Below, piece after piece: positions 1 through 60,619 of a stretch of DNA of 60,619 nucleotides. The notes below the pieces were generated by a model that was given only the letters and a program-made list of their open reading frames with translations, was not told the DNA's origin and did no database searches. The position numbers and the translations under genes are program-made. How positions within the stretch are numbered: the stretch's first letter is position 1; each line of letters opens with the position of its first letter. Origin of the DNA: a virus; the IMG/VR virus record IMGVR_UViG_3300045119_000430, positions 1 to 60,619 of that record; one strand, written 5' to 3'.

Positions 1-127
1 GCGTTGATCTCGCCGTTCATCGCCCCCGCGAAGACCTGGGGCGGGGGCGGCAACGGACCTCGATCGATCGAAGAGCCGATGCGGACAGTGACCCCGTCGA
101 AGCGTGGTGAATTCGCGGTGATCGAAC
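1..127. repeat. Terminal direct repeat, left copy (circular-contig overlap)
   Basis: These 127 bases are identical to 60493-60619. The reading frame of the C5 methyltransferase continues exactly through the join when one copy is removed (870 nt before it, 813 nt after). That is expected for assembly overlap of a circular or circularly permuted molecule. A true short terminal repeat is the less likely alternative, because an odd length such as 127 is a common assembler k-mer. Confidence 0.95.
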
Positions 128-813
128 CGTTCATCGTCCGTCACGGCCACTACTCGACGATCACTGGCGCCGGCCTCCGCGAAGGTTGCGGCGCCGGCAC
201 CTTCCGCGGCCAGCCGCTCGGAACGCCCCTGGGGACCGTCTGCGCCACGAACGACAAGCACCTGGTCGCGCCCATCATCACGAAGCACTACGGCGGCGTC
301 GTTGGTCATGGCGTCGATCGCGCGCTCGGCACGGTGACGTCCAAGGATCACCACGCGGTGACCGCCGCGTTCATCACGAAGTTCTACAACACGACTACCG
401 GCGCGGCGCTCTCGGATCCGCTGCCGACCGTCACCGCCGGCGGCGGGCGCGGCGGTGGCCACCTCGCCGAGGTCCGCGCGCTGCTCGAGCGGTTCGCGGC
501 AGCGCCGACGTCGCAGAACCAAGACCTATTCGACCCGCTGCACACGGTGACCAGCAAGGCTCGCTTCGGCCTGGTCGTGGTTGGCGGCGAGACCTACCAG
601 ATCGCAGATATCGGGATGCGGATGCTCCAACCTCACGAGCTCTTCGCCGCCCAGGGCTTCCCGGGCGATTACGACATCACGCCCGAGTTCAACGGCAAGC
701 CGCTCACGAAGACGCTGCAGACCGAGCTCGCCGGTAACAGCGTCTGCCCCCAGGTCGCCGCGGCGCTGGTAGCCGCAAACCTAGGTGGCGCTGCGATCCA
801 GAGGGCGGCATGA
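1..813 (+). CDS. DNA cytosine-C5 methyltransferase, C-terminal part (begins at 59623)
   Basis: This is the continuation of the enzyme that starts at 59623. It holds most of the target-recognition region, built from repeated units of the form (D/E)PLxTVT followed by a hydrophobic PFI/AFI-like strand. GEPLRTVT, EEPMRTVT, GTPLGTVC, RALGTVT, SDPLPTVT and FDPLHTVT give six units. A C-terminal motif IX/X-like segment follows (MLQPHELFAAQGFP and GNSVCP). Such repeats are typical of phage Dcm-like enzymes. The next gene starts at 810, overlapping the stop as ATGA. Confidence 0.93.
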   Translation, partial: ALISPFIAPAKTWGGGGNGPRSIEEPMRTVTPSKRGEFAVIEPFIVRHGHYSTITGAGLREGCGAGTFRGQPLGTPLGTVCATNDKHLVAPIITKHYGGVVGHGVDRALGTVTSKDHHAVTAAFITKFYNTTTGAALSDPLPTVTAGGGRGGGHLAEVRALLERFAAAPTSQNQDLFDPLHTVTSKARFGLVVVGGETYQIADIGMRMLQPHELFAAQGFPGDYDITPEFNGKPLTKTLQTELAGNSVCPQVAAALVAANLGGAAIQRAA

Positions 814-1298
814 CGGCGCCGGTCTTCAAGATCAAACGCCCTCCCGCGCATTGGGAGCGCATCGCCGGCCATCCCCAGCACGGACGCGAAGGGGTCGAGA
901 CCTGGGTCTATTCGGGCTTCACCGTCACCTCCCAGCTCGCCGGCATGGAGGCTCCAGACGGCTCCCACGACGTGATCCCGACGTGGCTCATGGTGGTGAG
1001 CCGCAGAGGCAAACGCGCCACCGACGACGACGTCAAGCGTGCTCTCCGCGCGTTCTCGATGGAGGAGGCGCTGGAGGACAATCACCACCCGGGCGTGGGG
1101 CGGGCGTTCTTCCTGCCGGTCGACCCGGGCCGCCGGCGAGACTGCGAGTGCAAGCTCGGCGAAGCATTGGTCACCGATCCAGACGGTTACCAGTGGAGCA
1201 ACGACACCGCCGGCGAGTGCCGAGGGTGCGAGTACGAACGAACGTACGGCAAGCCGTGCCCGATTCACAAAGCGCCCGCGGCAGAGGCAACCCCATGA
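810..1298 (+). CDS. Hypothetical protein with C-terminal Cys-rich segment (DUF7694-like)
   Basis: This is a 162-aa soluble protein overlapping the methyltransferase stop by 4 nt. Its N-terminal half (HWERIAGHP, then VIPTWLMVVSRRG) resembles a small phage family found near DNA-modification genes. The C-terminal half has cysteines in CECK, GECRGCEYE and KPCPIH, suggesting a zinc site. No enzymatic motif is visible. The family assignment is from memory of the sequence pattern only. Confidence 0.75.
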   Translation: MTAPVFKIKRPPAHWERIAGHPQHGREGVETWVYSGFTVTSQLAGMEAPDGSHDVIPTWLMVVSRRGKRATDDDVKRALRAFSMEEALEDNHHPGVGRAFFLPVDPGRRRDCECKLGEALVTDPDGYQWSNDTAGECRGCEYERTYGKPCPIHKAPAAEATP

Positions 1299-1462
1299 CC
1301 CGCACCACCCGAGAGACCGTGATGCTGGAGGCGCTGGAGCGCCCGATCAAACAGAAAAACCGCAAAGGAGATCGAATGAGGAACCGCAACAAGAAACAAT
1401 TCAATTCGGGGCGCCAGGGTGACGTGCGCGGCGAGGACTATGCCCCGGAGATCGAAACCTAA
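1295..1462 (+). CDS. Small basic hypothetical protein
   Basis: A 55-aa Lys/Arg-rich ORF overlaps the upstream stop as ATGA. An internal in-frame ATG at 1376 has a far better Shine-Dalgarno (AAAGGAG, 5 nt away) and would give a 28-aa product, so either or both starts may be used. A 17-codon ATG ORF (1464-1517) follows immediately and may only couple translation to the next gene. Function unknown. Confidence 0.5.
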   Translation: MTRTTRETVMLEALERPIKQKNRKGDRMRNRNKKQFNSGRQGDVRGEDYAPEIET

Positions 1463-1517
1463 GATGGATGACCGGGAGATGGCGGCGGCTACCGGCAAGA
1501 GCGGGGAGGCGGCGTAG

Positions 1518-1993
1518 GTGGCCAGCGAGGAATATCGGCAGCTTCTTCGCGATCCACGCTGGCAGAGAATGCGCCTGAAGGTGATGGAACGCGATGGGTT
1601 CGCTTGCAAGGCGTGCTTGGCGGAAGACAAGACCCTAAACGTCCATCACAAGTTCTATCGCCGCGGTGCCAAGCCATGGGAGTACGACGAAAGCTCTTTG
1701 ATTACGTCTGCGAGGATTGTCATGCATGGATAACCAAAGAGAGGGCTGCCTTACAGATGTCAATTTCGGCATTCCCGGACGGGCTTATCCCGTTGCTCAG
1801 GGGATTCGCAGATGCCGTGACCGCCCTTGAGTCAGATGGCGTGCTCATGACCGACGAGCATGAGGTGAACCATTGTGTCGGTTCCGCTATGGCAGTGACC
1901 AGACCAAGCGAAGATTTGGTTGATGCGATCGTTAGTGCCCCGGGGTCGATAAACCTGAGGCAAATATCCCCATTCCGTAAGGGGATGGCGTGA
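1518..1993 (+). pseudogene. HNH endonuclease, broken by a frameshift
   Basis: The first frame (GTG 1518 to stop 1733) encodes the start of an HNH nuclease: EYRQLLRDPRWQRMR, then CKAC, then VHHKFYRRG and PWEYDESSLIT. The next conserved element, VCEDCHAWIT, is in the -1 frame and runs on to 1993. The break is between ACG and TC at about 1705, as if one G were missing from ACGGTC. Repaired, the protein would be 158 aa. No canonical slippery heptamer is present, so a real deletion or a sequencing error is likelier than programmed frameshifting. Base composition is lower in GC than neighbouring genes. Confidence 0.75.
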
Positions 1994-2731
1994 ATGAAAT
2001 GCCCAGCCTGCGGATCGGAGAGCGGCGTGATTGATTCGCGTCTCATCGATGAAGGCCGCTGCGTGACGCGGCGACGGGGGTGCGAGTGCGGCGCCCGCTG
2101 GACCACCCATGAGCGCAAGGCAACGCCCGTGAAGATCGCAACGCTCTCTCCTTGGATGCAGAAACGCTGGGGCGCTAACCCACTAAATGCAGGCGATCGC
2201 CGACCCGAAAACCCACCGCATGCGGCCCCTTCGACCACAACATACAGTGGGTTAAATGACCCGACGATCACACCGCATTCAGTGGGTAAGTCGGAAAACC
2301 CACCAAATGCAGTGGTTCGTCATGATCTGTCTGATTCCGGATCCGATCCGAAGTCTTCTCCCGCTCTCTCAGATCCGGCTCTGAGTCAGGATCTTGGAGA
2401 TGATCGCGCGAGGCCAGCGAAGTCAGCGCCATTCGTCTATCCCGCTGCCTTTGAGGCGTTCTGGTCAGGGATCACGTCGCCGCGCAGCAAGGGCCTGAAG
2501 TCTGACGCTTTGCGCGCGTGGTCAAAGAAGGGCAAGCCCGCGGCGGAGATCCTGATCCCGAAGTGGGGTGAGTATCTCTCGCAGGTCGGCGAATACCCCA
2601 AGGACGTGTGCCGCTGGATCGCTGCCCGAGGCTGGGAAGAGGAATATGAGGCCGCCCCGGTCCGTAGGTCAAACGGGGCATCCGGCAATGTCGCAGTGCT
2701 TGGGAATTTCCTCAGGAAGGAATCGAAGTGA
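1994..2731 (+). CDS. Lambda O-like replication initiator with zinc ribbon and internal iterons
   Basis: A 245-aa protein. Residues 1-45 form an NrdR-like zinc ribbon (MKCPACGSES, then CECGARWTTHE). A low-complexity middle (about 55-110) carries the repeated NPxNA motifs encoded by the iterons. The C-terminal third (YPAAFEAFWSGI, then KSDALRAW and WIAARGWEEEYE) resembles the C-terminal part of phage O/DnaT-type replication proteins. It overlaps the next gene, a loader-like protein, by 4 nt. Iterons inside the initiator gene followed by a loader gene match lambda O-P. The role is inferred from architecture; no winged helix is recognised with certainty. Confidence 0.72.
   Translation: MKCPACGSESGVIDSRLIDEGRCVTRRRGCECGARWTTHERKATPVKIATLSPWMQKRWGANPLNAGDRRPENPPHAAPSTTTYSGLNDPTITPHSVGKSENPPNAVVRHDLSDSGSDPKSSPALSDPALSQDLGDDRARPAKSAPFVYPAAFEAFWSGITSPRSKGLKSDALRAWSKKGKPAAEILIPKWGEYLSQVGEYPKDVCRWIAARGWEEEYEAAPVRRSNGASGNVAVLGNFLRKESK
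2177..2310. repeat. Five iterons, probable replication origin
   Basis: The 14-mer consensus AACCCACYRAATGC occurs at 2177-2190 (+), 2210-2223 (+), 2240-2253 (-, degenerate at its end), 2275-2288 (-) and 2297-2310 (+). Copies 1-2 and 3-4 are spaced 33-35 bp, about three helical turns. All lie inside the O-like gene, and the region is less GC-rich than its surroundings. I infer an origin bound by the protein encoded around it. Confidence 0.75.
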
Positions 2732-3333
2732 CGAAGCGCGAATCGTTCGTGTCGGCGATGGCGATGTTGAGCGGGGCGTTCAGCCGAATCCTGACCGAGG
2801 AGGCCGTGGCGGCCTACTGGCTTGTCCTGGAGGCCATCCCAGCGCCCGACCTAGCCATCGCAACGAAGCGGGCGCTGGCGGAGTGCCGTTTCATGCCAAC
2901 CCCGGCCGAGCTGCTCGACCTGGCCGGCGCGGGCGGTGCGCGGGCGCTAGCCGCCGAGACGGCGGAGGCATGGGGTGCCGTGCGCAGCGCAATGGACCGA
3001 CACGACTACACCACGTCGGTGGACTTCGGGCCGCTCGTGAACGCCGTGGTGAGTAACCTCGGAGGCTGGCAGTTTCTATGCGGCCGGTCGCTGCGTGACC
3101 TCGTGTGGGACCGGAAAAAGTTCGAGGAGCTCTATGCGGCCTTCCGGGCGAAGCCGGTTGCCCAACTGCCCGCGGCCGAGCCCTGTCGGGGAGCATTCGG
3201 CGGTGCCCCAGTCCCGATCGCCATCGGCGGCAGGACGCCCCCAAAGATGATCGGCGGTGCCAGTGGCGTGATCGATGTCGTTCACCGGCTCGCCGAGGAG
3301 AAGGCGCGGCCACCGGGCGGAGACGTGCCATGA
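2728..3333 (+). CDS. Replisome organizer / helicase-loader-like protein
   Basis: A 201-aa protein overlapping the O-like gene by 4 nt. The N-terminal half (FSRILTEEAVAAYWLVLE, then ALAECRFMPTPAELLDLA) has the pattern of phage replisome-organizer/loader proteins, in which a helical domain precedes an xFxPTPAEL motif. The C-terminus is Gly/Pro-rich. No replicative helicase or primase was found in the genome, so this protein would recruit the host helicase, as lambda P does. That role is inferred from position and family pattern. Confidence 0.68.
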   Translation: MTKRESFVSAMAMLSGAFSRILTEEAVAAYWLVLEAIPAPDLAIATKRALAECRFMPTPAELLDLAGAGGARALAAETAEAWGAVRSAMDRHDYTTSVDFGPLVNAVVSNLGGWQFLCGRSLRDLVWDRKKFEELYAAFRAKPVAQLPAAEPCRGAFGGAPVPIAIGGRTPPKMIGGASGVIDVVHRLAEEKARPPGGDVP

Positions 3334-3698
3334 CCGCCGGCCTCTTCGACAAGTTACCTAAAGCCGAGCCGCGAGGACGGAGGGCTGATACTGCCCAACG
3401 TCCGTTGACCGGCGTGAGGGAAAGCGCAGCCGACACCACCGCTATCGGAGGGGCTCCATTTGGGGAGCCTCGCAGTACCGAGACACGGCGGAGCGCAGCC
3501 GGGGGAGAAGTTTCGGCCTCCCCGGCGAACGTCGGCATTTTCAGGATCACGCGGGAATGGTCGTCGTTCGCGTGGCTCTGCGAGGAGCATGCAACGGCGC
3601 GTCTCGCGGAGCGGTGGACGCTCGAGCGAAGCGGCGACGTCCGCGGGTTTCCATGCGACGACTGCGAGACGCGGCGTCAGGCGGGAGCCTCTCTATGA
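3330..3698 (+). CDS. Hypothetical protein with Cys-containing C-terminus
   Basis: A 122-aa product starting at an ATG overlapping the loader stop. The N-terminal half is polar and low-complexity. The C-terminal half (WSSFAWLCEEHATARLAERW, then FPCDDCETRR) carries Cys and His residues that could bind zinc. No function recognised. It is translationally coupled to both neighbours. Confidence 0.6.
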   Translation: MTAGLFDKLPKAEPRGRRADTAQRPLTGVRESAADTTAIGGAPFGEPRSTETRRSAAGGEVSASPANVGIFRITREWSSFAWLCEEHATARLAERWTLERSGDVRGFPCDDCETRRQAGASL

Positions 3699-3907
3699 GC
3701 CGCCGCATCGGCCCCCACTGCGCTCCCCCCATCGACCCAGGGCAGGTGGCGCTCGTGTTGAGAGAGGCGGTGAGGAGAGCGAGGGCGGACAGGTGGACGT
3801 TGCTCGAAGGGCTGGTGATGTCGGTGGTGGAACAGCTGGAGCAGGGCAAGCGGCCGGCGCTGCCCAGGGCGACGACGCAAAGGAGCGGTGACCCATGCGA
3901 GATGTGA
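3695..3907 (+). CDS. Small hypothetical protein
   Basis: A 70-aa product with one predicted amphipathic helix (VALVLREAVRRARADRW). It starts at an ATG overlapping the previous stop and overlaps the next gene by 13 nt. No recognised domain. Confidence 0.55.
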   Translation: MSRRIGPHCAPPIDPGQVALVLREAVRRARADRWTLLEGLVMSVVEQLEQGKRPALPRATTQRSGDPCEM

Positions 3908-4131
3908 GGCGGCGAATTGTGTTCGCGTGTCGCATGGACGCGAGCGGAATAATGCGGTGGCGGGCGTCGGTGTTCGACGAACCGTCGATCAAGGGCGATG
4001 AGGGAACGACAGCACGCGAAGCTATCGCCCTCCTGATTCGCGACAACCAAGAGTTCTTCGGCGTGTTTCTCGACCTCTGGGTGCACATGCCCGACGAGAC
4101 AACCCCGGGCGAAGGGACAGTGCTACTGTGA
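3895..4131 (+). CDS. Small hypothetical protein
   Basis: A 78-aa protein with a beta-strand-like N-terminus (RRRIVFACRMDASGIMRWRA) and an acidic C-terminus. The pattern resembles small phage proteins with a single alpha/beta domain. Function unknown. Its stop overlaps the GTG of a small membrane protein. Confidence 0.6.
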   Translation: MRDVRRRIVFACRMDASGIMRWRASVFDEPSIKGDEGTTAREAIALLIRDNQEFFGVFLDLWVHMPDETTPGEGTVLL

Positions 4132-4256
4132 CCCGCCTCCAAGCCTCCACCACCGTCCGCTTCTACCGCCCTCCTAGCCCCTGGGGTGATGTGGCTGTTG
4201 TTGCTGCGATCATCGGAGCGGCGTGGGTGGCTGCGAGGGGGCTGGGGTTTCTGTGA
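4128..4256 (+). CDS. Very small membrane protein
   Basis: A 42-aa ORF from GTG 4128, linked by GTGA overlaps to both neighbours. A single hydrophobic segment (VAVVAAIIGAAWVAARGLG) covers the C-terminal half. The tight overlaps and clean high GC3 support real coding. Function unknown. Confidence 0.55.
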   Translation: MTRLQASTTVRFYRPPSPWGDVAVVAAIIGAAWVAARGLGFL

Positions 4257-5026
4257 GCTACGACCTTCGCTTCGGGGACTGCCTCCACGCGGGTGGAATG
4301 CCGGCAATGGCGGATCGATCGGTGGACGTGGTGGTCACCGATCCTCCGTACTCCGAGCATGTCCATTCGAAGTCTCGGCGCGGGCTAACCGTCACGCATG
4401 TCGGTGGCGCCAAGGACGAGATCTCGGAACGCCGCGACCTCGGCTTCGATTCGATCGCCCAAGACCAGATGGAATCCGCCGCCGATCAGTTCGCCCGTCT
4501 CGCCCGCCGCTGGGTGCTCGTCTTCTGCGATGTGGAGTCCTCGCACCTCTGGCGTGGGGCGCTTGTCAGCGCGGGCCTCGAATACCTTCGCACTGCCGCG
4601 TGGCTGAAGCTCGGAGGCGCGCCGCAGTTCACTGGGGACCGGCCGGCGGTCGGCTTCGAGGCAATCGTTGTCGCGCACCAGCCGGGGAAGAAGTGCTGGA
4701 ACGGTGGCGGCAAGGCGGGGATCTACTCGGTGCCCACGGCCATCGACCGTAACCGCAGCGGACTCGACGCCCGCGTCCACACAACCCAGAAGCCCGTCGC
4801 CCTCATGGAGGCCTTGGTGCTGGACTTCACCGACCCGGGGGAGACGATCCTGGATCAGTTCGCAGGCAGCGGGACGACGGGCGTTGCGGCGCTGCGCCTT
4901 GGGCGGGGATTCATTGGCTTCGAGCGCGACGAGAAGTACCACGCCCTCGCCACAGAACGCCTCGTCAATACCCGGGCTCTTCCTGTCGGCTACCACGGCG
5001 CTGTCGCACAGGGGTCGCTGCTGTGA
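4253..5026 (+). CDS. DNA adenine-N6/cytosine-N4 methyltransferase (DPPY type)
   Basis: A 257-aa amino-methyltransferase of the beta order: catalytic DPPY at residues 30-33 precedes the SAM-binding DQFAGSGTTGVAA near residue 205. TTQKPVALMEAL is the usual element before motif I. The GTG at 4253 is the overlap start. It lies directly beside a second methylase (4-nt overlap), and no restriction endonuclease is adjacent, so anti-restriction self-modification is the likely role. The target cannot be read. Confidence 0.9.
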   Translation: MSYDLRFGDCLHAGGMPAMADRSVDVVVTDPPYSEHVHSKSRRGLTVTHVGGAKDEISERRDLGFDSIAQDQMESAADQFARLARRWVLVFCDVESSHLWRGALVSAGLEYLRTAAWLKLGGAPQFTGDRPAVGFEAIVVAHQPGKKCWNGGGKAGIYSVPTAIDRNRSGLDARVHTTQKPVALMEALVLDFTDPGETILDQFAGSGTTGVAALRLGRGFIGFERDEKYHALATERLVNTRALPVGYHGAVAQGSLL

Positions 5027-6135
5027 AGCACGCCGACATCCGCGTAGGCGATTGCTGCGATCTCATGCGCGAGATGCCGTCCGACTCGGTCAACTGCGTC
5101 GTTACCTCGCCGCCCTACTGGGGCCTTCGCGATTACGGCGTCGCGGGCCAGATCGGACTGGAGACAACGCCCGAAGAGTACGTGTCGAAGATGGTTGGCG
5201 TCTTCAGGGAGGTTCGCCGCGTGCTGCGGCCCGACGGTGTGCTCTGGCTGAACATCGGCGACTGCTATGCGACGGGCGCCGGCAAGGCGGGCGAATGCCC
5301 GGGCGGCGGTGAACAGGGCACACGCTGGCGCGGCGAGGCGAATCGAATCCGCGACGACAAGCGAGGATACCGAGGCGAGCGGCTGGCCAACGGCCGAGGG
5401 GACCAACCGGCCATCCTGAGGGTTAAGACGCGGGCGCTCCGCGACGGCTCTCACTGCGGGAAGCACACCGCGATCGCCGCCATCGGTCCAATGACCCAGC
5501 CGAACCGAATGCCGATCTCTGGCCTGAAGCCGAAGGACCTGGTGGGGATTCCATGGCGGATCGCCTTCGCCCTCCAGGCCGACGGGTGGTGGCTGCGCTC
5601 TGACGTGATCTGGTCCAAGCCTAACCCGATGCCCGAGTCGGTCCGCGACCGCCCGACGAAGGCTCATGAGTACCTGTTTCTCCTCACGAAGAGTCAGGAG
5701 TACTTCTACGACGACAAAGCGATCCGAGAGCCGATGGCAAAAGCAGGCATAGAGCGGCAACGATACAATCTAAATTATTCTCAGCGTGCTTACATTGAAT
5801 CAGGGTCGCCACAAACAGGCGGCCGACGCAATCCAGCCCCGGACAATAGATCACATCGTAACAAGCGGTCCGTGTGGACGGTGGCAACGGAGCCCTATGG
5901 CGGATCGCACTTCGCGACCTTCCCGAAGAAGCTAGTCGAGCCGTGCATCCTGGCTGGCTGTCCTGCGGGTGGCGTCGTGCTGGATCCGTTCGGCGGAAGC
6001 GGGACGGTCGGAGAGGTAGCGGAAGTACTCGGGCGGCAATGGATCCTGCTGGAGTTGAACCCAGCCTATGCCGAGCTGGCGCGGAAGCGGACGTCGCAAT
6101 GTGGGCTGTTCGTGCCGCAACCGGAGGTCGCATGA
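5023..6135 (+). CDS. DNA methyltransferase (SPPYW type)
   Basis: A 370-aa methyltransferase with the catalytic motif SPPYWGLRDYG at about residue 29 and the SAM motif DPFGGSGTVGEVA near residue 323. Between them are the long insertion and the ELFLLTK-like and YFYDDKAIREP elements seen in phage enzymes of this type. The SPPYW form is found in N4-cytosine and some N6-adenine enzymes. Bases 5740-5865, coding for residues about 240-281, are visibly AT-richer than the rest, suggesting a recombined segment in the variable region. Confidence 0.9.
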   Translation: MKHADIRVGDCCDLMREMPSDSVNCVVTSPPYWGLRDYGVAGQIGLETTPEEYVSKMVGVFREVRRVLRPDGVLWLNIGDCYATGAGKAGECPGGGEQGTRWRGEANRIRDDKRGYRGERLANGRGDQPAILRVKTRALRDGSHCGKHTAIAAIGPMTQPNRMPISGLKPKDLVGIPWRIAFALQADGWWLRSDVIWSKPNPMPESVRDRPTKAHEYLFLLTKSQEYFYDDKAIREPMAKAGIERQRYNLNYSQRAYIESGSPQTGGRRNPAPDNRSHRNKRSVWTVATEPYGGSHFATFPKKLVEPCILAGCPAGGVVLDPFGGSGTVGEVAEVLGRQWILLELNPAYAELARKRTSQCGLFVPQPEVA

Positions 6136-6323
6136 GACGCGAAGAGCCCGAAGGCTATGCCCCCGCGGTGACCAACCCCGATCCTCGCCCGCAATCCCTC
6201 CCGATGTGCTCGTGCGGCGCCTTGATCCCGCCGTGGAGGCATCGTTGCATAGCATGCGAGTTGAGAGGATCGGCAGCGCGGATCAAGCGCCTTGGATTCG
6301 ACCCATTCGCGGAGGACGAATGA
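6132..6323 (+). CDS. Small zinc-ribbon protein
   Basis: A 63-aa product with a CSCGALIPPWRHRCIAC arrangement (four cysteines), typical of a small treble-clef or ribbon. The ATG overlaps the methylase stop, and the next gene starts within its stop codon. Possibly a nucleic-acid or protein-binding accessory factor; function unknown. Confidence 0.62.
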   Translation: MRREEPEGYAPAVTNPDPRPQSLPMCSCGALIPPWRHRCIACELRGSAARIKRLGFDPFAEDE

Positions 6324-6493
6324 GCCGCCACTCCCCCGCAGTCAAGAAGCGCCGAGCCGCCTCCCGCAACGCCAGGAAGGCGGCAGCGAGGAGGACGTGG
6401 CCACCGGCAACGACGCCGACGCCAACCGAGTCCGACTATTTGAACTGGTTCGAATTTCAACGCACGCAACGAAACAGGGAGGGGACGAGATGA
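6320..6493 (+). CDS. Small basic hypothetical protein
   Basis: A 57-aa Arg/Lys/Ala-rich protein (SRHSPAVKKRRAASRNARKA) followed by an acidic-aromatic tail. It overlaps both neighbours by 4 nt. A nucleic-acid-binding tail is plausible, but no family is recognised. Confidence 0.55.
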   Translation: MSRHSPAVKKRRAASRNARKAAARRTWPPATTPTPTESDYLNWFEFQRTQRNREGTR

Positions 6494-7563
6494 GCAACGA
6501 ATCGACGGAAGGCATTGATCCGCAGCCAGCCCCGCGTCAGACGTGGGAACTGAACTGCGGCTGCAAGGTGGTCACCAGCGACAAGCCGCGGTCGGGATTC
6601 CCTGGCTGGTTCGATCTGGCTAGCAATGTTCCGTGCCCGCGAACGGCGGGATTTGTTCACGGCGGCTGGCACCCGAATCGGGAGATGTGGCCCGATGCCC
6701 GGCATTGCCTCGAAGCCTCCCCTCCCGCCGAGCCCCCTACCTGGAGAGGGATGAGGGTGGGGCAGAGGCTGGTGACGCCGAATGCCAGGTTCGAGTTAGA
6801 GGTACTCGCAGTTACCGCAAACAATCTCACAACCAAACGGGTGGACATCGGGCGGGTGGAAGACTGGACAAGGCCCAACGAATTCGTCGAATCCTGCCTC
6901 CTCGACGAGGAGGCGCCCCAGCCTCAGCAGCCCGACAGGAGCAAGTGCGAGACATGGTGCGGCGGGCAGTCCCCCTGGGGGCCCGGGCACGAGAAGGGCG
7001 TGATGGGGGGAGTGTTCGCGCACTGCGAAGCGGGGACTGACAGGACGGGCCCTCACTGGTGCTCGTTGGAGTGCCGCGACGCTCGCCTCCCTCCCATGGA
7101 GCAGGCCGCGGCCGCACCCGCCAGGGAGCCTCCGACGTTCAGGGGATCATTCAGGGCCATGGTCAACCAGGGCTTCGTGGTCGATCCGTTCTACCTCGGC
7201 ATCGATTACGCGCAGAAGCCAGCCCCCGCACCCCAAGTTGTACCCGCAGACCGTCCTATGTCGGCGCAGGCGGGAAACTCCGCGGAGAATCGACCGGCGA
7301 AGCATAAAGTCGCGGAGGCGTTGCTCGTGCTGTGCTCGCGCTGTGATCGCCATGACGCAACGGTGACTTTGCGGGTCGTCGGCAACGGGCGGTTGGACCG
7401 ACATTGGTGCGACGCCTGCTATCTGAAGCACGAGAGCTGGCTGGCAGCGAAGACGCGGGCCACTGGAACGCACCTCCCCGCCGACTACCGCCTCCCTCGC
7501 CCTGCCCCTCTCGCTGTCGATGAAACTGTGACCTGGGGACTGCTCCCCGAGGCGGGACGGTGA
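6490..7563 (+). CDS. Cys-rich multi-segment hypothetical protein
   Basis: A 357-aa protein with several separate Cys/His clusters: WELNCGCKVVTS near the N-terminus, KCETWCGGQ through HWCSLECRDA in the middle, and VLCSRCDRHD through HWCDACYLKH near the C-terminus. Pro/Ala-rich linkers separate them. It looks like three zinc-binding modules in one chain. No enzymatic motif is seen. It sits in a run of small Cys-rich genes, which may have arisen by fusion of such genes. Confidence 0.6.
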   Translation: MSNESTEGIDPQPAPRQTWELNCGCKVVTSDKPRSGFPGWFDLASNVPCPRTAGFVHGGWHPNREMWPDARHCLEASPPAEPPTWRGMRVGQRLVTPNARFELEVLAVTANNLTTKRVDIGRVEDWTRPNEFVESCLLDEEAPQPQQPDRSKCETWCGGQSPWGPGHEKGVMGGVFAHCEAGTDRTGPHWCSLECRDARLPPMEQAAAAPAREPPTFRGSFRAMVNQGFVVDPFYLGIDYAQKPAPAPQVVPADRPMSAQAGNSAENRPAKHKVAEALLVLCSRCDRHDATVTLRVVGNGRLDRHWCDACYLKHESWLAAKTRATGTHLPADYRLPRPAPLAVDETVTWGLLPEAGR

Positions 7564-7832
7564 GACAGTCCCATCTAGCCGGCCTTCTGAAGGTGCTCCC
7601 GCACGTCGATGCCCCCGACTGCCCGAACAAGTGCGGCGGCGGCGACCAAGGGCTCGGGACCCCGATTCGCTCCGCCAGCGTCACCCGCTGGGAGGGTCCC
7701 GACGACGCCACTCTCCACTGCCCGTGCTGCGGCATCGGCTGGGCCGGCACGCCCGAAGACCTCGCTCGAGCGGAGGCCGGCTACGCCGCTTGGCTCGCCG
7801 AGATGAACCGCCGGCAAGCAACCACCCCCTAA
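7560..7832 (+). CDS. Small CxxC protein
   Basis: A 90-aa product from GTG 7560 with two metal-type pairs, CPNKC and CPCCG, separated by a basic, hydroxyl-rich loop. It overlaps the previous stop. The pattern resembles rubredoxin-like or restriction-alleviation (Lar-like) zinc folds, but the identity is not established. Confidence 0.6.
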   Translation: MRQSHLAGLLKVLPHVDAPDCPNKCGGGDQGLGTPIRSASVTRWEGPDDATLHCPCCGIGWAGTPEDLARAEAGYAAWLAEMNRRQATTP

Positions 7833-7850
7833 CCAACCCCAGGAGACCCC

Positions 7851-8171
7851 ATGGACCGAACGACCGAGATACGAGAGCTGACCGACCGATTCACCCTCGC
7901 CCTGCACACCGCCATGGTGGACGAGATCGAGTCCCGACTCACCCGGGCCATGGACCAACTCGAGGCGGCCCCGGCGATTCGGGAGGCCGTCGGCATCGCC
8001 CCCAGGCGTCACCGCCGCAAGGCCCCGCCCCAGCTCTGCCCCGTCCCGAAGTGCCCCAACCGCGCCGCCCCAGCCTTCGGGATGCTCTGCTCCAAGCACA
8101 AGGACACGTCCAAGCGGGACGTAGCGAGGTATCGGGCGGCAAGGCGGGCGAGGAAGGCGGGCGAACGATGA
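7851..8171 (+). CDS. Zinc-finger protein of the CPxxxCxxxAxxxxGMLCxKHK type
   Basis: A 106-aa protein with an N-terminal helical region (residues 1-45) and a C-terminal CPVPKCPNRAAP...GMLCSKHKD finger followed by a basic tail. I recall similar short proteins in myxobacterial genomes and mobile elements. The ATG at 7851 is preceded by an AGGAGA Shine-Dalgarno. DNA binding is likely; the role is unknown. Confidence 0.65.
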   Translation: MDRTTEIRELTDRFTLALHTAMVDEIESRLTRAMDQLEAAPAIREAVGIAPRRHRRKAPPQLCPVPKCPNRAAPAFGMLCSKHKDTSKRDVARYRAARRARKAGER

Positions 8172-8731
8172 TCTTTCAGGCGGCCCCATGGGTCGTGGCA
8201 GTTGCCATGCTCGGGATCATCATTTGGCTGAGCTTCGAGTTGCGGCGGGCGGCGCGCCTCCAGCGAGCCGAGCCGCCGGTCGCGCGGCAGCCCGTCGTCA
8301 ACGACAACCTCCTCGGATGGGAGCCGGACATTGCCACGGTGATCGCGCTCGGCGCCGACCGGTTCATTGCGGTCGACACAGACGGCTGCCCCTGGCTGGC
8401 CGAGATGGACGTTGATGACGACGCGCTAATCCACTGGACGAAGCTCGATCGGCCTGAGATCTTCGGCAACGACGCGCAAGAGAAGCTTCTCGCACTCAAG
8501 AACGAACTGCGCCCGAAGATGGAGGCCGCTGGCTTCGACGAGTTCTCGATCTGGATCCGCAACGCGGCCAGCCCCGACACCGTCATCGGCATGGAGGCCA
8601 CCAAGGACGGCAGACCGTTCGAGTTCTCGCTTGAGACCACCGACATCGACGCCTTCGCGGTCCACGCCCGACGCGCTGTGGACTCAGCAACGATGGCGGC
8701 CACCCCACCTAAAGTGCCGGCGGACGCTTGA
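8168..8731 (+). CDS. Membrane-anchored hypothetical protein
   Basis: A 187-aa protein with one N-terminal transmembrane segment (WVVAVAMLGIIIWLSFEL) followed by a basic stop-transfer sequence and a soluble alpha/beta domain of about 130 residues, rich in Asp/Glu. With this topology the soluble domain would be cytoplasmic. It overlaps the upstream stop. No known family recognised. Confidence 0.65.
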   Translation: MIFQAAPWVVAVAMLGIIIWLSFELRRAARLQRAEPPVARQPVVNDNLLGWEPDIATVIALGADRFIAVDTDGCPWLAEMDVDDDALIHWTKLDRPEIFGNDAQEKLLALKNELRPKMEAAGFDEFSIWIRNAASPDTVIGMEATKDGRPFEFSLETTDIDAFAVHARRAVDSATMAATPPKVPADA

Positions 8732-8988
8732 CCCAATCCCCTCCACTCTGCCCCCTCTGCTGGCGCGAACTGGTCGAGAGGTTTTGCTACGGCCACTTGC
8801 GCCACTACAGGTGCCCCGCGTGCCCGTCGGCAACCTGCTATTTCGTTGCGGCCGGGGCTGTTACGCCAGCGAGGTGCCGAGGGGAACTCGCAGCACCGAA
8901 GGGGACGGTTTGCGGGGGGTGCGGAGGGACTGGGCTGAGGCAGCCGAAGACGCGCAAGGCCAAGGCGAAGGAGGTAGATCCGGCATGA
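8728..8988 (+). CDS. Zinc-ribbon protein
   Basis: An 86-aa product from TTG 8728, overlapping the upstream stop. It has CPLCW, a second CPACPSATC and a third CGGCGGTG (DnaJ-like) cluster, then a Lys-rich tail. Likely a small metal-binding nucleic-acid-associated protein. Confidence 0.6.
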   Translation: MTQSPPLCPLCWRELVERFCYGHLRHYRCPACPSATCYFVAAGAVTPARCRGELAAPKGTVCGGCGGTGLRQPKTRKAKAKEVDPA

Positions 8989-9701
8989 CGCCAGCCAAGC
9001 CGCGCAATTTGTGCCCGTGCGGAGCACGGTCGCGGTCTGCCCGGTCAAAGCGTTGCGCTCCGTGCCAGAGGCAGCATCGCAAGACGAAGCAACGTGTCTA
9101 CACGCAGAACCTCCGTGCCGCGTTCGTGGCATCTGGTCTCTGCTCCCAATGCGGGGCGCAGTGCGTGGAGGGTCGCAAGCGCTGCCAACGCTGCCTGGAT
9201 TACATGGCCAACTGGATCGCCGCGAGGTCCGAGCGGCGCATCGCCGCTGGCCTTTGCGGAATCTGCGGACTTGCTCCGCTGGTCCCGGGCCTCAGCGAGT
9301 GCGAAGCGTGCCGCGTGCGAATCAGGGCCGCAGTCGATCGGATCAGGAAAGGGAGGCTCTCACTCGGGCTCTGCGCCGCCTGCGCGAATGCGCCGGTGGC
9401 GGAAGGACGCAAGCAGTGCGCGGCTTGCCTTCGTCGAGAGGGCGTCCGCGATCGGCAGCGATCGAGGCGCCCGGAGCCATCACCGAAGACCGCCCCCGCG
9501 GAGTCTCTGCGCGAGGCCGCAGATCGATACTGCATGGCGCCTGCTCGGATGCTAACGCGCCTGCTTCGCGCGGGACTGGCCACCGACTCGAAGAGCGTCC
9601 GGCAGACGCGCTTCCCCTTCACCGAGGTTGATCGTGCGGTCGCGGCATTCGTCCCGAAGAAATGCGGCCGCCCGAAGACGGCGTGGAAGGAGTTCGCATG
9701 A
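8985..9701 (+). CDS. Tandem zinc-knuckle array protein
   Basis: A 238-aa protein with four similar zinc modules in residues 8-150: LCPCGARS...CAPC, GLCSQCGAQ...CQRC, GLCGICGLA...CEAC and GLCAACANA...CAAC. Each is a pair of CxxC motifs about 20 residues apart, linked by basic helices. The C-terminal part (ESLREAADRYCMAPARMLTR, then FTEVDRAV) looks like a helix-turn-helix or coiled region. It may bind DNA or RNA. Its stop overlaps the sigma-like gene. Confidence 0.65.
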   Translation: MTPAKPRNLCPCGARSRSARSKRCAPCQRQHRKTKQRVYTQNLRAAFVASGLCSQCGAQCVEGRKRCQRCLDYMANWIAARSERRIAAGLCGICGLAPLVPGLSECEACRVRIRAAVDRIRKGRLSLGLCAACANAPVAEGRKQCAACLRREGVRDRQRSRRPEPSPKTAPAESLREAADRYCMAPARMLTRLLRAGLATDSKSVRQTRFPFTEVDRAVAAFVPKKCGRPKTAWKEFA

Positions 9702-10351
9702 TCGCCGCCGCCCGCCACCTCCGCCTCGTCACCGACGACGACCTACCGCCGGCGATCCCGCTGCGGCCGGGGCAACAGCTGCTCGCGTTCGCCCTCAGGA
9801 TCGCGCCCCGCCAGCCCGGTCACCAGTGCCGATTCCCGCGGCCCAAGGCCCGGCAGCCCCGGCAATTCGACCTCCCGCTCACCGGCCCCCTTCGCCGCAC
9901 CCGTCGCTGGGTGCGCCCCAAGTCGATAGGCAACGACGCTCTTACCAAGTCGGAGCGAGCCAGCCTCGACGCCGACGCCCCCCGCCTGGCTGTCTTCTAC
10001 GAGACCCGACCCACTCTCCTGGGCGACTGCCTCCGACAGGGCTACCTGGTGGTGAGCCACGGGCCCTGCCTCCCCTGCCCCTGGGCCAGCTGCCGCCACC
10101 ACCTCCAGATCGAGGTCAAGGAGGCGACCGGCAACATGCTCAGGCCCACGATCAAGGAGAACTTCCCGGGCCGGGACTTCGACGAGCTTGAGGAGACGTG
10201 CTCCTTCCGCGGTCCCCTGCGCGGCGACGACGCCTCCCAGGAGCGGGTCGGGGAGCTGCTCAACATCACCATGCAGCGGGTCGACCAGATCGAGAAGGGC
10301 GGGTGCGCCAAGGCGAAGTGGCGGCGTGGTCCGCGGGGGTTCCGGTCCTGA
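9698..10351 (+). CDS. Sigma-region-4-like regulator with CPWxSCRHH motif (copy 1)
   Basis: A 217-aa protein. A Pro/Arg-rich N-terminal region is followed at about residue 125 by CPWASCRHHLQIEV, then an ETCSF element, then a C-terminal helix-turn-helix, VGELLNITMQRVDQIEK, like sigma-70 region 4. It is paralogous to the gene at 53734. Being the last gene before the first late promoter and terS, it is well placed to be a late transcription factor. The GTG at 9662 is also in frame, but ATG 9698 overlaps the upstream stop and is preferred. Confidence 0.7.
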   Translation: MIAAARHLRLVTDDDLPPAIPLRPGQQLLAFALRIAPRQPGHQCRFPRPKARQPRQFDLPLTGPLRRTRRWVRPKSIGNDALTKSERASLDADAPRLAVFYETRPTLLGDCLRQGYLVVSHGPCLPCPWASCRHHLQIEVKEATGNMLRPTIKENFPGRDFDELEETCSFRGPLRGDDASQERVGELLNITMQRVDQIEKGGCAKAKWRRGPRGFRS

Positions 10352-10359
10352 GGCGCGGC

Positions 10360-10408
10360 GGGATATCCGATCTTTGAGGGGCCCGCTTTCGCGGCGGACA
10401 GTGGATCT
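10360..10408 (+). promoter_or_regulatory. Leaderless late promoter P1 with GGGATATCC box
   Basis: GGGATATCC at 10360-10368, TTGAGG at 10374-10379, 17-bp spacer, GACAGT at 10397-10402, then exactly 6 nt to the GTG of terS at 10409. There is no Shine-Dalgarno. The same geometry recurs at 12385, 20203, 29130 and 33952. Confidence 0.65.
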
Positions 10409-11008
10409 GTGCCGCAGAAGCTGACCCCACGCCAGGCGCGGTTCGTCGAGGAGTACCTCATCGACCTCAACGCCACCAAGGCCGCGGAGCGTGCGGGGTT
10501 CAGCGCCAAGACGGTCCACGTTCAGGGTCCGAGGTTGTTAGCAAATGTTAGGGTTGCCGAGGCCATCGCGGCGGCCAAGGAGAAGCGTCTAGCCCGGGTC
10601 GAGATCACCCAAGACAGGGTGCTCCGCGAGCTCGCCGCCCTGGCGTTCTCGAACCTGACTCACTTCGAGGTCGATGACTTCGGCAAGATCACGCTAGCGC
10701 CTGATGCCCCGACAAACGCCCATGCCGCCGTGTCGTCCATCAAGCACCGCATCACGAGAGACGAGGATGGCAACACGACCCGGGAAGTCGAGATCAAGCT
10801 CTGGGACAAGCCGAGCATGGTGAAGATCGCAGGCCGCCACACGAACACCCCCGGATTCTGGGACCGCATGGAGGTGTCGGGACCGGACGGCAAGCCGATC
10901 GAGATCCAGGAGCAGCGCGCAGCGGTCAACTCGAAGATGGAGGCCCTCTTCCGGGTGGCGGCGGCCAAGCGCGCAGAGATCGAGCCAGGGCCGAAGCCAG
11001 GGGAATAG
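10409..11008 (+). CDS. terS: Terminase small subunit
   Basis: A 199-aa protein of the Terminase_2 type. LTPRQARFVEEYLIDLNATK and an AAERAGFSAKTVHVQG helix-turn-helix at residues 4-50 form the DNA-recognition domain, followed by a helical oligomerisation region. It recognises packaging DNA and hands it to the large subunit encoded 3 nt downstream. The start GTG lies 6 nt from the proposed -10, suggesting leaderless translation. Confidence 0.88.
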   Translation: MPQKLTPRQARFVEEYLIDLNATKAAERAGFSAKTVHVQGPRLLANVRVAEAIAAAKEKRLARVEITQDRVLRELAALAFSNLTHFEVDDFGKITLAPDAPTNAHAAVSSIKHRITRDEDGNTTREVEIKLWDKPSMVKIAGRHTNTPGFWDRMEVSGPDGKPIEIQEQRAAVNSKMEALFRVAAAKRAEIEPGPKPGE

Positions 11009-11011
11009 CCG

Positions 11012-12388
11012 GTGGGCGTCCCTGCGGGGATAGAATTCCTGGCTCAGTTCGAATCCCTGGAGGCGTTCGACGCGCAGTTTGACACGGCCGATGAGGCAGC
11101 CGCCGCGCGCCGAGAGATCGCGGACGCCTGGCGCTGGGTCGCCCGCCCCGAGCAGCTCGAGCCCGCGAACGACAACCGAAGCCAGTGGCTTACATGGCTG
11201 ATCCTCGCCGGCCGAGGCTGGGGAAAGAGCCGCGTAGGCGCCGAGACGATCCTAAATTGGATCATCACGGGCCAATGCCGGCGGGTGGCCCTCGTCGCCC
11301 CGACATCGGCCGACGCTCGCGATGTCATGGTCGAGGGCGAGTCCGGGATCCTGGCTTGCTCGGAGCGCGCGCAGTTCCCGGGCCGGTACGAGCCGTCTAA
11401 GCGTCGGATCACGTGGCCGAACGGCGCGATCGCCACCCTGTACTCGGCCCAAGAGCCGGATCGTCTCCGCGGCCCCCAGCATGATGGGGCGTGGGCGGAC
11501 GAACTAGCCGCCTGGCACAACCCGCAGGCCGTCTGGGATCAGCTTCAATTTGGGCTGCGCCTAGGTCTTCACCCGCGGACTATCGTCACCACGACGCCCC
11601 GACCGCTGCCCATCATCAAGGCGCTGATCAAGGATCCTTCGGTCGCCATCACGAAGGGATCGACCTTCGACAATGCGCCCAACCTGGCAGCGTCGTTCCT
11701 GCGCGCCATCCGCAACGCCTACGAAGGTACACGCCTCGGCCGCCAAGAACTGAACGCCGAGATCCTGGACGACAACCCCGGCGCCCTCTGGCGGCAGGCG
11801 ATGATAGACGCCCTGCGCGTTCAGACAGCGCCGATGGAGATGCAGCGGATAGCCATCGCCATCGATCCTGCCGTCACCGCCAACGAGGACAGCGATCTCA
11901 CCGGCATGGTGTCGGGCGGCCGCGCGCCGTGCCGCATGCTACCGGCCTGCAAGGGGGAGGTTCACGCCTTCGTCTTCGACGATGAGTCGGGCATCTATAC
12001 CCCGTCCGAGTGGGCCAAGAAGGCCTGCACGACCTACCATGCCCGCCGAGCCGACCGGGTGATCGGCGAGGTTAACAACGGCGGTGACCTCGTGGAGGCC
12101 AATCTCCGCGCCAACGGAGACGCCACGGTCAGCTACCGGGCCGTCCACGCCTCCCGGGGAAAGATCATTCGAGCCGAGCCGATCGCCGCCCTCTACGAAC
12201 AGGGGAAGGTCCACCACGTCGGAACCCACGGCAAGCTCGAGGACGAGATGACCCAGTGGGACCCGCTCGCGGGGATGAGGAGTCCCAGCCGCATGGACGC
12301 CCTGGTCTGGCTGCTGACCGACCTGATGCTCGGGGAGGCCCGCGTCGGCGGCGCGCCCCGCGTACCGGGTGCTGGGCGCCGTATTTGA
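11012..12388 (+). CDS. terL: Terminase large subunit
   Basis: A 458-aa packaging motor. Walker A is LAGRGWGKSR at about residues 65-74, and the Walker B/acidic segment is GAWADELAAW near 160. The coupling motif is VTTTPRP near 193, and the C-terminal nuclease domain begins at IAIDPAVTANEDSDLTG with its catalytic Asp near 287. The length is typical. GTG 11012 follows terS by 3 nt. Its stop codon lies within the next promoter's -35 element. Confidence 0.93.
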   Translation: MGVPAGIEFLAQFESLEAFDAQFDTADEAAAARREIADAWRWVARPEQLEPANDNRSQWLTWLILAGRGWGKSRVGAETILNWIITGQCRRVALVAPTSADARDVMVEGESGILACSERAQFPGRYEPSKRRITWPNGAIATLYSAQEPDRLRGPQHDGAWADELAAWHNPQAVWDQLQFGLRLGLHPRTIVTTTPRPLPIIKALIKDPSVAITKGSTFDNAPNLAASFLRAIRNAYEGTRLGRQELNAEILDDNPGALWRQAMIDALRVQTAPMEMQRIAIAIDPAVTANEDSDLTGMVSGGRAPCRMLPACKGEVHAFVFDDESGIYTPSEWAKKACTTYHARRADRVIGEVNNGGDLVEANLRANGDATVSYRAVHASRGKIIRAEPIAALYEQGKVHHVGTHGKLEDEMTQWDPLAGMRSPSRMDALVWLLTDLMLGEARVGGAPRVPGAGRRI

Positions 12389-12419
12389 GGGTAGGCGGGA
12401 TATCCCCCACGCTCGCTCC
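12385..12419 (+). promoter_or_regulatory. Leaderless late promoter P2 for the portal gene
   Basis: TTGAGG at 12385-12390 (containing the TerL stop), 17-bp spacer with GGGATATCC at 12397-12405, CACGCT at 12408-12413, then 6 nt to GTG 12420. No Shine-Dalgarno. This spacing decides the portal start. Confidence 0.62.
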
Positions 12420-14642
12420 GTGACCCCAGGAATGAAGGCGCGGGCGGCGACTCTTCGAACGCAGCTGCGCCAACTCCCAACGCAGAGCCTGATCGACCCC
12501 GACGACATCGGCGACATTATCGGGATCATGCGGCATCTCCGTCAGGGGACGCTGCGAGACGCCGCGCTTCTCTGCGACGCCATCGAGGGCGACGACCGCA
12601 TCAAGGCCGTGCAGGAGACGCGGGTAGGAAGTCTTCGGGCGACGTCGTTGAACGTGAAGCCGGCCGCCGACCGGTCATTGCTCGATTTGACCGATGGCGA
12701 AGAGCCGAAGCCCGACGCCGAACGGACGAAGCTCACGCAGCAACTGGCCCAGCAACTCGGCGGGGTCGACGACGTGCCGGGCGAGTGGGACCGCATCTTT
12801 CCTCCTGGCGTGATCGGCGACCTGTGTCGATGGGGGACTCTGCTGGGCATCGGCGTTGCCGAACAGATCTACCCGCAGTCCAAGCCGCCGTGGATACCTC
12901 GTCTGAAGATCTGGCACCCGCAGTTCATTCGTTGGGACTGGGCGCGCGACTGCTACCGCATCTTGACGGCGGATGGCGAGATCGATCTCCCTCGTCTCGA
13001 CGAGAACCCAAACGGCGACGGCCGCTGGCTGATGTGGTGCCCCTACGGCTACCGCGAGGGATTCAAGCGGGGGCTGATCCGCGCGATGGGCAAGCTCTAC
13101 GTGATGCGCCAGTGGGACGAGCGGGATTGGGCTCGCTGGAACGAGACCAAGGGACTCGGGATCGTCAAGGCGATCATGCCGATGACCGAGAACGAGGAGG
13201 TCGACCAGCAGTTCCTCAACGACATTTCGAATCGCGGCTCAGAGGCGGTGATCGCCGTCCGCAAGGGCGAAGAAGGCAACCAGTACGACATCGAGAACGT
13301 GTCCGACTCGGCCGGCGGCGAGGGATGGAAGTCGTTCCAGGAGTTCAAGCGGGCGCTCGACGTGGACATCGCAGTCCTCTGGCTCGGCCAGAACCTCACG
13401 ACCGAGAGCCCGTCGAACGGGTCGAGCTCCAAGTCGCTCGGCGAGGTCCAGCGCGCGACGAGCCTGGATCGCCTCAAGGTTGACGCTGGGATTGCGACCG
13501 CCGCCTACGACCAGGTGATCGTGCCGATGACGACCATGAACTACGGCGATCCGACGCTGGCCCCGCTGCCCGTCTACGTCACCGAGCCGCCGAAGGATCA
13601 ACTCGCCGAGGCGACGGCCATGAAGATGACCGGCGACGGCGTCACGGCTCTGAAAGGCGCTGGAATCCCGGTCGACGAGCGGGCGATCGGCGAAGACTTC
13701 GGCGTGCCGATGAAGACCGAAGAGCAAGCCGCCGCCGAGAAGGCCATCGCCGACGAGGAAGCCGCCGCGAAGATGCAGGCCCAGCGCGACCTCATGGGCC
13801 AGCAAAACGACACCCCGCCGAGCGCCGAGCAAGACCGGGCCAACCCGTCGGGCAAGGCAGCCCTGCGCGCAACGACGCCCGCGGCCTACCCACGCCGCAC
13901 CTTCGCTGGCCTTCCGGTCGCGATCGAGCACGCCGCCGGCACCACGCGAATCTGGCGCGACGCCGGCCCGAACGGTCAGACGATCGGCTCCACGAAGATG
14001 CTCCACGACTACGGGTTCATCGAGGGCCACATGGGGGCCGACGGCGAGGAGCTCGACGTCTACCTCGGGCCCGACGAGAACGCACCGAACGTCCACGTCA
14101 TCCACCAGAACAAGGCGCCCGACTACAAGTCCTACGACGAGGACAAGACGATGCTCGGCTTCGCCGGCGCCGACGAGGCCAAGGCCGCTTACATGGCTCA
14201 CCGGAACGACGGCGACCGGGCTATCCGCGGCATGTCGTCGATGCCTCTCGACCGCTTCAAGGCCAAGCTGAAGCGACGCACAGGGACCGGTCCGGTACGC
14301 GCCTCGGCGGTCGACGTGGACCGCACTACCGCAGCCCTGGTGGCCCTGGCGAGCAAGGCGGCGGTGAAGCCGCGCAAGGGGAAGGCATGCGACGCCGACC
14401 GCCTCACGGCCAACGCAACCCGCCTGGCGTCACGAGCGCTGGCGCCATACGTGACGGGCGTGCGCGGCCTGCTCGATGGCTTGGCGGACCACCCCGACCC
14501 GTTCGGTGAACTGAAAAAGCGCTTGGTCACCCACTACCGCAAGGCCGACCCGTCTCGGCTCGCAACGGTGGTGGAGCGCACGCGGGTGATGGCGCACATG
14601 GCCGGGCGGGCCGATGTCCACGCGGAGCACAGGTCGGCGTGA
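12420..14642 (+). CDS. Portal protein (Mu gp29/DUF935-like) with C-terminal InPase-like domain
   Basis: A 740-aa protein. Residues 1 to about 430 are a DUF935 portal: IIGIMRHLRQGTLRDAALL, IKAVQETRVGSLRA, the WHPQFIRWDW strand and LGQNLTTESPSNGSSSKS. After an Ala/Glu-rich linker, residues about 495-620 match an inorganic-pyrophosphatase-like fold domain (IEHAAGTTRIWRDAGP, YGFIEGHMGADGEELDVYLG). Such domains are known fused to Mu-type portal or head proteins; their role is unclear. The start at GTG 12420 follows from the leaderless promoter; GTG 12369 would overlap terL. Confidence 0.88.
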   Translation: MTPGMKARAATLRTQLRQLPTQSLIDPDDIGDIIGIMRHLRQGTLRDAALLCDAIEGDDRIKAVQETRVGSLRATSLNVKPAADRSLLDLTDGEEPKPDAERTKLTQQLAQQLGGVDDVPGEWDRIFPPGVIGDLCRWGTLLGIGVAEQIYPQSKPPWIPRLKIWHPQFIRWDWARDCYRILTADGEIDLPRLDENPNGDGRWLMWCPYGYREGFKRGLIRAMGKLYVMRQWDERDWARWNETKGLGIVKAIMPMTENEEVDQQFLNDISNRGSEAVIAVRKGEEGNQYDIENVSDSAGGEGWKSFQEFKRALDVDIAVLWLGQNLTTESPSNGSSSKSLGEVQRATSLDRLKVDAGIATAAYDQVIVPMTTMNYGDPTLAPLPVYVTEPPKDQLAEATAMKMTGDGVTALKGAGIPVDERAIGEDFGVPMKTEEQAAAEKAIADEEAAAKMQAQRDLMGQQNDTPPSAEQDRANPSGKAALRATTPAAYPRRTFAGLPVAIEHAAGTTRIWRDAGPNGQTIGSTKMLHDYGFIEGHMGADGEELDVYLGPDENAPNVHVIHQNKAPDYKSYDEDKTMLGFAGADEAKAAYMAHRNDGDRAIRGMSSMPLDRFKAKLKRRTGTGPVRASAVDVDRTTAALVALASKAAVKPRKGKACDADRLTANATRLASRALAPYVTGVRGLLDGLADHPDPFGELKKRLVTHYRKADPSRLATVVERTRVMAHMAGRADVHAEHRSA

Positions 14643-14821
14643 CGATGCCCAAGAAGGGCGCTCCGAAGAGGCAGCTGACGGCCTACGTGCGAGCGGAACT
14701 GAAAGTCGGCTTGGCCGAGAGGGCCGCGCGGGAAGACCGCCCCGTGCGCGAATTGCTCGAGGAGGCCATCGATCGATTCCTGGCGCCGTCAGCCGAAGAG
14801 CCGGCGCCGAAGCGCGCGTAA
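14639..14821 (+). CDS. Ribbon-helix-helix protein
   Basis: A 60-aa protein, PKRQLTAYVRAELKVGLAER then VRELLEEAIDRFLAP, fitting the beta-strand plus two helices of the CopG/Arc family. GTG 14639 overlaps the portal stop; ATG 14645 is an alternative. It converges on a leftward cluster and could regulate it. Confidence 0.65.
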   Translation: MTMPKKGAPKRQLTAYVRAELKVGLAERAAREDRPVRELLEEAIDRFLAPSAEEPAPKRA

Positions 14822-15004
14822 CATCGCCCGCACGCTGTCGCGAGGCGGACCCTCATCGATCTCGGCGGATATCCGGTTCTCGGCGCGCTTGGCGGTCATT
14901 TCATCGGCCAGGTCGTCACGGCCAAGCGACCGCCGCAGAAGGGCAGCGCGGTCTTGCTCGCGAATCGGATCGGTCGGCAAGTCGGCGAGCCTACCCCGGA
15001 CCAA
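14789..15004 (-). CDS. Possible small leftward protein
   Basis: A 71-aa Arg-rich ORF from TTG 15004, overlapping the end of the upstream leftward gene by 14 nt and the 3' end of the rightward ribbon-helix-helix gene by 33 nt. Support is only tandem position and high GC3. A shorter start at ATG 14899 is possible. Confidence 0.35.
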   Translation of the reverse strand: MVRGRLADLPTDPIREQDRAALLRRSLGRDDLADEMTAKRAENRISAEIDEGPPRDSVRAMLRALRRRLFG

Positions 15005-15308
15005 GGGCGCGGAAAAGCACCGCTTCAGCGAAGGCCTCAGCCGCCGACCGCGGCGCGCCCCTGGCCATGGTCTCGGCGATGATGGCCCGGCGGATATCCG
15101 AGGTCTTCGCGGCCACGCCGGCCTGAAAGCCGAGGAGCCAATCGTCGACCGCCGACGGCTCGGCCCGGCCGGCGCTTACGTCGAGGAGGGCGGGATCGGT
15201 TGCGGTCTCTGGCGTCGACTCGCCGGCGATCTCGCGTTCGGGGACTACCCCGGGATCGTAGAGCGTCGGGGAGTCGTCGTCGAAGAATTCGCCATCGTCG
15301 TCCCCCAT
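14991..15308 (-). CDS. Acidic hypothetical protein, leftward cargo
   Basis: A 105-aa protein with a very acidic N-terminus (MGDDDGEFFDDDSPTLYDP) and a helical C-terminal half (DWLLGFQAGVAAKTSDIRRA). It lies directly downstream of the lipoprotein gene on the strand opposite to the structural genes. Function unknown. Confidence 0.6.
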   Translation of the reverse strand: MGDDDGEFFDDDSPTLYDPGVVPEREIAGESTPETATDPALLDVSAGRAEPSAVDDWLLGFQAGVAAKTSDIRRAIIAETMARGAPRSAAEAFAEAVLFRALGPG

Positions 15309-15330
15309 CTCCCACCCGGCCTGAGCCTTG

Positions 15331-15798
15331 TCAGCAGGGCTCGGCGCGCGGCGGCTCGCGGACGGTCACGCCGTTGAGCGACAGCCAGGCCCTGTACTCG
15401 CCAAGGCGCCAGTAGACCGGGGATCGGTCGGCCTGCAGGGAGTGCTTCGCGAGCCATTCCTTGCCGCGAGCGATCTTGACCGCGGCGAGCGGGTCAACCT
15501 GGGCTCCGGTGGCCTGCTTCTGCAAATCGGCGATCACCTGGGCGACCGCCGAATCGATCACGCCCGTGCAGAGACCCAAGCGCACGGCCAGATCTTCGAG
15601 GTCAGAAACGTAGGCATCGGGCGAGGCCTGGTCACCCAGCGCCGAGCTGACGAGGGCCAGGAGGTCGGGCGTGACTGTCGGCGCGCACTTCGTCACCGTG
15701 CTGGCCGCGGTGGCGCAGGACGACACGTAGGCGCCGAAAGACAGCAGGCAGACGGCGATGGAAACGGCGGCGATGAGGCGGGACAGGCTGACGCGCAT
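15331..15798 (-). CDS. Putative exported lipoprotein (moron)
   Basis: A 155-aa protein with a signal-peptide-like N-terminus (LIAAVSIAVCLLSFGAYVSS then Cys), so lipidation at about Cys28 is plausible. The mature part is helical with a C-terminal WLSLNGVTV segment. It has a good AGGAGC Shine-Dalgarno and its own promoter on the minus strand. Independent, opposite-strand transcription inside a late operon is typical of morons, such as lysogenic conversion or superinfection exclusion genes. A spanin role is less likely by position. Confidence 0.65.
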   Translation of the reverse strand: MRVSLSRLIAAVSIAVCLLSFGAYVSSCATAASTVTKCAPTVTPDLLALVSSALGDQASPDAYVSDLEDLAVRLGLCTGVIDSAVAQVIADLQKQATGAQVDPLAAVKIARGKEWLAKHSLQADRSPVYWRLGEYRAWLSLNGVTVREPPRAEPC

Positions 15799-15828
15799 GG
15801 GCGGTGCTCCTGGTTGGTTGGTGGCCCG

Positions 15829-15857
15829 AGCGTGAACCCGCAGTGCGGCGGGCTCAA
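15829..15857 (-). promoter_or_regulatory. Promoter for the leftward lipoprotein gene
   Basis: On the minus strand, TTGAGC (15857-15852), a 17-bp spacer and CACGCT (15834-15829). The -10 is identical to that of the portal promoter. Unlike the other promoters, a leader of about 25 nt with a Shine-Dalgarno follows before ATG 15798. Confidence 0.5.
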
Positions 15858-15877
15858 AGATTTGGCGGGGCGAGAAT

Positions 15878-15905
15878 TTGAGGGCCGAAACAGGACGCGG
15901 AGAGT
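15878..15905 (+). promoter_or_regulatory. Rightward late promoter P3
   Basis: TTGAGG at 15878-15883 in the extended context AATTTGAGGGC, 16-bp spacer, GAGAGT at 15900-15905. A 49-nt leader with AACAGGAGAT precedes ATG 15955, so this copy is leadered. It is divergent from the lipoprotein promoter. Confidence 0.48.
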
Positions 15906-15954
15906 GGTCTCACTTCAGCCGCCTCGCGCGGCGTCCATCCAACAGGAGATCATC

Positions 15955-16446
15955 ATGGCGCGTCTGTACTCTCTCAATGCCGGCGGCCTCACGCTGGCCA
16001 ACCAGGCCGTCACGCTGGCCTTCCTGAACCCGGCGGCGGGCCCCTCCCCGCAGATCAGAATCAAGCGCGTCACCGTCGGCCAGTCCGGCTCGACGACCAG
16101 CGCGATGCAGCGGATCCAGCTGGTCACCCAGGTGACTGCGTTCCCGACGCTGACGTCGTCGACCCCCAAGACGATCACCCTCGGCGACCCGGCCTCGGCG
16201 ATCACCGGCGGCACCGCGGGCGCGGCCGGGACCTCGGGCGTGAACGCCTCGGCGGAAGGCGGCGGCACCAAGACCGTCCGCAAGGAGTCGACCTTCAACG
16301 TGCTCAACGGCTACGAGTGGATCGCCACCCCGGAAGACTTCATCAACCTCCAGGCGGGCAGCACGGCGGGCTTCGGCGTGTTTCTGCCGGTCGCCGCTTC
16401 CTCGCTGAGCAACTGGCAAGTCGAAGTCGTCTTCTCGGAGGACTAA
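15955..16446 (+). CDS. Putative virion/head accessory protein
   Basis: A 163-aa Ser/Thr/Gly-rich beta protein. ARLYSLNAGGLTLANQAVTL leads into IRIKRVTVGQSGSTTSAMQR, and the C-terminus is SSLSNWQVEVVFSED. The composition resembles virion decoration or surface proteins. A strong AACAGGAGATCATC Shine-Dalgarno supports the start and high expression. It begins a four-gene accessory group placed between portal and gpF. Confidence 0.65.
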   Translation: MARLYSLNAGGLTLANQAVTLAFLNPAAGPSPQIRIKRVTVGQSGSTTSAMQRIQLVTQVTAFPTLTSSTPKTITLGDPASAITGGTAGAAGTSGVNASAEGGGTKTVRKESTFNVLNGYEWIATPEDFINLQAGSTAGFGVFLPVAASSLSNWQVEVVFSED

Positions 16447-16451
16447 CCGCC

Positions 16452-16724
16452 ATGCGCACCAAGTTTCGAGTCGATTTCACCTTCAACGGCGGGCAAAACA
16501 TCGTGCTCGCCCCGATCAAGGAGATCGCGGCCAAGACGGCATACGTCCCTGACATCAGGGCCGACGCGATCCTGTCGCCAGAGGTCCCCGCACCCGAGGA
16601 TAACGTCGCTTTCTTCGGTGCCTCGCCAGGCGGAGAGATCCGGTTGCTCATGGTGAGACCCGAGAACGCGAAGGAGTTCACCGAGGGGCGCGAGTTCTTC
16701 GTCGACTTCACGCCCGCTAGCTAG
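16452..16724 (+). CDS. Hypothetical beta-rich small protein
   Basis: A 90-aa protein (KFRVDFTFNGGQNIVLAPIK, then EGREFFVDFTPAS), mostly beta strand. It starts 5 nt after the previous stop. It is probably a virion accessory component, judged only by position. Confidence 0.62.
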   Translation: MRTKFRVDFTFNGGQNIVLAPIKEIAAKTAYVPDIRADAILSPEVPAPEDNVAFFGASPGGEIRLLMVRPENAKEFTEGREFFVDFTPAS

Positions 16725-16733
16725 GAGCGCCCT

Positions 16734-17231
16734 TTGGCGCTCGTCGGTCCACCGGGGCTGCGGCCCCTCGTGATCACGCGCGTCGCCGAGATCAACGACG
16801 TTCTGCCGTTCTGGTTTCGCAACCCGGACGCGCGCGATTACGATCGCCTGCTCGCGCAGGACTATTTCCTGGTCACCGAGACCCCGCCGAACATCGGAGC
16901 CAGGATCCCGCGCCTCTACGATCTCGCGTTCGTCCTGAGCAACCTGCCGAACGCCGTCAACCAGCAGACGGAGATCGCGCTCGCGATCGCAAATGCACGG
17001 GCGTTGGCGAGGACAGCCGACCTGCAGGCTCAGCGAGACCTCCTGGCGGCGCTCTTCGCGCAGCTCGTGACCAGTTCAGTGATCGTCGACTGGATCAGCG
17101 TCACGCATCCCACGTTCGGGCGAGCCCCGATCCTGGAGTTGCGTGCTGGGAACGTCGCGGGCGTCGCCGCGGTCGTGCCGACGGCTGTGCCCCCGGTTCG
17201 CGGCGCCCAGGCGGGGAGCCAGGGGGCCTGA
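16734..17231 (+). CDS. Hypothetical virion-associated protein
   Basis: A 165-aa protein from TTG 16734. A helical core (QQTEIALAIANARALARTAD) is followed by a beta segment and an Ala/Val/Pro-rich tail. A GGAGCG Shine-Dalgarno precedes the TTG. Function unknown; adjacent to the LamG fibre-like gene. Confidence 0.58.
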   Translation: MALVGPPGLRPLVITRVAEINDVLPFWFRNPDARDYDRLLAQDYFLVTETPPNIGARIPRLYDLAFVLSNLPNAVNQQTEIALAIANARALARTADLQAQRDLLAALFAQLVTSSVIVDWISVTHPTFGRAPILELRAGNVAGVAAVVPTAVPPVRGAQAGSQGA

Positions 17232-17234
17232 TCC

Positions 17235-19163
17235 ATGGCGAGTTACGACTCACAGGACGGGACCTTCGGCGGGCGAAATGTCAACCCCGCCGATCGCATC
17301 GTCATCCCCGCCCACACGTTCACGAGCGGGATCGTATCGGGCGGGGCGTTCTTCAAGCGGATGGACGCTGGCCTCGATAACTTCGGCGGACGCCAACACC
17401 TCTTCACGGTCACCTCCAGCGGGACGATTACCAATGCGATCCGCGTCTTCCTGGATAACACCACCTTCGAGATCGACATCGAGATAGTCCAGGGCGGGTT
17501 CAACACGCCCTACAGCAGCGGTTCGCTGATCACGAATCTCACATGGTTCCATCTAGGCTGGTCGCATGGGACGAATTTCACCCTCATCCTGAACGGGACT
17601 CAGATCTTACAGACCTCGCCATCCAGCGAGGCCATTGACGGCGCGATTGTCATCGGCGGCTCAAACACCGACATCACCGGCGCGCTCGATACTGACGTCT
17701 TCTGCGGCCACATCTGCGCGGGGAAGATCTATTCGCGTGAACTGACGGCCGCGCAGTGGAACACCGAGCAGGCGACCCAACTTGCCCCAGTCAGCACGAC
17801 GAACATCTACGCCTACTACCGGATGCTCACGGGATCCGGTGCCGGCACCGACACGAGCGGCAACGGCAACAACGCCACAGTGGACGGCACCCCGCAGACC
17901 AGCGCGGACGAGCCGACGTTTGGAGGCGCAGCGTTCATCCCGTACACGTGGCCGCGCCCGGCCGTTTGGGCCATGGCGGATTCGTATGCCCAGCCCCGAC
18001 GGTTCATCGCGGCTGTGGCGCCCGTGCCGACTGTAACGCAGCCCGTGCCGCCGCGATCCATGACGACGTGGACGCTCGACCCCGGCCTCCAGCAACGACC
18101 GCCCACGCGCGTGCTCCCGCAGTCCATCCCCGTCGCACCACCGATCGCCATCCCGCCGACGCCATGGCGCTGGGCATGGGCCGACGTTCCGCCGCCGCTA
18201 CCACCGGTCGTGATCGCGACTTCTCTACCGTCTGGATCGGCCCCGCTGCCCCGGACGCCGCTCACGATCCCAGCATGGCCCGACACCCCTGGCCAGCCGC
18301 CGACCGTCAAGATCGCCACCCAACTGCCCTCGGGGTCGGCACCGCTTCCGCGCGCGGCACCCCAGTCCGCGGCGTGGCCTGACCCTCCCATCCAGCCGCC
18401 GAGCTCGAAGATCGCCGCCGTCCTGCAGGTGGTCGCAGCGTCGTTCGTCCCGGCCGCCCGCGCGCCGGCGCCGACGTGGCCAGACCAGCAGATCGCCCAG
18501 CTTCGCGCATGGCTCGCGGCATTCATCGCCGGTCCGCCAGCCGACGCACCGCCGCTGATATTCAGGCCGCGTCCCGGGCCATGGCCCGATCCAGACCCCG
18601 CGCCAGCGCGGCGACCCGGTATCATCCCGCCAGCGCCGACGGTAGACGCGCCCCCGCTGAACACGGGCCGCCAGCCGCTGGCATGGCCCGATGCGCAGAC
18701 CGCGCCGGCCCGCGGGACCAGCCTATCAGCCATCCTGCTCGACCTCTTCATCCCGCCACCGAGACAGCAGCCGCCGATCATGGATGCAGCGACGTCGATG
18801 CCAGCCGCGCGCGCTGGCGTGGCGCCTTTCTCATCCGCTAGCCAACCGCCGCCATCGCCGGTCCTTCAGCCATGGCTTGGCCGTTTCGTCGCCGATGCCG
18901 CGCGCCAGGCCGCGGTCCAGATCGCGGTCATCCTGACGCCGCCCCCTCTCCCGCCCGATGCACCACCGCTGCGCTCGCCTCGTACGGACGCATTGCGGCT
19001 GTGGGATGCCACGTTCGGCTGGATCGTGTCAGCGGCCCGCGCACTCACGCTTGCCAGGACGCCGGCCGCCGTTCCCCGCGTCTCTGTCGGCGGCGGCCCT
19101 GCCGCCTCGGCCGGTTCTGGAGGACCGACCTCAGCGGGCGGATCCTCTGGTCAGACCTCATGA
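17235..19163 (+). CDS. LamG-domain protein with long proline-rich WPD-repeat stalk
   Basis: A 642-aa protein. Residues 1 to about 235 form a LamG/concanavalin-like lectin sandwich (GGAFFKRMDAGLDNFGGRQH, WFHLGWSHGTNFTLILNGTQ, CGHICAGKIYSRELT). The remaining 400 residues are Pro/Ala-rich with recurring tryptophan motifs: RWAWAD, IPAWPD, AAWPD, PTWPD, GPWPD, LAWPD. The tail ends in a Gly/Ser-rich stretch. This suggests an extended stalk bearing a carbohydrate-binding head, perhaps a capsid fibre, given its position between portal and head genes. No close family is recognised. Confidence 0.72.
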   Translation: MASYDSQDGTFGGRNVNPADRIVIPAHTFTSGIVSGGAFFKRMDAGLDNFGGRQHLFTVTSSGTITNAIRVFLDNTTFEIDIEIVQGGFNTPYSSGSLITNLTWFHLGWSHGTNFTLILNGTQILQTSPSSEAIDGAIVIGGSNTDITGALDTDVFCGHICAGKIYSRELTAAQWNTEQATQLAPVSTTNIYAYYRMLTGSGAGTDTSGNGNNATVDGTPQTSADEPTFGGAAFIPYTWPRPAVWAMADSYAQPRRFIAAVAPVPTVTQPVPPRSMTTWTLDPGLQQRPPTRVLPQSIPVAPPIAIPPTPWRWAWADVPPPLPPVVIATSLPSGSAPLPRTPLTIPAWPDTPGQPPTVKIATQLPSGSAPLPRAAPQSAAWPDPPIQPPSSKIAAVLQVVAASFVPAARAPAPTWPDQQIAQLRAWLAAFIAGPPADAPPLIFRPRPGPWPDPDPAPARRPGIIPPAPTVDAPPLNTGRQPLAWPDAQTAPARGTSLSAILLDLFIPPPRQQPPIMDAATSMPAARAGVAPFSSASQPPPSPVLQPWLGRFVADAARQAAVQIAVILTPPPLPPDAPPLRSPRTDALRLWDATFGWIVSAARALTLARTPAAVPRVSVGGGPAASAGSGGPTSAGGSSGQTS

Positions 19164-19486
19164 GCCCAGACATCTTTTTCGGCGAAGGCGATACCGCCCC
19201 GATCGTGACCAAGACGCTGATGGTCGGCGGCGTTCAGATCGACCTCACCGGCGCGACCGTGACCATCCGCTACCGCAGCAAGTTCTCTGCGCTCGACGCC
19301 GACACGGTGGCCGAGACGGTCACCATTGTCGGCGACCCGACCGCAGGCGGGATCGAGTGGCACGTTCAGGCGCCCGTTGTCGGCGGTGAGTACGACTTCT
19401 ACTGGCACGTCGTCCTCCAGTCGGGTGACCCGATCACGATCCCGAACGACCGCAAGGGCTGGATGCACGTCGAGCCGGCTCTCTGA
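19160..19486 (+). CDS. BppU-like N-domain protein
   Basis: A 108-aa beta protein starting in the previous stop codon. FFGEGDTAPIVTKTLMVGG, then IDLTGATVTIRYRSKF, resembles the N-terminal anchoring domain of BppU-type baseplate/fibre proteins, which bind the virion and present a receptor-binding partner. Here it stands alone beside the LamG stalk protein, so it may anchor that protein. Confidence 0.62.
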   Translation: MSPDIFFGEGDTAPIVTKTLMVGGVQIDLTGATVTIRYRSKFSALDADTVAETVTIVGDPTAGGIEWHVQAPVVGGEYDFYWHVVLQSGDPITIPNDRKGWMHVEPAL

Positions 19487-20169
19487 TGGCGGCGACTGAC
19501 GACCCGGTGCAGTTCGAGGAGGCGATCCGCGCGCTGCGCAAGCGCGTCCCGATGACGGACGACGTCTATGACCAGCTGCTAGATAACGAGCGAGAGTTCG
19601 CGTTCACAGTCGCCGACGTCGCCCAACTCGACGTGGTGGCCGACGTCTATGAGGCGGTCGAGAGGGCCGTCCGCGACGGGACGACCTTCGATGACTTCGA
19701 GGCCGAGGTCGGTTCGCAGCTCTCCGACGACTGGGGCGGCGAGAACCCCGCGCGGCTGGAGACGATATTCAGGACCAATGTCATGGGCGCGCTGAACGCC
19801 GGGAGGTATGAGGCAGCCACCGCCCCGGCCGTTGCCGAAGACCGACCGTACTGGCGATTCGATGGCCCCGAGGACTCACGCAACGACGAGGAGACGTGCG
19901 GCCCCATCATGGACGCCAACGTCTGCCTACCGGCTGACCACGCCTGGTGGCAGACGCACTACCCACCTTTGCATTTTTCATGCAGGCATCGCGTCACGAC
20001 GCTGAGCAGAGATCAGGCGGAGAGCCAGGGGATCACGGACAACCCGCCCAACGTGCGCGCGATGCCGGGGTTCGGGGCGGCGCCGTCAGGCGGTGGCCGC
20101 GACTGGGCGCCAGCCCCGCGGGACTACCCCGCCCCGCTCGCGGCCGAGACGGATCAAGACACCGGCTAG
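19486..20169 (+). CDS. Head morphogenesis protein (Mu gpF / SPP1 gp7-like)
   Basis: A 227-aa minor head protein. The core ARLETIFRTNVMGALNAGRY, followed by YWRFDGPEDSRNDEETCGP and HYPPLHFSCRHRVTTLS, is the Phage_Mu_F signature with its characteristic Cys/His residues. It sits with the portal and probably assists prohead assembly. It overlaps the previous stop by 1 nt. Confidence 0.88.
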   Translation: MAATDDPVQFEEAIRALRKRVPMTDDVYDQLLDNEREFAFTVADVAQLDVVADVYEAVERAVRDGTTFDDFEAEVGSQLSDDWGGENPARLETIFRTNVMGALNAGRYEAATAPAVAEDRPYWRFDGPEDSRNDEETCGPIMDANVCLPADHAWWQTHYPPLHFSCRHRVTTLSRDQAESQGITDNPPNVRAMPGFGAAPSGGGRDWAPAPRDYPAPLAAETDQDTG

Positions 20170-20172
20170 TTC

Positions 20173-20236
20173 GGGATATCCCATTTTCCGTCCGCCGATT
20201 ATTTGAGGGCAAAATCGGCACGCCGATTCTGAGGGG
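20173..20236 (+). promoter_or_regulatory. Leaderless late promoter P4 for the protease gene
   Basis: GGGATATCC at 20173-20181, TTGAGG at 20203-20208 in the context TTATTTGAGGGC, 16-bp spacer, GATTCT at 20225-20230, then 6 nt to GTG 20237. Confidence 0.6.
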
Positions 20237-21430
20237 GTGAAGCAAGCCTCCGTTGCCAGCATCCGATCTCGGATCACCGCCCTTGGCGCGGTCGCGACGG
20301 CATCGCCACTTGAGTTGGCGAACGAGCAGCCGCCAACCGAGTTCAGGATCTTCCGAGCCGGCGCGAACACGAGCGACAAAGGGACGTTCATCTTCGACGA
20401 CGATGCCGCCGAGGCAGTGATGTCGGCATACGCCAAGAAGGCGTCGACCCTCACGATGGACTACGAGCACCAGGCGCTCGCCGATCCACCGATCGAGGCG
20501 CCCGCGTCCTGTTACTCGTGGACGCCAGAAGTCCGCAACGGCGAGCTATGGGCGACCAATGTGAAGTGGACGCCGCGCGCGTCCGGCCTGATCGCCGCGC
20601 GCGAATATACCCGCTTCTCGCCGGCTTTCTTCCACGACCCGAAGACGATGCGCGTTCAGAAAATCCTGAACGTCGCTCTCACGAACGTTGAGGCCCTCGA
20701 CGGTATCGAGCCGCTCATGGCCGCGTCCGCAACCAGCCCCACAGGAGATCGACCCATGGCGAAGAAGATGCAATGCAAGGCGTGCCTCAAGGCGCTCAAG
20801 GCCCCGACCGACGACAACGACGGCGACGAGGTGATGTGCACCGCGTGCGGAGCGGCGCCGAAGATGCTGTCGATCGTGGGGCTGAAGGCGACCGCGACCG
20901 ATCACGAGCTCGTGACCGAGCTGTCGGCGATCGCTGGCTTCCGCACGCAGGCGCTCGCTCTCACTGGGCAGGCGTCCTTGCCGGCCGCGCTGGGCACGAT
21001 CGAAGGCTGGAAGAAGAAGGCCGACGGTTACGACGTGCTCGCCGCCGAGTCGGAGAAGGCTCAGGCGACCGCACTGCGCGCCGAGTTGACCACCGTGCTC
21101 GACAACGGCGCCAAGGAGGGCAAGGTTCCCGGCGTCGCTGGAATTGCCGGCACCGTCCGCGCCTCGCTCGAGAAGGGCGCCCTCGGCGTGGGCGGCGGCA
21201 AGCCGTCGCGTGAAGGCATCGAGTGGCTGACCGCGATCATTGCGGCGATGCCGAAGGTTGTCTCGACCGAAGGCGCCACGGCCCCGGTCGACGCCAATGG
21301 CGAGATCGTGACGCTGACCGCTGGCGATAAGGAACTGGCCAAGCGTCACGGCTGGAAGGAAGAGAACGTGCTCAAGGCCAAGAAGGAACGCGTCGCGCGC
21401 AATGCCGCGATGGCCGCCGGCACGGGCTAG
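20237..21430 (+). CDS. Prohead protease-scaffold fusion (Mu gpI-like)
   Basis: A 397-aa protein. Residues 20-165 match the Mu I protease: FRIFRAGANTSDKGTFIFDD, LTMDYEHQALADPP (the conserved DYEHQ), ARGLIAAREY-like YTRFSPAF, and ALTNVEALDGIEPLMA. Residues about 174-397 form a helical, Ala/Lys-rich scaffold that is also made separately from an internal start at 20756. GTG 20237 fits the leaderless promoter. The protease matures the prohead. Confidence 0.9.
   Translation: MKQASVASIRSRITALGAVATASPLELANEQPPTEFRIFRAGANTSDKGTFIFDDDAAEAVMSAYAKKASTLTMDYEHQALADPPIEAPASCYSWTPEVRNGELWATNVKWTPRASGLIAAREYTRFSPAFFHDPKTMRVQKILNVALTNVEALDGIEPLMAASATSPTGDRPMAKKMQCKACLKALKAPTDDNDGDEVMCTACGAAPKMLSIVGLKATATDHELVTELSAIAGFRTQALALTGQASLPAALGTIEGWKKKADGYDVLAAESEKAQATALRAELTTVLDNGAKEGKVPGVAGIAGTVRASLEKGALGVGGGKPSREGIEWLTAIIAAMPKVVSTEGATAPVDANGEIVTLTAGDKELAKRHGWKEENVLKAKKERVARNAAMAAGTG
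20756..21430 (+). CDS. Nested scaffold protein (Mu gpZ-like internal start)
   Basis: ATG 20756 is in frame within the protease gene and has a strong Shine-Dalgarno, ACAGGAGATCGACCC, so a 224-aa scaffold would be produced in excess, as in Mu I/Z and lambda C/Nu3. Unusually, it begins with a zinc ribbon (MQCKACLKALKA, then VMCTACGAAPKML) before the helical scaffold segment. Confidence 0.75.
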   Translation: MAKKMQCKACLKALKAPTDDNDGDEVMCTACGAAPKMLSIVGLKATATDHELVTELSAIAGFRTQALALTGQASLPAALGTIEGWKKKADGYDVLAAESEKAQATALRAELTTVLDNGAKEGKVPGVAGIAGTVRASLEKGALGVGGGKPSREGIEWLTAIIAAMPKVVSTEGATAPVDANGEIVTLTAGDKELAKRHGWKEENVLKAKKERVARNAAMAAGTG

Positions 21431-21485
21431 TCGCCCGCCGAACTCCATTCCACACGACACCATCTGACCGAAAGGACACCACGTC

Positions 21486-22262
21486 ATGACTGCTCTCGCC
21501 GCTCCCCGGGCTCAATTCGAAAACATGGCGCCTCCGATCTTCGAGATCGGCCTCGGCGTGGCTGCGACCCAGGTCATCTACGGTGGCGCACTGGTCGCGA
21601 AGAACTCCAGCGGCTTCCTCGTCCCGGCGGCGGCCACGGCCGGTCTGCGCGTCGTCGGATGGGCCGAACTCGAGAACCACCCGAAGGTCGACACCACTGG
21701 CCTGGCCGACGGCGCGGTGAAGATCTCGGTCCGCATGGGCATCTTCCCGATGAAGATCGGAACCTCGACCGACGCGGTCACCGCAGCCGACGAGGGCAAC
21801 GACGTCTACGTGCTGGACGATCAGACGATCTCGCGCCTGCCCGGCGCTGGGCGGCCGATCGCTGGTCAGCTCTTTCTCGTCGAAACCGGCAAGGCGTGGG
21901 TCGGGATCGGCATCAACACGCCGAACCGTCGCACCGGTCAAGGCACGGCGTGGCAGGGCCCGGGATCGGTCGAGGCGGCCGTCGCGAGCGGCGCCGTGTC
22001 GGTCAACACCGAGATCACCACGCTCAATCTCGCCACCGGCGCGCAGGCGCTCACGCTGGCCAACGGCCTCTTCCTCGGCCAACGCAAGACGATCGTCGTC
22101 GTCCAGATCGCTGGCTCCCCGGTCGGCACACTGACCCCGGCGACCCCGAGCGGTTTCGCCACGGTGACCGCGCTCGGTGCTGTCGGTGACTCGGTCGAAT
22201 TGATCTGGGCCGGCGCGGGCGCTTGGTACTTGGCCAACAGCTTCGGTTGCACCTTCACCTAG
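21486..22262 (+). CDS. Head decoration/stabilisation protein
   Basis: A 258-aa beta-rich protein between scaffold and capsid. Residues 1-145 (IYGGALVAKNSSGFLVPAAA, GWAELENHP, VKISVRMGIFPMKIG) resemble DUF2190-like or decoration proteins. A second beta domain follows (LTLANGLFLGQRKTIVVV, then GTLTPATPSGFATVT, ending SVELIWAGAGAWYL). The position matches decoration genes of Mu-like heads. Shine-Dalgarno GAAAGGAC. Confidence 0.75.
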   Translation: MTALAAPRAQFENMAPPIFEIGLGVAATQVIYGGALVAKNSSGFLVPAAATAGLRVVGWAELENHPKVDTTGLADGAVKISVRMGIFPMKIGTSTDAVTAADEGNDVYVLDDQTISRLPGAGRPIAGQLFLVETGKAWVGIGINTPNRRTGQGTAWQGPGSVEAAVASGAVSVNTEITTLNLATGAQALTLANGLFLGQRKTIVVVQIAGSPVGTLTPATPSGFATVTALGAVGDSVELIWAGAGAWYLANSFGCTFT

Positions 22263-22316
22263 GCCGCAACTCCTCAACCTCCATCGCCGTAACGACCAGC
22301 AAACAGGAGAACGAAC

Positions 22317-23285
22317 ATGGTGCCCTTTCAGCAACGACTGCTCGACGCCGACCTGGCGTTTTCGACCGCCTTCCTGGAGGGCGTCGAGTCCGTCAAGGAA
22401 GGGATCGATCTCGTCTACGAGTTCAAGACTCAGACGGTGTCGATGCCCGGCACAGAGGAGGTCGTGTTCGGCTTCCTGGCGGAGATGCCGCTCTTCCGCA
22501 AGTGGATCGGTGAGCGACGCCCGCAACGCCTGAGCACCGGGGAATACTCGGTCAAGCAGGGCGACTGGGAGTTCAGCTACGCGCTCAAGCGCAATGACGT
22601 GAAGTACGACAAGGTTGGCATCATCGCCAACACGCACTTCCGCTCGGCGGGCGTCGCGCAGAAGCGCTTTCCTTGCGATCTGATCACGCAGCTGCAGACC
22701 GACGGCAAGACTGCCACCTGCTACGACGGCCAGTTCTTCTACGACACCGATCACCCGGTCGGCTTCAATGGCGTCGGAACCACCACGTTCCAGAACCTAT
22801 GGACCTCGATGACGCTGAACGTGGCGAACGTGACCGCGCGCTACAAGTACATGACGCAGCTCAAGGATGCGAACGGCAAGCGCATGGGCATCCGGCCGAA
22901 CATCATCGAGTACGGCCCTGGTCAGTTCGACGCCATCCGCAACATCTTCGAGGCGGACATCATCTCCGAGGCCATCTCCAGCGCGGGCGTCTTCGGCGGC
23001 ACCTCCAACGTCGTGGGCGCTGCCCCGAAGAGCAACACCGCGATGCGCGGCTTGCTCATTCCGATCATGAACCCGGACCTCGAGGACTCCACCTGGTTCC
23101 TTCACGACACGCGCGTGATGAAGCCGTTCATGTACGTGGTCGAGACGCCGCCCACCGGGCTCATCTCGCGGGTCGACCCGCAGGACCCGCACGTGTGGCA
23201 GTGGAAGGAGTACCTCTACGGAGCCGAGGCCACGGCGGTGGGGGCTTACACGCTGCCTCACCTCTCCACCCGGTGTGAGGAGTAG
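22317..23285 (+). CDS. Major capsid protein (Mu gpT-like)
   Basis: A 322-aa HK97-fold major head subunit of the Mu gpT family: FLAEMPLFRKWIGERRPQRL, YSVKQGDWEFSYALKRNDVKYDKVG in part, DGQFFYDTDHPVGF and LLIPIMNPDLEDSTWFLHDT, with RMGIRPNIIEYGP between. A strong Shine-Dalgarno (AACAGGAGAACGAAC) indicates high expression. Length and order (after protease/scaffold and decoration) match the family. Confidence 0.92.
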   Translation: MVPFQQRLLDADLAFSTAFLEGVESVKEGIDLVYEFKTQTVSMPGTEEVVFGFLAEMPLFRKWIGERRPQRLSTGEYSVKQGDWEFSYALKRNDVKYDKVGIIANTHFRSAGVAQKRFPCDLITQLQTDGKTATCYDGQFFYDTDHPVGFNGVGTTTFQNLWTSMTLNVANVTARYKYMTQLKDANGKRMGIRPNIIEYGPGQFDAIRNIFEADIISEAISSAGVFGGTSNVVGAAPKSNTAMRGLLIPIMNPDLEDSTWFLHDTRVMKPFMYVVETPPTGLISRVDPQDPHVWQWKEYLYGAEATAVGAYTLPHLSTRCEE

Positions 23286-23288
23286 CCG

Positions 23289-23702
23289 ATGTTCGTGCAG
23301 ATTCGATGCTCGAACCCCGGCCACGGCGGCCGGTCGCGCGCGGGCCGGCGGTTCGAGAACGGTCAGACCTACCGCATGGAGGTCTTGGACCGCTCGCTGA
23401 GCAAGGCGGAGGCGGACGTCCACGGCAATGGACCGCTCGATGAGACCGGCTCATTGTCGATGGAGATCATCGATCGTGCTGGTCTCGATCGCGTCAAGGC
23501 CGACCCGACCATGTCTGTACTCGAGGGAGGAACCGTCGACTCGGGATTGTCGCAGGCGGCCTTCGACGAGATCAGAACGCAACTGCGTTTCGCGACCGAG
23601 CAACTGTCGGCGGCGAAGGTCCGGATCGCGGAGCTCGAGGCGCTGATCACCGATCCCGGCAAGACCGAAGACGAGAAACCGGGCGGCAAGACCAAGAAGT
23701 AG
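23289..23702 (+). CDS. Mu gp35-like hypothetical head protein
   Basis: A 137-aa protein in the gp35 position. The N-terminal VQIRCSNPGHGGRSRAGRRF and TYRMEVLDRSLSKAEADV are followed by a C-terminal coiled coil (FATEQLSAAKVRIAELEALI) and a Lys-rich tail. The N-terminal part resembles small domains that follow Mu-type capsids. Role inferred from synteny. Confidence 0.68.
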   Translation: MFVQIRCSNPGHGGRSRAGRRFENGQTYRMEVLDRSLSKAEADVHGNGPLDETGSLSMEIIDRAGLDRVKADPTMSVLEGGTVDSGLSQAAFDEIRTQLRFATEQLSAAKVRIAELEALITDPGKTEDEKPGGKTKK

Positions 23703-23710
23703 GAGCCGGC

Positions 23711-24154
23711 GTGGCCCAGTACATCACGCTCGAGGAGTTGGCAGATCTCGGGCTGAGCCCGAAGGTCTTCATCAACCTCGATCGAACGAAGCGCCTCCAG
23801 GCGATCCAGTCGATGAGCGATCTCATCGACGGTTACCTGGGGCGCTTCACGTTGCCGCTCGTATCTTGGGGCAACGACATCAAGCAGTGCTGCGCCACGC
23901 TCGCCTCAATCCAGCTGATCAAGAACCTGGGAACGAACCCCGATGCCGCCGACCGCTACGACCATGACGAGGCGAAGTGGCTCGCGTGGCTGAAGATGGT
24001 CTCGCTGGGCACGGCCATTCCGCGCGTCGTGGATGGCTCGTCCGGGTCATCGACTGGCGTTACCGCGCCGCGCCCCATGGTCATCAGCGCGAGCCAGCGC
24101 GGGCTGTCCGTGCGCGGCACCATGCGCCAGCGGGGGCCGTTCCAGGGGAACTGA
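23711..24154 (+). CDS. Head-tail connector protein (Mu gp36 / DUF1320-like)
   Basis: A 147-aa helical protein: YITLEELADLGLSPKVF, then MSDLIDGYLGRFTLPL, CCATLASIQLIKNLG and HDEAKWLAWLKMVSLG. This order of helices is the DUF1320 connector pattern. It probably forms a ring below the portal. It ends overlapping the next gene. Confidence 0.85.
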   Translation: MAQYITLEELADLGLSPKVFINLDRTKRLQAIQSMSDLIDGYLGRFTLPLVSWGNDIKQCCATLASIQLIKNLGTNPDAADRYDHDEAKWLAWLKMVSLGTAIPRVVDGSSGSSTGVTAPRPMVISASQRGLSVRGTMRQRGPFQGN

Positions 24155-24762
24155 TGGCCGGCCTCCGTCAAACGAAGGGCATCTCACTCCCCGAGCTCCG
24201 AGATCGGATCGCGGGCCTGCGCGACCCCGCCTTCCGCGCGAAGCTCTCGCAGCTCCTCGGCGAGGAAGCGCGCACGCAGGTGGCCGACTCGTTCCGAGAG
24301 GAGCGCGACCCATACGGCAACAAGTGGGCGCCCCTCGCGCGCCCCCGCGCCCGGGACAAGAAAGGCACCATCGGCAAGATCTTGCAGGACACCGGCCGCA
24401 TGGCCGCTTCGGTTGCCGTCGCGCCGGCGCCGAACGGCTTCCGCATCGACATCCCGGTCAAGTACGCGCCCGTCCACCAGTACGGCGCCACGATCAAGCC
24501 GCATCAGCGCGGGAGCGGGATCATCATCCAGGACGCCCGCGGGCGCATCGTCGGCAAGCGCGGTCTCGCTCGAGCACTCAAGCGCGGCAGCCTGAAGGGC
24601 ATCAAGTCGCGCCGGTTCCACGCCTATCGCCACGGCGGGGCGGTGATCCCGCGGCGGCAGATGCTGCCCGAGAAAGACACCGGCGGCCTCGGTCCGATCT
24701 GGTCGGCGGCGTTCATCGCCGTCACGAACCGCGCCGTCGAGCGCCAGCTGCGGGGCCGGTGA
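24154..24762 (+). CDS. Virion morphogenesis protein (Mu gpG / P2 gpS-like)
   Basis: A 202-aa tail-completion/morphogenesis protein. QVADSFREERDPYGNKWAPL, KGTIGKILQDTGRMAASVAV, KYAPVHQYGATIKP and VIPRRQMLPEKDTGGLGPIW are hallmarks of the Phage_tail_S family. It likely joins head and tail. It overlaps both neighbours. Confidence 0.88.
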   Translation: MAGLRQTKGISLPELRDRIAGLRDPAFRAKLSQLLGEEARTQVADSFREERDPYGNKWAPLARPRARDKKGTIGKILQDTGRMAASVAVAPAPNGFRIDIPVKYAPVHQYGATIKPHQRGSGIIIQDARGRIVGKRGLARALKRGSLKGIKSRRFHAYRHGGAVIPRRQMLPEKDTGGLGPIWSAAFIAVTNRAVERQLRGR

Positions 24763-25247
24763 TGGGGATCGAGGCGGTACTGAAGGCCGTGGAGGCTGTC
24801 ATCACGTCGGCCTGCGGGAACGCTGGGGAATCGTGCCCGAACTTCGCTTTCGGGAGCGCGGAAGCCAACCGCCAGGAAGCTCCCCCGCGAATCGTCTGGG
24901 TGCCGATCGCGGCCCAGCGGAACACCAAGGACGTCACCCGCGGTCACCCGACGGAGCGGACTCTGTGGGGCCGCACCTGCACCATCCAGGCGCGCGTGTG
25001 GACCGAGACCTTCGACGGCGGCGAGAAGCTCGTGCGCCACATGATGGCCGCGTTGCAGGCGAAGTGGCCAGGCTCGGTCGAGTACATCGGCGAGGCGTGG
25101 GATCCCGAGGACGATCGCTCTTTCGGATTCCTCGATGTCGTCACGTTCACCGCCTCGATGCCACTGCGCGATGAGCCGCAGCGCACGGTCAAGCCCACGA
25201 GCGTTCCCATCGACGGCGCCTTCGTCCAACAGGAGATCGACTCATGA
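24762..25247 (+). CDS. Tail terminator-like protein (Mu gp37 position)
   Basis: A 161-aa protein: GIEAVLKAVEAVITSAC, then RIVWVPIAAQ, RTCTIQARVWTETFDGGEKL and FLDVVTFTASMPL. The alternation of an N-terminal helix and several strands fits tail-terminator folds (lambda gpU-like). Assignment by position and predicted fold; no strict signature. Confidence 0.68.
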   Translation: MGIEAVLKAVEAVITSACGNAGESCPNFAFGSAEANRQEAPPRIVWVPIAAQRNTKDVTRGHPTERTLWGRTCTIQARVWTETFDGGEKLVRHMMAALQAKWPGSVEYIGEAWDPEDDRSFGFLDVVTFTASMPLRDEPQRTVKPTSVPIDGAFVQQEIDS

Positions 25248-25495
25248 GCGAATTCGAAGAGACCGCCACCGCTCCCACACCGGCGCCCGCGCCGGTCAAC
25301 CAAGTCGAGCACTGGGCAACGCTCGCTGGCTTTCTCCCCGAGGTGATGCCGACGAAGCCGCCTTCGCGCAACCCCAACTGGTGGAAGTTCTCTGCGGCCA
25401 AGGCGCTCTACCGCTGGCCGATCGGCAAGGAGATGACACAGGCGCAGTTCGCGTCGGCGATCATCGACGCTGCGACTGGCGTGCAGCACGGCTGA
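25244..25495 (+). CDS. Hypothetical tail-region protein
   Basis: An 83-aa protein with a Pro/Ala-rich N-terminus and a C-terminal NWWKFSAAKALYRWPIGKEM then FASAIIDAA segment. It occupies the place of the small DUF2635-type protein that precedes the sheath in Mu-like phages. Overlaps both neighbours by 1-4 nt. Confidence 0.65.
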   Translation: MSEFEETATAPTPAPAPVNQVEHWATLAGFLPEVMPTKPPSRNPNWWKFSAAKALYRWPIGKEMTQAQFASAIIDAATGVQHG

Positions 25496-26883
25496 TGCCT
25501 CTCCCCGGCACACAGATCACCGTCGTTGACGGGCAGCAGACGGGTACGGACCAGTACCCGATCCGTATCCCCATGTCGCGCGTGCCGTCCATCCCGACGA
25601 GTCCGCCGGGGAATCCGATTATGTGGTTCGATGCCCAGGACGTCGATGGCGCCGGCAACACGTCAATGGTCGACGGAGCTGCCGTTGCCACCTGGGTGAA
25701 CAAGGGTACGATCGGTTCGGCTGGAAATGCCGTCCAGCCAACCCCGTCCAAGCGGCCGATTTTCTCAGCATCCATCGATCCACCTCAGATCAGCAATAAG
25801 GCTGGCGTGATGTTCGACGGGGTAAATGACTGCCTCCGTTCGTCTCCCTTCACGCTGCAGGCGGGACCGTGGACGTTCGGGATGCTTTCCAGGATCGTTC
25901 CCAACGGCACGCAGGCGATGTTCGGAACGGCGACATCGACGACCTATGTACAGGGCACCAATTTTCACATGGGCGGCAGCATCGATGCCGCTACCGGCCT
26001 GGTGGTTGCCACAGATAGTGGGCAGTGGGAGGTTTACACCGGCGTCTACAATGGCGCGAGTACCGTTGCCAGGCTTCTGGGTCTGCAGGCAACGGTGGAC
26101 TCGGGAACATCGTCGGTCGACCGGGTATCAATAGGTGCCCTGGCCGCGCAGGAGCAGTGGTTCTTCAGCGGGCCGATCGTCGAACTAGTGATCTATGCCG
26201 GGGCAGGCCAGCCGACGCAGATCCAGATCGAGAACTACTTCGCCCAGAAGTACCGCATGAGCACGCGGATCATGTATTGCGGCGACTCCATCACGCAGGG
26301 GGTCGGTGGCGCTGGTCCTGAATTCGTCAGCCTTGGATGGCGCGGGCGGCTCTGGAACTCTTTCCCTCCATGGTCTCTGCGTCCGCTGGGCGGCCTGTCG
26401 GACGGAATCACGCCTCGGCCACAGCATGAGGGATTCGGCGGCCTTCGGATCGCTCAGATCGCGGCGACTATTGGCGGCGGCCTGTCATCGTTTCGCCCGA
26501 ACATCTGCACGTTCATGGGCGGAACGAACAATGCCACGGGCGGCGAAACGTCGAGCAGCATGCTGACAGACATCGCGGGAGCCGTAGACGCGTGCTTCGC
26601 GGCCGGATCGGTGACCCTGGTGCTCCTGGCTAGCCCGCCGCCCCGGAACGATGGCGACGTGGTTGCCCAGAACACGACGAGTGATTTCGCTGCCGGTCTC
26701 CCGGGAGTGGTCGCCGCGAAAACGGCGGCGGGGAAGCCATGTATCTACATCCCGGTGTTCGAGTCCTTGAACACGTCAGACATCCTGTCGTCCAACGTCC
26801 ACCCCAACGATCAGGGCTACGGGAAGATCGCGTCGCTGTTCGCGGCGGCGATCCAGCCTTACCTGACGTCCCCGCTTTCTTGA
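25495..26883 (+). CDS. LamG-SGNH hydrolase, probable virion enzyme
   Basis: A 462-aa protein. Residues about 35-250 form a LamG/ConA-like lectin domain (MWFDAQDVDGAGNTSMVDGA, GVMFDGVNDCLRSSP, WFFSGPIVELVIYAG). Residues about 258-460 form an SGNH/GDSL esterase: block I CGDSITQG (Ser about 265), block II EGFGGLRIAQI, block III MGGTNNATGG, block V NVHPNDQGYG (His about 436). The residue three before His is Ser where Asp is usual. It is inserted between connector and sheath genes and may deacylate host surface polysaccharide. Confidence 0.82.
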   Translation: MPLPGTQITVVDGQQTGTDQYPIRIPMSRVPSIPTSPPGNPIMWFDAQDVDGAGNTSMVDGAAVATWVNKGTIGSAGNAVQPTPSKRPIFSASIDPPQISNKAGVMFDGVNDCLRSSPFTLQAGPWTFGMLSRIVPNGTQAMFGTATSTTYVQGTNFHMGGSIDAATGLVVATDSGQWEVYTGVYNGASTVARLLGLQATVDSGTSSVDRVSIGALAAQEQWFFSGPIVELVIYAGAGQPTQIQIENYFAQKYRMSTRIMYCGDSITQGVGGAGPEFVSLGWRGRLWNSFPPWSLRPLGGLSDGITPRPQHEGFGGLRIAQIAATIGGGLSSFRPNICTFMGGTNNATGGETSSSMLTDIAGAVDACFAAGSVTLVLLASPPPRNDGDVVAQNTTSDFAAGLPGVVAAKTAAGKPCIYIPVFESLNTSDILSSNVHPNDQGYGKIASLFAAAIQPYLTSPLS

Positions 26884-26922
26884 GGCCGAGCCACACCACT
26901 CCATCATGACAGCGAGGCACAA

Positions 26923-28626
26923 ATGGCCCTTCCTGACGCGACTCTGACAATTCTCGACGGCGCCTTGGGGCAGCTGCCGGGGTCGAACGCCAACGTTTTC
27001 GTCAAGCTGGGGATCTGCTCTGCCGGCCTGCCGAACACGCTCTACTCGTTCACCGACACCACCTTGGCGCAACAGTCGCTCGGCCAGGGGCCGCTTGTTG
27101 AGGCGATGGCCGATACGCTCTCGGTGGCCGGCGGACCGGTTCTGGCGATGCCGCTCAACCCGACCACGGCGGGCACCGTTGGCGTGGTTGCGCACACCGG
27201 ACCTGGAAGCGGCACGGTCACGCCGAGCCGCGCGCCGGCGGTGAGCATCGCGATCAAGGTGACCACCGGCGGTGCTCTCGGTACGGCGGCAATCGCGATC
27301 AGCCTCAACGGCGGGTCCTACGCGGCCCCGGTGGTCTCCGTGGCTGGTTCCACGTGGGCATATTTGGTACCGGGGACCAACACCACGATCACGCTCGTCA
27401 CCGCGACCTACGTGCTCAACGACATCTACACCGTGGCCACCACGGGCGTGATCACGGTGGTCGGCACGGGTCCGTCCGGCAACATCACGCAGGTCTCTAG
27501 CCCGCTCGACGTCTACGACGTCCAGGTCGTCATCGCGGGTGCTGGCGGCCTCGGCGCTGGGATCTTCACCTATTCCCTCGACGGCGGGACGAACGTCAGT
27601 GCTCAGATCCTGATCCCTTCGGGCGCGGGCGTCTACGTCATTCCCGGGACTGGCGTGGTGCTCACCTTCGCTGGTTCGTTCACGCTCGCTGACCTCTATG
27701 AGTTTTTCACCACGACTGCCACGTTCGGCAACTCGGACGTCACCGCGGCCTTCACCGTGCTCCTGGCGTCTGCCCAGGAATGGGCGGGGGCTCACATCGT
27801 TGGCCCATCCGCGAACTCGGCCGGTTCGGCCTCTCTGGCGGCCACCGTCGATGCTCAGATGTCACTCGCCGAGACTGGCTTTCGCTACGTGTTCAGCGTG
27901 GTGGAATGCCCGACGTCGGAGAGCGATTCCACGATCTCCACCGCCTTCTCAACCTTCGTGTCCAAGCGCGTGGGCGTGGGCGTGGGAGACGCGTTCATGG
28001 TCAGCGCGATCTCAGGGCGCAGCCTTCGCCGGAACATCGCCATGGCCTACATGACCCGCCTGGCGGCGATTCGCCCCGCGGAACATCCCGGGTGGGTCGG
28101 CTCTCCGCAGGGGGCTCTCCGCAACATTGGCAGCGGCGTGATCAACGGCCAACGGGTGAGCCTGATCCGCGACGAAGGCAAGACGCCGTTCCTCGATGCG
28201 CAGCGCTTTGTCACCGCCCGCACTCACATCGGGGTGAGCGGCTTCTACATCACGCGCGGCAACATGATGGCGGCCGGCGGGTCCGACTTCTCGAGCGTCA
28301 TGAACCGCCGGGTCATGGACATGTCGTGCCGGATCGTTCGGTCGGCGGCGATCACGTTCTTGAACAAGGACTTGCTCATCGACAGCAAGGGTCACATCGC
28401 CACCGTCGAGGCCGAGCGAATCGATAGCTTCCTGACCCAGGAGCTCGTCGCCGGCGTGGTCAACACGAACAACGCCTCCTCGGCCACGGTCGACGTCAGC
28501 CGCACGGACAACATCCTGTCGACCAAGACCCTGAACATCAGCGTTCGCGTTACCCCGAAGGGCTACGCCGAGCAGCTCGTCATCACCATCGGATTCCTCA
28601 ACCCGGCGCTGGCGCTGGCTGCGTAA
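26923..28626 (+). CDS. Contractile tail sheath protein (DUF2586/Mu gpL-like) with inserted beta domains
   Basis: A 567-aa sheath. The C-terminal core (LRRNIAMAYMTRLAAIRPAE, VINGQRVSLIRDEG, FLDAQRFVTARTHIGVSGFY, ISVRVTPKGYAEQLVITIGF) fits the sheath family. Residues about 97-265 contain two tandem beta repeats, the first with ISLNGGSYAAPVVSVAG and LVPGTNTTITLV, the second with FTYSLDGGTNVSAQILIP and VIPGTGVVLTF. A related unit occurs in the baseplate J protein. These are probably surface-exposed insertions. Confidence 0.85.
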   Translation: MALPDATLTILDGALGQLPGSNANVFVKLGICSAGLPNTLYSFTDTTLAQQSLGQGPLVEAMADTLSVAGGPVLAMPLNPTTAGTVGVVAHTGPGSGTVTPSRAPAVSIAIKVTTGGALGTAAIAISLNGGSYAAPVVSVAGSTWAYLVPGTNTTITLVTATYVLNDIYTVATTGVITVVGTGPSGNITQVSSPLDVYDVQVVIAGAGGLGAGIFTYSLDGGTNVSAQILIPSGAGVYVIPGTGVVLTFAGSFTLADLYEFFTTTATFGNSDVTAAFTVLLASAQEWAGAHIVGPSANSAGSASLAATVDAQMSLAETGFRYVFSVVECPTSESDSTISTAFSTFVSKRVGVGVGDAFMVSAISGRSLRRNIAMAYMTRLAAIRPAEHPGWVGSPQGALRNIGSGVINGQRVSLIRDEGKTPFLDAQRFVTARTHIGVSGFYITRGNMMAAGGSDFSSVMNRRVMDMSCRIVRSAAITFLNKDLLIDSKGHIATVEAERIDSFLTQELVAGVVNTNNASSATVDVSRTDNILSTKTLNISVRVTPKGYAEQLVITIGFLNPALALAA

Positions 28627-28638
28627 GGAGATCGGTCC

Positions 28639-29118
28639 ATGCTCAATCCAGCACCGTTCGTTGACGTCAACGGGATCTTCGTCTCGCGCACCAGCTGCAC
28701 GATGAGCGTCGACAGCCTTCCCATCCGCCTCTTCAAGGGCGTCCACTGGAACAAGAAGCTCACGCGCGGCAAGACCTGGGGCAACCGGGTCACGCCTCGG
28801 GGGCGCGGGAGAGGGAAGTTCGAGCCGTCTGGCGACCTCGAGGTCTACATCGAGGACTGGACCATCATCCGGAACTTCCTCGCCGCCAAGAACCCGGCGC
28901 GCGGGTGGATGCTGAACAGCTTCACGCTGACGGTCACCGCGTTCGAGGAGGCGATCGGCGGTGCCTTCACCGTTCAGCTGGTGGGCTGCACAGTCTCCGA
29001 GGACGACAACTCCGTGAGCGACGGCGACGATCAGATCAGCCGCAAGCTCACGCTCGACGTCATGAACATCATAGAGGACGGCATCCCGGCGGTGCTGGAG
29101 AACACGGGTATCTTCTGA
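28639..29118 (+). CDS. Tail tube protein
   Basis: A 159-aa protein directly after the sheath, with a strong AAGGAGAT Shine-Dalgarno. SCTMSVDSLPIRLFKGVHWN, FEPSGDLEVYIEDW and QISRKLTLDVMNIIEDG fit the beta-sandwich tube proteins of contractile tails. Role from synteny and predicted strand pattern. Confidence 0.8.
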   Translation: MLNPAPFVDVNGIFVSRTSCTMSVDSLPIRLFKGVHWNKKLTRGKTWGNRVTPRGRGRGKFEPSGDLEVYIEDWTIIRNFLAAKNPARGWMLNSFTLTVTAFEEAIGGAFTVQLVGCTVSEDDNSVSDGDDQISRKLTLDVMNIIEDGIPAVLENTGIF

Positions 29119-29129
29119 TCGGCGAGAAC

Positions 29130-29164
29130 TTGAGGCGGGATATCCCGGAGCCTAACGTCGGTGC
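29130..29164 (+). promoter_or_regulatory. Leaderless late promoter P5 for the tail-chaperone/tape-measure block
   Basis: TTGAGG at 29130-29135, 17-bp spacer holding GGGATATCC at 29137-29145, TAACGT at 29153-29158, then 6 nt to ATG 29165. No Shine-Dalgarno. Confidence 0.65.
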
Positions 29165-29509
29165 ATGCCAATCACCGCACCGATCATCCCGGAGTTGACC
29201 GACGAGACCAGGGCCGAACTGGCCAGCAAGTTGCCTGGTGTCGATCTTCAGATCGTCCGCGCCCAGAAGACGTCCTTCGTCGGCGTCATTCGTCCGGCCA
29301 CGGACGGCGAATGGAGCATCTTCCGTCGCACGCAGGTCGAGGACAAGGTGAAGGCGAACTTCATGCTGAGCGAGAGCTGCGTAGTCTGGCCGTACAAGGC
29401 CGACCGCGATGCGATCTTCGCTCGCTATCCCGCCCTGCGCGAGGTCTGCGTCGGCGAGATCTGCGAGATGGCCGGCGTGGAGGCGACGGCCACTCGGGAA
29501 AAACTGTAA
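29165..29509 (+). CDS. Tail assembly chaperone, short product
   Basis: A 114-aa protein (IIPELTDETRAELASKLP, FVGVIRPATDGEWSIFRRTQ, VVWPYKADRDAIFARYPALR) immediately before the tape measure, as expected for the G product of a G/GT chaperone pair. Its last codons, CGG GAA AAA CTG TAA, contain an A5 run allowing a -1 slip into the extension. Confidence 0.78.
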   Translation: MPITAPIIPELTDETRAELASKLPGVDLQIVRAQKTSFVGVIRPATDGEWSIFRRTQVEDKVKANFMLSESCVVWPYKADRDAIFARYPALREVCVGEICEMAGVEATATREKL

Positions 29510-29676
29510 AGGGATTCCGCGCGGCCAAGCGGGATCTCTTGAAATCGGCAGTGGCCTTGCGCGCTTTCATGCGCGACGAAAAGAGCGTCGAGGCCGACGT
29601 CGGTGCTCTGCTGGTTGCAGATGGTCTCCATTGTCTGCGAGTCGTTCGTCAGTTCCTGATCGGATCGAAGGAGTGA
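29165..29676 (+). CDS. Tail assembly chaperone, -1 frameshift product (GT-like)
   Basis: After a -1 slip at the AAA codon 29501-29503, translation continues in the frame GTTVKGF... to the stop at 29674-29676, adding about 57 residues (FRAAKRDLLKSAVALRAFMR, then CLRVVRQFLIG). The extension is helical and has no start of its own. Total about 170 aa. The -1 re-pairing is perfect for Lys AAA but imperfect for the preceding Glu GAA, so the slip site is non-canonical. Confidence 0.68.
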
Positions 29677-29677
29677 C

Positions 29678-31450
29678 ATGTCCGAGGGGCTGAAATGGCT
29701 GCTCGAGCTCGACGGGAAGACGGAAGGCATCGACAAGATGCTGTCGACCATCGAGGATACGATCGCATCTTTGCCGAAGGCGACGGCGGCGACCAAAGAT
29801 CTGAACGCGTCGATCGAGAAGTCATCCAGCGCCGGCGAGAAGGCCGCGGCCGGTCACAAGAAACACAAGGCCGGGATCGAGGAGACCGAAGGCGCGCTCA
29901 AGCGCTTGGTCAACGCCGGGATTGGTCCCTTCATCGAGAAGGCGAAGCAGATCGCCGAGTTCGAGTTCATCCGCCGCGGCGTCGACAAGATCATCGAGGC
30001 GCCCGGTGAATTGATAGACAAGGTCAAGGAGCTTGGCGAAGAGGCTATCAAGGCAGCGGCCGGCGCCGAGCGCATGGACCTCTCATTCAAGCTGACGATC
30101 GGCCAGGAGGGAGCCGAGAAGGTACTCGGCTGGATTGACCGCATCGCCTCCAAGACCGAGTTCACCGATGATCAACTCAAGGGCTGGGCGAATGAGCTGC
30201 TCGTCGCGGGCGTGAAGGCTGGCGAGGTCGACAAGTTCCTCGCAGCTGGACTCGACGTGGCCGCCAAGAGTCCCGACAAGCTCGCCGGCATGGGCAACGC
30301 GATCGCTGCGCTGACACGTGCCCAGCTCACCGGCCGCGTCGAGGGACGAGCACTCCGAGGTCTGCGCATCGGCGTTGACGAGTTGCGGACACTGCCAGAA
30401 TTCAAGGGCCTCTCGGCCAAGGCACTCCACGAAAAGATGGAGCAGGGTTCGATCTCTAAGAACGATCTGCTCAGGCTCATCGCCGGGCCCGACAAGCAAC
30501 TCGGCGATCTAGGCCTTAAGGCCGGTGACACGCTCCAAGCGAAGCTGAAGAACCTGGAGACGCTCCCCGAGCAGTATTTTCAGCGCCTGGCAGAATCTCC
30601 GGCCTTCGAAAATCTGAAAGCCAAGCTCGGCGACGTCTTCGACGCACTCGATCCGGCGAGCCCGCGTGGGCAGAAGATTTTCGGATCCTTGGAGCGGATG
30701 TTCACGACGGTCGTTGACGAGGTGGCGAAGATCGACTTCGTCTCCGTTGCCGACACCTTGGAGCATCGGGTCTTGCCGGCGATCGAGAAGCTGTTCGGAT
30801 TCGCCGCCAAGACCGCCGACGTGCTCGGGACTATCGTCACCGGGGCCGGGTCTGCCCTGGGCTCTGCTCACGCCGTTACGTCGATGGCGGGCGTGACGAC
30901 CAAGACCGCCGAAGACACGAGCTTCATGAAGCGCGTGCTATCGCATCTACCCGGCGTCGGTTCGCTCGGCAAGTCGATCGGGTACCTCGACAAGGACACG
31001 CAGAAAGCTGGCGCTGCGATAGCTGAAGGGACTGCCGACGGAATGGCGGGCGGGATGTCCATGGTCTCGGATGCAGCATCGTCGATGGGTGACGCAGCGG
31101 TGGATGCGTTGCAGAGCAAGCTCGAGATCCATTCGCCGTCTAAGGTCTTCTTCGGGCTTGGCGAGGAGACTGGCGCCGGCTTCGCGGGCGGTGTTCGAAA
31201 GAGCGGGAGCGACGTGGACGATGCGATGGAAGCTGCCTTCCCGGTGCCGGGATTGCGGCCGGGGGCTTCGATCGGTGGCGGCGGAGGCTCATCGATCAGC
31301 GTCAGCCTGCCTTCCATTCAGGTCAACATGCATGGAGGCAGCGGCGACGCGCGCGAGGACGGAGAAGCAGCAGGGGAAGGCCTGGGCGGGGTTTTCCGTC
31401 GCGAGTTGCTGCGGGTGATGGAGCAGCTGCAGATCGAAGGGGGCGCCTGA
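29678..31450 (+). CDS. Tail tape measure protein
   Basis: A 590-aa protein with GAAGGAG Shine-Dalgarno. The N-terminal half is helical (residues 1-130), followed by FTDDQLKGWANELLVAGVKA and a hydrophobic middle near 375-395 (ADVLGTIVTGAGSALGSAHA). The C-terminal LEIHSPSKVFFGLGEETGAG is a common tape-measure signature. By the usual relation of about 0.15 nm per residue, the tail would be roughly 85-90 nm long. Confidence 0.88.
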   Translation: MSEGLKWLLELDGKTEGIDKMLSTIEDTIASLPKATAATKDLNASIEKSSSAGEKAAAGHKKHKAGIEETEGALKRLVNAGIGPFIEKAKQIAEFEFIRRGVDKIIEAPGELIDKVKELGEEAIKAAAGAERMDLSFKLTIGQEGAEKVLGWIDRIASKTEFTDDQLKGWANELLVAGVKAGEVDKFLAAGLDVAAKSPDKLAGMGNAIAALTRAQLTGRVEGRALRGLRIGVDELRTLPEFKGLSAKALHEKMEQGSISKNDLLRLIAGPDKQLGDLGLKAGDTLQAKLKNLETLPEQYFQRLAESPAFENLKAKLGDVFDALDPASPRGQKIFGSLERMFTTVVDEVAKIDFVSVADTLEHRVLPAIEKLFGFAAKTADVLGTIVTGAGSALGSAHAVTSMAGVTTKTAEDTSFMKRVLSHLPGVGSLGKSIGYLDKDTQKAGAAIAEGTADGMAGGMSMVSDAASSMGDAAVDALQSKLEIHSPSKVFFGLGEETGAGFAGGVRKSGSDVDDAMEAAFPVPGLRPGASIGGGGGSSISVSLPSIQVNMHGGSGDAREDGEAAGEGLGGVFRRELLRVMEQLQIEGGA

Positions 31451-32091
31451 TGTCCGCCGCTGGACTCGCCGCACTCACGCCGATCGCCGCCCTCGGCGGA
31501 TCCATCGAGTTCTGGGGCAACGGCTCAGAGGAAGACCTCGACGGCGTGATCGCGAAACACCCGTGGGACGTGGCCTACCTAGCCAACATGGCTCTGCCCG
31601 GGATCTGCGAGGTCAAGATGGTCAGCGTCGCGCGCGTCGAGATCGACAAGAAAAAGCCGAAGGGCGTGAACTACGCGAGGGTCACGATCCTGGGCTACGA
31701 TCCCGGCACGTTCGACGTCTCGTGCAAGATATGGACTCGCGATCACTGGACCAAGCTTCAGCAGATCGTCCGCACGATCTGGAAGGGACCAACCGCCGAG
31801 CGCGGGGACCAGGCCTCGATCGCGGTACGCCATCCCATACTTCGGCTGGCGAAGGTGTATTCCGCGATCGTGGTCGGCTTCACGCCCGGGGTCCCGGGGC
31901 CAGAGGCGGGAACGATGGTCTTCACGTTCCACCTCCACGAGAACCCGCGGGCGCAGAACAAGAACGTGACGGCGTCTCCTGCCGGCTCGACAACCGTAGT
32001 CGATCCGCTCAGCCTCAGCGGCGGGTCGAGCAACGGACCGGCGCCGATGCCGAGCGCGGACAAGAACTTCATGTCTCCCGTCCCGAAGTGA
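31450..32091 (+). CDS. Baseplate/tail protein in Mu gpN position
   Basis: A 213-aa beta-rich protein: SIEFWGNGSEEDLDGVIAKH, VEIDKKKPKGVNYARVTILG, WTKLQQIVRTIWKGP and MVFTFHLHENPR. It follows the tape measure where Mu has gpN. I cannot match it securely to a family; a role as baseplate hub adaptor is inferred from order. The C-terminus is Pro/Ser-rich and flexible. Confidence 0.65.
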   Translation: MSAAGLAALTPIAALGGSIEFWGNGSEEDLDGVIAKHPWDVAYLANMALPGICEVKMVSVARVEIDKKKPKGVNYARVTILGYDPGTFDVSCKIWTRDHWTKLQQIVRTIWKGPTAERGDQASIAVRHPILRLAKVYSAIVVGFTPGVPGPEAGTMVFTFHLHENPRAQNKNVTASPAGSTTVVDPLSLSGGSSNGPAPMPSADKNFMSPVPK

Positions 32092-32095
32092 CGCA

Positions 32096-32764
32096 GTGGC
32101 ACTCATCAACCTCAATGGCGCCGCGGTCCTGGACGGCAGCTCGCTCTACTTTTCCCGCACCGGCGCCTGGCATGCCGAGCTTCGCGTCGACACGCAAAGC
32201 GCGATCGGCGACGGCTGTGAGATCAACATCGCCGACGGGGCGCTCGTGCTTGAGGGTACGGCCGACCGGTCGGGTCTGTTCGCCGACACCGGCTTCGTGC
32301 GTGTCGTTGCTGGCGCGAATGGGCTCGGCACGACGGCCAAGCCCAAGCACTACGACGACCCGACGATTCGGGTCGTGCTTGCCGACCTCCTGGCGAACGC
32401 GGGCGAGGTCATCTCGTCGACCGCCGACGCCAGCATCCTGGGTCGTCACCTGACCGCGTGGACGACGACGGCGCGCCCGACGGGCCCCGTGGTCTCCCTG
32501 CTTGTGCAGCAGGCCCCAAACACGAGCTGGCGCATGCTCCCCGACGGAACGCTGTGGGTGGGGACAGAGTCCTGGCCAGACTCGGGTCTCGACCCAACGA
32601 CGTACCAGATTCTAGACGAGTTGCCGTCGGACGGGTCTGCCGACCTCGGGATGGACGCCCCCCTCCTGATCGCGGGGGTGTCGCTCGCCGGGCGGCATGT
32701 GTCGGCGGTGGAGCATCGGATCGACGGGCGGGGCGTGCGGGCGCGGGTGTGGTTCGAGCCCTGA
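32096..32764 (+). CDS. Baseplate hub-like protein in Mu gpP position
   Basis: A 222-aa beta-rich protein (GDGCEINIADGALVLEGTA, VLADLLANAGEVISST, WRMLPDGTLWVGTESWPD, VEHRIDGRGVRARVWFEP). GTLWVGTE-like strands and the position before the spike gene are reminiscent of hub proteins, although it is shorter than Mu gpP. Assignment from synteny. Confidence 0.62.
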   Translation: MALINLNGAAVLDGSSLYFSRTGAWHAELRVDTQSAIGDGCEINIADGALVLEGTADRSGLFADTGFVRVVAGANGLGTTAKPKHYDDPTIRVVLADLLANAGEVISSTADASILGRHLTAWTTTARPTGPVVSLLVQQAPNTSWRMLPDGTLWVGTESWPDSGLDPTTYQILDELPSDGSADLGMDAPLLIAGVSLAGRHVSAVEHRIDGRGVRARVWFEP

Positions 32765-32804
32765 ACGCGCGGCCAGCTTGCGGGCGGCCGGCGCCGGCGG
32801 GACG

Positions 32805-33176
32805 ATGCGCCGCATGCCGGACATCTGGGTCTGCAAGAACTGCCACCACGTCGGGCCCGGCGGGAGGCGAGGCGGGTCATCGCTGCCTGCCTGCCGGTCG
32901 TGTGGGCACAGCACGATCTTGCCGGTCGCGTCGCCCGTGGGGCTCGAGTTGGCGACGAGGCTGGGCGTCACGGAGCAACACCTGATGCGCGCGCAGTGGC
33001 TGGCCTACCCGACGAGCAACCGCATCGGGTGGACCATCTTCGGCGCGATAGGGTGCGCGGGCTCGGCGGCGGTCGGGTTCCCGACGTGGGCGGTCATCTG
33101 GGGTGCGATCGCGCTGGGGTTCGGCCTCTCCCTGATCGTCCACTTCACCCAGGAGCCGAAGCCGCCAGGCACCTGA
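32805..33176 (+). CDS. Zinc-ribbon membrane protein (cargo)
   Basis: A 123-aa protein with an N-terminal zinc ribbon (WVCKNCHHVGPGG, then LPACRSCGHSTILP) and two C-terminal transmembrane segments (IGWTIFGAIGCAGSAAVGF and WAVIWGAIALGFGLSLIVHF). It is not a usual tail protein, so it is probably cargo inserted between the hub and spike genes. ATG 32805 is chosen because the ribbon begins there. Confidence 0.65.
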   Translation: MRRMPDIWVCKNCHHVGPGGRRGGSSLPACRSCGHSTILPVASPVGLELATRLGVTEQHLMRAQWLAYPTSNRIGWTIFGAIGCAGSAAVGFPTWAVIWGAIALGFGLSLIVHFTQEPKPPGT

Positions 33177-33190
33177 ACTAACGCGCAGCA

Positions 33191-33940
33191 TTGCAGGGCG
33201 TCACGAGTGCAGCCATCATGCGTGACATGGCCAAGGGACGCAGGACGGTGGAATTCGCGGGGCGGGCTCCCGGCAAGTCGTCAGGGCGCGGCCCGCGGCT
33301 CTGGGCCTATTCGTATTCTGACCTCGCCCATCTGCTCTCGACGACGGAGGACGCGCTGAGGGCTCGCGTGTCGCGCGGCTCCTTCTCTCCCGGCAATCTC
33401 GAGGAGGTGTGTCGGGCGTGGGCGTCGGCGCGCGGCCTGCTCGCGTGCGTAGCCCTAATACTCGTCGTCTCCGCGGGCTGCATGGATCTGGAGTCCAACC
33501 CCGATCAGGAGCTTCGGGGCGAGACTGGGGCTGGTGGCGCTGCGGAAGCCGATGCGGGGACATTGGGCGCTGGAGGTGCAGCGGGGGCGATGGCGGCTGG
33601 ATCCGGGGGCCGCAGCGCGGCCGGCGGGTCGGGATCGGGTGGCGCGGTCGCTCCCAGCGGCGGCGCGCCCGGCGATGGCGGTGCTGCATCCATGGGCGGC
33701 GAGACGGGGAGTGGCGGCGCCACGCAGGCCGGGGGTGCGGGCGGGACGAGCACGCTGGGCGAGCAGTGCAGCGACGCGAGCGTAGTCCTGGGATGCTTCA
33801 CGTCAGCCGGGTCGGCCGCCCTGCACAAAGACGGCAGGGCGTGCGCGCAATGCTACAACTCCGTCGGCTTCCTCCTCCCGGGATGCTACGCGGGAACGCC
33901 GCAGATGCTGTGCGTCTCGTCCTGCTCCGAGTGCTCGTAG
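33191..33940 (+). CDS. HTH-like segment fused to a Gly/Ala-rich lipoprotein with Cys-rich tail
   Basis: The 249-aa frame begins with a basic segment and a helical unit resembling small DNA-binding proteins (YSYSDLAHLLSTTEDALRAR, then GSFSPGNLEEVCRAW). It continues without a stop into a signal peptide with lipobox (LLACVALILVVSAGC), a 90-residue Gly/Ala/Ser stalk and a Cys-rich C-terminus (SDASVVLGCFTSAG, ACAQCYNSVGFLLPGC, CVSSCSECS). An internal GTG at the VCRAW codon could start the lipoprotein separately. The stalk-plus-Cys-tail design is common in myxobacterial surface lipoproteins. Confidence 0.6.
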   Translation: MQGVTSAAIMRDMAKGRRTVEFAGRAPGKSSGRGPRLWAYSYSDLAHLLSTTEDALRARVSRGSFSPGNLEEVCRAWASARGLLACVALILVVSAGCMDLESNPDQELRGETGAGGAAEADAGTLGAGGAAGAMAAGSGGRSAAGGSGSGGAVAPSGGAPGDGGAASMGGETGSGGATQAGGAGGTSTLGEQCSDASVVLGCFTSAGSAALHKDGRACAQCYNSVGFLLPGCYAGTPQMLCVSSCSECS

Positions 33941-33951
33941 TCCGCCGAAAC

Positions 33952-33985
33952 TTGGGATAGCCGACCGCCCACGTAACGTGGGCTG
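33952..33985 (+). promoter_or_regulatory. Leaderless late promoter P6 for the baseplate block
   Basis: TTGGGA at 33952-33957 (overlapping a one-mismatch box GGGATAGCC), 16-bp spacer, TAACGT at 33974-33979, then 6 nt to GTG 33986. The -10 is identical to that of P5. It resets transcription after the lipoprotein cargo. Confidence 0.58.
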
Positions 33986-34516
33986 GTGCTGGCCGATAGG
34001 CTGAAACGCGCGTTCGCCGCCGTCGCGCGCGCAGCTACGCCCGAAATCGACTACCTGACGACGTACCGCGCCCGCGTGGTCTCGCAGGACGCGAGCACGG
34101 GCAAGGTCGACGTGGTGCCCGACGATCCGCGGCTGCCGCAGACGGGCATGTCGAACCTGCGGCTCAAGCACGGGCTGCCGAACGTGATTGTCCGGATAGC
34201 CCCCGGGGCCTTCGTGCAGGTCGGGTGGGACAGCGGCAACCCGACGAAGCCGTATGCGGCGCTCTACGAAGACGGCGCCACGGTCATCAAGCTCGTCGTC
34301 GACGGGACGCAGATCTTCATCGGCGGTGAGACTGGGGCAGAGCCTGCGGCCAAGGCGGTCACATTGACCGCCTATCTCACGCAGTTGACTGGACTGCTGA
34401 TCTCGCACGTCCACTCTGGCGTCACCTCAGGCGGTGCGGTGAGCGGGCCGGCGCCGTCGCTGACTGCGATCGTACCGATCCCGAACTTCGCCGCAACCAA
34501 GGCCCAGGTCGCCTGA
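33986..34516 (+). CDS. Baseplate spike protein (Mu gp45 / P2 gpV-like)
   Basis: A 176-aa protein with an N-terminal OB-like region (TYRARVVSQDASTGKVDVVP, then VRIAPGAFVQVGWDSGNP) and a C-terminal repeat region including LISHVHSGVTSGG. The HxH motif matches the metal-binding tip of gpV/gp45 spikes, which pierce the outer membrane. That implies a Gram-negative host. GTG start fits the leaderless promoter. Confidence 0.85.
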   Translation: MLADRLKRAFAAVARAATPEIDYLTTYRARVVSQDASTGKVDVVPDDPRLPQTGMSNLRLKHGLPNVIVRIAPGAFVQVGWDSGNPTKPYAALYEDGATVIKLVVDGTQIFIGGETGAEPAAKAVTLTAYLTQLTGLLISHVHSGVTSGGAVSGPAPSLTAIVPIPNFAATKAQVA

Positions 34517-34917
34517 TGTCGACCCCTGATTTCGGCACCGACGTAGATGGGATCTACGACTGCTCGTCTGACTTCCATCTGGCGAGTGGTCCGCGCAATC
34601 TCGGCAACGCGCTCGGGCGAAGGCTCATCACGGAGCGCGGCGCACTCGGAGATGACGACCCCGAGTACGGTACGAACGTTCGCCGCTACCTCAACGCCGA
34701 GATGGACGCCACGACGACGGCGGCGCTTCACAGCGACGTGATCGCGGAGTGCGAAAAGGACGAGCGGGTGAAGTCGGCCAGCTGCGACAGTAGCTTCGTC
34801 TTCGAGACGCGAACACTGACGCTGTCCATCCTGGCGCAGACGGCCACTGGAGTTTTTCGGTTCGTGATTGCGTTGTCCGATCTGACCGTTTCGTTGCTCT
34901 CGGCGGGGGTCGCATGA
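34516..34917 (+). CDS. Baseplate wedge protein (gp46/gpW/gp25-like)
   Basis: A 133-aa protein: DFGTDVDGIYDCSSDFHLAS, LGRRLITERGALGDDDPEYG, VRRYLNAEMDATT and AECEKDERVKSASC match the gp25-like wedge family. ATG overlaps the spike stop, and the next gene overlaps its stop by 4 nt. Confidence 0.85.
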   Translation: MSTPDFGTDVDGIYDCSSDFHLASGPRNLGNALGRRLITERGALGDDDPEYGTNVRRYLNAEMDATTTAALHSDVIAECEKDERVKSASCDSSFVFETRTLTLSILAQTATGVFRFVIALSDLTVSLLSAGVA

Positions 34918-36356
34918 GCACGCCGAACCTTTCGGATCTGATCGCGGAGGTAAGCGTCGACCAGATCAAGCAGCGGCTCATTACGATCCTCCAGGGGCTC
35001 GGGCTTCCGGTGAACGACTGGTCGAGCGGAAGCTTTCCTCGGCAAGTCGTCCAGATGCAGTCACAGGCGCTGTCAGACCTCGTTGCCTCGGCACAACCGG
35101 AGATCATCAAGGGCGGCTTCCTCGACCTCGCCAATGATCAGTGGTTGCCGCTGAAGGCGTCTCAGGACTTCGATACCGAACAACTTAAGGCAACGTTCAC
35201 CGTCCAGCTGGTCACGCTGACGTGCGCGGGCGGCGCCGGGCCGTATACGATCGCGGCTGGCGATCTCGTCGCCGTCGCGCCGACGAACAACCGCTACCGC
35301 AACATCACCAGCGGGACGCTGACTTCGTCGGTGCCTCTGGTGCTGCAATTCCAGGCGGAATCACCCGGTGCCGCTTACAGCGATCCGTCGGGGTCGATCA
35401 ACAAACTCGTGACGACGCTGGCCGGCGTGACGATCTCGAATTCGGCGCCCGACTTCACCAACGTCGTGCAGGGACCGAGTGGCACGGGGACGATCGCTCC
35501 ATCGCGCACTGTGGGCGGAACCCCACCAACCCTAGCGGCCTTCCTGATTCGGATCGACGCGAGCGGCGTGATCGGTACGGGCGGATGGAGCTATTCCACA
35601 ACCGGCGGCCAGTCGTTCACAAGCGTCGGAGCGATCTCGTCGACCTTCGCTCTTCCCGGCGGCACGACGATCACGTTCACCAATGGCGCTGGAACGCCGA
35701 GCTTCATTGCCGGTGATTTCTTCAGCTTCGAGACGCCTGGGTCAGCGATCATCACACAGGGCCGTGACCTGGAGACGTCAGCTGCTCTGGTGGCCCGCTG
35801 CAAGGCACGGTGGACGTCGCTGTCCGACGTCCCGACCAACGACAAGATCACGCTCTGGGCTCTCGCCTCGAGCGATTCGATCAACCGCGTCCGCATTCGC
35901 GCCAGTTCGATCACGGCCGGACAGATCGACGTGTTCCTTGCCGGCCCCGGCGGAGGCGTGAGCGGGACGACCGTGAAGGCGGCCCAAGACTACATCCTCG
36001 CGCGACTTGGGATCTCCGAGAAGGTCAGTGTGCAATCGAGCACGGGCCTGGCGATACCGGTCAGCGGGACGGTGTTCGTGTCAGCGTCTCTCCTGGCGTC
36101 GTCGCAATCGAAGGCGCAACTCGCCTGGCAGCAGTATCTGTCCGGAAGCTCCATCGCGGACACGATCCGGCTCTCTCGCCTCGAGCAGATCCTGATGGAC
36201 GCGATGGCCGGCGATCACAACGCCGATCTCGGATCGGGCGGTTCGGCCATCGCGCTCACCGGCGGGACGCCGAACATCGTTCTCGCCGCCAATCAGGTGG
36301 CCGTACCGGACTCGGTATTTCTGTCGGTCGCGCTGACCTGGATCCCGGTGACCTGA
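34914..36356 (+). CDS. Baseplate J-like protein (Mu gp47) with extra beta domain
   Basis: A 480-aa wedge protein. The Baseplate_J parts are the N-terminal DWSSGSFPRQVVQMQSQALS, the central RDLETSAALVARCKARW with VRIRASSITAGQIDVFLAGP, and the C-terminal RLSRLEQILMDAMAGDHNADL. Residues about 190-278 (IRIDASGVIGTGGWSYSTTG, then FALPGGTTITFTNGAG) are a beta unit related to those in the sheath protein. It bridges sheath and baseplate. Confidence 0.88.
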   Translation: MSTPNLSDLIAEVSVDQIKQRLITILQGLGLPVNDWSSGSFPRQVVQMQSQALSDLVASAQPEIIKGGFLDLANDQWLPLKASQDFDTEQLKATFTVQLVTLTCAGGAGPYTIAAGDLVAVAPTNNRYRNITSGTLTSSVPLVLQFQAESPGAAYSDPSGSINKLVTTLAGVTISNSAPDFTNVVQGPSGTGTIAPSRTVGGTPPTLAAFLIRIDASGVIGTGGWSYSTTGGQSFTSVGAISSTFALPGGTTITFTNGAGTPSFIAGDFFSFETPGSAIITQGRDLETSAALVARCKARWTSLSDVPTNDKITLWALASSDSINRVRIRASSITAGQIDVFLAGPGGGVSGTTVKAAQDYILARLGISEKVSVQSSTGLAIPVSGTVFVSASLLASSQSKAQLAWQQYLSGSSIADTIRLSRLEQILMDAMAGDHNADLGSGGSAIALTGGTPNIVLAANQVAVPDSVFLSVALTWIPVT

Positions 36357-37396
36357 TGCCCTACTCAGACGTCCAGCTCCGCAACGCCCCTCCCTGGTTT
36401 CAGGGCACCGTCATGGGCGCGATGGTCACTGGGCTCGGCCAGTCGGCCGACGACTTCATCGAGCGCATTCGGGCCGGCGTTCTCGCTCGCTTCCCTTCGT
36501 TCGCTCCTGTCGATGCCCTGGCCTATAAGGGCAGCGAGCGGGTCATGGACCAAGGGCCCGCCGAGAGCAACCAGGCCTATGCCGAGCGGCTGCGTACGGC
36601 ATGGGATGCCTACCAGTTCTCTGGCTCACACGGCGCACTCCTGAGGCAGCTCGCGATCTTCGGCTTCACTGGCGCGTACATCGTCCAGGACAACGGGTGG
36701 TGGACGACGCTGGCGAAGACGCCGCCAGATTTCACGGTGAGGCTCGCTTTCACCGTATCGATCTCGTCGTGGGCCTTCGACGGCACGCACCTAACGGCCC
36801 CATCGAACGGAGCGACGAACGCAGACGGTGTGGCGGTGGCGCTGAACGATCTGGTGTTCGTGCCGCTGAATGCCGCCGTCTCGGACGGCGTTTACCGATG
36901 CTCGCAGGCCGGCGACGTTTCCCATCCCACGATCCTAACCCGTGCTACGGGATGGACGACTGGTCTGTCTTTGCCGCGCGGGACCGCCGTTCTCGTGACC
37001 AGCGGGGCAACGATGGCTAACAATCAGTTCGCGACACGATCGACCTTCACCGTCGGATCCATCACGCCTTTCTTCTATTTCGGCCTCCTCTCTGGCGGCG
37101 TCATCTTCGGCGCGACGAACGCCAATATCGAGCGCGGCCAGCCCGGCTGGTTCTTCGACGTCCGAGACGATCTGTGGAGCCGCTTCATGATCGTCTTCCC
37201 AGTCCATTTCGGGCCATCAGACGCTCAGGTGCAATCGATCAACGCGATGACCACTCGGTGGCGTCCGGCCTACGCCGATTACCTGGGCTTCGTCGAGATG
37301 AATTCTGGCGACCTGTGGGGTTGGCCGCCTGACCGAGCATGGGGAGGAGGAGGATCGTGGGGGGCAACGTCAACGTTCTATCCACCGCCACCGTAG
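36356..37396 (+). CDS. Baseplate/tail protein I-like (Mu gp48)
   Basis: A 346-aa protein starting in the previous stop (ATGA). RNAPPWFQGTVMGAMVTGLG, DFIERIRAGVLARFPSFAP and PAESNQAYAERLRTAWDAYQ resemble gp48/tail protein I N-termini, which link baseplate and fibres. The C-terminal half (WSRFMIVFPVHFGPSDAQVQ, MTTRWRPAYADYLGFVEM) is more divergent and ends with a Gly/Pro-rich tail. Confidence 0.78.
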   Translation: MPYSDVQLRNAPPWFQGTVMGAMVTGLGQSADDFIERIRAGVLARFPSFAPVDALAYKGSERVMDQGPAESNQAYAERLRTAWDAYQFSGSHGALLRQLAIFGFTGAYIVQDNGWWTTLAKTPPDFTVRLAFTVSISSWAFDGTHLTAPSNGATNADGVAVALNDLVFVPLNAAVSDGVYRCSQAGDVSHPTILTRATGWTTGLSLPRGTAVLVTSGATMANNQFATRSTFTVGSITPFFYFGLLSGGVIFGATNANIERGQPGWFFDVRDDLWSRFMIVFPVHFGPSDAQVQSINAMTTRWRPAYADYLGFVEMNSGDLWGWPPDRAWGGGGSWGATSTFYPPPP

Positions 37397-37405
37397 GAGA
37401 ATTAC

Positions 37406-38485
37406 GTGCCGAGCAATTATACAGGCAGTCCGACCGGCGTTCACTCGCCCGCTGCGGCGCCGGGATTCAACGTCGACCCGATCTTGCAGCTGCCGGCCGA
37501 TGGAGACTCGGCGAGCGCGGCGAGCATTGCGCAGGCTCACCAAGTTGCAGCCGACAATCTCTCGTTTCTCCTTAGGAAGTACGCGCTAAACGTCTTCGGC
37601 AACGGCAACATCGGAAACCTGACGCTGAACTCGCTCCTGTCGCTGAGCGGCGCTGACGTTCGCTATCAAGATCTGACCATCGGATCGGGCGGGATCCTGA
37701 GGACCAACGGGTGCGTGGTCTACGTCAACGGAACCTTGACCTTCTCCGGTGGCCACATGGAGGTCGACAACCCGGCCACCATCGCCGGTGGAAATGCCGT
37801 AACCAGCACGCCTGGCGCGGGAGGAGTCGGCGGCAACGCGAGTTCCACCGGAACGATCCTCGGCGGCAGTTCTGGCGGCGCCGGCGGTGCACCTGGCGCC
37901 AACGGGAGTGCCGCGCCCGGTGGCGTGATTGATTCCGTCGGTGGTTCCGGCGGAGCCGGCGGCGATCAGATCTCGTTCTTCGGCGGCGCAGCTGGCTCTT
38001 ACGTCGCGTGGGATACGACCAACTCGCCGAGCATTTTCAGCCTGATCTATAGCAACGGGGCGTGGGGGTTCGCGCGCTCTGGTTCGTCTGGAGCACGCGT
38101 CGGACGAATCCTCGGACTCCAGGGCGGCGCTGGTGGTGGCGGTGGCGCCGGCGGGCTCGGCGGAACGATCGCGGGCGGTGGCGGCGGCGCGGGCGGCGGT
38201 GTCGGAGTCCTGTTCGCTCGTCGCATCGTCTTCGACGCGACCAACAACCTTCGCGCGCCCGGTGGCGTCGGCGGAAACGCGGCAGTCGCTGCCGGCGGTT
38301 CGTGCGGTGGCGGCGGCGGTGGCGGCGGGTGCTGGAACGTGTACTACGGCACGACGAGTGGCGCTAGCCAGCTCGCGTCCGGGTGCGTGCCTGGCGGCGT
38401 CGGCGGCACTCTGGGCTCGTCGCCGGGGACCAACGGAGCCAACGGTTCGATCGGTAGCCTGTTCTTCAACCAGATGAACTTCTGA
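37406..38485 (+). CDS. Gly-rich tail fibre/adhesin
   Basis: A 359-aa protein. Residues 1-130 (TVGVHSPAAAPGF-like start, LTLNSLLSLSGADVRYQDLT, YVNGTLTFSGGHMEVDN) form an attachment and beta region. From about residue 140 onward it is dominated by glycine runs (GGAGGGGGAGGLGG, GGGGGAGGGVGVLF, CGGGGGGGGCW), similar in style to the polyglycine-II adhesin tips of phage S16-type fibres. It is the last virion gene of the tail operon and the likely receptor-binding protein. GTG 37406 has a TAGGAGA Shine-Dalgarno. Confidence 0.75.
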   Translation: MPSNYTGSPTGVHSPAAAPGFNVDPILQLPADGDSASAASIAQAHQVAADNLSFLLRKYALNVFGNGNIGNLTLNSLLSLSGADVRYQDLTIGSGGILRTNGCVVYVNGTLTFSGGHMEVDNPATIAGGNAVTSTPGAGGVGGNASSTGTILGGSSGGAGGAPGANGSAAPGGVIDSVGGSGGAGGDQISFFGGAAGSYVAWDTTNSPSIFSLIYSNGAWGFARSGSSGARVGRILGLQGGAGGGGGAGGLGGTIAGGGGGAGGGVGVLFARRIVFDATNNLRAPGGVGGNAAVAAGGSCGGGGGGGGCWNVYYGTTSGASQLASGCVPGGVGGTLGSSPGTNGANGSIGSLFFNQMNF

Positions 38486-38817
38486 TGACCGAGTTCGGAC
38501 GCCATCTCGTCGACTTGTCCAGCGGAAGCCTGGATCGGCGAGTCGTGCGCGTGCAGCAGGCGATCCGGAATCCGATCTTCGCCAGCGCGCTTCATCGAGC
38601 GCTGGCCAGAGAAGAGCAGGAGGCGCCGATTACCGATCTCGATCACCTCCGCGGAATCGTTCGCTCGGTACTCGCGGCGGACTTTGGGCTCGACGTCGCT
38701 GGCGTGCTGCTCACGTTCGCGTGGGACGCGGAAACGAAACGCCTGGATGTCTGGTGCCGAACCGAAGCAACTCCCGAACAGGTTGCCGAGGCGGCGACCA
38801 ACGCAGGAACAACGTGA
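38485..38817 (+). CDS. Hypothetical protein downstream of the adhesin
   Basis: A 110-aa protein in ATGA overlap with the adhesin. IVRSVLAADFGLDVAGVLLT, then FAWDAETKRLDVWCRTEA, is a compact alpha/beta pattern. A fibre-assembly chaperone would fit the position, but no family is recognised. Confidence 0.6.
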   Translation: MTEFGRHLVDLSSGSLDRRVVRVQQAIRNPIFASALHRALAREEQEAPITDLDHLRGIVRSVLAADFGLDVAGVLLTFAWDAETKRLDVWCRTEATPEQVAEAATNAGTT

Positions 38818-39044
38818 AAACCACGGTCGCCATCGCCTTCTTCTTCGTCTCGCTCTTCGCCGCCTGCGCCGTCACGCCCGCGCCGCCGCGACCATTCGAG
38901 CCGTCGATCGGTCCGATCTATTGCTGCCGCGGTGGTCTCATCTGCAAGGCAGGCAGCACTGACAAGGCGGGCGACCTCCTCCCGACCGCCTTCTACGTCA
39001 ACGCCCATTGCCAAGCGAATCCAGGTCACTGCAGTTGCCCGTGA
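38814..39044 (+). CDS. Small lipoprotein
   Basis: A 76-aa product from GTG 38814 with signal peptide KTTVAIAFFFVSLFAAC (lipobox LFAAC), a short Pro-rich stretch (VTPAPPRPFEP) and Cys pairs (YCCRGGLICKAG, HCQANPGHCSC). It is located just before the holin-like gene, so an Rz1-like outer-membrane spanin subunit is possible, but no partner i-spanin is evident. Confidence 0.6.
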   Translation: MKTTVAIAFFFVSLFAACAVTPAPPRPFEPSIGPIYCCRGGLICKAGSTDKAGDLLPTAFYVNAHCQANPGHCSCP

Positions 39045-39068
39045 AAACAGGTCAATGGCCGCAACCAA

Positions 39069-39572
39069 ATGAACCCCATCGACAGGAGTAACAGTGATGC
39101 GATCTCTATGGTCACGCCTGAAACGAATGTTTCGCCCGCCCGCGAATCCCTCGCCGAATACAAGCGCCGGCTCCGAGCGGTCGAAGACCTCATCGGACGC
39201 GTGGAGGGACGCATTGACGGGCTGGAGCGATCTGGCCGAATGGATGGAGCGCAATACCGGAGAATCATCGCCAGCACGGCGGCGCTTACGGACCGGGTCA
39301 TCCGCGCGAGCGTGATAGCTAAGGGCGAGCTCGAAGCTGAGAGCGACGGGGCTCGGCCGATGACCGGGTTCGAGATCGAGGCGTACCGCGAGCCGCAGCG
39401 AAAAAAGAGCACGACCGAACTCGTGCTGAGCCTCGTTGCCGCCGGCGGATTCGCCGGTCTCGTCGCGGCCGGCAAGCACTGGATCCCGGCGGTGTGGGGG
39501 ACGGTCTCGGGGATGGCGGCGGCGGGGGCGACGTGGTTCCTGCAGCGGCCGAGGCTGTGGAGGCGGCGCTAA
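39069..39572 (+). CDS. Holin-like membrane protein with coiled coil
   Basis: A 167-aa protein: a charged coiled coil (EYKRRLRAVEDLIGRVEGRI through about residue 70), then two C-terminal transmembrane segments (LVLSLVAAGGFAGLVAAG and AVWGTVSGMAAAGATWFL), ending in a basic tail. This topology fits holin-like or superinfection-exclusion proteins. The start is uncertain: ATG 39069 has no good Shine-Dalgarno, and ATG 39108 is also in frame. An AGGAG at 39085 points to an alternative frame (39094-39315). Confidence 0.6.
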   Translation: MNPIDRSNSDAISMVTPETNVSPARESLAEYKRRLRAVEDLIGRVEGRIDGLERSGRMDGAQYRRIIASTAALTDRVIRASVIAKGELEAESDGARPMTGFEIEAYREPQRKKSTTELVLSLVAAGGFAGLVAAGKHWIPAVWGTVSGMAAAGATWFLQRPRLWRRR

Positions 39573-40069
39573 TTCGCGTACTGGGAATAGATCCGGGTTC
39601 CATTCGCCTCGGCTATGCGATCCTGGACGTCGCGCCGGGCCATCGCCTCAAGTACGTCGAGGCGGGTGTCATCACAGCCCCGTCCGCACATGACCACCAC
39701 GCGCGTCTCGTCGAGATCGGGCGTGACCTTGAGGCCGTGATCGCCGAGTTCACCCCCGACGTTGCGGCGGTCGAGGCGGGCTTCGTCCAGCATCTCAACG
39801 GCGCTCTCACGCTGGGGGCTTCGCGTGGCGTTGCCTGCTACGTCTGCGGGCGCGCGGGACTGGTGGTGACCGAATACGCGCCAAGCACGGTTAAGAAATG
39901 TGCTACAGGCAGCGGGAAGGCGTCCAAGGATGACGTTGCTCGCCTCGTCGCTCTGAGGTTGGGACTGACGCGATTGCCGGCGCCCGACGCGGCCGATGCG
40001 CTGGCGATTTGCATCTGCCGGGCCTCCGATCTCGTCGCGGGCTGGGTCGAGCGACCGCGGGCGGCCTAG
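39557..40069 (+). CDS. ruvC: Holliday junction resolvase RuvC
   Basis: A 170-aa RuvC, close to the bacterial length of 173. All four acidic catalytic residues are visible with the right spacing: Asp12 in GIDPGS, Glu73 in AVEAGFV, and Asp144/Asp147 in APDAADALAIC. It cuts four-way junctions, here probably recombination or replication intermediates before packaging. GTG 39557 overlaps the upstream gene by 16 nt. It is the last gene of the late block, and its stop overlaps the stop of the convergent leftward gene in CCTAGG. Confidence 0.9.
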   Translation: MEAALIRVLGIDPGSIRLGYAILDVAPGHRLKYVEAGVITAPSAHDHHARLVEIGRDLEAVIAEFTPDVAAVEAGFVQHLNGALTLGASRGVACYVCGRAGLVVTEYAPSTVKKCATGSGKASKDDVARLVALRLGLTRLPAPDAADALAICICRASDLVAGWVERPRAA

Positions 40070-40275
40070 GCCGGCGCCGTCCTCTTGCGCACCTCTCGCC
40101 CCCTTGCCGCGTCCTCTCGCGCCAGCTCGCCGATCGTCATCCCCCTGACGGAGGCGTCGGCAGCAAGCTCAGCATGCTCTACGGCAGGCACACGGTAGGC
40201 CACCGTGCGGGACGGGGAGGTGATGGGGCGGCCGGCGCCGGCTCTGCGTCCGCCGTGGGTTTTGCGGCGCTTCAT
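40066..40275 (-). CDS. Small RHH-like basic protein
   Basis: A 69-aa product: RRAGAGRPITSPSRTVAYRV, then AELAADASVRGMTIGELARE, matching the strand plus two helices of ribbon-helix-helix proteins after a basic arm. It is the last gene of a three-gene leftward run, starting in the stop of its neighbour. Confidence 0.6.
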   Translation of the reverse strand: MKRRKTHGGRRAGAGRPITSPSRTVAYRVPAVEHAELAADASVRGMTIGELAREDAARGREVRKRTAPA

Positions 40276-40676
40276 GGTCGCGACTCTCCGATATGCGACC
40301 GCCGGTTGTGCCCCAGGCGGCCGCAGGCTCCGCACTTGTTTTTCGGCGCCTTGCGCCGCTGCCGGTCCGCCTCGCTCACGAGGTCGCCACATTTCGCGCA
40401 TAGCCGCGCACCCACGCGGCGGTCGTAGAGATCCATCTGCCTCGATAGTCCGATCAGGCCGCGAAACGAGGAGCGCCGAATCTTGCGGCGCCCTCCCCCA
40501 TAGGGCATTACCTCGATCCCCGCTGCTTCGATATCGGCCACGACTCGATATGCGGTCCGCCAATTGACACCGGCGTGCTCAGCCACTTCCGCCATCGTGT
40601 GCCCGCCGCGTAGCAGATAGAGGACCACACGGAGCGCGGTCCTCACAAGCGCGCCGCGCCCGCCGTGGGCCGCCAC
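40272..40676 (-). CDS. HTH transcriptional regulator with zinc ribbon
   Basis: A 134-aa protein. Residues 10-60 (TALRVVLYLLRGGHTMAEVA, then NWRTAYRVVADIEAAGIEV) form a winged helix-turn-helix of the IclR/DtxR style, and residues about 88-125 form a zinc ribbon (ARLCAKCGDLVSE, KNKCGACGRLGHN). GTG 40676. It is a candidate regulator of its own operon through the dyad at 40983-41006. Confidence 0.72.
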   Translation of the reverse strand: MAAHGGRGALVRTALRVVLYLLRGGHTMAEVAEHAGVNWRTAYRVVADIEAAGIEVMPYGGGRRKIRRSSFRGLIGLSRQMDLYDRRVGARLCAKCGDLVSEADRQRRKAPKNKCGACGRLGHNRRSHIGESRP

Positions 40677-40924
40677 TACTGAGCCTCGGCGACCCGGCGC
40701 TCGGTGGCCACCTGCTCAGCCTCCTCGGCATCGGTCAGCTCGACGTAGAGCAGGGAGGCATCCTCGCGGCGCACCTCCTCGGCCTGCTCCACGGACAGCC
40801 CCTCGCGGCCCTGCGGATGCACCTCGCTGGCGTACTCGCAGATGCGCCCGTCGTAGTGGCCCATCAGGTCGCCCACCGTCGTGCCAGTCTCGGTCGCCCA
40901 GGTCAGCAGGTTGCGCTTGTTCAT
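40676..40924 (-). CDS. Small acidic hypothetical protein
   Basis: An 82-aa acidic protein (LTWATETGTTVGDLMGHYDG, then LSVEQAEEVRREDASLLYVE). The ATG at 40924 has a GAGGAGAGAGCG Shine-Dalgarno and is preferred over the upstream start. First gene of the leftward run controlled from about 40.98 kb. Confidence 0.65.
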   Translation of the reverse strand: MNKRNLLTWATETGTTVGDLMGHYDGRICEYASEVHPQGREGLSVEQAEEVRREDASLLYVELTDAEEAEQVATERRVAEAQ

Positions 40925-40982
40925 CGCTCTCTCCTCGTCTCGGGTTGTCGTCGCGTCCACAGGAGAGAGACTAGCCGATGAC

Positions 40983-41006
40983 TTGAATGTTGTAAACAAC
41001 AATCAA
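40983..41006. promoter_or_regulatory. 24-bp dyad operator upstream of the leftward HTH operon
   Basis: TTGA-A-TGTTGT-AA-ACAACA-A-TCAA has 10 of 12 base pairs symmetric about the centre at 40994/40995 and is strikingly AT-rich here. It lies 59 bp before ATG 40924, whose leftward promoter could be TTTACA...TAGTCT within or just after the dyad. Likely an operator for the HTH protein of this operon. Confidence 0.6.
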
Positions 41007-41047
41007 GATGAGTATGACGATTCGGACGCAGCGCGCTAAGACGGTCC

Positions 41048-41214
41048 CTACAGCCCGCCGCCCCTCACGCGCCCTGCCTTCTCCAGGCGCACCGCGCACG
41101 AGACGAAGGCCCAATCGTCAGTCCACGGTCCCTCGGCGCCGCAGTCACCTACGGGAGCATTGGGGCGCGATGGTGGACGTAGGGCCAGCCGTGCTCGTCG
41201 TGGGTCAGGGGCAT
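41048..41214 (-). pseudogene. Possible frameshifted small zinc protein
   Basis: ATG 41214, overlapping the upstream stop, opens MPLTHDEHGWPYVHHRAPML, and a stop follows at 41149. The next frame continues DCGAEGPWTDDWAFVSCAV to 41048. Joined, they would make a plausible protein of about 55 aa with a CxnC pair. It could equally be a 21-aa peptide plus noncoding DNA. Confidence 0.3.
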
Positions 41215-41405
41215 GGGCTGCGTTGTTTGGCCGCTGCGGTCGGCTCCTCGCCTTCGCCGTAAACCCAACGGCGCGCCCATGCCTCAAGCCCGGGCCCGAT
41301 GCGCACCGGCAACTCGCCGTCACCAATGGACATAGCGTTCAGCGCCTCGGCGTTCTCTCGGGCGCGCTCCTCTCGGAGCCAGCGGCGGAGGGCGGATGTC
41401 TTCAT
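41205..41405 (-). CDS. Small hypothetical protein
   Basis: A 66-aa helical protein (SALRRWLREERARENAEALN), starting in the stop of the upstream leftward gene. Part of the long leftward run driven from 43.6 kb. Function unknown. Confidence 0.55.
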   Translation of the reverse strand: MKTSALRRWLREERARENAEALNAMSIGDGELPVRIGPGLEAWARRWVYGEGEEPTAAAKQRSPCP

Positions 41406-41818
41406 CGCGGGACCGTCCGTATCTCCCATGACCCATCTGGTAGACCTGGATCGACGATGATGTTCGCGTCGTTCCAGAAGGCGCGCGCCTTCTGCTCCAG
41501 GCCGGGCGAGACAGCGATCGTGGCGCGCGACAGATCGACGGTTCCGACTTCCCTGGCCGGTCCTTTCGCCTGAGGCATCTCGGCGCCGTCGGTGCGGGCG
41601 AGGAAGGCGCTGACACGCGCATTGAATCGGCGTCCGTCGTGCTGGGCATAGGCCGACGGGTCTTTTAGCCACGCCATTGCTTCCTGTAGTAGCGCCACGG
41701 CTTCCTTGAGTTGGCGTTGCGCCTCGCGGGCGCTGGCAACGATGGCCCGCAAATAGGCCCGCTCGGCCGCCGTAACTGCCCGCTCGGGGACGTCCATAAT
41801 CGGCACGTCGTCGCTCAT
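41402..41818 (-). CDS. Hypothetical helical protein
   Basis: A 138-aa protein: AERAYLRAIVASAREAQRQL, then KEAVALLQEAMAWLKD forms a helical N-terminal half, followed by a mixed C-terminal half (ARAFWNDANIIVDPGLPDGS). ATG 41818 overlaps the upstream stop. Function unknown. Confidence 0.6.
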   Translation of the reverse strand: MSDDVPIMDVPERAVTAAERAYLRAIVASAREAQRQLKEAVALLQEAMAWLKDPSAYAQHDGRRFNARVSAFLARTDGAEMPQAKGPAREVGTVDLSRATIAVSPGLEQKARAFWNDANIIVDPGLPDGSWEIRTVPR

Positions 41819-42093
41819 CGTCTCACCTCGTCGAGTCGGACGAGCAGATCGCGTTGGCGCTCGAACCACGGTCCGTCAGGGCCTTCTCCGGGAACTTCTC
41901 GCAACAACTCTGCGGCTTCGCTGACGGCGGCCTTCAGCACCGCGATCATCAGGATCGCCTCCGTGGCCAGCCCGGGGAGTCCGCCTTCGGGATCCATGTC
42001 GCCGTTACATCCAGGATGCATGGCCTCCGATAGGATCGCCTGCGCATGTCGGGCGCGCTTGTCGCTGGCCTGCGTCTCTTCCAGAGCGCTCAT
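41815..42093 (-). CDS. Hypothetical helical protein
   Basis: A 92-aa protein, mostly helical (TEAILMIAVLKAAVSEAAEL). It has a small Cys-containing loop (HPGCNGDMDPEGG). It ends in ATGA overlap with the next leftward gene. No family recognised. Confidence 0.58.
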   Translation of the reverse strand: MSALEETQASDKRARHAQAILSEAMHPGCNGDMDPEGGLPGLATEAILMIAVLKAAVSEAAELLREVPGEGPDGPWFERQRDLLVRLDEVRR

Positions 42094-42148
42094 CGTCTCA
42101 CCTCCCTGTATGGAACCTCCCGCGGATGCGGGTGCTGGTCGTGTTCGC

Positions 42149-42577
42149 TCATGGGTGCGTCAGCAACAACGTTCCAGAGCAATTGGACGAATGCTTTCTT
42201 GCTTCGGTCGGATCTGCCCCGGAGGCTGAGCACGTGCATGACCAGTTCGCCGAGAACATCCGCATGGGCTGTTCGGTGTCGCGCGCCAGCGACTCAACGA
42301 CCCATAAGATACCGGGTCCGCAGCGCTCACAAAGCACTAGGCTCGGGCGCGTCCAGTTATGAGGCATATCGAATGCAGAGTTGCAGTCGACGCAGACCCA
42401 TCGTCGCGTCAGCGGTCCATGCCGACCCGGGCCGCGGGCAGCCAGATCACCCAGGGTCAGCGGCGCGATCGGTGGGCATGACGGCGTCAGCGCATCGACC
42501 TCGCGCATGGCCTCGAGGAGGATGGGGTCCATGTCGGGCGGGGAGAGTTGGCGAGGCGCAACGGGCGAGCGGCTCAT
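42149..42577 (-). CDS. Zinc-ribbon hypothetical protein
   Basis: A 142-aa protein with a central ribbon RRWVCVDCNSAF...LVLCERCGPG. The C-terminal SANWSCTCSASGADP adds a further Cys pair. ATG 42577 overlaps the stop of the upstream gene. Function unknown. Confidence 0.58.
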   Translation of the reverse strand: MSRSPVAPRQLSPPDMDPILLEAMREVDALTPSCPPIAPLTLGDLAARGPGRHGPLTRRWVCVDCNSAFDMPHNWTRPSLVLCERCGPGILWVVESLARDTEQPMRMFSANWSCTCSASGADPTEARKHSSNCSGTLLLTHP

Positions 42578-42843
42578 CGCGTCCCCTTCCCTCCGTTGGA
42601 GGGCTGCGGGTCGGCCTGCGGTCCGTTCTGCGCGATGTGGAGGGCGTCGACCTCCCGCGTGCATTCGGCTACAACTCGCTTGGCTGCATCAAAGACCAGC
42701 CACACCATCTCCTGCCGATCGCTGTATCTAAGCTGTTGCCAATGCGATCGGATCGACCATGGTCCGGGGCTCGGCTGCGGCCGCGGTGGCACCGCCCGGA
42801 AGAACTCGCGCCGAAACAGATTGCGATCTTCGTCGTCAGCCAC
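42574..42843 (-). CDS. Hypothetical protein
   Basis: An 89-aa product from GTG 42843, preceded by GGGAGGCG at normal distance (longer upstream starts would overlap the neighbour heavily). DDEDRNLFRREFFRAVPPRP, then RQEMVWLVFDAAKRVVAECT, is a helical pattern. Function unknown. Confidence 0.52.
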   Translation of the reverse strand: MADDEDRNLFRREFFRAVPPRPQPSPGPWSIRSHWQQLRYSDRQEMVWLVFDAAKRVVAECTREVDALHIAQNGPQADPQPSNGGKGTR

Positions 42844-43111
42844 GTCCGCCTCCCTTACCTGTCGGCCCCGGGATCGCGTTCGCCGCCCGCACAATCTCGC
42901 GCACCGCATCTCCGAGAGGGTCACCGCGACCGTTGAGGATCTTTGAGACGGCCAAGACCTGGCCGCCCTTGTGGCCGCGCAGGATAATTTGCCGACCAAT
43001 CGGGTCGTCATCAGAGATAGAGATTCTCACGTGCCTGAGGCCCGCGTCATTGAGCTGAACGCGAATGAGAGCCTCGCCTGGCAACGAACCGTCACTGTCC
43101 CGCCAGCTCAT
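42836..43111 (-). CDS. Hypothetical protein
   Basis: A 91-aa beta/alpha protein (LIRVQLNDAGLRHVRISISD, then QVLAVSKILNGRGDPLGDAV) in ATGA overlap with the upstream gene. Function unknown. Confidence 0.58.
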   Translation of the reverse strand: MSWRDSDGSLPGEALIRVQLNDAGLRHVRISISDDDPIGRQIILRGHKGGQVLAVSKILNGRGDPLGDAVREIVRAANAIPGPTGKGGGRG

Positions 43112-43404
43112 CGTCCGCCTCCCCTTCGTTCTCGCTCAGCCTCGAACCTCCGCAGGGCCGCAATGCCGATGCGCACGTATCTCTCCACATGGGTGACGTA
43201 GACCTTGCTCGCCCCGGAGAGCGGGATCGGGCCGTCTGCCGGCAGGCCATGCCACCTGAGGTCTTCGCGGATCACCGCCTCTCGGACGGCGGCTATCGCT
43301 GCGTTGTCGGGCGATTCGTCCAGCCACGGCTGCAGACGGCGCGCGAAGTCCGCGTCGGTCTCGCCGTACTTCTGCTGGGGCATTGCTGATGCCTCGGTGC
43401 TCAT
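43108..43404 (-). CDS. Hypothetical protein
   Basis: A 98-aa protein (QKYGETDADFARRLQPWLDE, then ASKVYVTHVERYVRIGIAAL). ATG 43404 overlaps the stop of the RHH gene. Function unknown; second gene of the leftward early run. Confidence 0.58.
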   Translation of the reverse strand: MSTEASAMPQQKYGETDADFARRLQPWLDESPDNAAIAAVREAVIREDLRWHGLPADGPIPLSGASKVYVTHVERYVRIGIAALRRFEAERERRGGGR

Positions 43405-43604
43405 CGTCCGCCTCCCTTCTTTCCGTTCCCGTCGCGCTCGGGCCGCCTTTTCCCACGCGACGCCCGCCACTTCTCGACGGCGGACCAGGCCACCCGCCGC
43501 AGCCACGTCGTCAGATCGAGGTGCTCAGCGTCGGCGACCTCACGCCACGCGGCTAGCTCGTCTTCGGTGGATCTCATGTTCAGGCGCTTCTCTTTGTCGG
43601 CCAC
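43401..43604 (-). CDS. Ribbon-helix-helix protein, first gene of the leftward early run
   Basis: A 67-aa product: KEKRLNMRSTEDELAAWREV, then DLTTWLRRVAWSAVEKW, the strand-helix-helix of RHH/MobC-like DNA-binding proteins, with a basic Gly/Lys tail. GTG 43604 is chosen because it lies 6 nt from the proposed -10 (43616-43611); GTG 43610 is the alternative. RHH dimers typically bind short repeats, and three GTGAGTAC boxes lie just upstream, so autoregulation of the divergent promoters is likely. Confidence 0.68.
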   Translation of the reverse strand: MADKEKRLNMRSTEDELAAWREVADAEHLDLTTWLRRVAWSAVEKWRASRGKRRPERDGNGKKGGGR

Positions 43605-43721
43605 GTTCACTAGGTACGCACGATGTACTCACGGTGTCAAGGCGGATGGGGGCGGAGAAAAAATGCTATGCCCTAAAAATAATCGTTGACCCGTGAGTAC
43701 GCTGTGAGTACAGTCTTTCTC
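43605..43721. promoter_or_regulatory. Divergent early control region with three GTGAGTAC boxes
   Basis: Rightward: TTGACC 43686-43691, 17-bp spacer, TACAGT 43709-43714, 7 nt, ATG 43722. Leftward: TTGACA 43640-43635, 18-bp spacer, TACCTA 43616-43611, 6 nt, GTG 43604. GTGAGTAC occurs at 43693-43700 (+), 43704-43711 (+), exactly 11 bp apart, and 43632-43625 (-). In both promoters CCGTGAGTAC directly follows the -35. Neither gene has a Shine-Dalgarno, so both mRNAs are probably leaderless. An AT-rich stretch (43669-43685) lies between. Confidence 0.75.
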
Positions 43722-44258
43722 ATGGTCACGAACAAAGACACCGCCCCGGTCGCCATCATCGACCCTGTTTACGTCGAGTCCGAGTGCCGCACCTGCAGCG
43801 GCACCGGGTCTGTCGAGCACGCCGACGACTTCGACGGCGACGGCTCCCGGGTGTGCCGCCTCTGCGATGGTGACGGCTACGCCGAGTTGTGCCCCTGTGG
43901 TGACGCTCGCGTCCCGCTGGAGTTCATCCCGGACGCCGACGGGTGCCGCGAGTGCCTCCGCTGCACGGAGGATAGGGAGGCGTACGAGGCCAGGGAGGCG
44001 GCTCGGCTGCTGGATGGCGGTGGGGCTCACCCCGATGACGAGGCGCTCCCCGCGGAGGCGTTCACGTGCGCATGCGGGTCCGACAAGCCGGCCGACACCC
44101 AGGAGTGCGGGGACTGCGAGGGGGACAGGATTCGGAGGGCTCTCGACGCCGCTGCAGCCGAGGGACGACGACGGGGGCTGGTCGAGGCGGCGGAGGTCGA
44201 GGAGGTGACCACGGAGACGGATGTGAGTGACCTGGTGACGCGGAAGGCGGCTGCGTAG
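43722..44258 (+). CDS. DnaJ-type zinc-motif protein, first rightward early gene
   Basis: A 178-aa protein with CRTCSGTGSVEHADD...RVCRLCDGDGY, a pair of CxxCxGxG elements as in the DnaJ cysteine-rich domain, and further CPCG, CLRC, CACG and CGDC pairs. The C-terminus is acidic and helical. ATG 43722 lies 7 nt from the -10. It is probably an early protein-interaction factor. There is no J domain. Confidence 0.68.
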   Translation: MVTNKDTAPVAIIDPVYVESECRTCSGTGSVEHADDFDGDGSRVCRLCDGDGYAELCPCGDARVPLEFIPDADGCRECLRCTEDREAYEAREAARLLDGGGAHPDDEALPAEAFTCACGSDKPADTQECGDCEGDRIRRALDAAAAEGRRRGLVEAAEVEEVTTETDVSDLVTRKAAA

Positions 44259-44495
44259 GTGGTTGCCGATTCTCGTCCGCGCGTGCCCTACGTGGTCTCT
44301 CCCAGCGGGGATATCGCCATGGTCATCCTGGACCACGGCGAGACGCCGCCGTCGTTCATCACATATCAGCGGGCAGATGGCCGGATCGTTGGCGCGTACC
44401 TCGCCAAGTGCGGATGGACGTGCTGCGATACCAACACGCGCTGCTCTCTGCTGGCGCTCCATGACGGACCCTGCGTCGGCACGGTGGGCCAGTGA
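44259..44495 (+). CDS. Small Cys-containing protein
   Basis: A 78-aa protein from GTG 44259, immediately after the previous stop. VPYVVSPSGDIAMVILDHGE is followed by KCGWTCCDTNTRCSLLALHD, a Cys cluster. Function unknown. Confidence 0.58.
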   Translation: MVADSRPRVPYVVSPSGDIAMVILDHGETPPSFITYQRADGRIVGAYLAKCGWTCCDTNTRCSLLALHDGPCVGTVGQ

Positions 44496-44743
44496 TCAGC
44501 GCGGCCAAAATTACCGCACTGTGCCCGCAGCATCCGTACGGCGGGACGCACGTGTGCATGCAAGAGGAACGGCGCTGCGCGGTCTGCGGCTGCCCTCTCC
44601 AGGCGTACCCATGCCACCACTGCGGGCGATTCCTCACCGCGGCGCAAATGTATATGGTCGCGCAGGGAGAGAACCCGCGGTGCGATGAACTCGCAGCCGC
44701 GGCGGCTGTCAGTCTAGACGACCCAGATGAGACGACGCCATGA
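44492..44743 (+). CDS. Double zinc-ribbon protein
   Basis: An 83-aa protein with CPQHPYGGTHVC and RCAVCGCPLQAYPCHHCGRF clusters, then an acidic tail. ATG/GTGA overlap with the upstream gene. Likely zinc-binding; function unknown. Confidence 0.6.
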   Translation: MISAAKITALCPQHPYGGTHVCMQEERRCAVCGCPLQAYPCHHCGRFLTAAQMYMVAQGENPRCDELAAAAAVSLDDPDETTP

Positions 44744-44762
44744 ACGCAACCAAGGAGATCGC

Positions 44763-45086
44763 ATGAACTTCAAGACCATCAAGCAAGCGAGCGAGATCAA
44801 GCTGTCCGGGATCGTCGCCGAACTGGAGAAGAAGGACGGCATCATCGCCGGCGTCACGCTGCGCGATTCGGCCGGCGGGATGCTCGTCGTCAAGGTGAAC
44901 AACTACAGCGTCGAGGTGCTGGTTCCCGCGCCGCCGAAGTTGGTGCGCCGCTACCGGGTCCGCGGGGCCCTGGCGGATGTCCAGGTGGACGAGTTGTTCG
45001 AGCACGACTTCTCGGCGAAAGCCAGGATCACGGAGTTGGAGCTCGGCGCCAACGTCGAGCCCGAGAAGGTTCTCGTCGAGGAATAG
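44763..45086 (+). CDS. Hypothetical early protein
   Basis: A 107-aa Lys/Glu/Val-rich beta protein (IIAGVTLRDSAGGMLVVKVN, then SVEVLVPAPPKLVRRYRVRG). ATG 44763 has AAGGAGATCGC upstream, the best ribosome site nearby. The OB-like alternation of strands is suggestive of nucleic-acid binding but is not diagnostic. Confidence 0.65.
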   Translation: MNFKTIKQASEIKLSGIVAELEKKDGIIAGVTLRDSAGGMLVVKVNNYSVEVLVPAPPKLVRRYRVRGALADVQVDELFEHDFSAKARITELELGANVEPEKVLVEE

Positions 45087-45127
45087 CCACCCAGACCCCA
45101 GGTAGACCGATAGGAGGAGAGACGACG

Positions 45128-45334
45128 ATGGCGACAAAGCGACAGCTCGCAACCCACGTGCGGCTCGGCGCAGGCGCCTTATGCCGAACGGTTAGGCACA
45201 TGAAAGCTCTGCTGTTCTCGGACAATCCGACGTGCCGCCGTTGCCGCTTCTACCGCCTGGCGCCGGCGCTGGGACGAGAGGGAGCGCTGGAGCGGATGGC
45301 GACAGAGGACGCCGCCAAGCCCAAGTCCGAGTGA
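45128..45334 (+). CDS. Small Cys-containing basic protein
   Basis: A 68-aa protein with a strong AGGAGGAGAG Shine-Dalgarno. HVRLGAGALCRTVRH, then PTCRRCRFYRLAP, provides one CxxC pair. Function unknown. Confidence 0.58.
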   Translation: MATKRQLATHVRLGAGALCRTVRHMKALLFSDNPTCRRCRFYRLAPALGREGALERMATEDAAKPKSE

Positions 45335-45404
45335 GATAGCGGCCCGCCCCCTCCTTGCCGGGAGGGAGCGAGGGATGGACAGTCAACGCAAGGAGAGATG
45401 ACCT

Positions 45405-46088
45405 ATGCCGAATCACGTGACCACAGTCTGTTACGCGTCCGGGACGCCCGAAGACGTCGAACGATTCAGGACGGCCCACTTCAGGGCCGCCGCTGGCGGC
45501 GATCTGGAGTTCGCCTTCGACACGATCATCCCGAAGCCCGATAGCATCAAGGCCACAGAATCAGGGTCGCAGGCCGACCTGGGTTTTTATGCGCTGACCG
45601 GTCTTTGTGGCTACCTCGGCATTCTGCCGCCGCCGGGATACTCCGGGCCGATGCGACACGAAGATCTTGCGGCGTGGCTGGAGAATAATCACCCGCATGT
45701 GCTTGCGAAAGGACGGGCCGCATTGGCAGCCTTCCGCGAGACCGGACATCGCGACTGGTACGAATGGTCTTGCGCGAACTGGGGCACGAAGTGGGGCGCC
45801 TATGATGTCGAATTACGGCCGTCGGAGGCGGGTTGGTTCTGCTTCAAGTTCAAGACCGCATGGTCGTTCCCTGAGCCCGTGTTCCGGAAGCTCGCATCGC
45901 TGCATCCCGGGATCGTCTTCAAGATCGTCTCTTTTGACGAAGGCTGGAACTTCGGTGCCGAGGGGGAGTTCAACGGCGCTGACGACTACCACACCGTGAG
46001 GCCGGGGACCGCCGATCTGTATCGGCGCGTCTACGGCAAGGATCCCGAGAAGGACGAGGACGAAGAGGAGACCGAAGCCGTCCACTGA
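45405..46088 (+). CDS. Api92-like (DUF1281) phage protein
   Basis: A 227-aa protein beginning MPNHVTTVCYASGTPEDV, with FDTIIPKPDSI, YEWSCANWGTKWGAYDVELR and FKTAWSFPEPVFRKLASLHP. These elements mark the Api92/DUF1281 family, common in phages and conjugative elements, with a ferredoxin-like domain and unknown function. Shine-Dalgarno CAAGGAGAG. The C-terminus is highly acidic. Confidence 0.82.
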   Translation: MPNHVTTVCYASGTPEDVERFRTAHFRAAAGGDLEFAFDTIIPKPDSIKATESGSQADLGFYALTGLCGYLGILPPPGYSGPMRHEDLAAWLENNHPHVLAKGRAALAAFRETGHRDWYEWSCANWGTKWGAYDVELRPSEAGWFCFKFKTAWSFPEPVFRKLASLHPGIVFKIVSFDEGWNFGAEGEFNGADDYHTVRPGTADLYRRVYGKDPEKDEDEEETEAVH

Positions 46089-46218
46089 AAAAGTAACGCC
46101 CCGAGACGGTGGTTGCACACCGGCCCGGGGCCAGAGACCCGAGCCAGGTTGCCCTAGCTCCGCAGTCACCCACGCGGACGATAAGGCGACCGGCTCCCAA
46201 CCGTCAAGGAGCCAAGCC

Positions 46219-46728
46219 ATGTCCGAAGTCATCGTGCAGACGCATGCGGGCGAGCACCCGCTTCAGATCCTGTCCCTGGCCGTCAACCTGGCGGCCCAGC
46301 GCAACATCCCGGTCACCACGGGGCCCGACCCCGGGGTCATCTGCATCAGCATCCATGGGGCGGTCCGCTGGGCCCGGTCGCATGCGTCCGGCGGGGTGTC
46401 TCCGCTGGGGGCTGCCATCCTCGACCGCCAGCCCCAAGGCGGAAACCTCGACCGAGCCGAGGAGCAGGCCGTCGGGCAGTCGCGGTCCTGGTGCGAGGGA
46501 TTCACGCAGGGGTGTGCGGCGGGGGCGTTCGAGCGCACCAAGGCGGAGGGGCTCGCCGGCCAGCTCTACCGCGACGGGTGGATGCTGGGGGTGGAGTTCA
46601 GGTCCGCTCTGATCTGCGGCGTCTGCCCGACGCACAACGTGCGGCACCCGATGGCCGAACCGTGCCCCATCTGCGAGGAGACAGCGGCGGCCATCGAGCG
46701 CGACCGCCTCCCCGAGGCCGGAAAATGA
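46219..46728 (+). CDS. Hypothetical protein with C-terminal zinc ribbon
   Basis: A 169-aa protein, SD AAGGAG. The N-terminal alpha/beta part is TVSLAVN-like (HPLQILSLAVNLAAQRNIPV), and the C-terminal part is ALICGVCPTHNVRHPMAEPC, then PICEE, a zinc ribbon. Function unknown. It follows a 130-bp noncoding gap (46089-46218) with no clear promoter. Confidence 0.6.
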   Translation: MSEVIVQTHAGEHPLQILSLAVNLAAQRNIPVTTGPDPGVICISIHGAVRWARSHASGGVSPLGAAILDRQPQGGNLDRAEEQAVGQSRSWCEGFTQGCAAGAFERTKAEGLAGQLYRDGWMLGVEFRSALICGVCPTHNVRHPMAEPCPICEETAAAIERDRLPEAGK

Positions 46729-47000
46729 GCTCCACCAGCGACGACACGCCCGGCCCCGCGCTGGTGGTGGACGAGCGGCGACGACGGCTGGTGATGCTCT
46801 CCGATCAGGAGGTCGCCGCGCTTGAGGCCCTCGTGGCCAAGTACCAACTCGGCGGCGTCCTGACGGCCCTGGCCTCGCTCTGCGAGCGTCGAATCCCGAT
46901 GCGGGGCGGGGCGGCCCGGGAGGCGTGGGAGACGTCCCTGGACGAGCTGCGGGACCTGATCGACTTCACGGCCCGCGGGATGATCGAGGACGGGCGCTGA
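46725..47000 (+). CDS. Hypothetical protein
   Basis: A 91-aa mainly helical protein (SDQEVAALEALVAKYQLGGV, then LASLCERRIP). ATGA overlap with the upstream gene. Function unknown. Confidence 0.58.
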   Translation: MSSTSDDTPGPALVVDERRRRLVMLSDQEVAALEALVAKYQLGGVLTALASLCERRIPMRGGAAREAWETSLDELRDLIDFTARGMIEDGR

Positions 47001-47001
47001 C

Positions 47002-47586
47002 ATGGCCACCGACGACGAGAAGAGGCGGCGCCGCTACCCGCTGAGCATCCGAGACCTGACGGGGGAGGACGAGAAGAACCCGCCCTCGCGAATGGACCCG
47101 TGGGACCCTGGGGATTGGCTCGTCGCTGATGAGGACGAGGAGGAAGCCGCGGACAAAACACAGGTGGCCGACGTGACGTGGGGCTCGGACGCGGACGCGA
47201 CGCCGATGCCGGGACCGCTGCCCCAGCCGCCGCCGATCCCGAAGGCCGCCGCGCCCGTCCACATCCGCCAGACCACGGTCTCGGAGCCCCTCCCGTCCCT
47301 GCTCCGCGACCTGCGCACGCCCGCGAGCCTGCCCGTCGCCGGCAGCGGTCCGATCTATGAGCCAACGCCCACCGACGTGATCCCGCCGCGCCCGGTGAAG
47401 TACCCGACGTGGGAGCGGCTGCTGATTGCGGCGCTGTCGGCCGGCGCGACGTTCGCCGTTGCGATGTTCCTGATTGTATCCAGGCAGCGACTAGCGGGCG
47501 AGGCCGTCGATTTTCACCTCGCCCGCGAGGCCAGCATGGCCGTCGGCGCAATCATCGGCGGAGTCGTCTTCCGCCGTTACCGTTGA
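47002..47586 (+). CDS. Tail-anchored membrane protein with acidic Pro-rich domain
   Basis: A 194-aa protein. The first 130 residues are acidic and Pro-rich without clear fold. A C-terminal membrane region follows (LLIAALSAGATFAVAMFLIV), with a weaker second hydrophobic segment (ASMAVGAIIGGVVFRRY). The soluble part probably faces the cytoplasm. Function unknown. Confidence 0.6.
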   Translation: MATDDEKRRRRYPLSIRDLTGEDEKNPPSRMDPWDPGDWLVADEDEEEAADKTQVADVTWGSDADATPMPGPLPQPPPIPKAAAPVHIRQTTVSEPLPSLLRDLRTPASLPVAGSGPIYEPTPTDVIPPRPVKYPTWERLLIAALSAGATFAVAMFLIVSRQRLAGEAVDFHLAREASMAVGAIIGGVVFRRYR

Positions 47587-47660
47587 CGCATCTGCTACCA
47601 ACTGGATCGGTTGACTGCGGGTATCGACAGATTTGAAAAACTCGTGCATTAGGATTGACG

Positions 47661-47891
47661 ATGAAGTTAGCAATCAGCAAGCAACCGCTGTCAGTCGAGG
47701 CAACGACGCAACTCATCGCGCTCATCGACGAGATCGGCCAGGGCGCGGCGGCAACCCGGATCGGCGTCAGTCCGCACACCGTGCGCGTTGCCTGCGCGGG
47801 TGGGGCGATCATGGCGGGCTCGAGGTCGCTGATTGAGGCGGGGTTGGCGCGAGAGGCGAAGGCCGCTGCGGCGGCGGAAAGGGGAGCGTGA
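47661..47891 (+). CDS. Small HTH-like protein
   Basis: A 76-aa protein with a helix-turn-helix-like core (TQLIALIDEIGQGAAATRIG, then VSPHTVRVACAGG). The preceding 74-bp gap contains TTGACT (47611) and TAGGAT (47650-47655), but not at promoter spacing. Possibly a regulator; function unverified. Confidence 0.6.
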   Translation: MKLAISKQPLSVEATTQLIALIDEIGQGAAATRIGVSPHTVRVACAGGAIMAGSRSLIEAGLAREAKAAAAAERGA

Positions 47892-48085
47892 TGGCAACCA
47901 AGGAGAGGCCGAGCGGAGCGATTCGCCGCGGTGTGCTCGAAGGCATCGTCTGCGATCACAAGAAGAAGCTGATGCGCCTGCGGGCCAGGCGTCCGTCGGT
48001 GGAGACTGATGCGTGGATCGAGGCCAATGAAGCGTCCATGGCCGCGATCCTGGCGCGCCTTGGGTTGACGGACAGGGCCGGCTAA
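47888..48085 (+). CDS. Small helical protein
   Basis: A 65-aa protein (RRGVLEGIVCDHKKKLMRLR, then WIEANEASMAAILARLGL) starting at GTG 47888 or ATG 47891. Overlaps the previous stop. Function unknown. Confidence 0.55.
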   Translation: MMATKERPSGAIRRGVLEGIVCDHKKKLMRLRARRPSVETDAWIEANEASMAAILARLGLTDRAG

Positions 48086-48097
48086 TGCCCCACCCCC

Positions 48098-48334
48098 TTG
48101 CTCACCGTCCAGCCCGGTATCCCGGTGCCGGGCGCCGGCCAGGGCGGTCGCCCCGCAGACCCCCGCCGCGAGATGTACCGATCGATGAAGGTCGGCGAGT
48201 CGGTGCTTCTCCCCGACGACTACGCCAAGCAGCCCTACGGAGAGGTGACCTACGCGCAGCGGGCAGTGGGTGGCGGGGCGAAATTCACGATGCGCAAGAC
48301 GACCGAGGGATATCGGATCTGGAGGGTCTCATGA
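48098..48334 (+). CDS. Small phage protein (GIPVP...KVGESV type)
   Basis: A 78-aa product from TTG 48098. The pattern VQPGIPVPGAG, then YRSMKVGESVLLPD and RKTTEGYRIWRV recalls a small phage family with this start, which is why TTG is preferred over ATG 48173. Function unknown; next to the recombination genes. Confidence 0.6.
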   Translation: MLTVQPGIPVPGAGQGGRPADPRREMYRSMKVGESVLLPDDYAKQPYGEVTYAQRAVGGGAKFTMRKTTEGYRIWRVS

Positions 48335-48690
48335 GGCGAACGCCGACGAAGAAACCAACCGACTTGGCGGGGTTCATTGCGCGGGAACAGGAGCGGGCGT
48401 GGAACGCGCTGGAGCGGCACGGTCGCGAGCACAGGTGCGACATCGGAGACCAGTGCCCGCTTCGTCTGATGCTTCGGGACCTCTGGGCATCGTTCTACGA
48501 ACCGGGGATGAAATATATCCGCGTGCTTGATGCCCGCGAACTCGCTCTCCCGTCACTCCATCCCGAAGCCTACCGCCCAAGGTGGCGCCAACCCCTCATC
48601 CCGGCCCCGACGGCAACCCTCCCCGTCCAGGACGCCCCCCAGCAGCCGTTGGGGCCGGGATCTCTCGGCAACGAACAAAGGAGCACGTGA
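48331..48690 (+). CDS. Hypothetical protein upstream of the exonuclease
   Basis: A 119-aa protein: DLAGFIAREQERAWNALERH, then CDIGDQCPLRLMLRDLWASF, with a Pro-rich C-terminus. ATG 48331 overlaps the previous stop by 4 nt, and its own stop overlaps the exonuclease start. Possibly an accessory recombination factor, by position only. Confidence 0.58.
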   Translation: MRRTPTKKPTDLAGFIAREQERAWNALERHGREHRCDIGDQCPLRLMLRDLWASFYEPGMKYIRVLDARELALPSLHPEAYRPRWRQPLIPAPTATLPVQDAPQQPLGPGSLGNEQRST

Positions 48691-49628
48691 TGCCCCAGGA
48701 AGAGATCCAACTGGTCGACTACGAGACGCGGGAGCGGTGGCTTGCGGCGCGGTCGTCGGGAATCGGGGCGAGCGAATCGGCGGCGCTGTTCGACGCGTCT
48801 CCCTGGCACACGCTGATGAGCCTATGGGCGCTGAAGGTCGGAAAGGTCGATGGCGACCTAGGCGATGCGGAGTACCTCACGTGGGGAACGCTACTGGAGG
48901 AGCCGATCGCGAAGCGCTACGAACAGAAAACGGGGCGGCGCGTTTGGCAGGGCGGCCAGTTCGCGGTGGCGCAACACCCGTCGCTGCCGTTCATGCGCGC
49001 CACGCCAGATCGCTGGGTGATCGACGCGCCGGACAGAGGAACGCCCGGCCTACTGCAGATCAAGAACACCAACGCATTCCGCGGGCACGACTGGGACGAT
49101 GGGGTACCGCAGCACATCGAGATCCAGGTTCAGCATGAGATGGCGGTTACCGGCCGAGACTGGGCCTCTGTCGCGGTCCTCGTCGGTGGCTGCGAGTTTC
49201 GATCATTCGACGTCGAGCGCAATCCCGCGTTCATTGAGGAGCTTGAGGCCTCTTGCGCGTGGTTTTGGGACTTTGTCACGCGCCGCGAGCAACCGCCGAT
49301 CGACGGGTCGTTGCGCACCTTAGAAGCGCTGAAGCGGCTGCATCCGAAGGACTCGGGCGAACAGATCATGCTCCCCGAGGATGCGATCGGGTGGTTGGCG
49401 GCATTCGAGGCGGCAAAGGCTGACGCCAAGGCCGCCGAGGCGAACAAGACTGACGCGGAGAACCGGCTGCGAGACGCGATCGGAGACGCGAGCTACGCCC
49501 TTCTGCCCGACGGGCGGCGGCTGACGCTGCTGACGACGGAGCGCAAGGGCTACCAACCAAATTATGTGGATCCCACGACGTATCGGGTTCTTCGGCTCGA
49601 AGGGGCGAAGAAAGGAAAGCGACGATGA
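48690..49628 (+). CDS. YqaJ-type viral recombinase exonuclease
   Basis: A 312-aa PD-(D/E)XK exonuclease of the YqaJ/lambda Exo family. WLAARSSGIGASESAALFD is the family start; GTLLEEPIAKRYEQKTG, FMRATPDRWVID and GLLQIKNTN give the catalytic Asp and Glu-x-Lys-like elements (here Q-I-K), and HIEIQVQHEMAVTGRDW follows. It resects DNA ends for the RecT annealase encoded next (4-nt overlap). SD AAAGGAG. Confidence 0.9.
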   Translation: MPQEEIQLVDYETRERWLAARSSGIGASESAALFDASPWHTLMSLWALKVGKVDGDLGDAEYLTWGTLLEEPIAKRYEQKTGRRVWQGGQFAVAQHPSLPFMRATPDRWVIDAPDRGTPGLLQIKNTNAFRGHDWDDGVPQHIEIQVQHEMAVTGRDWASVAVLVGGCEFRSFDVERNPAFIEELEASCAWFWDFVTRREQPPIDGSLRTLEALKRLHPKDSGEQIMLPEDAIGWLAAFEAAKADAKAAEANKTDAENRLRDAIGDASYALLPDGRRLTLLTTERKGYQPNYVDPTTYRVLRLEGAKKGKRR

Positions 49629-50725
49629 GTGCTAATGACGGACAGGGAAAGATCATCACGGTCCCGGCTGGCAACGGCAGCGATGTCGCGCGGCCGACGC
49701 CGATCAACAACTTCCGCGATCTGCTCGAGAAGATGAAGCCGCAGATCGCGCTCGCGCTCCCTCGTCACGTCGACCCGTCACGGATGCTGCGGATCGTTCT
49801 GACGACGGTGCAGCGCACGCCGAAGTTGCTGGACTGCACGCGCGAGAGCTTGCTGGCGTGCATCGTCCAATGCGCGCAGCTCGGCCTCGAGCCCGACGGG
49901 TTGCTAGGACACGCCTACTTGATCCCATTCTGGAACAACAAAGAGAAGCGCCAGGAGTGTCAGTTGATCGTCGGGTACAAGGGGTTGCTCAAGCTCGCTC
50001 GCCAGTCAGGCGAGGTGTCGTCGATCTGCGCCCGCGTGGTGCATGAAAAAGACGAGTTCGACTACGAATATGGCCTCGAAGAGAAGCTCCGTCACCGCCC
50101 GAGCATGGAGGACGACCCGGGGCCGCTACAGTTCGCCTACGCGATCTTTTTTCTGAAGGACGGCTCCAAGCACTTCGAGGTGATGAGCTTCCGTGAGATC
50201 GAACGGATCCGCATGCGCTCCAAGGCAGCCGAGTACGGTCCGTGGTCCACCGATTACGAAGAGATGGCGAAGAAGACCGTGCTTCGGCGCGCGTCGAAGA
50301 TGTCGCCGGCGTCGATCGAAGATCGAATGGCCAAGGCGATCGCCATGGATGAACTGGCTGACGCCGGGCTTCCGCAGGGCCTCCCCGAACCGGAGGCGCC
50401 CGCGCCGGCCCCACAGCCGGAAGACAAGCCGCGTGAACTGCAACCCGAGAGGGAGACGGTCGATGATCTGGCCGCGAAGGCAAAGGCGAGACGCGAAGCC
50501 AACGCGCCGAAGCCCGCAGCCGCGCCCGCCCCGGCGGCTAAGCCGGCCGAGCCCGCCGACGCAATCAGCCCCGGGCCCGGCACCGCGAGCAAGCCCGCGC
50601 AGCGCACGCTGAGCATCCGCGTCGAGGGCGAGTCCGAAGAGGACCGCGCCGCCCGCGAGGCCGCCGCTCCTGGCCCTGACGAGTTCCCCGCCTCCCCGGC
50701 GTTCCGTCCGAAGGGAGGCGCGTGA
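49625..50725 (+). CDS. recT: RecT-family single-strand annealing protein
   Basis: A 366-aa protein. The RecT core, residues about 25-245, includes MKPQIALALPRHVDPSRMLR, CIVQCAQLGLEPDGLLGHAY, CQLIVGYKGLLKLARQSGEV and DYEEMAKKTVLRRASKMSPA. The C-terminal 120 residues are Ala/Pro/Glu-rich and disordered-looking. It pairs with the upstream exonuclease for double-strand-break annealing and concatemer formation. Confidence 0.93.
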   Translation: MSANDGQGKIITVPAGNGSDVARPTPINNFRDLLEKMKPQIALALPRHVDPSRMLRIVLTTVQRTPKLLDCTRESLLACIVQCAQLGLEPDGLLGHAYLIPFWNNKEKRQECQLIVGYKGLLKLARQSGEVSSICARVVHEKDEFDYEYGLEEKLRHRPSMEDDPGPLQFAYAIFFLKDGSKHFEVMSFREIERIRMRSKAAEYGPWSTDYEEMAKKTVLRRASKMSPASIEDRMAKAIAMDELADAGLPQGLPEPEAPAPAPQPEDKPRELQPERETVDDLAAKAKARREANAPKPAAAPAPAAKPAEPADAISPGPGTASKPAQRTLSIRVEGESEEDRAAREAAAPGPDEFPASPAFRPKGGA

Positions 50726-51153
50726 TGGGAGCGGCGTCGCTGAGCTATCAAGGCTACCTAGAGACCCAGACATGTGGAGCATGCGGGATTGAATTCGCTG
50801 CCCCGAAGAGCTTTTTCGACGAACGGCGGAAGGACCACAAGAAGAACTGGTATTGCCCCAACGGTCATGCCCGAATCTTCACGGGAGAGACCGAGGCGGA
50901 GCGACTGGCCCGCGAATTAGAAGCGGAGCGGAACGCGGCGGCACGATTGCGAGCTGACCTAGGAGCCAAGACGAAAAGCGTCATCGCTCTCCGTGGCCAA
51001 GTCACAAAGTCGCGTAAGCGCGCGGCGGCGGGCGTCTGCCCGTGCTGCAAGCGAACATTCAGGCAGCTCGCTGCTCACATGGGGATGAAACACCCGGACT
51101 ATGCAGCGCAAGACATCGGTTCTGGGGTACCGGCCGAGAAAGGGCGTGCGTGA
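50725..51153 (+). CDS. Zinc-finger phage protein with coiled coil
   Basis: A 142-aa protein. N-terminal finger TCGACGIEFAAPKSFFDERR and YCPNGHARIF, a central coiled coil (AERLARELEAERNAAARLRA), and a C-terminal CPCCKRTFRQLAAHMGMKHP C2H2-like finger. This arrangement is common in phage recombination regions. ATG 50725 shares a base with the recT stop. Confidence 0.72.
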   Translation: MGAASLSYQGYLETQTCGACGIEFAAPKSFFDERRKDHKKNWYCPNGHARIFTGETEAERLARELEAERNAAARLRADLGAKTKSVIALRGQVTKSRKRAAAGVCPCCKRTFRQLAAHMGMKHPDYAAQDIGSGVPAEKGRA

Positions 51154-51257
51154 TGGAAACGACCATCTCTGGCGCCCAGGCGTTGCTTCTGCTCTTCGCC
51201 ATATTCGGCCTCGGTTTCTTTGTCGGGCGCGTGACACGAACCAAGGAGCGAGGCTGA
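51153..51257 (+). CDS. Very small membrane protein
   Basis: A 34-aa ORF in ATGA overlap with the upstream stop: METTISGAQ, then the hydrophobic segment ALLLLFAIFGLGFFVG, then a basic tail. The overlaps and typical N-out/C-basic layout support coding. Function unknown. Confidence 0.55.
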   Translation: METTISGAQALLLLFAIFGLGFFVGRVTRTKERG

Positions 51258-51260
51258 TCC

Positions 51261-51875
51261 ATGAGAGCGATGAAGACACCACGGGAGGTGGCGCACGCTT
51301 TGGCGCATAGCCATACGCCGCACGGCTGCATGCCGCATGATGAGTTGGGCTGGTCGCACGGATGGCGTTGCGAGGAGTTGACCGACGGATTCATTGCCCG
51401 CGACGCCGAGCACGAAGCCGAGAAGGCCGCCCTACGTCAGCAGCTCGCGGCAGTGACGACCAAGCAGAAGGGAGCAGAAATCTATCAGGACTTCCTGATC
51501 AAGCGCTGCCGCAGTCTCGCTGAAGACGTAGAGAAGTCGGAGGCCAGCGGTCGCGAGGCGGGACGACGGGAGGCGTTCGGCGAGGCGGTGCGGGCCGTCG
51601 AAGACCCTGGCCTCTGCGAGCCGGCCGAACTGCGAGCCCATTTCCAAATCCTCGCCAGGGCGACGCAGCCAGCGCCCGCACCGACGTGCGGCCACGATCT
51701 GGCGAGCATCCAGGCCTACGCGCACGGCATGGGCCAGGAGGACGCGATCAGGAACGTAGTGCAATGGCTGAAGGGTGAGGCGTCTCTCGTCGAGAAGGAT
51801 CTTCAGGAGGCCATAGCGATTGCATTCGGAGTCGCCGGCAAACGAATCGAAGCGCTAGGAAAGGACCCCCGCTGA
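51261..51875 (+). CDS. Hypothetical coiled-coil protein
   Basis: A 204-aa protein: N-terminal EVAHALAHSHTPHGCMPHDE region, a coiled coil (AEHEAEKAALRQQLAAVTTK), and a C-terminal helical part (DAIRNVVQWLKGEASLVEKD). No family recognised. Confidence 0.6.
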   Translation: MRAMKTPREVAHALAHSHTPHGCMPHDELGWSHGWRCEELTDGFIARDAEHEAEKAALRQQLAAVTTKQKGAEIYQDFLIKRCRSLAEDVEKSEASGREAGRREAFGEAVRAVEDPGLCEPAELRAHFQILARATQPAPAPTCGHDLASIQAYAHGMGQEDAIRNVVQWLKGEASLVEKDLQEAIAIAFGVAGKRIEALGKDPR

Positions 51876-52126
51876 TGCCCGCTCCCCACTCTCTCACCTG
51901 CCCCTGCCTCCGCTGCAACCAGCGACGCAAGCCGGCCGCTCCTGTAACCGGCGTCGGTGGGTTCGCGATCGCCAAGCCACGAGCGCCGCATGACTACGAC
52001 GGCTTGTCGACAAAGCCAGCGCCGAGCCCGAAGGGGCCGCCGACGTCGGTGCTGCTGGAGGACGCGAAGAAGCGGCGCCGCGAGCGCGAGGCCGAGGAAC
52101 GTGAGCGAGAGAGGGGCGGACGATGA
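51875..52126 (+). CDS. Small basic Cys-containing protein
   Basis: An 83-aa product with LTCPCLRCNQRR at the start, a Pro-rich middle and a highly charged C-terminal helix (LEDAKKRRREREAEERERER). Possibly nucleic-acid binding; function unknown. Confidence 0.55.
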   Translation: MPAPHSLTCPCLRCNQRRKPAAPVTGVGGFAIAKPRAPHDYDGLSTKPAPSPKGPPTSVLLEDAKKRRREREAEERERERGGR

Positions 52127-52818
52127 AGGAGCGACCAATATTGTTTAGCGCGCCCATGATTCGCGCCCTCCGCGAGGGGCGCAAGACGCAGACGCGGCGG
52201 ATACTCAAGGAGCAGACAGCCAGCGCCGTGCCGGGCCTCTACGTTGACCGCTACGCTAAGTCGGATCGCTGGGCGTTCTGGCTGCCCGACGGGAGGATGG
52301 ACGCGCCGCGGACGTTCGCCTGTCCATATGGTGAGCCTGGCGACCGACTCTGGACTCGCGAGGCGTGGAAGACTGCGCTCTCGATGGACAAGGAAAACGC
52401 GACACAGATCGGAGAGAGGGCCACCGATGCCGGATATAGCCGTCCGTGGGCACCGATAGAATACTCGGCAGATTGCGCGCGCTCCGATTGGAACGTCCAA
52501 GACTGGGGCGAGGCCGGCCGCCAACGGCACGCCCGGTTCATGCCCCGCTGGGCCTCCCGTGACCTCCTGGAGGTGACCGAGGTGCGTGCCCAGCGGGTGC
52601 AGGAGATCAGTGAGGAGGATGCCGAAGCAGAGGGCGTATCTGAACTAGACGGAGAGCTCGACGAGGTGGCCATTTGCGCCATGGCGAAGCGAATCGGCGG
52701 CTGCGCGACTGACGCTCGCGTGTGGTACGCGGTGCTTTGGAATCAGATCAAGGGCCCCGGTTCCTGGGAGAGCAACTCGTGGGTGTGGTGCGTGTCTTTC
52801 GCGAGGCTCGCGCCATGA
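52123..52818 (+). CDS. ASCH/PUA-like phage protein
   Basis: A 231-aa protein starting PILFSAPMIRALREGRKTQT then RRILK, followed by CPYGEPGDRLWTREAWKT, DLLEVTEVRAQRVQEISEED and WNQIKGPGSWESNSWVWCVS. This is a widespread phage family related to ASCH/PUA domains, expected to bind RNA or modified nucleic acid. Function in phage growth is not established. Confidence 0.82.
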   Translation: MKERPILFSAPMIRALREGRKTQTRRILKEQTASAVPGLYVDRYAKSDRWAFWLPDGRMDAPRTFACPYGEPGDRLWTREAWKTALSMDKENATQIGERATDAGYSRPWAPIEYSADCARSDWNVQDWGEAGRQRHARFMPRWASRDLLEVTEVRAQRVQEISEEDAEAEGVSELDGELDEVAICAMAKRIGGCATDARVWYAVLWNQIKGPGSWESNSWVWCVSFARLAP

Positions 52819-53309
52819 CCACCCTCGAACACCTCCAAGCCATGGCCCGCGACTGGGGCGGCGAGATTGTTCATGCCCCCCGGGCGTTCGGCGAGACCCC
52901 GGACATATTCGAGTCGTCGCGAGGAGATCGCATCTGGTACTGCCCGTTCGACAAGGGCTTTGCGATCGAATTCGATGACCGGAGGATCCTCACGCGGGAT
53001 GCAGCGCCGAACCTAGGCTCGCTGATTCACGAGATGGGGCATACGTTCGCCTGTGCGTCGGTCCCCAGCAAGAGCCGCGAGTTCGAGTTCTTCGGCTGGG
53101 AATACGTCGTTGCGCGCAAGGCCGGCTGCCTCGAAGAGTGGCTCGCTTCCAACGCGGAATACCGCTTGGAGACTCCGCCTAGCGATTTCGGCGCCATGTC
53201 GCCGACGGCTCAAAGCAGAGTGCTCGCTGAGCGCGTTGTCTTCGCCGGCCGCAACGGCCTGATCAAGGGCGGGGCCCCGGTCTGCGTGCGGAGGAGGAAG
53301 GCGCCGTGA
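52815..53309 (+). CDS. HEXXH zincin-like metallopeptidase
   Basis: A 164-aa protein with the zinc-protease motif HEMGH at residues 72-76 in the context LGSLIHEMGHTFAC, preceded by KGFAIEFDDRRIL and followed by FEFFGWEYVVARKAGCLEEW, whose Glu could be a third ligand. ATG 52815 overlaps the ASCH gene. The fold resembles short IrrE/ImmA-type phage peptidases, but no HTH partner is adjacent. Its substrate is unknown; a repressor or host factor is possible. Confidence 0.68.
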   Translation: MTTLEHLQAMARDWGGEIVHAPRAFGETPDIFESSRGDRIWYCPFDKGFAIEFDDRRILTRDAAPNLGSLIHEMGHTFACASVPSKSREFEFFGWEYVVARKAGCLEEWLASNAEYRLETPPSDFGAMSPTAQSRVLAERVVFAGRNGLIKGGAPVCVRRRKAP

Positions 53310-53737
53310 CCAGATCCCAGCTCGGCAACGCCTTGGCCATCGCGCTCTTCGCAACCATCGACAATCAAGGGAAATATGATCTGGATCAGGCCGGCGCAAC
53401 GTTCGCTCTCGCACTTGATCGTCTCGCTAAGCTCAGAAGAAAACGAGCCCGAGCCAAATCGATCCCCGATCCGCGCGACATCCGCTGGCGGTCAGTGGTC
53501 GAGCCGATCGCGGCCGAATATGGGCTCACGGTTGAAGAACTCCGCGCCCGACGGCGGAGCCCACACCTTGTTGTAGCCCGCAATGAAGCGATCTGGCGAC
53601 TGAGGCAATTGCAGCCGCCGATGAGCTATCCCGAGATCGCCAGGGCCGTGGGGCTGGCCAACCATACGTCGGCGCTCCATGGATTCAGGGTCTACGCCGC
53701 ACGTCTCGCCCGCGAGGCCGAGAATAAGGCCGCATGA
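53306..53737 (+). CDS. DnaA domain IV-like protein (copy 1)
   Basis: A 143-aa protein. Residues about 58-138 (WRSVVEPIAAEYGLTVEELR, ARRRSPHLVVARNEAIWRLR, MSYPEIARAVGLANHTSALH) match the DNA-binding domain IV of DnaA, including the basic loop and the NHTSALHG signature region (D/NHTTVxHA in DnaA). The AAA+ domain is absent. It may bind DnaA boxes or phage sites and modulate initiation. Confidence 0.8.
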   Translation: MTRSQLGNALAIALFATIDNQGKYDLDQAGATFALALDRLAKLRRKRARAKSIPDPRDIRWRSVVEPIAAEYGLTVEELRARRRSPHLVVARNEAIWRLRQLQPPMSYPEIARAVGLANHTSALHGFRVYAARLAREAENKAA

Positions 53738-54276
53738 AGCCGCTCAACTCCGTCACCATCGCCAACCGCCGTCTCGGCCTCCTACGTCTCTACGAACGTA
53801 AGCGCATCGAGCAGGGGCTTCCGCCAGGCCCGATCGAGCGACCAGCGCCGACGACGCTGCCGAACAGCCGCCGCCTATCGGACGCCGAGATCGCCGCCGC
53901 CGTCGAGCCATTCCCGGATGTCGAGCGACCGAGAACGCGCGGAGAGTGCCGGGACGCCCCACGCCCTTGCCCGTGGTCATCCTGCAGGCATCACAACGCC
54001 TTCGAGGTCAGCCAGATCGGATCGCTCACTCCGGCGTTCCCTGGTGTCGAGCCATGGGAGATCCCCGAGACGTGTTCCCTCGATGCCGCAGACCGCGGGG
54101 GCATGACGCTCGAAGAGGTCGGCACCATACTGAACCTCACTCGCGAATGCATCCGCCAGACCGAAGATCGGGCGCTCCGCAAGATGAAGGCCGCCGGTGT
54201 CGACGTCCTAGGACCCCCGTCTGAGCACCCGATCGGGAACTACTGGAACACTGGCGGCGGCGACTCCCGCGACTGA
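53734..54276 (+). CDS. Sigma-region-4-like regulator with CPWxSCRHH motif (copy 2)
   Basis: A 180-aa protein. RPCPWSSCRHHNAFEV at about residue 76, EIPETCSLDAADRGGM at about 108, then the helix-turn-helix LEEVGTILNLTRECIRQ at about 128, very like sigma-70 region 4. It is a paralogue of the 9698 gene and better preserved in the HTH. I recall this family from myxobacterial genomes. It probably directs or modifies RNA polymerase at phage promoters. Confidence 0.75.
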   Translation: MKPLNSVTIANRRLGLLRLYERKRIEQGLPPGPIERPAPTTLPNSRRLSDAEIAAAVEPFPDVERPRTRGECRDAPRPCPWSSCRHHNAFEVSQIGSLTPAFPGVEPWEIPETCSLDAADRGGMTLEEVGTILNLTRECIRQTEDRALRKMKAAGVDVLGPPSEHPIGNYWNTGGGDSRD

Positions 54277-54281
54277 CCCAC

Positions 54282-54596
54282 ATGAAGCGGCGGCGGGGGG
54301 TTGCTAAAACGGGCGGGAGAACACAGGGGGGCAGAATGGCGAACTTTATCGTCGAGCTACGCCGCGTCAACGGGCGCGTGGACGATCTGCAATCGCGCAT
54401 CGAGGACCTGGAGGAGATCGACACCGACGTGGCCGAGGCCCTCAGGCTACAAAACCAGGCGATCGGGTATCTCCAGAAGCTCGGAATCAATCACGAGAAA
54501 CGCATGGGGTCAGCCGAGGCTGCGATAGCCAGGATTCGGCGGCGCATCGGGCGCCCAGATCAAATGAAAATGCGACGAGTCAGACGCTCTCGGTAG
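54282..54596 (+). CDS. Small coiled-coil protein, last early gene
   Basis: A 104-aa frame. From residue 19 it is a coiled coil (FIVELRRVNGRVDDLQSRIE, then DTDVAEALRLQNQAIGYLQK) with a basic C-terminus. ATG 54336 has a good GGGGGGCAG site and may be the true start (86 aa); ATG 54282 is 5 nt after the previous stop. Function unknown. Confidence 0.55.
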   Translation: MKRRRGVAKTGGRTQGGRMANFIVELRRVNGRVDDLQSRIEDLEEIDTDVAEALRLQNQAIGYLQKLGINHEKRMGSAEAAIARIRRRIGRPDQMKMRRVRRSR

Positions 54597-54838
54597 CCCG
54601 GTTTCACCCGGTTTCGAAACCGGATCCAAATCTCGGATTTTGCGCCATTTCTGCCCCGCCGGCCGCGCTGGGTGGGATTTGTACGCCTGCAATTACGCGC
54701 ACATATCAATACAGTGGGGACACGTATTTAGGTCTTGTAACGAAGCTGTCAAGGGGCGACAACGAGCCACCGCAGGTTTCGTCGCGGTGAGGAAAGTTAC
54801 CAAATAGAACGGTCTTAATACTGGGGGGATGACCGGAA
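54597..54838. other. Noncoding region before integrase with 16-bp palindrome
   Basis: This 242-bp region has no convincing ORF. It holds a direct repeat of CCCGGTTTC (from 54597), a perfect 16-bp palindrome CCGGTTTCGAAACCGG (54608-54623) and a short inverted repeat AAATC-TCG-GATTT (54628-54640). An AT-richer tract follows to the integrase ATG. It may combine the end of the early operon, arm-type integrase sites and the integrase promoter. No U-tract follows the palindrome, so it is not an obvious intrinsic terminator. Confidence 0.5.
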
Positions 54839-55804
54839 ATGCAGCAGCTGGAGTTGAGGGGGATCGCGGAAGGCAGGTTGAGAGAATCGATAATGTGGTT
54901 GCTGGCTCATGAGTGCGACGGGGTAAGGGAGGAGACCTTGTTGCGGGACTACCAGGTCCGGGCGGATTGGTGCTTGCGCACCTTCGGAGATTGCCGCCTC
55001 GTGGAGTTGTGTGGGCGCAACGGCTACGAATGGATGCGCAGGGTGATCGCATCGAACAAGTCGAGCGACGAGCGGATGAAAAACGTCTCGATTAAGAAGC
55101 GGCTCCAGTTCCTGATCCGCGTGCTCAAGGTAGCAGCGAATCGAGAGTTCATCGTCCGGTCATCAATTCCGGAACTGCCACAGATCGCGAACGACGGTGT
55201 GCCAAAAGAGGCGTTCCACACCTACGATCAGTACAGGCGATTTCGATCCGCCCTTCCGTCGGGGCGCCATCGCATCTACACCGACCTCGGCTGGTGGACC
55301 GGCATGCGACGAGAGGACTTGGAGTCCACGCTAAAAGAACAGGTTGACCCGTGGCGGCCGTTCGTCGATGAGGCCGGCAAGACGATCTCGGTCGGCTGCT
55401 TCTGGGTCAGAAACCATAAGCGGCGCGATTTCCAGTCCTACTGGATCCCGATGGAGGCTGAATTTAGGGCGTGTGTGAAGGAGTTTTACGAGCAGCACCC
55501 AATGGCAGATGGCGACCTGATCACGGGCAAATTCTCGAAGCCATCGCGCTGGATGGATCCTGCTTCGCAGCGATCTGGAACGCCGCGGATAACGCCGCAC
55601 TGCTGGCGCCGCTCCCGGCAGACCTACCTTGAGACTATCGGGGTTGCGCTGAGCGACATCATGTATGCCCTGGGTTCGGCCAGTGTGGCAGTGAGCAAGA
55701 GGCACTATCTGAAGCCAACGCCGTCTACCCTGAGACGATTGATTCCCAGGTCCGTACCGACGGAAGACGGGCTGCCAGACCTCCCCGAGATGGGCATGGC
55801 GTAA
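54839..55804 (+). CDS. int: Tyrosine recombinase/integrase
   Basis: A 321-aa protein with an N-terminal SAM-like core-binding domain (EETLLRDYQVRADWCLRTFG) and a catalytic domain. The catalytic residues visible are Arg157 in WTGMRRED, His254-x-x-Arg257 in PHCWRRSRQ, and Tyr290 in SKRHYLKP. It would catalyse integration and excision. The usual Lys/beta hairpin and second box are less clear. ATG 54839 is preceded by GGGGGGATGACCGG. It is a stand-alone cistron followed by a terminator. Confidence 0.88.
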   Translation: MQQLELRGIAEGRLRESIMWLLAHECDGVREETLLRDYQVRADWCLRTFGDCRLVELCGRNGYEWMRRVIASNKSSDERMKNVSIKKRLQFLIRVLKVAANREFIVRSSIPELPQIANDGVPKEAFHTYDQYRRFRSALPSGRHRIYTDLGWWTGMRREDLESTLKEQVDPWRPFVDEAGKTISVGCFWVRNHKRRDFQSYWIPMEAEFRACVKEFYEQHPMADGDLITGKFSKPSRWMDPASQRSGTPRITPHCWRRSRQTYLETIGVALSDIMYALGSASVAVSKRHYLKPTPSTLRRLIPRSVPTEDGLPDLPEMGMA

Positions 55805-55971
55805 AAATACGTGTTGACTATTTCGGCGCACTCTGGCTTTTCTCTTGATTGCCTACTCTCATGATTTACCGCTCGTCGATCAGCCAGGAATCCTCTTCAG
55901 CCCCGCGACCGAGGGTAGGCCATCGTGGAAACGCGGTGTCTTCGCGAGCCGAGCTGGAGGGGGGCCCTGGC

Positions 55972-55991
55972 CGGGCGACGCCCGTTTTTTT
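55972..55991 (+). terminator. Intrinsic terminator after integrase
   Basis: CGGGC-GAC-GCCCG (55972-55984) followed by seven T (55985-55991). It closes the integrase transcript and isolates the tRNA block. The 55805-55971 stretch upstream holds no supported gene. Confidence 0.85.
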
Positions 55992-56009
55992 ACAGTAGAG
56001 GAGAACCGC

Positions 56010-56384
56010 ATGCGTCCACGGCCTTCTAAGCCGCACGGCTCAAGTTTTCCAGCGGAGCCCCTGGCTCCCTCGCCTAACTGGATAAGGCACCGACCTTCTA
56101 AGTCGGCATCATCCGGGTTCGAGTCCCGGGGGAGCCACTGGCGAAAGTGGCGCCTCGTCGCCGCGCTCTTCGCGTTGGCTGGCATCGCAACGGCCTGCAC
56201 TTCGAGCACGGCCTTCGGACCATGCGTCGGCATCTCCGACGACCGCGACCCATCGCTCACCTACAAGGTCAGCGCCGGTAACATCTTCCTGGCGATCGTC
56301 TTCTCGGAGACGATCATCGTCCCGGTCGTCGTCATCGCTGACGAGGTGGCGTGCCCGGTCGGGCGGAAGGCGGTGTCCCCGTGA
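56010..56384 (+). CDS. Possible lipoprotein gene overlapping the tRNA
   Basis: The C-terminal 80 residues look real: a signal-type hydrophobic stretch with lipobox-like end (LVAALFALAGIATAC), then GPCVGISDDRDPSLTYKV and a second hydrophobic segment (IFLAIVFSETIIVPVVVIA). The only in-frame ATG with a good site (GAGGAGAACCGC) is 56010, but that frame reads through the whole tRNA gene. Either translation starts at a non-standard codon after the tRNA (about 56140), or the ORF overlaps the tRNA. The downstream genes are in GTGA overlap with it. Confidence 0.5.
   Translation: MRPRPSKPHGSSFPAEPLAPSPNWIRHRPSKSASSGFESRGSHWRKWRLVAALFALAGIATACTSSTAFGPCVGISDDRDPSLTYKVSAGNIFLAIVFSETIIVPVVVIADEVACPVGRKAVSP
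56063..56137 (+). tRNA. tRNA-Arg (anticodon TCT)
   Basis: The full cloverleaf is visible. The acceptor GGCTCCC pairs with GGGAGCC and is followed by discriminator A. The D arm is GCC...GGC. The anticodon stem CCGAC/GTCGG closes loop CTTCTAA with anticodon TCT at 56097-56099. The T arm is CCGGG-TTCGAGT-CCCGG. CCA is not encoded. It reads AGA/AGG, codons likely rare in a high-GC host. Confidence 0.93.
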
Positions 56385-56527
56385 CCCGCTGGCTCGTCCT
56401 CTGGTGCGGATTGGCCATGGCTGCCGCGGTCGCTGGGACCTTCCTGGCGTTCCTGATCGAGCGGCCCGATCTCCTTCGGCGGGCGGTCTCGCATGCGGTC
56501 CCGCGGGCTGACGGAGGTGTGCGGTGA
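56381..56527 (+). CDS. Very small membrane protein
   Basis: A 48-aa ORF from GTG 56381, overlapping the previous stop and the next start by 4 nt each. A single transmembrane segment (WLVLWCGLAMAAAVAGTFLA) is followed by a basic tail. Function unknown. Confidence 0.58.
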   Translation: MTRWLVLWCGLAMAAAVAGTFLAFLIERPDLLRRAVSHAVPRADGGVR

Positions 56528-56832
56528 GGCCATCGGTCGGCTCAGCGGTCACGCGCATCATGGCGGCGGTTCTGGGCGCCGGTGGCGCCGCCTTGGGCGC
56601 ATCGTCGATCACACGGCGGGGCGCGCCCTGGGGCCGCGGGAGCAACGGCGGTCAGCGGGACCTGATGTACGCGCTCCGTCACCGCAAGATGCGGGACTGG
56701 GAGGCGCTGCGGGCTCAGGCGGCGGCGCACCCGCTGGCCGAGAAGGCGCCGAAGGGCGCGCTCCGACTGATCCTTCGGCAGGCGCGCAACAAGGCCAAGA
56801 AGGCGCGGCAGCTCACGAGGAGGCCGCAATGA
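56524..56832 (+). CDS. Small basic hypothetical protein
   Basis: A 102-aa product from GTG 56524 with a short hydrophobic N-terminus (RIMAAVLGAGGAALGASSI) and a strongly basic helical C-terminus (ILRQARNKAKKARQLTRRP). It overlaps both neighbours by 4 nt. Function unknown. Confidence 0.58.
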   Translation: MRPSVGSAVTRIMAAVLGAGGAALGASSITRRGAPWGRGSNGGQRDLMYALRHRKMRDWEALRAQAAAHPLAEKAPKGALRLILRQARNKAKKARQLTRRPQ

Positions 56833-57422
56833 GCGTCCTGGCTGGCGATGCGGCTCCATTCGAGGCGTTCCCCTCTATCCCGCGCCTGTTCCGCGAATGC
56901 TGGATTACGGAGAAGCTAGACGGAACAAACGCTCAGGTCTACGTCTCCGAATCGGGCGTAGTTCTGGCTGGTTCTCGTAGTCGTTGGATCACGCCCGAAA
57001 ACGACAACCATGGCTTCGCCCGCTGGGTTGTTGATCACGAGGACGAGTTGCGCCAGTTCGGTCCGGGGCGGCACTTCGGCGAATGGTGGGGCAGCGGGAT
57101 TCAGCGCGGGTATGGATTGAAGGAGAAGCGCTTTTCGCTTTTCAACACGGGCCGCTGGGGCGTCGAGCGCGACCACGTCAAGCACCCCGTCGACCGCCCG
57201 GCGTGCTGCGACGTCGTTCCGGTGCTCTATCGGGGCGCGTTCCTGACCACGGTGGCTGACAACGTTCTCGCGCGCCTCGACCGCGAGGGCAGCACGGCGG
57301 CGCCGGGATTCATGAAGCCCGAAGGCATCGTTGTCTACCTCCCGGCCGCTCACCAGACCTTCAAGGTCACGCTCGGCGGCGACGGGCACAAGACGGCGAA
57401 GCCAGCCGAGGTCGCGCTATGA
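56829..57422 (+). CDS. RNA ligase (nucleotidyltransferase superfamily)
   Basis: A 197-aa ATP-dependent ligase core: motif I EKLDGTNAQV (catalytic Lys about residue 29), motif Ia AGSRSRWI, motif III GEWWGSGI, LFNTGRW, motif IV KPEGIVVYLP and motif V FKVT. The size fits compact phage RNA ligases without a C-terminal domain. It is close to tRNA-Arg, so repair of tRNA cut by host anticodon nucleases is a reasonable role (inference). Confidence 0.85.
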   Translation: MSVLAGDAAPFEAFPSIPRLFRECWITEKLDGTNAQVYVSESGVVLAGSRSRWITPENDNHGFARWVVDHEDELRQFGPGRHFGEWWGSGIQRGYGLKEKRFSLFNTGRWGVERDHVKHPVDRPACCDVVPVLYRGAFLTTVADNVLARLDREGSTAAPGFMKPEGIVVYLPAAHQTFKVTLGGDGHKTAKPAEVAL

Positions 57423-57625
57423 CCTCCAACGATTTGACCAGCCGTCCCCGGCATGGTGCTGCGGGAGACCCCCAGACGGTGTCACCAATGGCGTGCGAAC
57501 CCTCTGAAGCACCGGGGCGGCTGGTCGATTACCTGAGGGGCGCGGGGTGGGTGTTGCTCGTGCCGGGGGTGACGGTCGGGGCATATCTCGCGGGGCATGC
57601 CTGCCGGCTGCTGGTGTCGCGGTGA
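57419..57625 (+). CDS. Small membrane protein
   Basis: A 68-aa protein with one C-terminal transmembrane segment (WVLLVPGVTVGAYLAGHACR). ATGA overlap with the ligase gene, and its stop overlaps the next GTG. Function unknown. Confidence 0.58.
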   Translation: MTSNDLTSRPRHGAAGDPQTVSPMACEPSEAPGRLVDYLRGAGWVLLVPGVTVGAYLAGHACRLLVSR

Positions 57626-58026
57626 GGCCCAATGCCCGCGCCCATGCCGTCGCCTTCGTCGAGGCGCTCGGCGTCGACCTGGACCTCGCCCACGTTGCCC
57701 GCGCCCTGGCCGCCTCCGCATCGGCCCTCCGCAGCGGGAACGAGATCGCTCGTCGCCGTGCCGAGACCGCCGCCCGAACAGTCTTCGCCGCAGTCGAAGC
57801 CGAAACGGGATACGGCCGCGACGAGATTACGAGCCGTTCTCGGTGCGCCGACATCTGCGCCGCCAGGGATGCGGTCATTGGGAGACTCGCAGACCTCGGG
57901 ATACCTCCTGGTGAGATTGCGTGCGTGGTGGGGATGACGGCGGATAGCGTGCGGAGGTCTGCGCGGCGGTATTTGGATCGAGGCGCGGCGGTGATTGAGG
58001 GCGCCGGGAAGCGGGCGGTGCGCTGA
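57622..58026 (+). CDS. DnaA domain IV-like protein (copy 2)
   Basis: A 134-aa protein. The C-terminal half (FAAVEAETGYGRDEITSRSR, CADICAARDAVIGRLADLGI, EIACVVGMTADSVRRSARRY) follows the DnaA domain IV helix pattern, including the S-R-x-x-D-I-x-x-A-R stretch. The DHTTV-type signature is altered to TADSV. The N-terminal half is helical. GTG 57622 overlaps the upstream stop. It may act at a phage or host origin. Confidence 0.68.
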   Translation: MRPNARAHAVAFVEALGVDLDLAHVARALAASASALRSGNEIARRRAETAARTVFAAVEAETGYGRDEITSRSRCADICAARDAVIGRLADLGIPPGEIACVVGMTADSVRRSARRYLDRGAAVIEGAGKRAVR

Positions 58027-58301
58027 TGGGCGCCAAGGGCGGCAGTTCTCCCGTGCTCGCCATCGCGTGCCCGCAGTGCGCTGCGGAGCCCGGCGCGTAC
58101 TGCAAGAGGCCGAACGGCGAGACACAGGTCATCGCGCACAAGGTTCGCAAGATGGCGTTCTACACCTGCGCTTCCTGCGGCCATCAGGCGTATCACTGCC
58201 TGGCCGGCGGCTGTAACTACACCATGCCGGACGGCGAATGGTGCGAGTGCGAGGCCTTCGTTACTGGCGGTGAGGTTGTGTTGTTGCCGGTGCGCCCATG
58301 A
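58026..58301 (+). CDS. Zinc-ribbon protein
   Basis: A 91-aa protein with three Cys clusters: IACPQCAAEPGAYCKRPNGE (a ribbon type common in actinophages), TCASCGHQAYHC and WCECEAF. ATG 58026 overlaps the preceding stop by 1 nt. Likely metal-binding; role unknown. Confidence 0.62.
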   Translation: MGAKGGSSPVLAIACPQCAAEPGAYCKRPNGETQVIAHKVRKMAFYTCASCGHQAYHCLAGGCNYTMPDGEWCECEAFVTGGEVVLLPVRP

Positions 58302-58474
58302 TCCTCCGTGAGATCAACGCCCTCATCCCCTCAGCCCCAGGCCCCGGTTACGGCGGGTCGTGGATTGGGTGGTACCTGCGGGTCCTGCTTGGCGCGTGCT
58401 TCGGGTTGCCGGTTGCGCGGCGGATCGTGATCGGAGCGGTAGGCCCAGGGCACGATTACGAGGCCAGCCGGTGA
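58298..58474 (+). CDS. Very small membrane-like protein
   Basis: A 58-aa ORF in ATGA overlap: LREINALIPSAPGPGYGGSW, then a hydrophobic segment (IGWYLRVLLGACFGLPVAR). Its stop overlaps the next GTG. Function unknown. Confidence 0.52.
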   Translation: MILREINALIPSAPGPGYGGSWIGWYLRVLLGACFGLPVARRIVIGAVGPGHDYEASR

Positions 58475-59223
58475 CCGCCTTCCCGAAGCCGGTGCGGCGA
58501 GAAAAGTCCGCTCGCCAGATGCGCGCCAAGCGCTGGATGGTTGTGCTCGGCCCGCCCGGCGGCGAGACGGGCTTCGTCGAACATCCGCGGAATCCTGGGA
58601 GCCCGGGTTGGGTCGGATCGAAGAGGGAGGCTCGGCAGTTGGCGCCGGCGGGCGGTCGCGTGATCGATGCCGATCTGTGGTCCGCGCGGACCGGGAAGCA
58701 CGTATTCGAGATCATGCAGCCGGGATCGACCTTGCGCGGCCAGTCGCCGAAGCGCGTCTCCATCCGCAAGCCCGATCGGCCATACCTGGCCTGGATTCAC
58801 ACGCAGGCTTGTTGCGTGACGGGCGTCTTCGGCGGGCCCGGCGTCAACATCGAGGCGAACCACGTGGGCCCGAAGCCTGGTCTCGCCATCAAGTGCTCTG
58901 ACCTCCTGACGATCCCCATGGAGCAGGAGATCCATCGCCAGTGGACCGACCACACCGGCCGCTTCAAGTCGTGGAGCCGAACCACGCGGCGCGAATGGGC
59001 CGACGCGCGGATCATCGAGCACCTCGATCGCTTCGCGTCCTGGGTTCCATGGCGCGTCGGTGAGCTGCGGAGCGAGCTGGCGACGTATGCCGGCGGCCTG
59101 ACCAACGACGAGGCCGAGATCGCCGCCGACCTGGGCAAGCAGATCGAAGAGTTCGAGATCTGCCTGGAGCGCGTCGGCGACATCCGCGCCGAGGTCATCG
59201 CTCGCATTCGGGAAGCTGCATGA
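58471..59223 (+). CDS. HNH/DUF968-like putative nuclease
   Basis: A 250-aa protein. The central segment YLAWIHTQACCVTG, IEANHVGPKPGLAIKCSDLL and TIPMEQEIHRQWTDHTGRF has the DUF968-type order: C-C pair, N-H, K-x-x-D, then a conserved H-rich helix. The second His of the usual HH is preceded by Asn. The C-terminus is helical. It may be a structure-specific recombination nuclease. GTG 58471 overlaps the upstream stop. Confidence 0.72.
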   Translation: MTAFPKPVRREKSARQMRAKRWMVVLGPPGGETGFVEHPRNPGSPGWVGSKREARQLAPAGGRVIDADLWSARTGKHVFEIMQPGSTLRGQSPKRVSIRKPDRPYLAWIHTQACCVTGVFGGPGVNIEANHVGPKPGLAIKCSDLLTIPMEQEIHRQWTDHTGRFKSWSRTTRREWADARIIEHLDRFASWVPWRVGELRSELATYAGGLTNDEAEIAADLGKQIEEFEICLERVGDIRAEVIARIREAA

Positions 59224-59435
59224 AGAACCCGAAACGGACCCGGGCCGAGCGCGAGCGGCTGGGCCGTCAGTTCGCGGAATGGATGATGTTGCCGATCATC
59301 AGCCGAGCCGCGGGCGACGCCGGCCTTCAAGGCGATGCTCGCCTGTCGGCGGCGCTGGGCGAGATCGAGACGATCTCGGATCTCCATCACCTGCTCGGCA
59401 AGTCTCGGTGGCCACGCGCTCGGAGGTCCGCATGA
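59220..59435 (+). CDS. Small basic helical protein
   Basis: A 71-aa protein (RTRAERERLGRQFAEWMMLP, then ALGEIETISDLHHLLGK). ATGA overlaps on both sides. Function unknown. Confidence 0.55.
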   Translation: MKNPKRTRAERERLGRQFAEWMMLPIISRAAGDAGLQGDARLSAALGEIETISDLHHLLGKSRWPRARRSA

Positions 59436-59626
59436 ACCACCGCCGATTCCATCCCCGCCGAGGTCAACCATTGCCACCGCGCATCGTTCAAGAGTACGGC
59501 GCCGACCAGGTCCGACACGCCCAGCTGCTCGACGCGCTCATGCGCCAGGGTCTAGGGCTGCACGATCTAACGGAGTTGATCGACCTTCGGGTCCGCACGG
59601 GCCGGGCACGGAGGGCGGCAACGTGA
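59432..59626 (+). CDS. Small basic protein before the C5 methyltransferase
   Basis: A 64-aa protein (PRIVQEYGADQVRHAQLLDA, then LGLHDLTELIDLRVRTGRAR). ATG 59432 is chosen for its overlap with the previous stop. Its stop overlaps the methyltransferase GTG. Function unknown. Confidence 0.55.
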   Translation: MNHRRFHPRRGQPLPPRIVQEYGADQVRHAQLLDALMRQGLGLHDLTELIDLRVRTGRARRAAT

Positions 59627-60619
59627 GGTCACCGACCTTTCGCGGTTATCTCGCTGACAACGAGCTCGTCGTCGACAACTTCGCCGGCGGGGGTGGAGCG
59701 TCGACGGGGATCGAAGTCGGCCTCGGTGGCAATCGATCGCCCGACATCGCGATCAACCATTCGGCCGCCGCGATCGCGATGCATCGGGCGAACCATCCGA
59801 ACACCCACCACTTCTGCGAGGACATCTTCGACGTCGACCCGACCGAAGCGTGCGCCGGGCGTCCGGTCGGCCTGGCGTGGTTCTCGCCCGACTGCAAACA
59901 CTTCTCGAAGGCGAAGGGGACCGCGCCGCGCGACCAGGGGATCCGTGGCCTGGCCTGGGTGGTGATCCGCTGGGCGAAGGCGGTCAAGCCGCGCGTGATC
60001 TTCCTCGAGAACGTCGAGGAATTCGCCACCTGGGGGCCATTGGGCGACGACGGCCGGCCCGACCCGACGAAGCTCGGCGACACGTTCCGCGAATGGTTGG
60101 CGGCTTTGGTCGATTGCGGTTACCGCGTCGAGCACCGCCTGCTCGTCGCCGCCGATTACGGCACGCCGACCACGCGCAAACGGCTGTTTCTGATCGCCCG
60201 CTGCGACGGCGCGCCGATCGTCTGGCCCGACGCGACGCACGGACGAGGGCGCGCGACTCCGCACCGGCCAGCGTCAGAGATCATCGACTGGGCGCTTCCG
60301 TGCCCGTCGATCTTCTCGCGGAGCCGTCCGCTGGCGCCCGCGACGCTGAAGCGGATCGCGGCCGGGATTCGTCGGTACGTGATCGAGGCCGCTAACCCAT
60401 TCATCATGCCCGTGACCCATCAGGGGGGAGATCGCGGCAACGCGATCGGCGAACCGCTGCGCACGGTGACGGCGGCGCACCGGGGCGAGCTCGCGTTGAT
60501 CTCGCCGTTCATCGCCCCCGCGAAGACCTGGGGCGGGGGCGGCAACGGACCTCGATCGATCGAAGAGCCGATGCGGACAGTGACCCCGTCGAAGCGTGGT
60601 GAATTCGCGGTGATCGAAC
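59623..60619 (+). CDS. DNA cytosine-C5 methyltransferase, N-terminal part (continues at 1-813)
   Basis: This part carries the catalytic half of a C5 methyltransferase. Motif I is DNFAGGGGASTGIE near residue 20, the PC motif with the catalytic cysteine is SPDCKHFS (Cys about residue 91), motif VI is ENVEE (about 129), and a motif VIII-like TRKRLFLIAR follows. The chosen start is GTG at 59623, overlapping the upstream stop as GTGA, with no better start before motif I. The whole protein across the join is 560 aa. It probably protects phage DNA from host restriction. The target sequence cannot be read from the protein. Confidence 0.93.
   Translation, partial: MRSPTFRGYLADNELVVDNFAGGGGASTGIEVGLGGNRSPDIAINHSAAAIAMHRANHPNTHHFCEDIFDVDPTEACAGRPVGLAWFSPDCKHFSKAKGTAPRDQGIRGLAWVVIRWAKAVKPRVIFLENVEEFATWGPLGDDGRPDPTKLGDTFREWLAALVDCGYRVEHRLLVAADYGTPTTRKRLFLIARCDGAPIVWPDATHGRGRATPHRPASEIIDWALPCPSIFSRSRPLAPATLKRIAAGIRRYVIEAANPFIMPVTHQGGDRGNAIGEPLRTVTAAHRGELALISPFIAPAKTWGGGGNGPRSIEEPMRTVTPSKRGEFAVIE
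60493..60619. repeat. Terminal direct repeat, right copy
   Basis: This is an exact copy of bases 1-127. The non-redundant genome is therefore 60,492 bp and position 60492 is followed by position 1. Confidence 0.95.

Follow-up and report, generated by a model that had tools for sequence, protein, structure and literature searches.

Late genes and promoter-like elements of the window

The DNA analysed here, referred to as the window, is a 60,619-nt stretch of a virus that probably infects myxobacteria (Myxococcota). The initial annotation had described one recurrent layout ahead of five late genes, two hexamers followed at a constant distance by a start codon, and all five sites read as described. 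The genes encode the small terminase subunit, a portal with a minor-head part, the head maturation protease, a small tail-region protein and a tail/baseplate-region protein, and all lie with their promoters on the + strand. The -35 hexamer TTGRGR begins at 10374, 12385, 20203, 29130 and 33952, with the start codon 34-35 nt downstream of that point (10409 GTG, 12420 GTG, 20237 GTG, 29165 ATG and 33986 GTG).

Promoter 1 (10366..10402) comprises an extended -35 element, TCCGATCTTTGAGG (10366-10379), a 17-nt spacer and the -10 hexamer GACAGT (10397-10402), with a PWM score of 20.0. Its predicted +1, 10409, is the predicted leaderless GTG start of the small terminase subunit gene (10409..11008; PHROG 51, E 2.6e-32). 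Promoter 2 (12377..12413; score 19.0) has its extended -35 element at 12377-12390, which contains the TGA stop codon of the large terminase gene, followed by a 17-nt spacer and CACGCT (12408-12413), and its predicted +1 is 12420. The portal gene (gene 18; 12420..14642; PHROG 113/4660) would have a leaderless GTG start there; the gene finder gave ATG 12432, and the choice of GTG 12420 is based on the motif together with the alignment of portal N-termini. The portal is 46% identical to that of a related phage, G018, in which the orthologous promoter reads TTGAGC-N17-CAGTAT-N6-GTG, and both gene models begin at the motif GTG.

Promoter 3 (20195..20230; score 23.4) combines CCGATTATTTGAGG (20195-20208), a 16-nt spacer and GATTCT (20225-20230), with a predicted +1 at 20237, the predicted leaderless GTG of the head maturation protease gene (20237..21430; PHROG 328, E 2.9e-36). 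Promoter 4 (29122..29158; score 24.9) combines GCGAGAACTTGAGG (29122-29135), a 17-nt spacer and TAACGT (29153-29158). Its predicted +1, 29165, is the predicted leaderless ATG of gene 39 (29165..29509), a small gene of the tail region that precedes the tape measure gene, with orthologs in G018, L152 and L212. Promoters 3 and 4 both have orthologous sites in G018 and L152. Promoter 5 (33944..33979; score 13.6), with GCCGAAACTTGGGA (33944-33957), a 16-nt spacer and TAACGT (33974-33979), has the weakest -35 element of the five. Its predicted +1, 33986, would be the leaderless GTG of gene 46 (33986..34516), a tail/baseplate-region ORF with coding statistics and homologs in G014 and L206.

The initial annotation had also listed leadered copies of the element at 15878 (+) and 15857 (-), and both are real, their predicted leaders ending in good Shine-Dalgarno sites. 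The + strand copy (15870..15905; score 24.9) consists of GCGAGAATTTGAGG (15870-15883), a 16-nt spacer and GAGAGT (15900-15905), and its leader of ~40 nt runs to ATG 15955 with AGGAG (Shine-Dalgarno duplex, -7.4 kcal/mol). The divergent copy (15829..15865, - strand; score 15.0) consists of TTGAGC (15857-15852), a 17-nt spacer and CACGCT (15834-15829), with a leader of ~24 nt to ATG 15798, also with AGGAG (-6.6 kcal/mol). The two divergent -35 elements are 21 bp apart, a spacing equal to that of the pair in G018 (6928-/6949+), where the 6949 copy has a poor -10. A possible weak member precedes the tail sheath gene (26872..26907, +; TTGAGG at 26880, a 16-nt spacer, CATCAT and a leader of ~9 nt); its score of 13.9 is near background, and its membership of the class is uncertain.

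Recurrence and architecture of the proposed promoter class

For counting, we used the loose pattern TTGRGR-N16/17-NANNNT-N6-RTG, with an [AG]TG start. It matches the window five times on the + strand, each time at a late-gene start, and never on the - strand, compared with 0.04-0.07 sites per strand (~0.05 per shuffle) in dinucleotide shuffles of the window. Among 88 predicted gene starts with ATG/GTG, five have the pattern directly upstream, as against none of 664 internal in-frame ATG/GTG codons (Fisher p = 2e-5); it is thus not equally frequent before random in-frame codons. It was chosen after the sites had been seen, which would favour chance in GC-rich intergenic DNA as its origin, but it was then kept fixed and tested independently on G018 (62 kb) and L152 (10 kb), where it occurs five times and twice, respectively (expected 0.01-0.02 per strand). 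These matches stand at orthologs of the portal, protease and gene 39, whose proteins are only ~30-46% identical. With this replication, and with almost no matches in shuffles or at internal codons, a chance origin is refuted and extremely improbable. Virion genes stand behind the window sites and most of the G018 sites.

The motif is absent from the more distant relatives G014, G020, L150, L151, L154 and L156, whose late genes are mostly provided with Shine-Dalgarno sites or coupled. Nor did it turn up in sheath-bearing Myxococcota prophages or in the examined part of Myxococcus phage Mx4. The useful relatives were reached through a sheath alignment (A1); a megablast search against annotated phages returned no near relative of the window, and single-protein scans with the portal and sheath found little. 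A DNA scan of viral contigs for TTGAGG with the palindrome described below gave many matches; those fetched loci that had homologs shared no more than one or two genes with the window and were taken as chance. The same kind of scan with GGCTAGCC returned six sites, interpreted as coding regions in unrelated contigs, at a gap setting that left out the known G018 site. An Rfam search found no family but a tRNA.

Fifteen sites were aligned on the -35 element, with the start codon unused. The alignment gave a 14-bp extended -35 consensus, CC(G/C)(A/G)G(A/T)(A/T)TTTGAGG, and a -10 element in which A(-11) and T(-7) are each conserved in 12 of 15 sites at a spacer of 17, the remainder being mostly of spacer 16. 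Contrary to the balance suggested by the initial annotation, the second hexamer is the weak part, since A(-11) and T(-7) are its sole constant bases, and the strong element is the extended -35. The layout is that of a two-element sigma-70-type promoter (elements 16-18 bp apart, A(-11), T(-7)), while TTGAGG and NANNNT are not close to the TTGACA and TATAAT consensus. A generic sigma-70 scan picked up none of the four promoters in its range.

Predicted leaderless starts

Across the three phages, the start codon follows the -35 element at a distance of 34-36 nt at 12 of the 14 sites, and it is ATG or GTG at all 14, seven of them GTG. As predicted from the -10 spacing at these sites, the start codon appears to lie at the transcript 5' end or 1-3 nt after it. 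In the window, it coincides with the predicted +1, but in the relatives some starts (4 of the 14 sites) have a distance of 36-38 nt to the -35, which places them 1-3 nt past the predicted +1.

The genes at leaderless sites have a median Shine-Dalgarno duplex energy of -2.8 kcal/mol, compared with -2.9 kcal/mol at random positions, whereas other genes have -5.9 to -6.8 kcal/mol (p = 0.001 versus leaderless sites) and the leadered copies have strong sites (-6.5 to -7.4 kcal/mol). This split between leaderless and leadered copies supports the reading as a leaderless promoter class. The lack of a Shine-Dalgarno site, as originally claimed, applies to the group but not to each gene, since the starts at 10409, 20237 and 29165 reach about -5 kcal/mol; at 20237, GAGGGG directly adjoins the start codon. 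It is very unlikely that TTTGAGG belongs to ordinary leadered promoters, or to a regulatory site of another kind, at an incidental distance from the start codon: the leadered copies do speak for this, but the 34-36-nt distance recurs in three phages and the Shine-Dalgarno site is missing exactly at the predicted leaderless starts. A recurrent promoter class with predicted leaderless late mRNAs, as first proposed, is the best reading of the internal-codon comparison, the two related phages, the -35-anchored alignment and the Shine-Dalgarno split.

In two Myxococcota genomes, TANNNT stands at -15..-12 before 18 of 215 and 14 of 175 genes, against 2.7 and 1.8 expected. As this leaderless signature occurs at several percent of Myxococcota genes, starting translation at the first base is probably normal for such hosts.

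Palindromic sites, candidate regulators and known systems

The initial annotation mentioned neither the palindromic operator-like sites nor the extended -35 element, nor the evidence for leaderless starts in the likely host clade. Most promoters of the class carry such a palindrome, whose sequence is phage-specific (GGGATATCCC in the window, CGGCTAGCCG in the relatives) and whose position is kept at orthologous promoters. In the window, it is found as GGGATATCCG at promoter 1 (10360..10369; centre -44.5 from +1), and as GGGATATCCC inside the spacer of promoter 2 (12397..12406; -18.5), at promoter 3 (20173..20182; -59.5) and inside the spacer of promoter 4 (29137..29146; -23.5); it is missing at promoter 5 and at the G018 portal. 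At the protease promoter, the centre lies at -59.5 in the window and -61.5 in both G018 and L152, and at the gene-39 promoter at -23.5 and, in both relatives, -22.5, the sequence in the relatives being GGCTAGCC. Fully non-coding palindromes number four of four in the window and six of seven in G018, compared with 0.23 and 0.89 expected in shuffles; the seventh G018 palindrome overlaps a gene end. That they are plain restriction or methylation sites is less likely, since the palindromes are confined to promoters.

The palindromes would be operators of a dimeric phage regulator, and we infer that a repressor keeping the late genes off is likelier than an activator. That late transcription instead needs a bound activator, as at P2-type late promoters, is doubtful. 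Several palindromes do lie near -45 and -60, where activators usually bind; both G018 and L152 have a pair of palindromes, spaced 22 bp apart, ahead of the protease gene; and the -10 element is weak. Other palindromes, however, are located within the spacer (-18 to -24) or overlap the -10 element (-11.5), which are typical repressor positions. The centres span -83.5 to -11.5 relative to +1, not the fixed upstream position of a P2-type activator dyad.

Two proteins of one family are candidate late regulators. The first (9698..10351, +), encoded directly before the small terminase gene, has a C-x4-C-x2-H metal-site-like motif and a sigma region-4-like helix-turn-helix (Pfam Sigma70_r4, E 0.0018, below the cut-off), with a homolog at the same place in L212/L213 and another in G018. 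The second (53734..54276, +; Sigma70_r4, E 2.5e-8) also has a homolog in G018. Either has only a ~30-residue region-4-like stretch, unlike a phage sigma factor with regions 2 and 4. It is possible, if only tentatively so, that one of them is a dedicated factor that reads the extended -35 and redirects the host polymerase to the late promoters. Consistent with this, the window and G018 both encode such proteins, one of the genes immediately precedes that of the small terminase, an arrangement shared with L212/L213, G014 lacks both motif and protein, and a 14-bp conserved -35 accompanies a weak -10. Against it, L212/L213 carry the protein and no motif, members of the family are also found on large contigs from a host genome, no more than ~30 residues of region 4 are matched, and the structure model is unusable (mean pLDDT 44). 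A combined scheme, in which the metal-site-like/region-4-like protein turns the host polymerase to the leaderless late class through the 14-bp -35 while a second, dimeric regulator acts via a palindrome switched in step per lineage with its positions kept, is unlikely.

Our preferred reading, to which we give a probability of about 0.83, is that several distinct promoters, all of one leaderless class, serve the late region, together with a palindrome-bound phage regulator. RNA polymerase, probably the host enzyme, would recognise the extended -35 and open the DNA at a -10 retaining only A(-11) and T(-7), and transcription would begin on or within ~3 nt of the first gene's start codon. The resulting mRNA would have neither leader nor Shine-Dalgarno site, and ribosomes would bind the AUG/GUG at its 5' terminus, as appears to happen with some genes of the likely myxobacterial hosts themselves. 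At the phage-specific palindrome present at most of these promoters (about -84 to -11), a dimeric phage regulator would act, with repression likelier than activation. The sequence comparisons establish the layout with its enrichment and its recurrence at orthologs, the Shine-Dalgarno split, and the palindromes with their change of sequence at constant positions; we infer the actual start sites, the late timing, the polymerase or sigma factor used and the repressor.

If this holds, an entire set of virion operons relies on first-base translation in a group of Myxococcota phages, which bears on the frequency of leaderless expression in an under-studied phylum. Start-codon annotation would also be corrected, as several real GTG starts lack a ribosome-binding site, and the co-switching palindromes would be a natural series for how a phage changes regulator specificity at many sites together.

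Leaderless phage late transcription is known elsewhere, while the long -35 promoter family looks undescribed. P2-type phages (Ogr/Delta) use a small phage regulator and several separate late promoters whose main conserved signal is upstream of the -10. The class described here resembles them in its several late promoters and the place of its main conserved signal, but the P2 activator site is at a fixed place, whereas the palindromes of the present class differ in position and its promoters have a -35 element. The stoperators of Cluster A mycobacteriophages are likewise one phage-specific site, dispersed over the genome, whose specificity differs between related phages; they are asymmetric, however, block elongation and have a wider distribution, whereas the sites here are palindromic and tied to one promoter class.

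Promoters of Thermus phages related to phiYS40 lean on an extended -10 element. Most middle and late mRNAs of phiYS40 were reported to be leaderless and translated by the host (PMC3594737), a likeness to the transcripts predicted here; the differences are that the constant part here is an extended -35 with a weak -10, that the hosts are others and that phage-specific palindromes are present here. In mycobacteria, an RTG at the mRNA 5' end is sufficient for translation of leaderless genes, GTG being as good as ATG (PMC4633059), but these are bacterial genes of another phylum, whereas the present case is a class of phage late promoters that have a long -35 in common. In Deinococcus-Thermus, a -10 motif directly before the start codon gives leaderless mRNA (PMC12340547); that is a host-wide -10 feature, whereas the phage class has a long -35 and most of its copies lack the first T of the -10.

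A conserved promoter class at late genes

The initial annotation had proposed that five late genes share a promoter class placing the start codon on or near the mRNA +1, and its five sites (before the start codons at 10409, 12420, 20237, 29165 and 33986, plus strand) were all exactly positioned on re-reading of the window. A loosened pattern, TTGRGR-N16/17-NANNNT-N6-RTG, matched five times on the plus strand and not once on the other, shuffled window sequence giving 0.04-0.07 matches per strand. The layout is found at 5 of the 88 predicted ATG/GTG gene starts versus 0 of 664 in-frame internal ATG/GTG codons, so it is not equally frequent at random in-frame codons, the outcome that had been named as a refutation. 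The genes concerned encode the small terminase, a portal with a minor-head part, the head maturation protease, a small protein whose gene precedes the tape measure, and a protein of the tail/baseplate region. The large terminase gene ends within the portal promoter, its TGA stop falling inside the -35 element (12385-12390). A tail sheath gene shows that the tail of this phage is contractile.

An alignment of 15 sites, anchored on the -35 alone, revealed a long -35 element, CC(G/C)(A/G)G(A/T)(A/T)TTTGAGG. At a 17-nt spacer, A(-11) and T(-7), the most important bases of sigma-70-type -10 elements, are each present in 12 of the 15 sites, with most others at 16 nt. The remaining -10 positions are unconstrained; the hexamers originally singled out therefore keep these two bases but are less alike than they seemed. 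Counted from T(-7), ten of the 14 start codons coincide with +1, and the other four lie 1-3 nt further downstream. In a weight-matrix scan, the window sites and the divergent leadered copies at 15878 (+) and 15857 (-) ranked near the top; the promoter of the gene starting at 33986 and a candidate before the tail sheath gene (26880) scored close to background. The divergent pair is spaced 21 bp apart, as in the related phage sequence G018 (6928-/6949+).

No close relative of the window was found in the annotated phage collection. Aligning the tail sheath reached better relatives, including G018 (62,482 bp), L152 (10 kb) and one Polyangiaceae genome locus, and 22 of the 379 Myxococcota genomes covered by a further search carry the sheath; from these relatives, we infer a myxobacterial host. 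A pattern fixed beforehand in a slightly widened form (TTGAGS, N6/7) matched G018 five times and L152 twice (expected per strand, 0.02 and 0.01), the sites preceding orthologues of the portal, protease and gene 39 (the small gene before the tape measure), plus further genes on both strands. Orthologous proteins share only about 30-46% identity. The promoter class is real and conserved. The widened pattern had no matches in six other relatives (G014, G020, L150, L151, L154 and L156), and L217 carries a diverged copy, TTTGAGA-N17-GATCAT-N5-ATG, at a probable small terminase gene.

Predicted leaderless starts and Shine-Dalgarno content

Measured as duplex energy with the anti-Shine-Dalgarno sequence, the 14 predicted leaderless starts have a median of -2.8 kcal/mol, random positions -2.9, and the remaining genes in the window and in G018 -5.9 to -6.8 (p = 0.001 for leaderless versus all remaining genes with a non-negative gap). 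Three promoter-class members with a predicted leader reach -6.5 to -7.4 kcal/mol. This split tracks the predicted leaderless/leadered division and would be hard to explain unless the predicted start sites were roughly right. Since individual energies lie near -5 kcal/mol at 10409, 20237 and 29165, a degree of ribosome-binding contact could persist at particular genes. Most likely, the class yields leaderless late messages. Two relatives have a -10-like hexamer at this distance from the start without TTTGAGG, namely L212 (21394, TACCGT-N6-ATG, before gene 39) and L155 (16391, TACACT-N6-GTG, before a gene-47 homologue), and leaderless starts may, therefore, be older than this type of -35.

Palindromic sites and candidate regulators

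The initial description overlooked a palindrome, GGGATATCC(C/G), present at four of the five window promoters and nowhere else in the window. G018 and L152 carry GGCTAGCC in its place; the seven G018 copies are all in non-coding DNA or at its margin, and six of them adjoin promoters of this class. Shuffles gave 0.23 (window) and 0.89 (G018) copies. The seventh G018 copy (reverse complement 62055) follows a TTGACA and seems to belong to a different type of promoter. Orthologous promoters keep the palindrome's position with a different sequence: -59.5 at the window protease promoter and -61.5 in both relatives, which have a second copy at -83.5, and -23.5 versus -22.5 at gene 39. The palindrome appears to be an operator bound by a dimeric regulator that has changed specificity from one lineage to another, and would be a phage-specific feature of the late promoter class. 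A repressor seems likelier than an activator because copies are not confined to upstream positions but also fall within the spacer and across the -10.

The more distant G014 has a different palindrome, CTAGCAGTGCTAG, before several genes (reverse complement 10684, 13493 and 16840). The repeat CCTGGCGTGCAG...GAAGAGTG(A/T)GAAGTATGAAAACC, before about eight early-region genes of G018 (reverse complement 45046-53315; in L166), may represent a second class of promoter or leader. An immunity-like divergent region of the window (43590-43730) has repeated GTGAGTAC, and its rightward gene at 43722 a near-leaderless promoter of a different type, TTGACC-N17-TACAGT-N7-ATG. The window also encodes two adjacent N6/N4 DNA methylases (4253-6135), a tRNA-Arg(TCT) (56063-56138) and an RNA ligase-like protein (56829-57422; PHROG 548, E 1e-30).

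Two window proteins combine a C-x4-C-x2-H motif with a sigma region-4-like helix-turn-helix, one encoded directly before the small terminase gene (9698-10351), the other at 53734-54276. Lacking sigma region 2, they are by definition not sigma factors. G018 has one such protein, and G014 lacks both protein and motif. L212/L213, by contrast, have one without the motif, so these proteins are at most candidate readers of the promoter.

Host background and known systems

In two sampled Myxococcota genomes, counting only genes whose upstream region is free, TANNNT is most frequent 12-15 nt ahead of the start codon (18 of 215 and 14 of 175 genes; expected, 2.7 and 1.8), and leaderless or nearly leaderless mRNAs therefore look regular in this likely host clade. 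Given this background, the translation side appears ordinary, the distinct phage -35 being the unusual part. We found no report of the promoter family in Myxococcota phages in the partial body of papers searched. Middle and late mRNAs of Thermus phage phiYS40 are reported to be leaderless (PMC3594737), and -10 motifs adjoin ORFs in Deinococcus-Thermus (PMC12340547). Leaderless genes are also reported in lambda and P2; in mycobacteria, where GTG starts are functional, they make up a major class (PMC4633059).
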